DNA from: Candidatus Tayloriibacteriota bacterium
Lineage (GTDB): Bacteria; Patescibacteriota; Minisyncoccia; Phycocordibacterales; PALSA-1337
Assembly: GCA_023269245.1 (NCBI GenBank)
Contig: JAHFMB010000005.1
Span: 5,869-28,445 of the forward strand
Length of the DNA stretch: 22,577 bases
Direction: 5' to 3'
Shown here: one piece after another, positions 1 to 22,577 of the stretch
How positions within the stretch are numbered: the stretch's first letter is position 1
Layout: every line of letters begins with the position of its first letter
Notes under the pieces: generated by a model
What the model was told of the DNA's origin: nothing
The model's database searches: none
The model's input: the letters and a program-made list of their open reading frames with translations, nothing else
Translations under genes and position numbers: made by a program

Positions 1-641
1 ATGGAGCGACCACAACCGAGATTCTCAAAGGCATTGATTTTCACGTTGAACGCGGTGAATTTGTAGCAATCATGGGACGTTCAGGTGCCGGCAAGAGTAC
101 CTTTATGTATCAAATGAGCCTATTGGACGAGCCTACCAGCGGCGAAGTCATTATCAATGGCGGACACAATGCGGCACGTATGAGCAACGAAGAAAAAACG
201 GATTTCCGATTGACTCGCCTCGGGTACGTATTCCAAGACTATGCGCTTATTCCGGAGCTGACTGCGCTCGAGAATGTTGCCCTGCCACTCCTGATGCAGG
301 ACATACCGCAGAAAACAGCCTATGTGCAGGCTGGAGAGGCGCTCAAGCGTGTCGGATTGGCTACTCACATGAGTCAGTTGCCAAGTCAACTTTCAGGTGG
401 TGAACAACAGCGTGTGAGTATTTCCCGTGCCATTGCCCATAAGCCAGACATTCTCTTTGCTGACGAGCCAACCGCAAACCTCGATAACGAATCATCGAAG
501 GTTATTATGGATATCTTCCTCGAACTTCATCGAGCAGGCCAAACCATCATCATGGTTACGCATGAACCAGAATACGGAAAAATGGCACAAAAGATTGTGC
601 ACCTGGATGATGGAAGGATTGTGAATATTACGAAAAATTAA
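1..641 (+). CDS. LolD/MacB-type ABC transporter ATPase, 5' end cut by window edge
   Basis: The frame is open from base 3, so the first residues lie outside the window; an ATG at 72 falls inside the Walker A region and is not the start. Visible motifs in order: Walker A GRSGAGKST, Q-loop in YVFQDYALI, signature LSGGEQQR, Walker B ILFADEPT followed by ANLD, and a switch histidine in MVTHEPEYG. This set, with EPTSGEV after Walker A and the ANLD D-loop, is typical of the LolD/MacB/FtsE-like group, whose ATPases work with FtsX/MacB-type permeases on lipoproteins, peptides or cell-wall hydrolases. The partner permease is not visible and should lie upstream. The stop overlaps the lexA stop tail to tail by 4 bp. 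Family confident, substrate unknown. Confidence 0.9.
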   Translation, partial: GATTTEILKGIDFHVERGEFVAIMGRSGAGKSTFMYQMSLLDEPTSGEVIINGGHNAARMSNEEKTDFRLTRLGYVFQDYALIPELTALENVALPLLMQDIPQKTAYVQAGEALKRVGLATHMSQLPSQLSGGEQQRVSISRAIAHKPDILFADEPTANLDNESSKVIMDIFLELHRAGQTIIMVTHEPEYGKMAQKIVHLDDGRIVNITKN

Positions 642-1204
642 TACTTCCTCACCATACCCGTAACCACAGCCGCAATCTTGATATCGTATTCAGGATAAAT
701 CGGTTTGTAATGCTTGTTGGCCGGCTCAAGATAGACCTGGCCTCCCTTTTTTCTAAAATACTTCATCGTCCAACCACCATCTACCTCCGCGATGACGATA
801 TCTCCTTCTTTGGGGTTCGATGTGCGCTCCGCAACCACCAAGTCTCCTTCTTGGATGCCCGCTTCGATCATGGAATCTCCCTTGACCTCAAGCAGGTAGG
901 TTTTGTCCTTGTCATTGATCAAATATTCATCAATGCTCAAGGTATCGAGCACTGTCTCCTCTGCCACTGTCGGAAAACCTGCCTCTACGAGTCCGAGCAT
1001 AGGAACTTCCCCAATAAGCTTGTTGGGTATGAGTCGGCCACTCGAGTCCTTTTCCAACACTCCTTCGCCAATGAGCTTATTGACGAGCTTGTAGACAGCG
1101 TTTTTGGACTTGAAACCAACCAGCTGCATAATCTCAGCATAACTCGGCATGCGCTTGGTGCGCTTGTAGAAAGATATGATTTTGTTCTTATACGAATCGC
1201 TCAT
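638..1204 (-). CDS. lexA: LexA repressor, SOS response (S24 self-cleaving)
   Basis: 188 aa. Residues 1-62 form a winged-helix DNA-binding domain (conserved RMPSYAEI and KSKNAVYKLVNKL). The S24 autoprotease domain follows: the cleavage site is Ala75-Gly76 in LVEAGFP, the catalytic Ser111 is in KGDSM, and Lys148 is in WTMKYF; the 37-residue Ser-Lys distance matches E. coli LexA. In this family RecA-DNA filaments trigger self-cleavage and release SOS genes. It is the second gene behind a small ORF (start at 1510) whose promoter holds a GAAC-N4-GTTC box, so autoregulation is likely. A second, internal extended -10 ends 6 nt before this ATG. Length and motifs are complete. Confidence 0.95.
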   Translation of the reverse strand: MSDSYKNKIISFYKRTKRMPSYAEIMQLVGFKSKNAVYKLVNKLIGEGVLEKDSSGRLIPNKLIGEVPMLGLVEAGFPTVAEETVLDTLSIDEYLINDKDKTYLLEVKGDSMIEAGIQEGDLVVAERTSNPKEGDIVIAEVDGGWTMKYFRKKGGQVYLEPANKHYKPIYPEYDIKIAAVVTGMVRKY

Positions 1205-1216
1205 AGATTAATTGTA
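1205..1216 (-). promoter_or_regulatory. Internal lexA promoter -10, predicting a leaderless mRNA
   Basis: On the minus strand an extended -10, TGaTACAAT (hexamer at 1211-1216), ends exactly 6 nt before the lexA ATG. Transcription would then begin at or next to the start codon. There is no good -35, and no SOS half-site overlaps it, so this may give a basal LexA supply independent of the upstream SOS-controlled promoter. Sequence pattern only. Confidence 0.4.
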
Positions 1217-1318
1217 TCATGGGGCTATATAGTCATGCCGTCATTTCAGTCCACGAAATGGGCGTACTCGGGGAAATACATCCATTTCATAGACTTGAAG
1301 GACGGCACGAGCTGCCTA

Positions 1319-1510
1319 CTAATTGAACGCCAGAGTGAAGAAACTAAACATAGAACGACGAGGAGCGAGACGAGCAAGCTGTGCCATCAGAAACTTGTGT
1401 CTGAGCGCTTCACGCCTGTACGAAACGCCTTTGATGATGCGAAGATCAATCTCCTGATTGAGGCGATCAATCTCTGCTCGAATAGTTTTGATGGTTTGAT
1501 GCTTGCTCAT
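1319..1510 (-). CDS. Small basic helical protein, first gene of the lexA operon
   Basis: 63 aa, starting MSKHQTIKTIRAEIDRLNQEID. I recognise no named family. The first half is a predicted amphipathic helix or short coiled coil (IRAEIDRLNQEIDLRI); the second half is very basic (RREALRHKF, ARLAPRRS) and ends in a short hydrophobic tail (MFSFFTLAFN). Its ATG lies about 40 nt downstream of the strongest-looking promoter of this region, which contains an SOS box, and lexA follows 114 bp downstream on the same strand. It is therefore probably SOS-induced with lexA. A nucleic-acid-binding or SOS-effector role would be a guess. It is called a gene because of promoter placement and protein-like composition. 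Confidence 0.6.
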   Translation of the reverse strand: MSKHQTIKTIRAEIDRLNQEIDLRIIKGVSYRREALRHKFLMAQLARLAPRRSMFSFFTLAFN

Positions 1511-1557
1511 ACTCGTCTTCGTTTATATTAATAAGTGCAGTTCACTACTGCCCTATT

Positions 1558-1586
1558 AGTATAGGTGAACTACCGTTCACCTGCAA
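1558..1586 (-). promoter_or_regulatory. SOS-controlled promoter of the small-ORF/lexA operon
   Basis: On the minus strand: -35 TTGCAG (1581-1586), 17-nt spacer, -10 TATACT (1558-1563). The predicted leader before the 63-aa ORF is about 40 nt. The spacer is almost entirely filled by the LexA-box palindrome, so bound repressor would block RNA polymerase. Confidence 0.7.
1563..1582. promoter_or_regulatory. LexA operator (SOS box), perfect 20-bp palindrome
   Basis: AGGTGAACtaccGTTCACCT is a perfect inverted repeat with 8-bp arms. Its core GAACtaccGTTC (1567-1578) matches the GAAC-N4-GTTC consensus of Bacillus/Mycobacterium-type LexA boxes (established knowledge). It sits between the -35 and -10 of the lexA operon promoter. 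A further GTTC half-site is at 1540-1543. Confidence 0.75.
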
Positions 1587-1603
1587 GTGGAAACTGGGGA
1601 TAA

Positions 1604-2602
1604 CTATTGATTAGGATTTTGGCCCTCAATGAGCTTCGGTTTATTCGGATCAGGCGAAACAACTGGTGGCACATAGCGAGTTCCGGGATAGTTTGGCGAT
1701 AATGGCGCCTGATAGTTCGGGTCGCTCGAATTGAGCGAGGAAGTAGTATCAGATGCCGAAGCATCTCCCGGACTACCCCCGCCTGTATTTGTTCCTGGTG
1801 GAGGAGTCGAATTTTGTCCTGAAGAAGAACCGGCTGGAGGATTGGTTGTCTGCTGAAGATTCTGCTGGAGCTGGGTAACAGTATTCTGTGCATTCGTCAC
1901 GGTTTGTTGTTGCTGCTGCACAATTGATGGCGGCACTGTTGTTTGCGACAAATTTGAAACCGCTTGATGTGCCTCAGCAATGGCGTTATCTATCGCCGTC
2001 TGATCGGCAGTTATCTCTGCAGGACTGAGACCTGAATTTTCAGGGGTAAGCTGTTCAGTCAAATGCTTCAAATCTTGAATATCCTGTTTGATTTCAGCAG
2101 CAAATTGAGAAGCTTGCGTCGCTGCTGCCGGATTCGAATTTAACGAGGAATTACTCACCAGCTGCTTCCATTCTTCCAGCAGCTGTCTGATGTGTTCCTG
2201 CTCAGCGACAATCTGCCGCTCGATGTTCTGTTGGGCCGAAGTGGGGTTGACACCGGCAAGGTCTCCGACAACCGCATCAACCCGTGCCAGCACTCCAATC
2301 AAGACCTGCTCGTACACTTCCTGACGAACCGCAGCGAGTGCCTCAGCTGATGTCGGGTAATTCGTCAACAGATTGAGACGCTCCAGCTCCTTGCGCGCCT
2401 CGATGCGCGCCTGCGCCAATTCAGCCGCAATCTGCTCCGCGCTGGCATGGCCAGTTGCGAGTTGTTCGGCTTTTTTGACAAGTTGGTCTTTGCCAACTTC
2501 ATCATCATGAATACGTATGGAAACATAGACTCCCCCTGCCACAAGGGCAAGCATAAAAACTGACGAAATAAGAAATGCGGGTTGTAAGAAGAGGCGGTTC
2601 AT
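1604..2602 (-). CDS. Membrane-anchored extracellular helical protein with Pro/Ser/Gly-rich tail, unknown function
   Basis: 332 aa; family not recognised. Residues about 8-29 form one hydrophobic segment, an uncleaved anchor or signal peptide. Next comes a charged, Ala/Glu/Gln-rich helical region (roughly 30-215). A Gln-rich stretch with coiled-coil character follows (VQQQQQTVTNAQNTVTQLQQ), then a disordered tail rich in Pro, Ser, Gly, Thr and Asn with PP motifs, typical of a cell-surface spacer. Its ATG directly abuts the livF stop (0 bp), so it is translationally coupled to the transporter ATPase. It is plausibly a surface accessory of the uptake system, but this rests on position alone. Confidence 0.75.
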   Translation of the reverse strand: MNRLFLQPAFLISSVFMLALVAGGVYVSIRIHDDEVGKDQLVKKAEQLATGHASAEQIAAELAQARIEARKELERLNLLTNYPTSAEALAAVRQEVYEQVLIGVLARVDAVVGDLAGVNPTSAQQNIERQIVAEQEHIRQLLEEWKQLVSNSSLNSNPAAATQASQFAAEIKQDIQDLKHLTEQLTPENSGLSPAEITADQTAIDNAIAEAHQAVSNLSQTTVPPSIVQQQQQTVTNAQNTVTQLQQNLQQTTNPPAGSSSGQNSTPPPGTNTGGGSPGDASASDTTSSLNSSDPNYQAPLSPNYPGTRYVPPVVSPDPNKPKLIEGQNPNQ

Positions 2603-3340
2603 CTATGCTTTGCCCAAAAATACTTTTTCCAATACACCGGTAGAAATGATGTCGTGAGGTTTACCCTCGGCATATATCTTCCCCTTGTCGAGCACATACG
2701 CGCGGGTGGTGATTTCGAGCAATGATTTTAAATTATGTTCGACAACGATAATAGCCATCTTGCGGCGCTCGTTAATTTCCTTCACTTTGGCGAAGACTTC
2801 CTTGACTATCTTTGGCGCCAAACCAAGCGACGGCTCATCGAGCAGCAGGACCTTCGGATCAGTCATGAGTCCGCGTGCAATAGCCAGCATCTGCTGTTGT
2901 CCGCCAGAAAGTGTTCCAGACTTTGCTTTGAGCTTCGCACGGAGTGCCGGAAAAAGATCGAGAACATTCTCCATGCGTTCTGTGCGCTCTTCGGCGCTGG
3001 CGATAGACCAGCCGCCGATTTCAATATTTTCGTATACGGTCAAATGCTTGAATACCCGTCGTCCTTGCGGCACAAATGAAATGCCGCGATGCACGACTTC
3101 GTGAGATACGGGCGCAAACTCCTGCCCTTCCCAATAGACTTTACCGGTTTCAATAGGGGCCAGACCAAAAATTGCCTTGAGAATGGTCGATTTGCCCGCA
3201 CCGTTGGGACCCATGAGCGCAACGACCTCTCCTTCGTCGATAGAAACGGAAGCCCCAGCGAGAGCTTTGACGCCGCCGTAGTGAACGTGGATGTCATTGA
3301 GACGAAGAAGTGTTTCGTTGGCAGGATTGGCTGATGACAT
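2603..3340 (-). CDS. livF: LivF-type branched-chain amino acid ABC transporter ATPase
   Basis: 245 aa from the ATG at 3340 (MSSANPANETLLRLNDIHVHYGG). The open frame runs 116 codons further upstream, but that part has no ATPase homology and a TATAAT lies just before this ATG. Motifs: Walker A GPNGAGKST (44-52), the LivF hallmark VPQGRRVFKHLTVYENI near 90-106, signature LSGGQQQ (144-150), Walker B VLLLDEP (164-170), SLGLAP, and switch His in VVEHNLKSL. It powers uptake as one of two different ATPases with LivG on the LivH-LivM channel. It is the only livF in the window and lies about 11 kb from livG and 16 kb from livHM, with a secreted unknown protein immediately after it. Confidence 0.93.
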   Translation of the reverse strand: MSSANPANETLLRLNDIHVHYGGVKALAGASVSIDEGEVVALMGPNGAGKSTILKAIFGLAPIETGKVYWEGQEFAPVSHEVVHRGISFVPQGRRVFKHLTVYENIEIGGWSIASAEERTERMENVLDLFPALRAKLKAKSGTLSGGQQQMLAIARGLMTDPKVLLLDEPSLGLAPKIVKEVFAKVKEINERRKMAIIVVEHNLKSLLEITTRAYVLDKGKIYAEGKPHDIISTGVLEKVFLGKA

Positions 3341-3352
3341 GTGTAAATTATA
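3341..3352 (-). promoter_or_regulatory. livF promoter -10 (TATAAT) ending 6 nt before the ATG
   Basis: A consensus TATAAT (3347-3352, minus strand) is followed by 6 nt and then the livF ATG, predicting an mRNA with little or no leader. The -35 region is poor. This also supports choosing the ATG at 3340. Confidence 0.5.
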
Positions 3353-3411
3353 GCGTCTAGCGAGGATTTGTGGAAGCTTGCGTATACATATATGACATTT
3401 TTTGATAGATG

Positions 3412-3439
3412 TTGCAAAATACGCTGTTACTGATAGGAT
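3412..3439 (+). promoter_or_regulatory. Promoter of the small gene at 3474
   Basis: TTGCAA (3412-3417), 16-nt spacer, extended -10 TGaTAGGAT (hexamer 3434-3439). The start point would be near 3446, leaving a leader of about 28 nt that contains the hairpin at 3450-3469. Confidence 0.45.
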
Positions 3440-3449
3440 GGGCACTGAA

Positions 3450-3469
3450 CGGGAGAAGAAAGGCTCCCG
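3450..3469 (+). promoter_or_regulatory. Leader hairpin presenting the Shine-Dalgarno in its loop
   Basis: CGGGAG (3450-3455) and CTCCCG (3464-3469) pair perfectly. The loop AAGAAAGG carries a Shine-Dalgarno-like AAAGG about 10 nt before the ATG at 3474. This SD is one reason for choosing that start over the ATG at 3402. The placement invites translational control, but could be chance. Confidence 0.45.
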
Positions 3470-3473
3470 CACT

Positions 3474-3767
3474 ATGAAAAATCCAGCCGTGGCCGAGGCA
3501 ATACTCGCAGGCAGGTATATTTCAGTAGTGGTTGTCGGAAAGGAGTCAGATGTTGGTACGCTCAAGTTCAACCTCCGGAGAATCAACCAAGGCATCAGCT
3601 TTGGTGGGTCAAATAACGTGTCCCTTGGCATTACCAGCCAAGTGATACGAATACCGGCATCCGGTGTCGAAGGCATCCGCCGAAGCACCGTAAGCGCCCT
3701 TGAACAAAGCAGCCTGACTGTCGAACCCCAAACGCAACCGCACCATGAAAACCCGCCTACCCAGTAG
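3474..3767 (+). CDS. Small hypothetical protein, 97 aa
   Basis: Starts MKNPAVAEAILAGRYISVVVVG. An in-frame ATG exists at 3402, but it lies ahead of the predicted promoter -35, whereas the ATG at 3474 has an SD-like AAAGG at good spacing. No family is recognised. It has a small predicted alpha/beta core (a beta strand YISVVVVGKE, then LRRINQG, a Gly/Ser/Asn turn, and strand-like VSLGITSQVIRI) and a polar disordered tail ending in QTQPHHENPPTQ. No signal peptide or transmembrane segment, so cytoplasmic. It is a stand-alone transcription unit: its own promoter, leader hairpin and a good terminator 10 bp downstream, divergent from livF. Confidence 0.6.
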   Translation: MKNPAVAEAILAGRYISVVVVGKESDVGTLKFNLRRINQGISFGGSNNVSLGITSQVIRIPASGVEGIRRSTVSALEQSSLTVEPQTQPHHENPPTQ

Positions 3768-3776
3768 CCCGCCTAT

Positions 3777-3820
3777 CACGCCCGCGCAGAATTTCTTTTC
3801 TCCGGGCGTGGTTTTTATTT
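3777..3820 (+). terminator. Intrinsic terminator after the 97-aa gene
   Basis: CACGCCCG (3777-3784) pairs perfectly with CGGGCGTG (3803-3810), followed by GTTTTTATTT. The 18-nt loop is long, but stem and U-tract are good. Confidence 0.8.
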
Positions 3821-3893
3821 CACCTCATGCATCTTCAGCGAATCTTTATCAGTTCTTCAGCGTTTCCTCAGTTTGACCTGCTAGGGTTACGAG

Positions 3894-4274
3894 ATGAATA
3901 TCAAGCACGCCATACAAGATTATTTTGACATTGGGCGCGTGACCTGTCCGGCCTTTGGAGACGAAACTATTATATTCGATGATCAGGGTCTCAGGCACAT
4001 ATTCGGTAAACATGGAAAAGCTCGACCTATGTCAGACCAAATAAGGCGGCTGAGGCTTATACCTCTAGCAGTCGAGGTGTTATCTGAAAGTGGAATCTGT
4101 ACTGCAAAGACTGAAATAATTAAACCAGGTCCCTTTGGGCCGACAAGAGCGTACTTTTGGAAATTTACCAAAAAGAAACATCGGGGGACAATTCATGTCA
4201 TTGTAAGACAAATAGAAAATGGGCCAAAACACTTTTTCAGCGTGATGAGTAAAAAGGTGCCAACAAGACCATAA
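3894..4274 (+). CDS. Probable BECR-fold (barnase/EndoU/ColicinE5/RelE-like) RNase, toxin-like
   Basis: 126 aa. The arrangement resembles short BECR-superfamily nucleases of the phage-Barnase-EndoU-ColicinE5/D-RelE (PBECR) type: a strand plus the helix GLRHIFGKHGK with His35 and His40, an Arg-rich helix (QIRRLRLIPLAVEVL), then three strands including GTIHVIVRQI and a closing FFSVMS. These families cleave RNA and often act as toxins in conflict or phage systems. His35, Lys39/His40 and Arg51-54 are candidate active-site residues, by inference. No adjacent antitoxin ORF is evident. The gene is flanked upstream by a terminator, and downstream a consensus promoter points back at it on the opposite strand. 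Assignment by motif pattern only; a remote BrnT-like relation is an alternative. Confidence 0.5.
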   Translation: MNIKHAIQDYFDIGRVTCPAFGDETIIFDDQGLRHIFGKHGKARPMSDQIRRLRLIPLAVEVLSESGICTAKTEIIKPGPFGPTRAYFWKFTKKKHRGTIHVIVRQIENGPKHFFSVMSKKVPTRP

Positions 4275-4280
4275 AGCGCA

Positions 4281-4300
4281 CAGACCCCATAAAGGGTCTG
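4281..4300. other. Perfect hairpin downstream of the toxin-like gene
   Basis: CAGACCC (4281-4287) and GGGTCTG (4294-4300) form a 7-bp stem with a 6-nt loop, 6 bp after the stop. Neither strand has a clear U-tract, so it may be an RNA-stabilising hairpin, a weak terminator, or the end of a leftward small RNA started by the promoter at 4380-4407. Confidence 0.5.
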
Positions 4301-4379
4301 TCATAGTCCTACCATCAGCAATCGCCGATCGTACCATCTTGGGCGCAACTCCAATGGCCGTAGGTTATTATTGAGCACA

Positions 4380-4407
4380 ATTATAGCCTCAGAAAATAAA
4401 TTGTCAA
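4380..4407 (-). promoter_or_regulatory. Consensus sigma70-type promoter pointing leftward with no gene behind it
   Basis: On the minus strand: TTGACA (4402-4407), 16-nt spacer, TATAAT (4380-4385). Both hexamers match the consensus at every position. It begins 2 bp after the stop of the last receptor gene and fires away from it, into the 134-bp gap and then antisense to the toxin-like gene. No credible ORF lies downstream, so a small or antisense RNA is the likely product. Confidence 0.6.
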
Positions 4408-4408
4408 C

Positions 4409-5551
4409 TTATTTCACCACCTCAGCAACTCCACCTTTCATAACTCTCACTGTTATCGCGCGGTCAACTTCGCAATCACTATTGAAGGTAAACTGCCCAC
4501 TGACACCAGCATATGAACCAAGTGTATGTATGAGATAATTTGAAACCGACACCGGTGTTTGAGCGTCTGCATGTGCAAGCCCCTCAGCAAGAATCCGGAT
4601 TGAATCGTAGCTATTTGCCGCATGAGGAGATGGGTATTCGCCGTAACGTTCTTTGTATGCTGACTTGAATGCGGTAACGTTCGGATGTTCACCTTGAGAT
4701 GGATCCGGTGTATACGCGTAGTCGGCATAAAAAACACCCTCCTCAAGATCCTTATGTTTGAACTGCGGATTCATGGTAGTCCAGTTCTCGCTCACGATCG
4801 GTTTTGTCAGACCGAGGTCGCTGATCTGCTTGAACATCGGTTCAACAGTATTATAAATATTCGTGGTCACAAGGACATCATAATCTTTTTCCAAACCCTT
4901 GAGCTTGGTAATCTGTGTTCTGAAATCAGAAGTTGCTTGATCAAATTTTTCCTGATCAACAATTGTGCCACCGAGCGCCTTCAACCGTTCAACAGTTTTG
5001 TCCTGAATCCCCTGGCCATAATCGTTATTCGGCATCAAGAATGCAACGCGTGGCTTGGGGAATTTCTGTGCTATAAAATCGGCAATGGCCGGACCATAGC
5101 TATCAGCAGTCAATGCGAGTCGGCACGTGAGAGGATTGTTGTCTTTATACGCCGGGATGGCGGCTGACGGAACTACGCTAAAATTGCCATCGGTCCTGAT
5201 TACTGGTCCAACGGCCGCGGCCGCTGACGATCCGTCAAGGAAAAAGAACTCGATGCCCTGTCCTTTCAGTTTTTCGTACGCAGGAACCGCGCGTTTGGAG
5301 TCGTAGGCGTAATCTTCGATAACAGTCTCGATGTTACGTCCATTGATGCCACCAGCCTTGTTTATATCATCGACTGCCAGGGAAATACCATTCAGGCTAA
5401 TCTTGGCAAATGCTGCTGCAGGGCCAGTTGGAAATGAAACGACGCCAATTTTGATGCTATCTGTCGCATGTTGTTTGCCTGAAGTTGCCACAAGCCAGAT
5501 AATGATTAACAAGACAATGACAGCAATGAGAATCTTTGTTGTTTTATTCAT
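4409..5551 (-). CDS. LivK-like substrate-binding protein (receptor 1), membrane-anchored
   Basis: 380 aa from the ATG at 5551 (MNKTTKILIAVIVLL). A start 10 codons earlier would overlap the upstream gene and precede the natural basic-plus-hydrophobic N-terminus. Residues about 7-23 are a membrane anchor with no lipobox Cys. The type-I solute-binding domain begins IKIGVVSFPTGPAAAFAKIS and has the family marks INKAGGINGR, VIEDYAYDSKRA and the late SYDSIRILAEGLAHAD. The first-lobe ligand loop reads DGSSAAAA then VVPSAAIPAY. The LivJ-type disulfide is absent (Tyr at the first Cys site, no Cys in the loop), and single Cys occur elsewhere. Last gene of the six-receptor run, 19 bp after receptor 2, and 2 bp before a leftward consensus promoter. 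Ligand unknown. Confidence 0.9.
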   Translation of the reverse strand: MNKTTKILIAVIVLLIIIWLVATSGKQHATDSIKIGVVSFPTGPAAAFAKISLNGISLAVDDINKAGGINGRNIETVIEDYAYDSKRAVPAYEKLKGQGIEFFFLDGSSAAAAVGPVIRTDGNFSVVPSAAIPAYKDNNPLTCRLALTADSYGPAIADFIAQKFPKPRVAFLMPNNDYGQGIQDKTVERLKALGGTIVDQEKFDQATSDFRTQITKLKGLEKDYDVLVTTNIYNTVEPMFKQISDLGLTKPIVSENWTTMNPQFKHKDLEEGVFYADYAYTPDPSQGEHPNVTAFKSAYKERYGEYPSPHAANSYDSIRILAEGLAHADAQTPVSVSNYLIHTLGSYAGVSGQFTFNSDCEVDRAITVRVMKGGVAEVVK

Positions 5552-5570
5552 ATAAATTTTGTCATGGCTA

Positions 5571-6689
5571 TTAATGTTCATACCTCACAAACTCTCCATT
5601 TTTGATGGTTTTTATGAAAATCGTCTTCAGCGCGTCGCCATTCGTATCGATACTAAATGTACCGCTTGCGCCGGCGTATTCTTGTGTCGCGTAAAGACAA
5701 TCTTTCACTTTTTCAGTATCAGAACCGTTCTTGTATATGCAGGTACTCAACATGAGCGCCGCGTCATACGCGTTGGCGGATACGGTATCAGGTTCGGTGC
5801 CGAATCTCCGCACATACTCAGTAAAAAACGCAACCTGCTCGGGACTTCCGGTCTTGCCGTCAAATGAGTACGGGTAATACAGCCCATCAGCCAAATTGCC
5901 GGCAGCCGTGAATATCTCCGCACTCTCGACGCCAATATTATAAAACTGCACGTTCATGCCAAGGTCATGAGCCTCTTTCATAATGATTCCCGCTTGTTTC
6001 GGCACGGCAATTAGAAATATATCCGTAGGATTCTGCGCCTTAATTTTGGTCAGTTGCGCCACAAAATTGGCATCCTTTGGATCAAACTTTTCTACAAGAC
6101 CAACTCTTTTGCCATTGGCCTCAAGAATGGGGGTAATCTGTTTTATATACGGGTCGCTGATAGCAGTATTCAATGCCAAAAAATGTATCGTCCCTCCTTT
6201 CATTTTCGAGGCCACAAACGGTCCGAAGACCGGCACCTCCTGTGAAGTATTATATATCGTTCGAAAAATGTAATCGCCCGCTTTCGACAATTCGTCAGTT
6301 TGAGCGCCGGGTATAATGAGAATTGTTTTGTTCTGTTCGGCCACCGGTGCAACAGCCAGAGCTTCCGACGAACCGCCAGGCCCGATAATGTACCCAACTT
6401 TGTCGAGATCAATGAGTTTCTTCACTGCCGAGACAGCGGCGGTCGCCTCGTATTTCGTATCTTCAAACAAAAAGTCCAGTCTCGCATGGCCAGAGGTCGC
6501 ATCTATTTTTTCTGCGGCTAGCGTAAGAGCGTTTTTGACATATTCGCCGACATCCGCGCGATTGCCGCTGAGCGGGATAGCCACGCCGACTCTGACTGTT
6601 TGCGGCGTTGTTGGCCGCGAAGCAGCGATGAGCCAAATGACGATCGCGATAATAATCAGTGAGAAAATTATTTTCGCTGGGGTATTCAT
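5571..6689 (-). CDS. LivK-like substrate-binding protein (receptor 2), membrane-anchored
   Basis: 372 aa. N-terminal anchor (KIIFSLIIIAIVIWLIAAS), then the binding fold from VRVGVAIPLSGNRADVGEYV. Ligand-side loops are IIGPGGSSEALAVAPVAEQN and IIPGAQTDELSKAGDYIFR. The second lobe ends with NAYDAALMLSTCIYKNGSDTEK and YAGASGTFSIDTNGDA. The first-lobe disulfide is absent (FEDTKYEA has Tyr where LivJ has Cys). A Cys pair flanks the late helix (STCIY and VKDCLY), as in receptors 3 and 4, and probably makes a local disulfide outside the cell. A promoter, TTGAAG-N17-TACAAT, ends 6 nt before the ATG, so this gene may be transcribed on its own as well as from upstream. Confidence 0.92.
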   Translation of the reverse strand: MNTPAKIIFSLIIIAIVIWLIAASRPTTPQTVRVGVAIPLSGNRADVGEYVKNALTLAAEKIDATSGHARLDFLFEDTKYEATAAVSAVKKLIDLDKVGYIIGPGGSSEALAVAPVAEQNKTILIIPGAQTDELSKAGDYIFRTIYNTSQEVPVFGPFVASKMKGGTIHFLALNTAISDPYIKQITPILEANGKRVGLVEKFDPKDANFVAQLTKIKAQNPTDIFLIAVPKQAGIIMKEAHDLGMNVQFYNIGVESAEIFTAAGNLADGLYYPYSFDGKTGSPEQVAFFTEYVRRFGTEPDTVSANAYDAALMLSTCIYKNGSDTEKVKDCLYATQEYAGASGTFSIDTNGDALKTIFIKTIKNGEFVRYEH

Positions 6690-6724
6690 GGTGTTATTGT
6701 ATTCCAGACATTACCGTACTTCAA
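6690..6724 (-). promoter_or_regulatory. Promoter of receptor 2, -10 ending 6 nt before the ATG
   Basis: Minus strand: TTGAAG (6719-6724), 17-nt spacer, TACAAT (6696-6701), 6 nt, ATG at 6689. The -35 overlaps the last codons of receptor 3. It predicts a leaderless mRNA and independent expression inside the array. Confidence 0.5.
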
Positions 6725-7709
6725 CTACCTCATTCCCCTTCACTTGCTTGAGAATAAGAGGTCTCTTATATACACCTAAGCTATCAAATAAGCCTGATGA
6801 GTCAAGCTTCTTTTTAATGCACAAGGAGTCGCCTCCACATTCTTTCAACGTCGTCGCGGCAATATGCGCAGCCTGTTTTGATAGTTCATACACTGCACCT
6901 TGCGTACCTCCAAGATCTCCTGTGAAAGAATAGAATACGTCTGGAACCAACGTTCGTACAGCTGGCAATTCAGTGACGTACGTACCAAACATAGGTACGG
7001 TTACACCGAGCTGGCGCAACTTGATGACACCACTACCAAAGAAGAATGCCGCGTCCGGAGAATAGATAGCATCCGGTTTTTCAATTTTAATTTTTGCCAA
7101 TTCAGGCGCCACATCGACTGTAGCGTCTACAAATGCATGATCAGTAATCTCGCCCTTAAATGCGGCCTTAAACACTTTCACATGTGTCTCAGAAAATGCA
7201 TTCTTATAGCTTACGAGTGCAACTTTCTTGTATCCACGTTTAGTCATCTCCTGCGCAATAAATGTTGATTCATTTTCAAGCGAATACTGAACATTAAAGA
7301 AATTACCGCCACTCTGTGTATACAGGTCGCTCGATGCGGCTGAAGGTACTAGAACAACCGCACCAGTCTCTTTGATACGTGGAATGACGGCCTCCTGTGG
7401 AGAACCGCAGGCTGGACCTATGATGACATTAATCTTTTCAAATTGAACCAGCTTGTTAAATGCCGAAACTGCGTCCTTTGGCTCACATTTGTCATCTTCA
7501 AACACAAACTGAACATCTGGCGTGGAAGATGCTTCAGCCAAAACTCCCTTGCGAATTTCCTCACCATAATCGGCAAATGGACCAGAAAGTACAGCGATAA
7601 CACCAACACGAAGATTTTTAGCGGTCGGCTTTTCACCCTTAGTCGCGATAATCCACGCAATAAGTGCGACAATAATAACTGTAATTATTATTTTTGTCGT
7701 CTTATTCAT
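6711..7709 (-). CDS. LivK-like substrate-binding protein (receptor 3), short form
   Basis: 332 aa, about 40 shorter than its neighbours. The loss is in the second lobe: the usual segment 'F..Y..RYG..P....A..YD' before the last helices is missing, and the chain runs directly from SFTGDLGGTQGAVYELS into AAHIAATTLKECGGDSLC. The anchor (residues about 7-22) is almost the same as in receptor 1 (MNKTTKI). The first lobe keeps the LivJ-type Cys pair: Cys75 in FEDDKCEPKDA and Cys101 in IIGPACGSPQEA. A second pair (ECGGDSLC) lies near the C-terminus. Ligand loop LVPSAASSDLY. It starts 5 bp after the stop of receptor 4, with a TAAAAT ending 7 nt before the ATG. The deletion probably alters the ligand-site rim or the permease-docking face. 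Confidence 0.9.
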   Translation of the reverse strand: MNKTTKIIITVIIVALIAWIIATKGEKPTAKNLRVGVIAVLSGPFADYGEEIRKGVLAEASSTPDVQFVFEDDKCEPKDAVSAFNKLVQFEKINVIIGPACGSPQEAVIPRIKETGAVVLVPSAASSDLYTQSGGNFFNVQYSLENESTFIAQEMTKRGYKKVALVSYKNAFSETHVKVFKAAFKGEITDHAFVDATVDVAPELAKIKIEKPDAIYSPDAAFFFGSGVIKLRQLGVTVPMFGTYVTELPAVRTLVPDVFYSFTGDLGGTQGAVYELSKQAAHIAATTLKECGGDSLCIKKKLDSSGLFDSLGVYKRPLILKQVKGNEVVEVR

Positions 7710-7714
7710 ACCCT

Positions 7715-8833
7715 TTATTTTACATCAACCAACTTCCCTCCCTTGATCTGCTTCAAGGTAAACTCACGTTGTGTATCTCCATTTGCGTCCATGGTAATCA
7801 CCCCACTAATGCCTTGATATCCTGAGGTTTTATACAGTTCGGCCTTTATACATTCCGGGCTATCGCTACCACATGCTTCAATCGCATTCAAAAGAACATT
7901 ATATCCGTCATATGCAAGAGCTGGATAAATCTCTGTAGAAGGAGTTGTCTTGTATGTATCGGCATACCTTGTAAGCAGTGAAATCAATTTTGGTGAATTG
8001 CTGTCATACTTGTACACCGACGCGTACATGCCATCCGCCAATGGATTTGTCACAACCTGTTTGACGCCCATATATTCGTTTCCGATAACCGGCGCATTGA
8101 TTTTCAAGTCGCGCATCTGTTTGATCGCATTGTTCATGGTGACCGTCGAATTCAACACCAAAAGGATTGCGTCCGGTTTGACCTGCCCAAGCTTCAACAG
8201 CTGAGTCTTCATGTCGGTATCAGTCGGCACCACACTTTCGGTAGCCGCGACACTGTTGCCCACAACCAAACTGAATTCCTTTATAAATGCGTCCTTCCAG
8301 CCAACCGTGTAATCAGCCGTCTCAAAAAGCACCGCAACTTTTTTATAGTTGAACGAACCCAACAAACGAGAAGCTGCTTGAGCGGTCACGATCGACGACG
8401 CAGATGTCCTGAAAATATAATCGCCCGCATCGGTTATTTTCGGCGAGGTGGAAACTGGCGTCAAAAGAATGACTTTATTCTGCTCTGCAATCGGGGCTGC
8501 CGCGAGCGTCGAGCCGCTGCAAACACCGGATACAAGGACTTTGACTTTATCGATGCTGACCAGCTTGTTTGCCGCAGCCGCCGCTTTTTTTGGATCACAC
8601 GCGTCATCCTCATAGATAACTTTGACTTTCTTGTTGCCGACCATAGCACGGTCAGCCGAAGCCAGTTTGAATCCGTTGGCAATATCAGCTCCAGTATCAC
8701 CAGCAACAGGCCCGGTGAATGGTCCAAAATAGCCGATCTTGATAGTGTCGGTAGATGATGAACTGGTGCGTCCAAAAACAGCAATCAACACAATAATGAC
8801 GATAATGAGTATTACGATAATAATCTTCTTCAT
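7715..8833 (-). CDS. LivK-like substrate-binding protein (receptor 4), closest to classical LivJ
   Basis: 372 aa. Anchor MKKIIIVILIIVIIVLIAVF, then a Ser/Thr linker, then the binding fold from IKIGYFGPFTGPVAG. The stretch YEDDACDPKKAAAAANKL, with Cys79 and Cys105 (SGVCSGST), corresponds to the disulfide loop of E. coli LivJ (Cys53-Cys78), with the ligand serine in the SGST turn. The second ligand loop is LLTPVSTSPKITDAGDYIFR. The second lobe has YPALAYDGYNVLLNAIEACG and a local Cys pair 321/328 (CGSDSPEC), then YQGISGVITMDANGD. Of all the receptors this one looks most like an amino-acid binder. It lies 19 bp after receptor 5 and 5 bp before receptor 3, within the run. Confidence 0.93.
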   Translation of the reverse strand: MKKIIIVILIIVIIVLIAVFGRTSSSSTDTIKIGYFGPFTGPVAGDTGADIANGFKLASADRAMVGNKKVKVIYEDDACDPKKAAAAANKLVSIDKVKVLVSGVCSGSTLAAAPIAEQNKVILLTPVSTSPKITDAGDYIFRTSASSIVTAQAASRLLGSFNYKKVAVLFETADYTVGWKDAFIKEFSLVVGNSVAATESVVPTDTDMKTQLLKLGQVKPDAILLVLNSTVTMNNAIKQMRDLKINAPVIGNEYMGVKQVVTNPLADGMYASVYKYDSNSPKLISLLTRYADTYKTTPSTEIYPALAYDGYNVLLNAIEACGSDSPECIKAELYKTSGYQGISGVITMDANGDTQREFTLKQIKGGKLVDVK

Positions 8834-8852
8834 GAAATTGGTATAAAAACTA

Positions 8853-9974
8853 TTAATACAACACCTGCTTTTTCGACTTTATAATCTTCGCCACATACGT
8901 ACGCACACCATCATGCTTTTCGTTGATGGTAATTCTTCCTGACGCACCTTCGTAATCCTTAAGGCCTGCAAGATATCCCTTTATGTTATCGGGATTATTA
9001 CCATATTCCCTGATAGCATCAGCAATAATGTAAACGCCGTCATATGATTCGGCGGTAAAAATACCGAACGGAGGTACATACCCAAAGGCGTCCACGAAGC
9101 TGTTGTGGAATTTCTTACTCTTGGGATTATTGACTGGATCATAGTTCGGCCCGGCAAAAATCATGCCTTCGTAGATCCAAGGGAACGAGTCAATCTGTGG
9201 TTGACTGATGATGATGTCGTTGCCGAAAAGTTGTGTGTGGATGCCCAAGTCACTGAGCTGTTTCATAAGATTGAGTCCGGCATCAGGGCGCTGTGGACTG
9301 AGCAACAGTCCATCGATGCCTGCCGCCCGGACTTTTGCCAGAATCGTTTTGAAATCATTGCTATCCGGCGCAAATCCTTCGTAGACACTCACCTTGCCAC
9401 CGCGAGACTCAATCTCTGTTTTGAACTGCTCGGCAATCGGCCGCGCATAATCAGTCTGTTCGTAAATCACGCCAAAGTTCTTGCCCTTGAGCTTGTTGAC
9501 CGCAATCTCAGCAAGAATACCCGATTGGACAGTCGATACGGACGTTGTTCTGAAAATATATTCTCCTTTTGAAGACATGACCGGGCTCGAAGTAATGCCT
9601 GCGAGCATGATGACCTTATTTTTTTCTGCAATGGGCGCAATAGCGGCACTCTCAGGGGTACAGTGGCCACCAAGAATGATCTTGACTTTATCAATCGAAA
9701 TGAGTTTCGTGGCAGCGTTTGTCGCATCCTTGCTGTTGCACTTGCCGTCTTCGAAGATGATTTGAAGACGCTTGCCGTCTATGCCTCCGGCTTTGTTGAT
9801 CTCATCCATGGCCAGCTTGCCGGCCTCGTATGCACCGTATTTTTTGACTGATCCTGAAAGATCGGAAATGTATCCGACTTTGATTGTGCCCGAATCACCG
9901 CTCGAAGCGATAAATATAATGACCACAAGAATCGCCAGCACTATTACCGTCCAGAACTGAGCCCGTTTAGACAT
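8853..9974 (-). CDS. LivK-like substrate-binding protein (receptor 5), membrane-anchored
   Basis: 373 aa. Anchor at residues about 7-23 with no lipobox. The fold begins IKVGYISDLSGSVKKYGAYEAG and has the classical EINKAGGIDGKRLQIIFEDGKC. Cys79 and Cys105 (LGGHCTPESA) match the LivJ disulfide and sit at exactly the same residue numbers as in receptor 4. Ligand loop MLAGITSSPVMSSKGEYIFRTT; hinge and second lobe SYDGVYIIADAIREYG and YEGASGRITINEKHDG. No late Cys pair. It is preceded by an 84-bp gap, larger than most in the run, so a local promoter is possible although none is clear. Substrate probably an amino acid or related small solute, by family only. Confidence 0.92.
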   Translation of the reverse strand: MSKRAQFWTVIVLAILVVIIFIASSGDSGTIKVGYISDLSGSVKKYGAYEAGKLAMDEINKAGGIDGKRLQIIFEDGKCNSKDATNAATKLISIDKVKIILGGHCTPESAAIAPIAEKNKVIMLAGITSSPVMSSKGEYIFRTTSVSTVQSGILAEIAVNKLKGKNFGVIYEQTDYARPIAEQFKTEIESRGGKVSVYEGFAPDSNDFKTILAKVRAAGIDGLLLSPQRPDAGLNLMKQLSDLGIHTQLFGNDIIISQPQIDSFPWIYEGMIFAGPNYDPVNNPKSKKFHNSFVDAFGYVPPFGIFTAESYDGVYIIADAIREYGNNPDNIKGYLAGLKDYEGASGRITINEKHDGVRTYVAKIIKSKKQVLY

Positions 9975-10058
9975 GATAGTAAGATATAAGGGTGGTATTT
10001 AAACTACACCCACATTGTACTCCTTTTGGGTAAAAAGAAAATGGCTTGTACATTGAGG

Positions 10059-11135
10059 TTACTTCACCTGTACCGGCTTGCCGTCTTTGATTTCCCAGAT
10101 ACCGATAGGTGCGCGGAACGAGGATGTACCTCGGGTCTTGGTCAGATTGCCCGCTTTCCCAGGATAGCTGGTTGTGTTCAGGAGATAGCCGAGAACATCT
10201 CCGGATTCAAATCCGTTAACCAGCATAGTAAAGGAGTCAAATGCATATGGGGCCACGCGGACATTGAAGCGGATATCGGGAAATTTTTTTGAAAACTCGT
10301 CGGCGAATGACGGGCTTGCAAGCGATGCATCGCTGTACCATTTGCCGTTGAAAAGCGACGGGTCGGCGCCGATAGAAAACGTAGCAATGCCTGCGACATT
10401 CGTCACGCCCAGTGTCTTGAGTTCTTGCCCGATAATGTCTATTTGCGGCGGAAAGAAACCAATCAGAAACAGGTCTGGTTGTACCAACCGCGCCTTGGCA
10501 ATGCTGGTCTTGAAATCTTTTATTGATGGATCAATGCGCTCATCATACGCGATGGTAATGCCACTGGATGTCGCCTGATCGCGAAGAGCCTGAAGTAGGA
10601 GATTGAAGCCCGGCTGATTTTGCCCGAGAACCGCAACAGACTTCACGCCGCGGCTTTTCGCTTCTGCGAGCCAGGCAGCAGTCTCATCATCAGCCATCAA
10701 AATATTCGTAAAGTTATAGGTGGCATCGGCTACGCGAGCGTCGCTGCAGAGGCAGATTTGAGGAATTTTAGCATTGGCGGCAATCGGTTTGACCGCATTG
10801 CCGGTACCGGAGGTGACAGTAAGAATGGCTTGCACCTTCTCAACATTGACCAGCTTCTGTGCAGCACTGGCGGCCTGCGCCGGATTGGTCCCGTCATCTT
10901 CAAAAACAAGCTGATATGTGTTGCGTGTTTTGCCTATGAGGTCAAGCGCCAATTGGGCGCCTTTCGCGAGGTTGGTGCCATATACCGCAGCACCGCCGGT
11001 CATCGGACCGATAACTCCGATCTTGATGGTTTGCGGCGCGAGAAGGCTTGCCTTGTACTCGGATGTCGTACGGCCAGCCATGACAGCAAGAATAATGAGG
11101 ATGACAATGATGGCTCCTATGATGATTTTTTTCAT
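10059..11135 (-). CDS. LivK-like substrate-binding protein (receptor 6), membrane-anchored
   Basis: 358 aa. Anchor MKKIIIGAIIVILIILAVMAG, then the fold from IKIGVIGPMTGGAAVYGTNLAKG. The first-lobe disulfide is lost: FEDDGTNPAQAAS has Thr at the Cys site and the loop reads LTVTSGTGNAVKPIA. The second ligand loop (ICLCSDARVADATYNFTNIL) differs strongly from the STSP/SPxx type of receptors 4 and 5, so the ligand should differ. The C-terminus ends with APIGIWEIKDGKPVQVK. First gene of the six-gene run: a 160-bp upstream gap holds a promoter (TTGAAT-N16-TATCAT) and the palindrome at 11233-11249 shared with the TrmB-type regulator promoter. It is therefore the likeliest regulated entry point of this run. 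Confidence 0.92.
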   Translation of the reverse strand: MKKIIIGAIIVILIILAVMAGRTTSEYKASLLAPQTIKIGVIGPMTGGAAVYGTNLAKGAQLALDLIGKTRNTYQLVFEDDGTNPAQAASAAQKLVNVEKVQAILTVTSGTGNAVKPIAANAKIPQICLCSDARVADATYNFTNILMADDETAAWLAEAKSRGVKSVAVLGQNQPGFNLLLQALRDQATSSGITIAYDERIDPSIKDFKTSIAKARLVQPDLFLIGFFPPQIDIIGQELKTLGVTNVAGIATFSIGADPSLFNGKWYSDASLASPSFADEFSKKFPDIRFNVRVAPYAFDSFTMLVNGFESGDVLGYLLNTTSYPGKAGNLTKTRGTSSFRAPIGIWEIKDGKPVQVK

Positions 11136-11170
11136 GAATATGATGATAACACAGGATATTAGGTATTCAA
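11136..11170 (-). promoter_or_regulatory. Promoter of receptor 6 (head of the six-gene run)
   Basis: Minus strand: TTGAAT (11165-11170), 16-nt spacer, TATCAT (11143-11148), 7 nt, ATG at 11135. Near-leaderless layout. The 17-bp palindrome lies 63 bp further upstream. Confidence 0.4.
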
Positions 11171-11232
11171 CATCATGTTAGTATAACAAAATATGACCCA
11201 AGGGAACACGACCGCATCTCCTCAAACAAAAG

Positions 11233-11249
11233 TGACTAAATTTTAGTCA
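11233..11249. promoter_or_regulatory. Perfect 17-bp palindrome, candidate operator of the TrmB-type regulator
   Basis: TGACTAAA-T-TTTAGTCA has perfect 8-bp arms and reads TGACTAAAATTTAGTCA on the minus strand. It matches 15 of 17 positions of the site in the regulator's own promoter (13510-13526). It lies about 98 bp upstream of the receptor 6 start. Because A and T runs flank it, it could instead be a weak AT-rich bidirectional terminator behind the double receptor, whose stop is 47 bp away. Confidence 0.45.
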
Positions 11250-11295
11250 TTTTTTCGAAAGAGAAACAGCCCCTCGTCCTTCAACCTCGAAATTA

Positions 11296-12519
11296 CTACT
11301 CCTCCAGCCTCACAAAGGTTCCGCCTTTAAAAATCTGCGTGTCTGTATACGCGGCTCTCGTCCCCGTCATATCAAATGAAACAGAGCCTGAGTACCCTGA
11401 ATAGGTGAAATGATCGTTGAGTGTGTCCACCCAAGAGTCTTTCCCTCCTGCACTGATAAGCCTCCCAATTATCTGGATTGCATCATACCCAAAATCACTG
11501 CCGAACTGCGGATCAGACGAATATGCCGACTTGTATGCTTTGACGAATTCCGGAGTTTTGGTTTCTGACATAACTGTAGCAACACATCCTTCGAAAGTAT
11601 CTGCGCCCACTGCCGAAATGTACTGACTAACTGTAAGCGCAAGATTGGCATCACACAGCAGATGTGGTTTTGATGCGGGATATTTTTTCATCTCATTGAG
11701 TATCTTTACTCCCGTTTCAAGAGGTACAAATATGGCATAGGCCTCATTGCCTGATGCTGCCACCTGGGAAACCTCAGTACGAATGTCGGAATTCCCTTGC
11801 ACGGAGACGAGGTCAACTTTGAGGCTTGACGGAGCGGCCGCTTTGAATAAATCACTGTTTGTTTTGAAAAGATTATTATCGCTGGCATATATGATACTGA
11901 TACTCTTGTAGTGCTTTGCGGCCTCAGTTGCCAGTGAGGTAAATAAACCAGCTCCCTGCGGCATCAGCTCGAAGACGCGATCTGTGTTGTGGGATAATTC
12001 ATCGCCAAGAATGAACATAAGCTGACCTGCCTTGTTTACTTCAGGCTTGGTAATTTCAACCGTTGGTGAACTAATCGAGACAATAATATCTGCATGATCC
12101 AGTGAAGTCAGTTTTTGGTACGCAGAAAGGGCATCCTTGGTTGTATATTTATCATCCTCAAAAATAAGTTTGATAGACTTCTGTTCCCCAGCCGGCAATG
12201 CTTTCAAGCTCATTTCCATGCCATTTTTTACTGTTTCGCCAATAACGCTATATTGGCCAGTGAGTGGCAGAATGACACCGACAGTGACCTGTTGATTCTT
12301 TACTGCAGACTTCTCGAGTGTGGTGAATTTTCCATTACGAAAGATGTGTCGTTCCGAAACTGCAAATCGCGTTCCTGTCTCATCAAATCCCACATGCCCT
12401 GACGCACCATCGAATGATGACTTCGAGATCGAATCAACCCACTTATTTTTAGACACATCAAGCAAGTTCCTGACGATGGTAATAGAGTCATACCCCCAAT
12501 CAGCCCCAATCAGCCCCAA
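11296..12519 (-). CDS. C-terminal piece of a frameshifted double substrate-binding protein (second receptor domain)
   Basis: 407 codons from a TTG at 12519. Residues 1-67 are not a start but the missing end of the upstream receptor domain (GADWGYDSITIVRNLLD ... SGHVGFDETGTRF). A short linker (LEKSAVKNQQ) leads into a complete second binding domain beginning VTVGVILPLTGQYSVIGETV, with FEDDKYTTKDALSA, SISSPTVEI and a C-terminus FKGGTFVRLEE. No signal or anchor precedes this domain, so alone it would stay in the cytoplasm. The second domain resembles the first closely (FEGCVATVMSETKTPEF against FEGCISTNLPNTMTDSF), pointing to an old duplication and fusion. Expression needs frame restoration or TTG reinitiation; otherwise this is half of a pseudogene. 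Confidence 0.8.
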   Translation of the reverse strand: MGLIGADWGYDSITIVRNLLDVSKNKWVDSISKSSFDGASGHVGFDETGTRFAVSERHIFRNGKFTTLEKSAVKNQQVTVGVILPLTGQYSVIGETVKNGMEMSLKALPAGEQKSIKLIFEDDKYTTKDALSAYQKLTSLDHADIIVSISSPTVEITKPEVNKAGQLMFILGDELSHNTDRVFELMPQGAGLFTSLATEAAKHYKSISIIYASDNNLFKTNSDLFKAAAPSSLKVDLVSVQGNSDIRTEVSQVAASGNEAYAIFVPLETGVKILNEMKKYPASKPHLLCDANLALTVSQYISAVGADTFEGCVATVMSETKTPEFVKAYKSAYSSDPQFGSDFGYDAIQIIGRLISAGGKDSWVDTLNDHFTYSGYSGSVSFDMTGTRAAYTDTQIFKGGTFVRLEE

Positions 12520-12520
12520 T
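12494..12520. repeat. 10-bp tandem repeat causing the frameshift (phase-variation candidate)
   Basis: The plus strand has CAGCCCCAAT at 12501-12510 and again at 12511-12520, with a further partial copy (CCCCAAT) at 12494-12500. On the coding strand the unit is ATTGGGGCTG. With one copy removed the minus strand reads M-I-G-A-D-W-G-Y-D straight through. With the extra 10 bp the frame hits TGA at 12500-12502. Confidence 0.9.
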
Positions 12521-13393
12521 CATGGGTTCTGATGAACCGAATGTTGATTTATATTCAGATATAAATGAATCCGTCATGGTATTTGGTAGATTGGTTGATA
12601 TACAACCCTCAAAAACGCCCGGCCCTAATGCTTCAACATATTTGGCAAGATCAATTTCAATATTTGCATCACAAATAAGAGAAACCTTCTTGGTGCCTTT
12701 TTGGGCAACAAACTCCTTGAGAAACTTGATACCATCTGTCGAAGGTACGATAAGTGCAAATGCATCCGGGTTGTCCGCAAGCATTTTTGTTACATCCGAT
12801 CTAATGTATGAACCATTCCCGATCTTAACTTCACCAAGCGCTCCATTTTTGAGGCCTTTTTTGAAATAATTGACGTCAGTGGTATATAGGTCAGAAATAT
12901 TACTGTAGACAACAGTGATTTTTGGATATTTTTCAGACGCAAATACGCCAAGATCAGTGAATAACGGATAACTGAATGGGAGCATTTGGAATATTGAATC
13001 TTTTTCGTGCGCCTGTGATTCAAAAATCTGAATAACTGGTAAATGCGATTCATTCACCAGTGGCGTGATCGCCTCCAACGTAAGACTATCCAAATTGATC
13101 AGTATGTCGATGTGATTGATGTCAACAAGCTTATGGAACGCCGACAAACCAATTTTTGGATCAAATTTACTATCCTCAACAAAAAGCTTGATGCGGGGAT
13201 CCTTTTCCGCATTCATACGTACCGCATTCAAAAATGATTCTCCGAGAGTTCCATACTGTCCGCTCAGCGGTGCTATAACTCCGACGTTTATAGTATTTCC
13301 ACTTTTGTGCGCATAACCACGAACAATCGAAATCGCCACAAAAACAATAATTACTAGCAGGATTAGGCCCAACCATTTTTTTGATGTTTTCAT
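12500..13393 (-). CDS. N-terminal piece of a frameshifted double substrate-binding protein (anchor plus first receptor domain)
   Basis: 297 aa from the ATG at 13393 (MKTSKKWLGLILLVIIVFVAISIV); a further in-frame ATG 10 codons upstream lies beyond the promoter. It has an anchor at residues about 7-24, then the binding fold INVGVIAPLSGQYGTLGESF, EDSKFDPKIGLSAF and LVPSTDG-like second-lobe strands, and stops at SEPMIGADWG, about 70 residues short of a full domain. The missing end is encoded in the next frame. With one 10-bp repeat unit removed, 11296-13393 is 696 codons including the stop: anchor, receptor A, linker, receptor B. As it stands this piece lacks the last helices of its second lobe and is probably unstable or inactive. 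It faces the TrmB-type regulator across a 156-bp divergent promoter region. Confidence 0.85.
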   Translation of the reverse strand: MKTSKKWLGLILLVIIVFVAISIVRGYAHKSGNTINVGVIAPLSGQYGTLGESFLNAVRMNAEKDPRIKLFVEDSKFDPKIGLSAFHKLVDINHIDILINLDSLTLEAITPLVNESHLPVIQIFESQAHEKDSIFQMLPFSYPLFTDLGVFASEKYPKITVVYSNISDLYTTDVNYFKKGLKNGALGEVKIGNGSYIRSDVTKMLADNPDAFALIVPSTDGIKFLKEFVAQKGTKKVSLICDANIEIDLAKYVEALGPGVFEGCISTNLPNTMTDSFISEYKSTFGSSEPMIGADWG

Positions 13394-13427
13394 CCGCCCA
13401 GTATAGCGCCAGCAATAAAACAATCAA
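13394..13427 (-). promoter_or_regulatory. Promoter of the double receptor gene
   Basis: Minus strand: TTGATT (13422-13427), 16-nt spacer, TATACT (13400-13405), 6 nt, ATG at 13393. Leaderless layout again. CCGCCCA at 13394-13400 has its inverted copy TGGGCGG at 13441-13447, so the promoter lies between two arms of a 7-bp inverted repeat. Confidence 0.5.
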
Positions 13428-13468
13428 ATAAGTACGAATGTGGGCGGTTTTTTGAGGGTTTTTCGCTA

Positions 13469-13495
13469 AAATACCCCTAGTAGATAAGGGTATTT
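13469..13495. repeat. 8-bp inverted repeat in the divergent regulator/receptor region
   Basis: AAATACCC (13469-13476) and GGGTATTT (13488-13495) are separated by 11 bp, centred about 68 bp before the regulator ATG and 89 bp before the receptor ATG. It is a candidate operator or hairpin. No other copy was noticed in the window. Confidence 0.4.
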
Positions 13496-13508
13496 CAGAA
13501 AATAAAAA

Positions 13509-13542
13509 TTGACTAAAATTTGATCATATTTTAAGATAGAAT
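13509..13542 (+). promoter_or_regulatory. Promoter and candidate operator of the TrmB-type regulator
   Basis: TTGACT (13509-13514), 17-nt spacer, TAAGAT (13532-13537). An overlapping, better -10, TAGAAT (13537-13542), ends 7 nt before the ATG. The spacer holds TGACTAAAATTTGATCA (13510-13526), a near-palindrome equal at 15 of 17 positions to the perfect palindrome at 11233-11249. Binding there would block polymerase, suggesting autoregulation. Confidence 0.5.
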
Positions 13543-13549
13543 AACCCCT

Positions 13550-14401
13550 ATGAGAAACACGCCTTCAAGCATAGATGAATTAGATATTCTTGCCATCACT
13601 CCCTCTGAGGAAAAAATCCTTGCTGCCATTTCGGTGCAGGCGCGCAGCATCACGGATATTGCCAACCTCACCCGAGTAGCACGTACTTCCCTTCTCTACA
13701 TACTGACGAAGCTATACCAGCGTGGCCTCGTCGAGCGACACCAAAAGGGTAAAAGAATGTTCTGGAAATCGAGCTTCCATAAAACACTTGAACAACTGAG
13801 TAATCCTCGCAACCGTTCCACGGCAACCACATCCGTCAATTACAATCACGCACAAGATGGGGTCGTCATTCATTCTGGAGTCCCTGCCATCATGAAGATC
13901 TTTGAGCGACTCATTGAGCAGCCGAAAGGATCACGTGTATACGGAATTCAGCCGGACAACTCAATTAAATATGCATTACGAAAAGTGGCAGCTCAGGATT
14001 GGACCCGTATCAACACGACATTCAAAGAAAAGAAGTTTATTTTTGAAGGAATTGTGCACGAAAAATCAGTCACGACCATCATTTCCGAAGTTGGCCGAAA
14101 AAAAGCAGTCGATATCTTCAACAGCTTCATCGGCCGTCTCCAAGACTATGTAAAAATCCCCGACGAATTCGCCAATGTTGAAGCGGAAATATACATCTTT
14201 GGCGGTTCAGCCTTCATCATCAACTGGCATGAGGAAATCGCCATCGAGGTCGTCGACAAACATATTGTTGCCCTACTCCTTGCCATGTTCTCCTGCGTCA
14301 AAGAACTCGGTCAGAGATATAGTCAAAACGAGAAAATGAAACAGTATGGGGATATCATTCAGAAAAAATCGCCGCCTACTCCCCCAAATACGCCTCAATG
14401 A
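13550..14401 (+). CDS. TrmB-type winged-helix transcriptional regulator
   Basis: 283 aa. Residues about 15-73 form a winged helix of the TrmB/MarR kind: the opening ITPSEEKILAAI, the recognition helix region RVARTSLLYILTKLYQRGLV, and a wing RHQKGKRMFW. The rest (about 95-265) is an alpha/beta domain starting VVIHSGVPAIMKIFERLIEQ that resembles the effector-sensing part of TrmB proteins, which regulate sugar or amino-acid transport in many archaea and some bacteria. The C-terminus is a polar, Pro-rich tail. It is encoded opposite to the receptor genes and divergent from the double receptor, and its end overlaps the end of livG by 26 bp. Its own promoter contains the palindrome seen again ahead of receptor 6, so it probably controls the array. 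Ligand unknown. Confidence 0.82.
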   Translation: MRNTPSSIDELDILAITPSEEKILAAISVQARSITDIANLTRVARTSLLYILTKLYQRGLVERHQKGKRMFWKSSFHKTLEQLSNPRNRSTATTSVNYNHAQDGVVIHSGVPAIMKIFERLIEQPKGSRVYGIQPDNSIKYALRKVAAQDWTRINTTFKEKKFIFEGIVHEKSVTTIISEVGRKKAVDIFNSFIGRLQDYVKIPDEFANVEAEIYIFGGSAFIINWHEEIAIEVVDKHIVALLLAMFSCVKELGQRYSQNEKMKQYGDIIQKKSPPTPPNTPQ

Positions 14402-15128
14402 CATCTTTCCTGGCCAGCACCTCATCCGGCTTCCCTTGCGCCAAGAGTTGTCCAGCATCGAGCACATACAGATGATCCGAAAGTTCGCGGATCAGATCCA
14501 TATTATGTTCCACCAAGATGACTGTCTTGCCATGCTCGCGAAGCTCCTTCATCACCGCAACTACCGTCTTTATCATTTCAGGAAATAGTCCGGCAAACGG
14601 CTCATCAAAGAAAATAATTTCGATGTCTCCCACGCCACTGTGCACAACTGCGAGTACGCGAGCAATCTCGAGAAGCTTGCGTTGGCCGTATGACAGATTT
14701 TTTGCGAGTTCATTACGCTTATCCCACAGTCCAACTTTCTTCAAGACCTCCTCGGCCTTCTCAAGATGCAATGCGGTGTGTTTTTCAAAGAGCGCTCTCC
14801 AAATACTACGCTCTGTGAGCACGACCAGGATATTATCAATAACTGGCATCTGTTCGAATAGCCTGACATCCTGGAATGTCCTCGTCATACCGAGAAATGG
14901 TACCTCGTATGCCTTTATGCGGGTCAACTTTTCTGCACCCGCAATGACCACTTCACCGCCATCAATCTCGTGCATGCCGGTGAGCGTATTGATGAGCGTA
15001 GACTTGCCTGAGCCATTTGGACCAACTATGGAAGTGATTTTTCCTGCCTCAAACGAAACAGAAAGCTTGTTGACTGCATAGACGCCGTCAAAGTGCTTGT
15101 CTAGGTTGTGGGTAGAGAGAAGGGGCAT
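14376..15128 (-). CDS. livG: LivG-type branched-chain amino acid ABC transporter ATPase
   Basis: 250 aa from the ATG at 15128 (MPLLSTHNLDKHFDGVYAVN); 13 in-frame codons upstream belong to the end of the preceding receptor gene and are rejected. Walker A GPNGSGKST (36-44), the LivG hallmark TRTFQDVRLF (82-91), signature LSYGQRK (145-151), Walker B IIFFDEP (171-177) followed by AGLFPEM, and switch His in VEHNMDLIREL. It pairs with LivF beneath LivH/LivM. The stop of the receptor gene upstream is 5 bp away, so the two are coupled; that receptor is the best candidate for the founding partner. The 3' end overlaps the regulator gene tail to tail by 26 bp. Confidence 0.94.
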   Translation of the reverse strand: MPLLSTHNLDKHFDGVYAVNKLSVSFEAGKITSIVGPNGSGKSTLINTLTGMHEIDGGEVVIAGAEKLTRIKAYEVPFLGMTRTFQDVRLFEQMPVIDNILVVLTERSIWRALFEKHTALHLEKAEEVLKKVGLWDKRNELAKNLSYGQRKLLEIARVLAVVHSGVGDIEIIFFDEPFAGLFPEMIKTVVAVMKELREHGKTVILVEHNMDLIRELSDHLYVLDAGQLLAQGKPDEVLARKDVIEAYLGE

Positions 15129-15133
15129 GTCGT

Positions 15134-16231
15134 TTATTTTACCACAACAAATTTTTCTCCATCCCATTTCTTGACCACCTGGACCACATCAAATGACCCA
15201 TCACCATTGTAATTGTAACTACCCGCAACTCCCCCGAAGCTTGCACGCAATGACTGCATCACAGCGGTATTCGACGTATTATCCGCCTGAGCAATCTTGG
15301 CGAACTGCGTAATCGCATCATAGATATAATCCCCCGCAATCGTCGGGTATGACGCATATTTTGCGAAATATTCATCAATAAACGGCACATTGTCGTTGCT
15401 TACGAACAACTGATTGTCGAGTGCTCCCTGTGCAGCTTTGAGCTGATCGACTATCTCAAAGACCGGACCGCTCACCAACGGCACTGTAAGACCGGCATCA
15501 CGCGCCTGTTTCGCGAATACGCCAACCTGTGGAGAAATATATGCCATCACCACATCAGGTTTGGCGGAGCGTATTTTGGCGATTGATGTTTTGAAATCAT
15601 TTTCACTCTTGGTCACTGACTCGTCCGCAACAATCTTATATTTTTCAGCAGGAAGAATTTTTGCAAGCTGATCATGAACTGACTTTGGACCGTCCGATTG
15701 ATTCCAAATCATCGCAACCTTCTTGTATTTCCCTTTGAGAAGAAGCTGCTCGATGGCGCGAGCCTGCGCCTCCGGACCGAGCATGTAGCGCACCACCCAC
15801 TGCTTGCCACCATTGATGTCAGTAGAATTGCCGAGGCCGATCATGGGAACCGATGCTTTCTCTGCAATATACGAAGCCGCGACCGATGATGGTGAACTGT
15901 AGGCAATTATCGCATTAACTTTATCTACATCTATGAGTTTCTGAGTCACAGATACGGTCTGCTTTGGATCAAACTGGTCATCTGCGTAAATAACCTCAAC
16001 ACGCTTGAGTTGGTCAGGGGTAAATTTCGAAAGTGCGAGCTCGACTGACTTTTTTGATGCCTCACCGAGCGTGCCAGCCGGACCGGTCATAGGCAAAACA
16101 ATGCCAACTTTGAATACGGGTTGCGTCGGCGTGCTCGTGGATATAGTCGGAGCTGATGAGCTTGATGCGCCAATGATGATAAAGATAATGACAATGATGA
16201 GTACAACAGCCGTCCAGATGATTTTTTTCAT
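15134..16231 (-). CDS. LivK-like substrate-binding protein (receptor 9), coupled to livG
   Basis: 365 aa from the ATG at 16231 (MKKIIWTAVVLIIVIIFIII). The open frame continues 33 codons upstream, but that part reads backwards through a tRNA fragment and is an artefact. The anchor is followed by a long Ser/Thr/Pro linker (residues about 22-40) that lifts the domain off the membrane. The fold starts FKVGIVLPMTGPAGTLGEASKKS. There is no LivJ-type Cys pair (YADDQFDPKQTVS, then AYSSPSSVAASYIA). Ligand loop IGLGNSTDINGGKQWVVRYML. The second lobe has DYIYDAITQFAKIAQ and VAGSYNYNGDGSF. Five bp before livG. Confidence 0.92.
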   Translation of the reverse strand: MKKIIWTAVVLIIVIIFIIIGASSSSAPTISTSTPTQPVFKVGIVLPMTGPAGTLGEASKKSVELALSKFTPDQLKRVEVIYADDQFDPKQTVSVTQKLIDVDKVNAIIAYSSPSSVAASYIAEKASVPMIGLGNSTDINGGKQWVVRYMLGPEAQARAIEQLLLKGKYKKVAMIWNQSDGPKSVHDQLAKILPAEKYKIVADESVTKSENDFKTSIAKIRSAKPDVVMAYISPQVGVFAKQARDAGLTVPLVSGPVFEIVDQLKAAQGALDNQLFVSNDNVPFIDEYFAKYASYPTIAGDYIYDAITQFAKIAQADNTSNTAVMQSLRASFGGVAGSYNYNGDGSFDVVQVVKKWDGEKFVVVK

Positions 16232-16305
16232 GAAAATAAGGTAGCGCTTAGGGATAATTCGTACAGATAAAGTATAGCAATATGGAGTAAAAAAACCACC
16301 ACCCA

Positions 16306-16329
16306 GGTTCGACTCCCGTCGGGTCCACA
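16306..16329 (+). other. tRNA 3'-end remnant (T-loop to acceptor end), possible attachment-site scar
   Basis: The 24 nt begin GGTTCGACTCCCG and end GGGTCCACA, the pattern of a tRNA T-loop (TTCGACT), T-stem 3' strand (CCCGT), acceptor 3' strand (CGGGTCC) and discriminator A. The bases just before (CCA at 16303-16305) do not complete the T-stem, and no D-arm, anticodon arm or 5' acceptor strand (GGACCCG) lies upstream, so this is a fragment and not a gene. Short tRNA 3' ends are typical crossover scars of tyrosine-recombinase elements. No integrase or second copy is in the window. Confidence 0.6.
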
Positions 16330-16386
16330 TACGAAGACAGCGCGGATTTTTGTTTTATTCAACTTCTACAAACTGTCCAGCTCTTA

Positions 16387-17490
16387 TCACTCAATAACCT
16401 CCGCGACGCCTTTGGTGTTATATCTCTTGATTACCGCCTTTCTGAGTGGGAGTCGCCCATCTTTGTCATACGAAATCAGACCAGAATACCCTTCATATGC
16501 TGGCATGCTTTCTAAATATGCAATCACGTCCTCTGAAGTACGTGCGCCACCCTTTATTGCACCGAGCACCAATGTCGTCATGTCGTATGTCGCAGCAGCA
16601 CTGATGGCTCCGACCTTACGACCAAAACGTTTTTCATATTTAGCCTCAAATTCACCCGTTCTTTCCGGAGGAACTGATTCTGCGAATATCTGACCAGTCA
16701 ACAAAGACGAGTAACGGTCTTTAAGAACTGAAGAAGTCGCCCGTGAAGAAAATGTCGATAGTGGTACCATTATCCCCGACTGCCTTACTTGCGCCATGAA
16801 TGCGCCATACCCCTCATCTTCAGCAATTGCTGAATATATAAGATCGGGTTTGTCTGTCTTTATCTTGGCTATAACCGTACGAAAATCCTTGGTCGATTGA
16901 TCGAGACCTTGTTCGGAGATAACGTGTATCTCTGGATATGCCGCGATTTCTTCTTTAAACATCTTCATGTCAGCATAGGACCATGCGTTATTTGAATAAA
17001 CCAATGAAATCCTCACTAGTTTATGCGTCGCTAGATATTTTGCCAACGCGGCATGTTCTGAACGATAACTCGGGCTCGCAGACCAGTAATATGGCGGCTT
17101 AACAAATGGTACTTCAGCCACAATCCATGGTGAAATAAACGGGACTTTATTCGCCACGGCGACCGGTGCAACAACTTCTCCAAATTCTGTCCATTCCGGC
17201 CCGATAACAACGATTGATTTATCTATTTGGATCAATTTTGTTGCACCTGAAACCGCCTGCTTCAAATCTGATCCGGCGTCCTCAATAACCGTTTTGACCG
17301 TACCAGTCGCCAAGTTCGCGTCCTCAACCGCCATAATGAATCCGTCGCGGGACGGTTCCCCAGCGAAAGCGGCATAACCAGTAAGGTTGAAGAAGCCGCC
17401 GACAGTTACTTGTGGCGTACCACTTGAGCTCATGCGAATAATGAGGATAACAGCGATGATAACGATGATAAGACCGAGAAGTTTTTTCAT
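16387..17490 (-). CDS. LivK-like substrate-binding protein (receptor 10), divergent ligand site
   Basis: 367 aa. Anchor MKKLLGLIIVIIAVILIIRM, then almost no linker before VTVGGFFNLTGYAAFAGEPS. Residues after the anchor contain VEDANLATGTVKTVIEDAGSDLKQAVSGATKL, the usual helix and strand but with no Cys. The ligand loop is aromatic and unusual: IGPEWTEFGEVVAPVAVANK, then FISPWIVAEVPFVKPPYYWSASPSY, with several Trp and Tyr in place of the small Ser/Thr residues of LivJ. This predicts a different, perhaps aromatic or larger ligand (inference). The second lobe has ATYDMTTLVLGAIKGG and YEGYSGLISYDKDG. The ATG is 9 bp from the stop of receptor 11, and a TATAAT ends 7 nt before it. Confidence 0.9.
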   Translation of the reverse strand: MKKLLGLIIVIIAVILIIRMSSSGTPQVTVGGFFNLTGYAAFAGEPSRDGFIMAVEDANLATGTVKTVIEDAGSDLKQAVSGATKLIQIDKSIVVIGPEWTEFGEVVAPVAVANKVPFISPWIVAEVPFVKPPYYWSASPSYRSEHAALAKYLATHKLVRISLVYSNNAWSYADMKMFKEEIAAYPEIHVISEQGLDQSTKDFRTVIAKIKTDKPDLIYSAIAEDEGYGAFMAQVRQSGIMVPLSTFSSRATSSVLKDRYSSLLTGQIFAESVPPERTGEFEAKYEKRFGRKVGAISAAATYDMTTLVLGAIKGGARTSEDVIAYLESMPAYEGYSGLISYDKDGRLPLRKAVIKRYNTKGVAEVIE

Positions 17491-17503
17491 AAATATAATT
17501 ATA
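17491..17503 (-). promoter_or_regulatory. -10 element (TATAAT) before receptor 10
   Basis: Minus strand TATAAT at 17498-17503, then 7 nt, then the ATG at 17490. It overlaps the stop codon of receptor 11. The -35 is poor. It fits the same near-leaderless layout as livF and lexA. Confidence 0.35.
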
Positions 17504-18623
17504 ATGTGTTAAACGGAACAAGTTTTCCTTCTGTGATGCTTTGGATGAGGACGGGCGTCGTATCAGCGGCATGATTGGTGTTGAATTTGAACGAGGTGTT
17601 CGGTGTCACAAATGTACCCTGTTCAAGCGTTGTAGCTACATCGGCGCCCACGGGAGTCTGTGCAATTGCCTGGGCCAATACATACACCGCGTCATAGGCG
17701 CGATCAGCAGATTTGTCTGGTTGTACCCCATATTTCTTCATGAACTTATCAGCAAATGAGGCCGGTGAGAAGTTCCAATTGATGAGCACAAATCCATTGA
17801 ACATATTTGGATCTACACCTTTGATCGAAAGTGCGTCCTGAATACCAATATGAGTAATATATGTCGGCTTGAATCCAAGTGCATTCGCCTGTTGAACAAA
17901 AGTTACCGGGTCAGGACCTATCATATCAAGAAATACCAGGTCGACTTTTGCCTGCTTGAGTTTGAGGATCTGTGTTTTGAAATCATTATTGCCAATTTGC
18001 TTATATGTTTCCGAAATAAGTTGTTCCTTTCCCATTTCCACTTGCATGGCGTTGAGTGTCTTTTCGATGGATTCTGCAAACGAACTTTCAAAACGAACTA
18101 TACCAAGCTGTGTGTATTGAGCACCCTTGAGATATGACGCAAACGTGCGCACGATGGTATCAAATTCTGTCATCATCACAAACGCGTGGTCATTGGTATC
18201 AAACGCGCCAGGAATACGAGGGTTCGACGGAGACACAACGACGACTTTGTTTGTCTTTGCGAGCGAGAAGAGTGGTTGTGTCACGAAGTCAAAGTTACTA
18301 CCAATGATGGCGCCAACCTTGTCGATACCAGTGACCTTTTGAAAAAGTCCTGATGATACCTTTGGATCGGTCTGGTCATTTTCCCATACAATCTGGACCG
18401 GTCGACTGCTAATCCCGCCAGCGGTATTGATCTCGTCAACAGCTAACTGGATACCTTTGTGTGACATTTCACCAAAGGCTGCTGCGACACCTGTCTCAGA
18501 AATAATTGCCCCGATCTTGATCGGCTCTTTCGTAGTAGAGCTCGGCGTCGGCGAACCGCCAAAGATGACGATGAGGACGATAATGACGACCGCGAGGATG
18601 ACTATGGTGATGAGTTTTTTCAT
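17499..18623 (-). CDS. LivK-like substrate-binding protein (receptor 11), membrane-anchored
   Basis: 374 aa from the ATG at 18623 (MKKLITIVILAVVIIVLIVIF); 14 upstream in-frame codons fall in the divergent promoter region and are rejected. The anchor and a short Pro/Ser/Thr linker precede IKIGAIISETGVAAAFGEMSHKG. It has the classical DEINTAGGISSRPVQIVWENDQTDPK. No Cys is visible in the extracellular domain. Ligand loop GSNFDFVTQPLFS and VVVSPSNPRIPGAFDTNDHAF; second lobe RAYDAVYVLAQAIAQTPVG. Its first-lobe opening (ISETGVAAAFGEMSHKG) is closest to receptor 1 (SFPTGPAAAFAKISLNG), which suggests these two are sister copies. Divergent from the acyltransferase across a 162-bp region. Confidence 0.92.
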   Translation of the reverse strand: MKKLITIVILAVVIIVLIVIFGGSPTPSSTTKEPIKIGAIISETGVAAAFGEMSHKGIQLAVDEINTAGGISSRPVQIVWENDQTDPKVSSGLFQKVTGIDKVGAIIGSNFDFVTQPLFSLAKTNKVVVVSPSNPRIPGAFDTNDHAFVMMTEFDTIVRTFASYLKGAQYTQLGIVRFESSFAESIEKTLNAMQVEMGKEQLISETYKQIGNNDFKTQILKLKQAKVDLVFLDMIGPDPVTFVQQANALGFKPTYITHIGIQDALSIKGVDPNMFNGFVLINWNFSPASFADKFMKKYGVQPDKSADRAYDAVYVLAQAIAQTPVGADVATTLEQGTFVTPNTSFKFNTNHAADTTPVLIQSITEGKLVPFNTL

Positions 18624-18692
18624 GAATAAATGGGTGATTACTATAGGCAAACTATAGCAAAGCAATGGCTATATATCTATACTTTCACAACA

Positions 18693-18721
18693 TTGACTAT
18701 TCCCTATTTTTTTGATACTAT
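18693..18721 (+). promoter_or_regulatory. Strong promoter of the GNAT acyltransferase
   Basis: TTGACT (18693-18698), 17-nt spacer, extended -10 TGaTACTAT (hexamer 18716-18721). The start point should be near 18728, giving a leader of about 58 nt. Unlike many genes here it is therefore not leaderless. Confidence 0.7.
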
Positions 18722-18785
18722 TTTGCGGAATTTGGAACACGAATCACTGTTGCTTTACAAGCACAACCACGAAAGACCAAGACCA

Positions 18786-19553
18786 ATGAAGGACGCAACT
18801 GTTACGGCAACTCTGTTGGCAGCAACAGGCACGGCGCGGGAGGAAAGGTACAAGCCAGCACGCTTCGCAACAACAGCCGAAGAAGTACAACTTGCGCAAC
18901 GACTGCGCTATGACGTATTTGTTGAGGAAATGGGGAGGGGTCGTCGAGTTGACTCTGGTCGCGACGAAGATTGGCTTGACCGAACCTGCAAGCATCTCAT
19001 TGTTGAAAATGCCGCTGGCGAAGTTGTGGGCACCTACCGGTTGCAAACATGGACCGACGCCCGCAAGTACCACGGACTATATTCGGCAGGGGAATTCGAA
19101 ATGAAACCTTTCGAGCCGCTCGCCGACAAGATCCTTGAAGCGGGACGTGCCTGCGTCAAGAAGGCAGACCGCAATCTGTCGGTTCTCAACTTACTCTGGC
19201 GAGGCATTGGACAATACGCCCGAGAAACAGGAAGCGAATGCCTTCTCGGCTGCAGCTCCCTTTCGAGTGTGGACCCAGCAATCGCGGCATCGGCATACAA
19301 ATGGTTCGTCGAGAATGGACACCTCGTCGAAGAACAATACCGAACGGTTCCGCACGCATCTGGTGCCTGCCGGCTCGATGTATTCTCAACTGAACCACTC
19401 AAGATACCCAAGCTTCTAAAGGCGTATCTGCGAATCGGCGCCAAAGTTTGCGGTCCCCCGTCTATTGATTCAGACTTCGGGACCACGGACTTCCTCACAT
19501 TCCTGAAGGTCAAAGACATCCCCGACGATGTCCTCGCAAAATTCGTGCTTTGA
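18786..19553 (+). CDS. GNAT-fold N-acyltransferase, OlsB/hemolysin-like or autoinducer-synthase-like
   Basis: 255 aa from the ATG at 18786 (MKDATVTATLLAATG). The frame is open back to 18630, but that part covers the promoter. The core resembles OlsB/hemolysin and acyl-homoserine-lactone-synthase-like acyltransferases: LRYDVFVEEMG (41-50), Asp/Glu cluster RDEDWLD, CKHLIV (68-73), GEVVGTYRL (78-86), LEAGRACV (117-124), LWRGIGQYA (138-146), LLGCSSL (153-159), and the C-terminal signature VCGPPSIDSDFGTTDFLTFLKV (221-242). Known members transfer a fatty acyl group from acyl-ACP to an amine, for example ornithine in ornithine-lipid synthesis. The substrate here is unknown. It splits livHM from the receptor genes but has its own strong promoter and terminator, so it is a separate unit. 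Confidence 0.8.
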   Translation: MKDATVTATLLAATGTAREERYKPARFATTAEEVQLAQRLRYDVFVEEMGRGRRVDSGRDEDWLDRTCKHLIVENAAGEVVGTYRLQTWTDARKYHGLYSAGEFEMKPFEPLADKILEAGRACVKKADRNLSVLNLLWRGIGQYARETGSECLLGCSSLSSVDPAIAASAYKWFVENGHLVEEQYRTVPHASGACRLDVFSTEPLKIPKLLKAYLRIGAKVCGPPSIDSDFGTTDFLTFLKVKDIPDDVLAKFVL

Positions 19554-19580
19554 GCACAGCAACGGCTGATTGTCTTCCAA

Positions 19581-19613
19581 ACATCCAACGGGTTACTCCG
19601 TTGGGTGTTTTTT
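19581..19613 (+). terminator. Intrinsic terminator after the acyltransferase
   Basis: ACATCCAACGG (19581-19591) pairs with CCGTTGGGTGT (19598-19608), 11 bp with one G-T pair and a 6-nt loop, followed by a run of T to 19613. The T-run overlaps the livM stop codon from the other strand. Confidence 0.9.
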
Positions 19614-20478
19614 ATAACCTATATTCCCCTATCAATCCCTGCGGTCTATACAACATGAGCAGAATCAAAATAACGCCGTAGACCACCTGTCTCATTTGCG
19701 CAGCAATATCCGATGGAAAACCGACAAAGCGCAAGATCTCTGGCAACAAGATCAAACAGACCGCACCGATAACTGCGCCTTTATTATTTGCCAAGCCACC
19801 TAGGATCACAATGGCAAGCAAGAAGATGGATTCATTCAAGGTAAATGTGGATGGATCAATGAAGGTAATGTACGAAGCGAAGAGCGCACCGGCAATCGAG
19901 GCGAGAACAGCACCAATCACGAAAATACCCAATTTGTACCAGAGTGTGTGGTACCCAAAGACGCGAATCGCTTCTTCATCCTCACGGATTGCTTTGAGGA
20001 CGCGACCAAATGATGAACGAGTGACGAAGACGCAGACACCATACACAAGGAGTCCGAGTACGATCGCTAATATAAGGAATGAAAGATTGTCAGAGAACGT
20101 AAATCCGAACAATGAAGGACGTGGAATACCTGGAATGCCAAGTGGTCCGCGAGTCAGCGATTGCCAGTTGAGAAAGATGCTATAAATAATGACGTTGAAG
20201 CCGAATGAGCCGAGCGCGTAATAGTCGTCTTTGAATTTTGATAGGACGAACCCAATCGCCAAACTCAAGACGGCAGTGATGACCATGCCGAGAATCAGTG
20301 CCACAAAGAAATTCATCCCCGTGGTTGTCAGTAAAATCGCCGTGACATATGCACCAATACCATAGAATGCCGCCTGCGTAATCGACAGCAGTCCAGCATA
20401 TCCGACAATGAGGTTGAGCGACAACCCGAGGATGCCGTAGATGCAGATGAGAATGGCGAGGTGGATGAGGTATTCCAT
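19612..20478 (-). CDS. livM: LivM-type branched-chain amino acid ABC permease
   Basis: 288 aa, highly hydrophobic with about 8-10 membrane helices. The N-terminal half has LSLNLIVGYAGLLSITQAAFYGIGAY, the standard LivM/LivH opening, then YYALGSFGFNVIIYSIFLNW and RGPLGIPGIPRP. The cytoplasmic coupling loop, SSFGRVLKAIREDEEAIRVFGY, is the EAA-like element that touches the ATPase. Next comes ASIAGALFASYITFIDPSTFTLNESI, and the chain ends LMLYRPQGLIGEYRL. Together with LivH it makes the translocation pore. It starts 1 bp after livH, so the two are co-translated. Only livM in the window. Confidence 0.95.
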   Translation of the reverse strand: MEYLIHLAILICIYGILGLSLNLIVGYAGLLSITQAAFYGIGAYVTAILLTTTGMNFFVALILGMVITAVLSLAIGFVLSKFKDDYYALGSFGFNVIIYSIFLNWQSLTRGPLGIPGIPRPSLFGFTFSDNLSFLILAIVLGLLVYGVCVFVTRSSFGRVLKAIREDEEAIRVFGYHTLWYKLGIFVIGAVLASIAGALFASYITFIDPSTFTLNESIFLLAIVILGGLANNKGAVIGAVCLILLPEILRFVGFPSDIAAQMRQVVYGVILILLMLYRPQGLIGEYRL

Positions 20479-20479
20479 A

Positions 20480-21346
20480 TTATTTCTTCAAAATCCCCTG
20501 TGGCCTCCACAGCAGAAAAATAATAAGCACACCAAACGCGATTGCATCTTTCCATTCTCCTGAAATCTTCCAGATACCGAAGTTCTCAACGAAGCCGAGG
20601 AAGAACGCGCCGATAACACCACCATAAATATTACCAATGCCACCAATGATAGAGGCAATCACACCCTTCAAAAGAAGTGACATACCCATGGTCGGCTCGA
20701 TGCCTGTATCAAACCCGATCAGGATACCGGCAAGTCCCGCGATCGATGAGCCGATGAAGAAAATCCACCCAATAATCTTTGGCGTGTTGATACCGACAAT
20801 CTTCGAGACTTCTTCGTCATCACTGACTGCTTTCACCGCTTTGCCGAAAATGGTGAACTTCAGCACACACGCCATGACGGCCATGATAACTAGTCCGCAG
20901 ATGAGAATTATGAGCTGGACTTCGGTGATAACGCCGCCAAAAATATCATAGACCTTCCCTGCTCCCGCGCTCTGCGACAAGGTCTGGAACTGGCTCGTAA
21001 ACAAAATAGCGATGATGGCCTGGATTGCGGTGAATGCACCGAGCGATCCGACCAGGAGCACCATGCCGGATGATTTGCGTGCACGGAGCGGGGAGTAAAT
21101 AAACTTGTAGAGTAGGAATCCAAGGATGCCGGCAATCAAGAATCCGAGAATGATCGAAAGGTAGAGATTGAGTCCGAGTGTTTTGTAGAAATAATAGACT
21201 GAGTAACCACCAACTGCAGTCAGCGCACCGTAGCCGAGATCAAAAAACTTAACAGTGCCGTAGATTAAATTAAAACCGAGGGCAACCATGGTGTAGATTG
21301 CTCCGGCAATAATTGAATTGACTATCAGTTGAGGAATGATGTCCAT
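20480..21346 (-). CDS. livH: LivH-type branched-chain amino acid ABC permease
   Basis: 288 aa, about 8 membrane helices. Opening QLIVNSIIAGAIYTMVALGF, then NLIYGTVKFFDLGYGALTAVGGY, typical of LivH. The coupling loop is FGKAVKAVSDDEEVSKIVGINTPK, the element that contacts LivF/LivG. Then GSSIAGLAGILIGFDTGIEPTMG and LLKGVIASIIGGIGNIYGGVIGAFFLG, ending LLWRPQGILKK. It pairs with LivM, whose ATG is 1 bp downstream. An intrinsic-terminator-like hairpin in the 79-bp gap separates it from the receptor gene upstream, so livHM may be expressed below or apart from that receptor. Confidence 0.95.
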   Translation of the reverse strand: MDIIPQLIVNSIIAGAIYTMVALGFNLIYGTVKFFDLGYGALTAVGGYSVYYFYKTLGLNLYLSIILGFLIAGILGFLLYKFIYSPLRARKSSGMVLLVGSLGAFTAIQAIIAILFTSQFQTLSQSAGAGKVYDIFGGVITEVQLIILICGLVIMAVMACVLKFTIFGKAVKAVSDDEEVSKIVGINTPKIIGWIFFIGSSIAGLAGILIGFDTGIEPTMGMSLLLKGVIASIIGGIGNIYGGVIGAFFLGFVENFGIWKISGEWKDAIAFGVLIIFLLWRPQGILKK

Positions 21347-21380
21347 AGAATGGTAGTCAGGACGCCATTAAATATATACC

Positions 21381-21408
21381 AAAACCCGCTCTGTGGCGAG
21401 CGGGTTTT
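21381..21408. terminator. Terminator hairpin between receptor 12 and livH
   Basis: AAAACCCGCTC (21381-21391) and GAGCGGGTTTT (21398-21408) pair perfectly over 11 bp with a 6-nt loop and end in TTTT on both strands. The stem is symmetric. The leftward reading would end or attenuate the receptor transcript just before livH, a common way to make much more binding protein than permease. Confidence 0.75.
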
Positions 21409-21425
21409 GTTGATTGCGAGAGTGT

Positions 21426-22541
21426 TTATTGGCTAATCGTGACCGGCTTCCCATCTTTGATCATACGCAGGACCGCTTTTGACATGACCAGACCTTCGGT
21501 ATCAATACTCAATCCATCACCAAGAGCTCCGTCGAATCCTTTGACATGTGCCAGAGCATTCTGTATTTCCGGACCGGTCGGGATAGTTTTGCCATTGCCA
21601 GCTTCCTCTACTGCATGAACAAGAAGATTGAATGAATCATAACCATTTGCCGCGCCCAGCTTCGGACCTTCACTGTACATGCTTGTATAGAGATCAATAA
21701 ATTTTTGCATCGGATCAGCGGCATTCACATACCACATACCTTCGAACAACGAGAGTTGATCCGAAAACTCGAATGTCTCCATGCAAGTAACCGGCGTCAC
21801 GATTCCCGCTTCGCGAAGTTGTTTGGTGATAATTTCAAGTTCCGGAGTGCTCAAAATAAGTATGTATATCTCTGCGCCAAGATTTCTTGTCTTGTTGATG
21901 ACAGTCCTGAAATCACGCGTACCAGTTGTAAATCCTTCAGAAGCAAGGATTTGTACATTGGTACCGATAATACTATTCTCAAAGGCATGAAGTAGTGCAT
22001 CCCCTCCCGGATTATCCTGTTGTCGGAAGAATACGACTTTTCTAATATTGCGTTTCCGTAATTCCTGCACCATGCGTTCCGAGTCTTTATAAGCCGGCGT
22101 ATAATGGATAAAATTATATGCCCCATCGGCCACATGTGGATCCGAAGCAAAGTCATTGATGTGTGGAATCTGTGCCTTCTCCGCTATTGGACTGACCGTA
22201 TTTCCTACGGGCGAACCAAAAGAAATAAGCGCACTAACTCTGTCGATAGAAATGAGCTTGTTGGCTGTGGTAGCGCCTATCGAGGGCTTGAACTGATCGT
22301 CTTCAATAACAACTTCATACCTATACTTCGTATTCCCAAGTGTGGACTCGGCCAGTTCAATGGCTTTTTTATTACTCTGACCGAGCATGGCAATGTCTCC
22401 CGTCAGAGGAAGAGTGACTCCAATTTTAATGACTGGTTTTTCTATCGACACCTGCTGACGGTGTTGCTTTGTATAACCAAATGCCACCGCGGCCATAGCA
22501 ATAATGATGACTGATATTATGATACATGTTGATGTTTTCAT
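21426..22541 (-). CDS. LivK-like substrate-binding protein (receptor 12), upstream of livHM
   Basis: 371 aa, starting MKTSTCIIISVIIIAMAAVAFGYTK. The only N-terminal Cys (Cys6) lies before the hydrophobic stretch and has no lipobox around it, so the anchor is again a helix. The fold begins IKIGVTLPLTGDIAMLGQSNKKA and has VVIEDDQFKPSIGATTANKL, ISFGSPVGNTVSPIAEKA and IPHINDFASDPHVADGAYNF; no LivJ Cys pair. The second lobe has NGYDSFNLLVHAVEEAG and FDGALGDGLSIDTEG. The gene stands directly upstream of livHM on the same strand with a terminator-like hairpin between, the classical livK-livHM order. It is therefore a good candidate for the constitutive receptor of the system. Confidence 0.93.
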   Translation of the reverse strand: MKTSTCIIISVIIIAMAAVAFGYTKQHRQQVSIEKPVIKIGVTLPLTGDIAMLGQSNKKAIELAESTLGNTKYRYEVVIEDDQFKPSIGATTANKLISIDRVSALISFGSPVGNTVSPIAEKAQIPHINDFASDPHVADGAYNFIHYTPAYKDSERMVQELRKRNIRKVVFFRQQDNPGGDALLHAFENSIIGTNVQILASEGFTTGTRDFRTVINKTRNLGAEIYILILSTPELEIITKQLREAGIVTPVTCMETFEFSDQLSLFEGMWYVNAADPMQKFIDLYTSMYSEGPKLGAANGYDSFNLLVHAVEEAGNGKTIPTGPEIQNALAHVKGFDGALGDGLSIDTEGLVMSKAVLRMIKDGKPVTISQ

Positions 22542-22564
22542 GTGTGTAAATTGCTTAACTTACT

Positions 22565-22572
22565 TGACTAAA
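22565..22572. promoter_or_regulatory. TGACTAAA half-site upstream of receptor 12
   Basis: The 8-bp arm of the 11233-11249 palindrome recurs 24 bp before the receptor 12 ATG. The second arm is not present (the next bases are CATGA, then the window ends), so this is only a half-site and may be chance. Confidence 0.2.
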
Positions 22573-22577
22573 CATGA

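Follow-up and report, generated by a model that had tools for sequence, protein, structure and literature searches.

Here, we present a computational analysis of a liv gene cluster in an uncultured, very small, Taylorbacteria-like member of the Patescibacteria. Patescibacteria lack many biosynthetic pathways, and little is known about how they take up building blocks. Our findings support that, quite probably, about eighteen divergent receptors with different ligands form an array that serves one LivHMGF transporter. The sequence-only reading of this DNA had proposed that many receptors dock on one pore, and our analyses lend support to this proposal; we infer that each receptor docks on LivHM, that its ligand is transported, and that receptors are exchanged by transfer. 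Because about eighteen receptors probably feed one shared pore, extra receptors may let a tiny genome draw on more nutrients; if so, adding receptors instead of whole transporters may be a cheap route to wider uptake in a reduced genome.

Twelve receptor domains and one pore in the window

The window, i.e., the whole stretch of 22,577 nt analyzed here, is the part of a 28 kb contig that carries the liv genes, and all coordinates are positions in it. The draft genome (G000) comprises 813,792 bp in 108 contigs and is 83% complete with a contamination of 0.67%. The features of the window are as follows:

21426..22541, minus strand: receptor BP12 (W12), PF13458 137.3 bits, immediately upstream of livH
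21380..21409, minus strand: terminator-like hairpin between BP12 and livH, 12 pairs, 7 of them G-C
20480..21346, minus strand: livH permease, PF02653 142.6 bits
19612..20478, minus strand: livM permease, PF02653 176.3 bits, 82-94% identity to same-genus copies
17499..18665, minus strand: receptor BP11 (W11), PF13458 166.6 bits, probable start ~18623
16387..17490, minus strand: receptor BP10 (W10), Trp/Tyr-rich pocket, PF13458 142.3 bits
15134..16330, minus strand: receptor BP9 (W9), PF13458 133.3 bits
14376..15131, minus strand: livG-like ATPase, ABC_tran and BCA_ABC_TP_C, LivG 188.6 bits (cut-off 362)
13550..14401, plus strand: helix-turn-helix regulator, convergent with livG, based on weak HTH matches and gene order
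12500..13423, minus strand: BP8 (W8), first domain of a two-domain receptor, with membrane helix, PF13458 72.5 bits
11296..12519, minus strand: BP7 (W7), tail of the BP8 domain and then a second receptor domain, PF13458 87.2 bits
10059..11135, minus strand: receptor BP6 (W6), PF13458 120.3 bits
8853..9974, minus strand: receptor BP5 (W5), PF13458 170.2 bits
7715..8833, minus strand: receptor BP4 (W4), PF13458 161.5 bits
6711..7709, minus strand: receptor BP3 (W3), PF13458 86.7 bits
5571..6689, minus strand: receptor BP2 (W2), PF13458 166.5 bits
4409..5581, minus strand: receptor BP1 (W1), PF13458 181.9 bits
2603..3340, minus strand: livF-like ATPase, final gene of the cluster, ABC_tran, start taken from translation

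Using a profile search, we recovered the twelve type-I binding domains that had been read from the minus strand, at the same coordinates. All twelve are PF13458 (Peripla_BP_6) domains that score between 72.5 and 181.9 bits (cut-off, 31.7), and these scores place the domains beyond doubt and make chance matches untenable; ten of them were also re-scanned with all of Pfam. The count of eleven loci given earlier holds provided that the frames at 11296-12519 and 12500-13423 belong to a single gene. Outside the window, six more receptor domains and a 102-aa fragment are located on contigs C99, C37, C40, and C105, and 18/18 matches in the draft exceed the PF13458 cut-off. Because of these further domains and the fragment, the real ratio of receptors to pore is higher than the figure first proposed. 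C99 is a 3.4 kb contig that carries receptors only. The predicted structure of BP12 (pLDDT 90.5) has a helix at 3-27 followed by a two-lobed domain, with 3td9 as the top PDB match, and BP11 was predicted with a pLDDT of 91.5. The nearest named relative of BP11 is in a Kaiserbacteria MAG (63%); BP9 has a 69% identical copy in the same-genus locus L060 and BP3 an 83% identical copy in L059.

The window contains the components of a HAAT/Liv importer: two BPD_transp_2 permeases (142.6 and 176.3 bits; cut-off 26.8), type-I receptors of PF13458 and, at the family level, LivG with a BCA_ABC_TP_C tail and LivF. None of the window proteins reached the NCBIfam equivalog cut-offs for LivH, LivM, LivG, or LivF; the livF-like ATPase scored 228.9 bits with UrtE and 194.1 bits with LivF, both under the cut-offs of 285.8 and 441. 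From identity ranges, we kept out LivF values of ~30% in some loci, which represent other ATPases with livF off the locus, and a LivH value of 28% from a contig-end sequence (L063). The profile search also agreed with the sequence-only reading on a single livH, livM, livG, and livF; the interval of 4409..22541 assigned to the system, however, was too short, as livF (~2603-3340) falls outside it.

Further livHMGF sets elsewhere in the genome had been named as an observation that would overturn the array. Instead, the whole draft has exactly two PF02653 (LivHM-family) genes, both within the window and forming one LivHM pair, and no match to PF00528, the other large importer-permease family (control detected in 14/14). 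As far as the draft shows, LivHMGF is the cell's only classical binding-protein-dependent permease pair; because the draft is in 108 contigs and 83% complete, an additional importer could be missing from it. Among 26 pore-bearing relatives, 23 have two PF02653 matches, one (G116) has one, and two (G027 and G117) have three, which their profile ranges identify as fragments; a further profile check gave two matches in 13/14 relatives. In a relative whose genome is 98% complete, 31 receptors accompany a single LivHM pair and PF00528 has no match; among 18 high-receptor relatives, PF00528 is absent in 13 and present in five.

A binning or assembly artefact that merged the receptors of several organisms into the draft would be compatible with the 108 contigs, with C99, and with a frame break at 12500-12519; however, a single 28 kb contig carries all twelve domains together with the liv genes, contamination is low, and arrays recur in relatives with few contigs and two PF02653 matches each (31 receptors and 20 contigs in G060, 14 and 4 in G034, and 11 and 3 in G020), and we regard this explanation as very unlikely.

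Receptors occur together with the pore

Among 147 genomes, including G000, receptors are present in 26/26 genomes with a pore vs 10/121 without, the latter with one match each (Fisher p 4.8e-21, without correction for relatedness). Speaking against an array, these ten genomes retain a receptor match without a pore. Gene order was compared across 69 named loci, in which L119 and L120, labelled Deltaproteobacteria and possibly mis-binned, were still counted. A receptor lies immediately upstream of livH in 49/52 named loci showing that gene, making this the commonest receptor position in relatives. Receptors also sit between livM and livG in 27/57 named loci showing both, and between livG and the following ATPase in 14/53.

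These data bear on an alternative in which the pore works with just a few receptors or a single one (BP12 and BP4, for example). The others would be tethered to the membrane as sensors, scavengers, or contact proteins, binding host molecules and signaling to TrmB-type regulators with no part in transport. Such a model predicts arrays in pore-less genomes, yet 0/121 of these have more than one receptor match; moreover, receptors are lost along with the pore and accumulate between the liv genes. In its favor, the orphan receptors on C37 and C105 adjoin TrmB-type regulators, the array in the window is broken up by a regulator gene, BP12 occupies the constant site, upstream of livH, and some binding proteins are known, in general, to have no role in transport. 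On balance, we consider this alternative unlikely. Some copies may still be sensors or scavengers, as the sequence-only reading allowed.

By sequence, the receptors are consistently membrane-associated: an N-terminal membrane helix is present in 169/169 receptor frames with a complete N-terminus, and a lipobox-like sequence is present in 1/169. LspA (PF01252) is absent in 8/8 genomes (control detected in 10/14). In these samples, the lipobox cysteine and LspA of lipoprotein-anchored monoderm receptors are thus not a feature of the set. In the array model, each receptor would be tethered at the cell surface by its N-terminal helix and a flexible linker; different receptors would catch different small molecules and pass them to the single LivHMGF pore, such that the receptor sets the specificity and all receptors share a conserved pore and conserved ATPases.

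Receptors are divergent and differ in their ligand pockets

The window domains are pairwise 15-34% identical (median 22%). Based on tree distance in 18 genomes, 0/18 G000 receptors have their nearest relative within their own genome, and over all genomes, 12/196 do, against a chance expectation of 14.0; the tree sampled other genomes' receptors incompletely, which lowers own-genome matches. Hence, neither in G000 nor overall did we find a lineage-specific expansion, in which most copies are nearest to same-genome copies. The 196 domains form 95-119 clusters. We suggest that the set may be drawn from a large reservoir of ancient receptor subfamilies common to Patescibacteria, with a selection that differs per species, and that gene loss and horizontal transfer, rather than local duplication, probably shaped it.

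To compare ligand pockets, we used the LivJ contacts reported from docking (PMC6983066). In orthologues, identity was 73.3% at pocket positions vs 52.9% elsewhere and, in paralogues, 15.2% vs 24.0% (p 9.8e-7), bearing in mind that individual pocket positions may be wrongly aligned at ~22% identity, and that all twelve domains have a common fold. The pattern was reproduced (p 1.0e-6) with another alignment, in which the pocket columns played no part in defining orthologues. BP1, BP5, and the C40 receptor have no orthologue within the distance limit; nonetheless, a copy of BP5 with 59% identity is present in L073. Near-identical pockets had also been named as fatal to the array; rather, the pockets are the most divergent part of paralogues and among the best conserved in orthologues. 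As judged from sequence, this is the pattern that receptors would show if their ligands differ and are maintained.

The possibility that the receptors are gene-dosage copies, which bind the same ligand and increase capture at low nutrient levels, is highly improbable: the common fold and gene neighborhood would fit it, but the domains are only 15-34% identical, paralogue pockets diverge more than the remaining protein, and no two G000 receptors are nearest neighbors. Identity and tree thereby bear out the sequence-only reading, which had argued against such copies. It had also quoted SGST/STSP in receptor 4 as an example of strongly differing ligand loops; this string is the LivK-like motif and no oddity. 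The LivK Ser79/Thr102/Glu226 set is kept by 1/18 receptors, BP4. We take Glu226 and Asp121 to be LivK contacts; a literature search returned no report on LivK contacts with Glu226.

No ligand was assigned, because PDB matches, by sequence and by fold, spread alike over Leu-, urea-, and aromatic-acid-binding proteins. NCBIfam ligand names were rejected for the ten window receptors scanned (BP1-BP6 and BP9-BP12), as all are far below cut-offs: BP10 has urea UrtA as its top match, and the highest score with the LivK/LivJ equivalog PRK15404 (cut-off 477) is 141.5 bits (BP5).

Comparison with known systems

The E. coli LivJ/LivK and LivHMGF system (HAAT family) has the same permease, ATPase, and receptor families as the window and more than one receptor per pore. 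However, it has two receptors per pore, whereas the host has at least 18 that are 15-34% identical and helix-anchored, and equivalog cut-offs are not reached. In Rhizobium, the orphan BraC3 was shown experimentally to feed the Bra membrane complex, such that, as proposed for the host, a distant receptor gene is served by the same membrane complex; unlike in the host, the system as described has two receptors only, and the genome is large and encodes numerous further importers (PMC2978685). TTT/Bug receptors of Rhodoplanes and Bordetella resemble the host set in far outnumbering the membrane parts, in tandem arrays, and in presumed specialization (PMC5994714). The likeness is in working only: TTT/Bug, defined by TctC-type receptors with a TctA/TctB permease, is a different transporter family from an 8.2 Mb genome, whereas host receptors are PF13458, and 234/434 (53.9%) TTT/Bug receptors are reported to have a same-genome best match vs 0/18 in the host, where tree distance, a different method, was used (PMC5994714). 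Finally, COG0683 receptors of R. palustris annotated for Leu/Ile/Val are described as mostly binding other compounds, e.g., aromatic or fatty acids, a likeness to Leu/Ile/Val-type receptors here; unlike the host, R. palustris is metabolically versatile, with some 500 transport proteins (PMC3223731).

In the literature collection searched, we found no report of such arrays in Patescibacteria. Pore sharing is already known (LivJ/LivK, BraC/BraC3); the present scale and make-up look new. More tentatively, we speculate that one conserved LivHMGF could be nearly the sole binding-protein-dependent importer in Patescibacteria, and that their nutrient range could evolve solely as species gain and lose membrane-tethered receptors, with some hundred or more ancient subfamilies forming the common pool. 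Should a single pore indeed serve 18 to 31 receptors, their inventory would amount to a readable diet list, open to testing protein by protein, and such a collection would be well suited to probing which receptor surfaces a Liv-type pore accepts.

Other features of the cluster

BP8 and BP7 are one two-domain gene with the frame broken near 12500-12519, where there is a 10-base direct repeat. BP8 covers profile positions 1-300 only; the single BP7 frame covers positions 295-363 and then 24-364, i.e., it opens with the C-terminal tail of BP8's domain, in a different reading frame, and continues into a second receptor domain that lacks its own membrane helix. Because their pockets show no added conservation (36 vs 41% and 50 vs 51% at pocket vs other positions for BP7 and BP8, respectively), this gene may be decaying. 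No second two-domain receptor was confirmed among long frames of relatives; the candidates G004:C7 (804 aa) and G160:C4 (746 aa) were rejected since these long search frames are separate ORFs.

PADLOC, applied to four window proteins, gave a single weak Csa3-like match, to the regulator. Several relatives have similar regulator genes flanking the liv genes. Relatives also carry hairpins at the site equivalent to that between BP12 and livH, and E. coli has a counterpart hairpin between receptor and livH.

Receptors and transporter genes in the window

Profile searches identified 12 Peripla_BP_6 (PF13458) receptor domains in the window (BP1 to BP12), all on the minus strand and scoring 72.5-181.9 bits against a cut-off of 31.7, together with livH and livM for the permease pair and livG-like and livF-like genes for the ATPases. 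The order of transcription is BP12, livH, livM, BP11, BP10, BP9, livG, BP8/BP7, BP6 through BP1 and livF. Several receptors are packed closely: between BP5 and BP1, neighbouring genes overlap by 11 bases at one extreme and are 21 bases apart at the other. On the opposite strand lie:

13550-14401, opposite strand to the array, regulator gene
18630-19553, opposite strand to the array, acyltransferase-like gene (PF13444)

The regulator gene adjoins livG in the window and also in another genome, G004. The top NCBIfam matches of the acyltransferase-like gene are to ornithine-lipid OlsB, under the cut-off, and this insertion was not seen in the relatives' scanned loci. The proteins encoded at 1604-2602 (332 aa) and 3894-4274 (126 aa) have no match in Pfam, NCBIfam or PADLOC; frames resembling the latter were found in loci L059 and L150. 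BP8 and BP7, searched as separate halves, belong to one two-domain gene, in which BP8, the first domain, carries a membrane helix and BP7, the second, lacks one. The frame break at 12500-12519, located at a 10-base direct repeat, may mark a slippage site or gene decay, or may stem from misassembly.

Many receptors, one pore

The window corresponds to C38:5869-28445 of a draft genome of 813,792 bp (108 contigs, 83.39% complete, 0.67% contaminated), and its closest named LivM is from a Candidatus Taylorbacteria MAG (94%). The draft contains 18 PF13458 matches plus a 102-aa fragment at the end of a contig. PF02653 takes in LivH/LivM and sugar permeases, and the profile search found two matches in the draft; PF00528, the other large importer-permease family, had none, while the positive control was found in 14/14 known genomes. 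PF02653 was above cut-off in 26 of 147 genomes (own included), of which 23 have two matches, G116 has one, and G027 and G117 have three each, judged by profile range to be fragments. Of 14 further genomes, 13 have two matches and one (G363) has one. All 26 pore-bearing genomes have receptors, as against 10 of 121 pore-less genomes with one match each, several weak (Fisher p 4.8e-21, kinship between genomes uncorrected), and the pore is present in all 22 genomes with at least two receptors. PF00528 was not found in G060 (98% complete), G034 or G020, which have 31, 14 and 11 receptors, respectively; among 18 high-receptor relatives, 13 have none and five have one to three.

The best reading of these data is the one raised from sequence alone, i.e. 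a receptor array sharing one pore, in which many receptors would dock on, and transport through, a single LivHMGF complex. BraC3 provides an experimental precedent, being a receptor remote from the pore genes that works on a shared Liv-type complex, as described in PMC2978685. Liv-annotated receptors in R. palustris are reported frequently to bind other compounds (PMC3223731). The main rival is that most receptors are sensors, as suggested by the TrmB-type regulators close to two orphan receptors, those on contigs C37 and C105 (L133:5875-6681 and L135:2520-3326); however, sensing leaves unexplained why the arrays are lost along with the pore. Shared pores are already known, and what looks new is the number, make-up and setting of the receptors: 18-31 receptors from old shared subfamilies on what is seemingly the only classical importer pore, in sub-megabase to one-megabase genomes. 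Our literature search found no published set of 18-31 receptors, predicted to be membrane tethered, on a single classical importer pore.

Within the order, 75 of 397 genomes have at least one PF13458 match; for the class the figure is 29 of 383. The census scored at most five listed matches per genome, and higher figures are first-look candidates, i.e. up to 31 (G060) and 27 (G425), and 13 (G776) elsewhere in the class. Based on these counts and candidate numbers, the arrays are patchy and recurrent, and the majority of the group's genomes lack any.

An SBP_bac_5 (OppA/DppA-like) gene, L134:1093-2844 on contig C40 of the draft, sits directly before an RNase J gene. One such gene was found in each of the 12 genomes searched (the draft and 11 relatives), 10 of which have no PF00528 match (G016 and G011 lay outside that search). 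It appears to encode a conserved peptide-type binding protein with no visible pore.

Receptor divergence and predicted anchoring

Pairwise identity among the twelve window domains is 15-34% (median 22%). In a FastTree analysis of 196 domains from 18 genomes, comprising all 18 domains of the draft and, for other genomes, those in fetched stretches (e.g. 17 of 25 first-look candidates in G038 and 7 of 17 in G143), the nearest tip lay within the draft for none of its 18 receptors, and in the own genome for 12/196 domains overall vs 14.0 expected by chance. Clustering gave 95 to 119 subfamilies, depending on threshold; the 18 receptors occupy 17 or 18 of them, and 0 to 6 are common to any single other genome. 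The pore is conserved within the genus (LivM 82-94%, LivH 76-93%, LivG 77-90%), and the closest locus, L059, has counterparts of at least 40% identity only for BP3 (83%) and BP2 (53%). BP11 is 63% identical to a Kaiserbacteria receptor (LivM 72%) and 44% to same-genus receptors (LivM 84%), suggesting transfer or differential loss. The receptors thus appear to be mutually different and old. By contrast, the larger receptor excess of another transporter family described in Rhodoplanes arose mainly by within-genome duplication (234/434 best hits; PMC5994714).

A hydrophobic helix is present at the N-terminus of each of the 169 receptor frames that are complete at that end; one of these frames has a lipobox-like motif, and none has a C-terminal helix. 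LspA was not found in 8/8 genomes searched (control found in 10/14). In the predicted models of BP12 (pLDDT 90.5) and BP11 (91.5), the helix is joined by a linker of low confidence to a two-lobed domain; their nearest PDB folds are Liv-type and related binding proteins.

Locus architecture

Among 69 named loci, a receptor lies immediately upstream of livH in 49/52 and, in those showing both genes, between livM and livG in 27/57 and between livG and the following ATPase in 14/53. In the window, BP12 and livH are separated by a terminator-like hairpin (21380-21409). Of the 38 gaps between a receptor and livH in named loci, 33 fold under -12 kcal/mol and 21 have z < -3 vs simple shuffles; these hairpins suggest that the pore may be transcribed separately from the receptor. 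A TATAAT-like string often follows the hairpin. A sigma-70-like promoter (12-of-12) directed at livF lies just after BP1 (4380-4407, minus strand); because 40 such sites were found vs 31.9 expected, it is possibly a chance occurrence.

Ligand pockets

In an alignment to LivK, only BP4 of the 18 receptors keeps Ser79, Thr102 and Glu226. Using 16 columns taken to be the pocket, agreement between the draft's receptors and their orthologues in other genomes (34 pairs) was 73.0% vs 52.9% elsewhere, a level reached by 0/500 random column sets, while paralogues within the draft (153 pairs) agreed at 12.7% vs 23.7% (1/500 as low). With a published LivJ contact list derived by docking (PMC6983066), the values across 18 genomes were 73.3% vs 52.9% for 209 orthologue pairs and 15.2% vs 24.0% for 1361 paralogue pairs (Mann-Whitney p 9.8e-7); unrelated cross-genome pairs gave 14.2% vs 23.5%. 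A repeat test with a different alignment and an orthologue definition that excluded pocket columns (184 orthologue and 1359 paralogue pairs) gave 76.0% vs 55.3% and 15.0% vs 23.9%, respectively (p 1.0e-6), with positions 226 and 150 ranking first and second among 357 columns. Counting against this pattern, BP7 and BP8 lack excess pocket conservation, and for BP1, BP5 and the C40 receptor no orthologue fell under the distance limit. We read the ligand contacts as conserved inside a subfamily and altered across subfamilies, as would be expected for different ligands maintained by selection.

The highest-ranked subfamily-specific alignment column is LivK position 53, which in LivK pairs with Cys78 as a disulfide (Cys53-Cys78); both cysteines seem to be kept in some receptors, e.g. 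BP3, BP4 and BP5.
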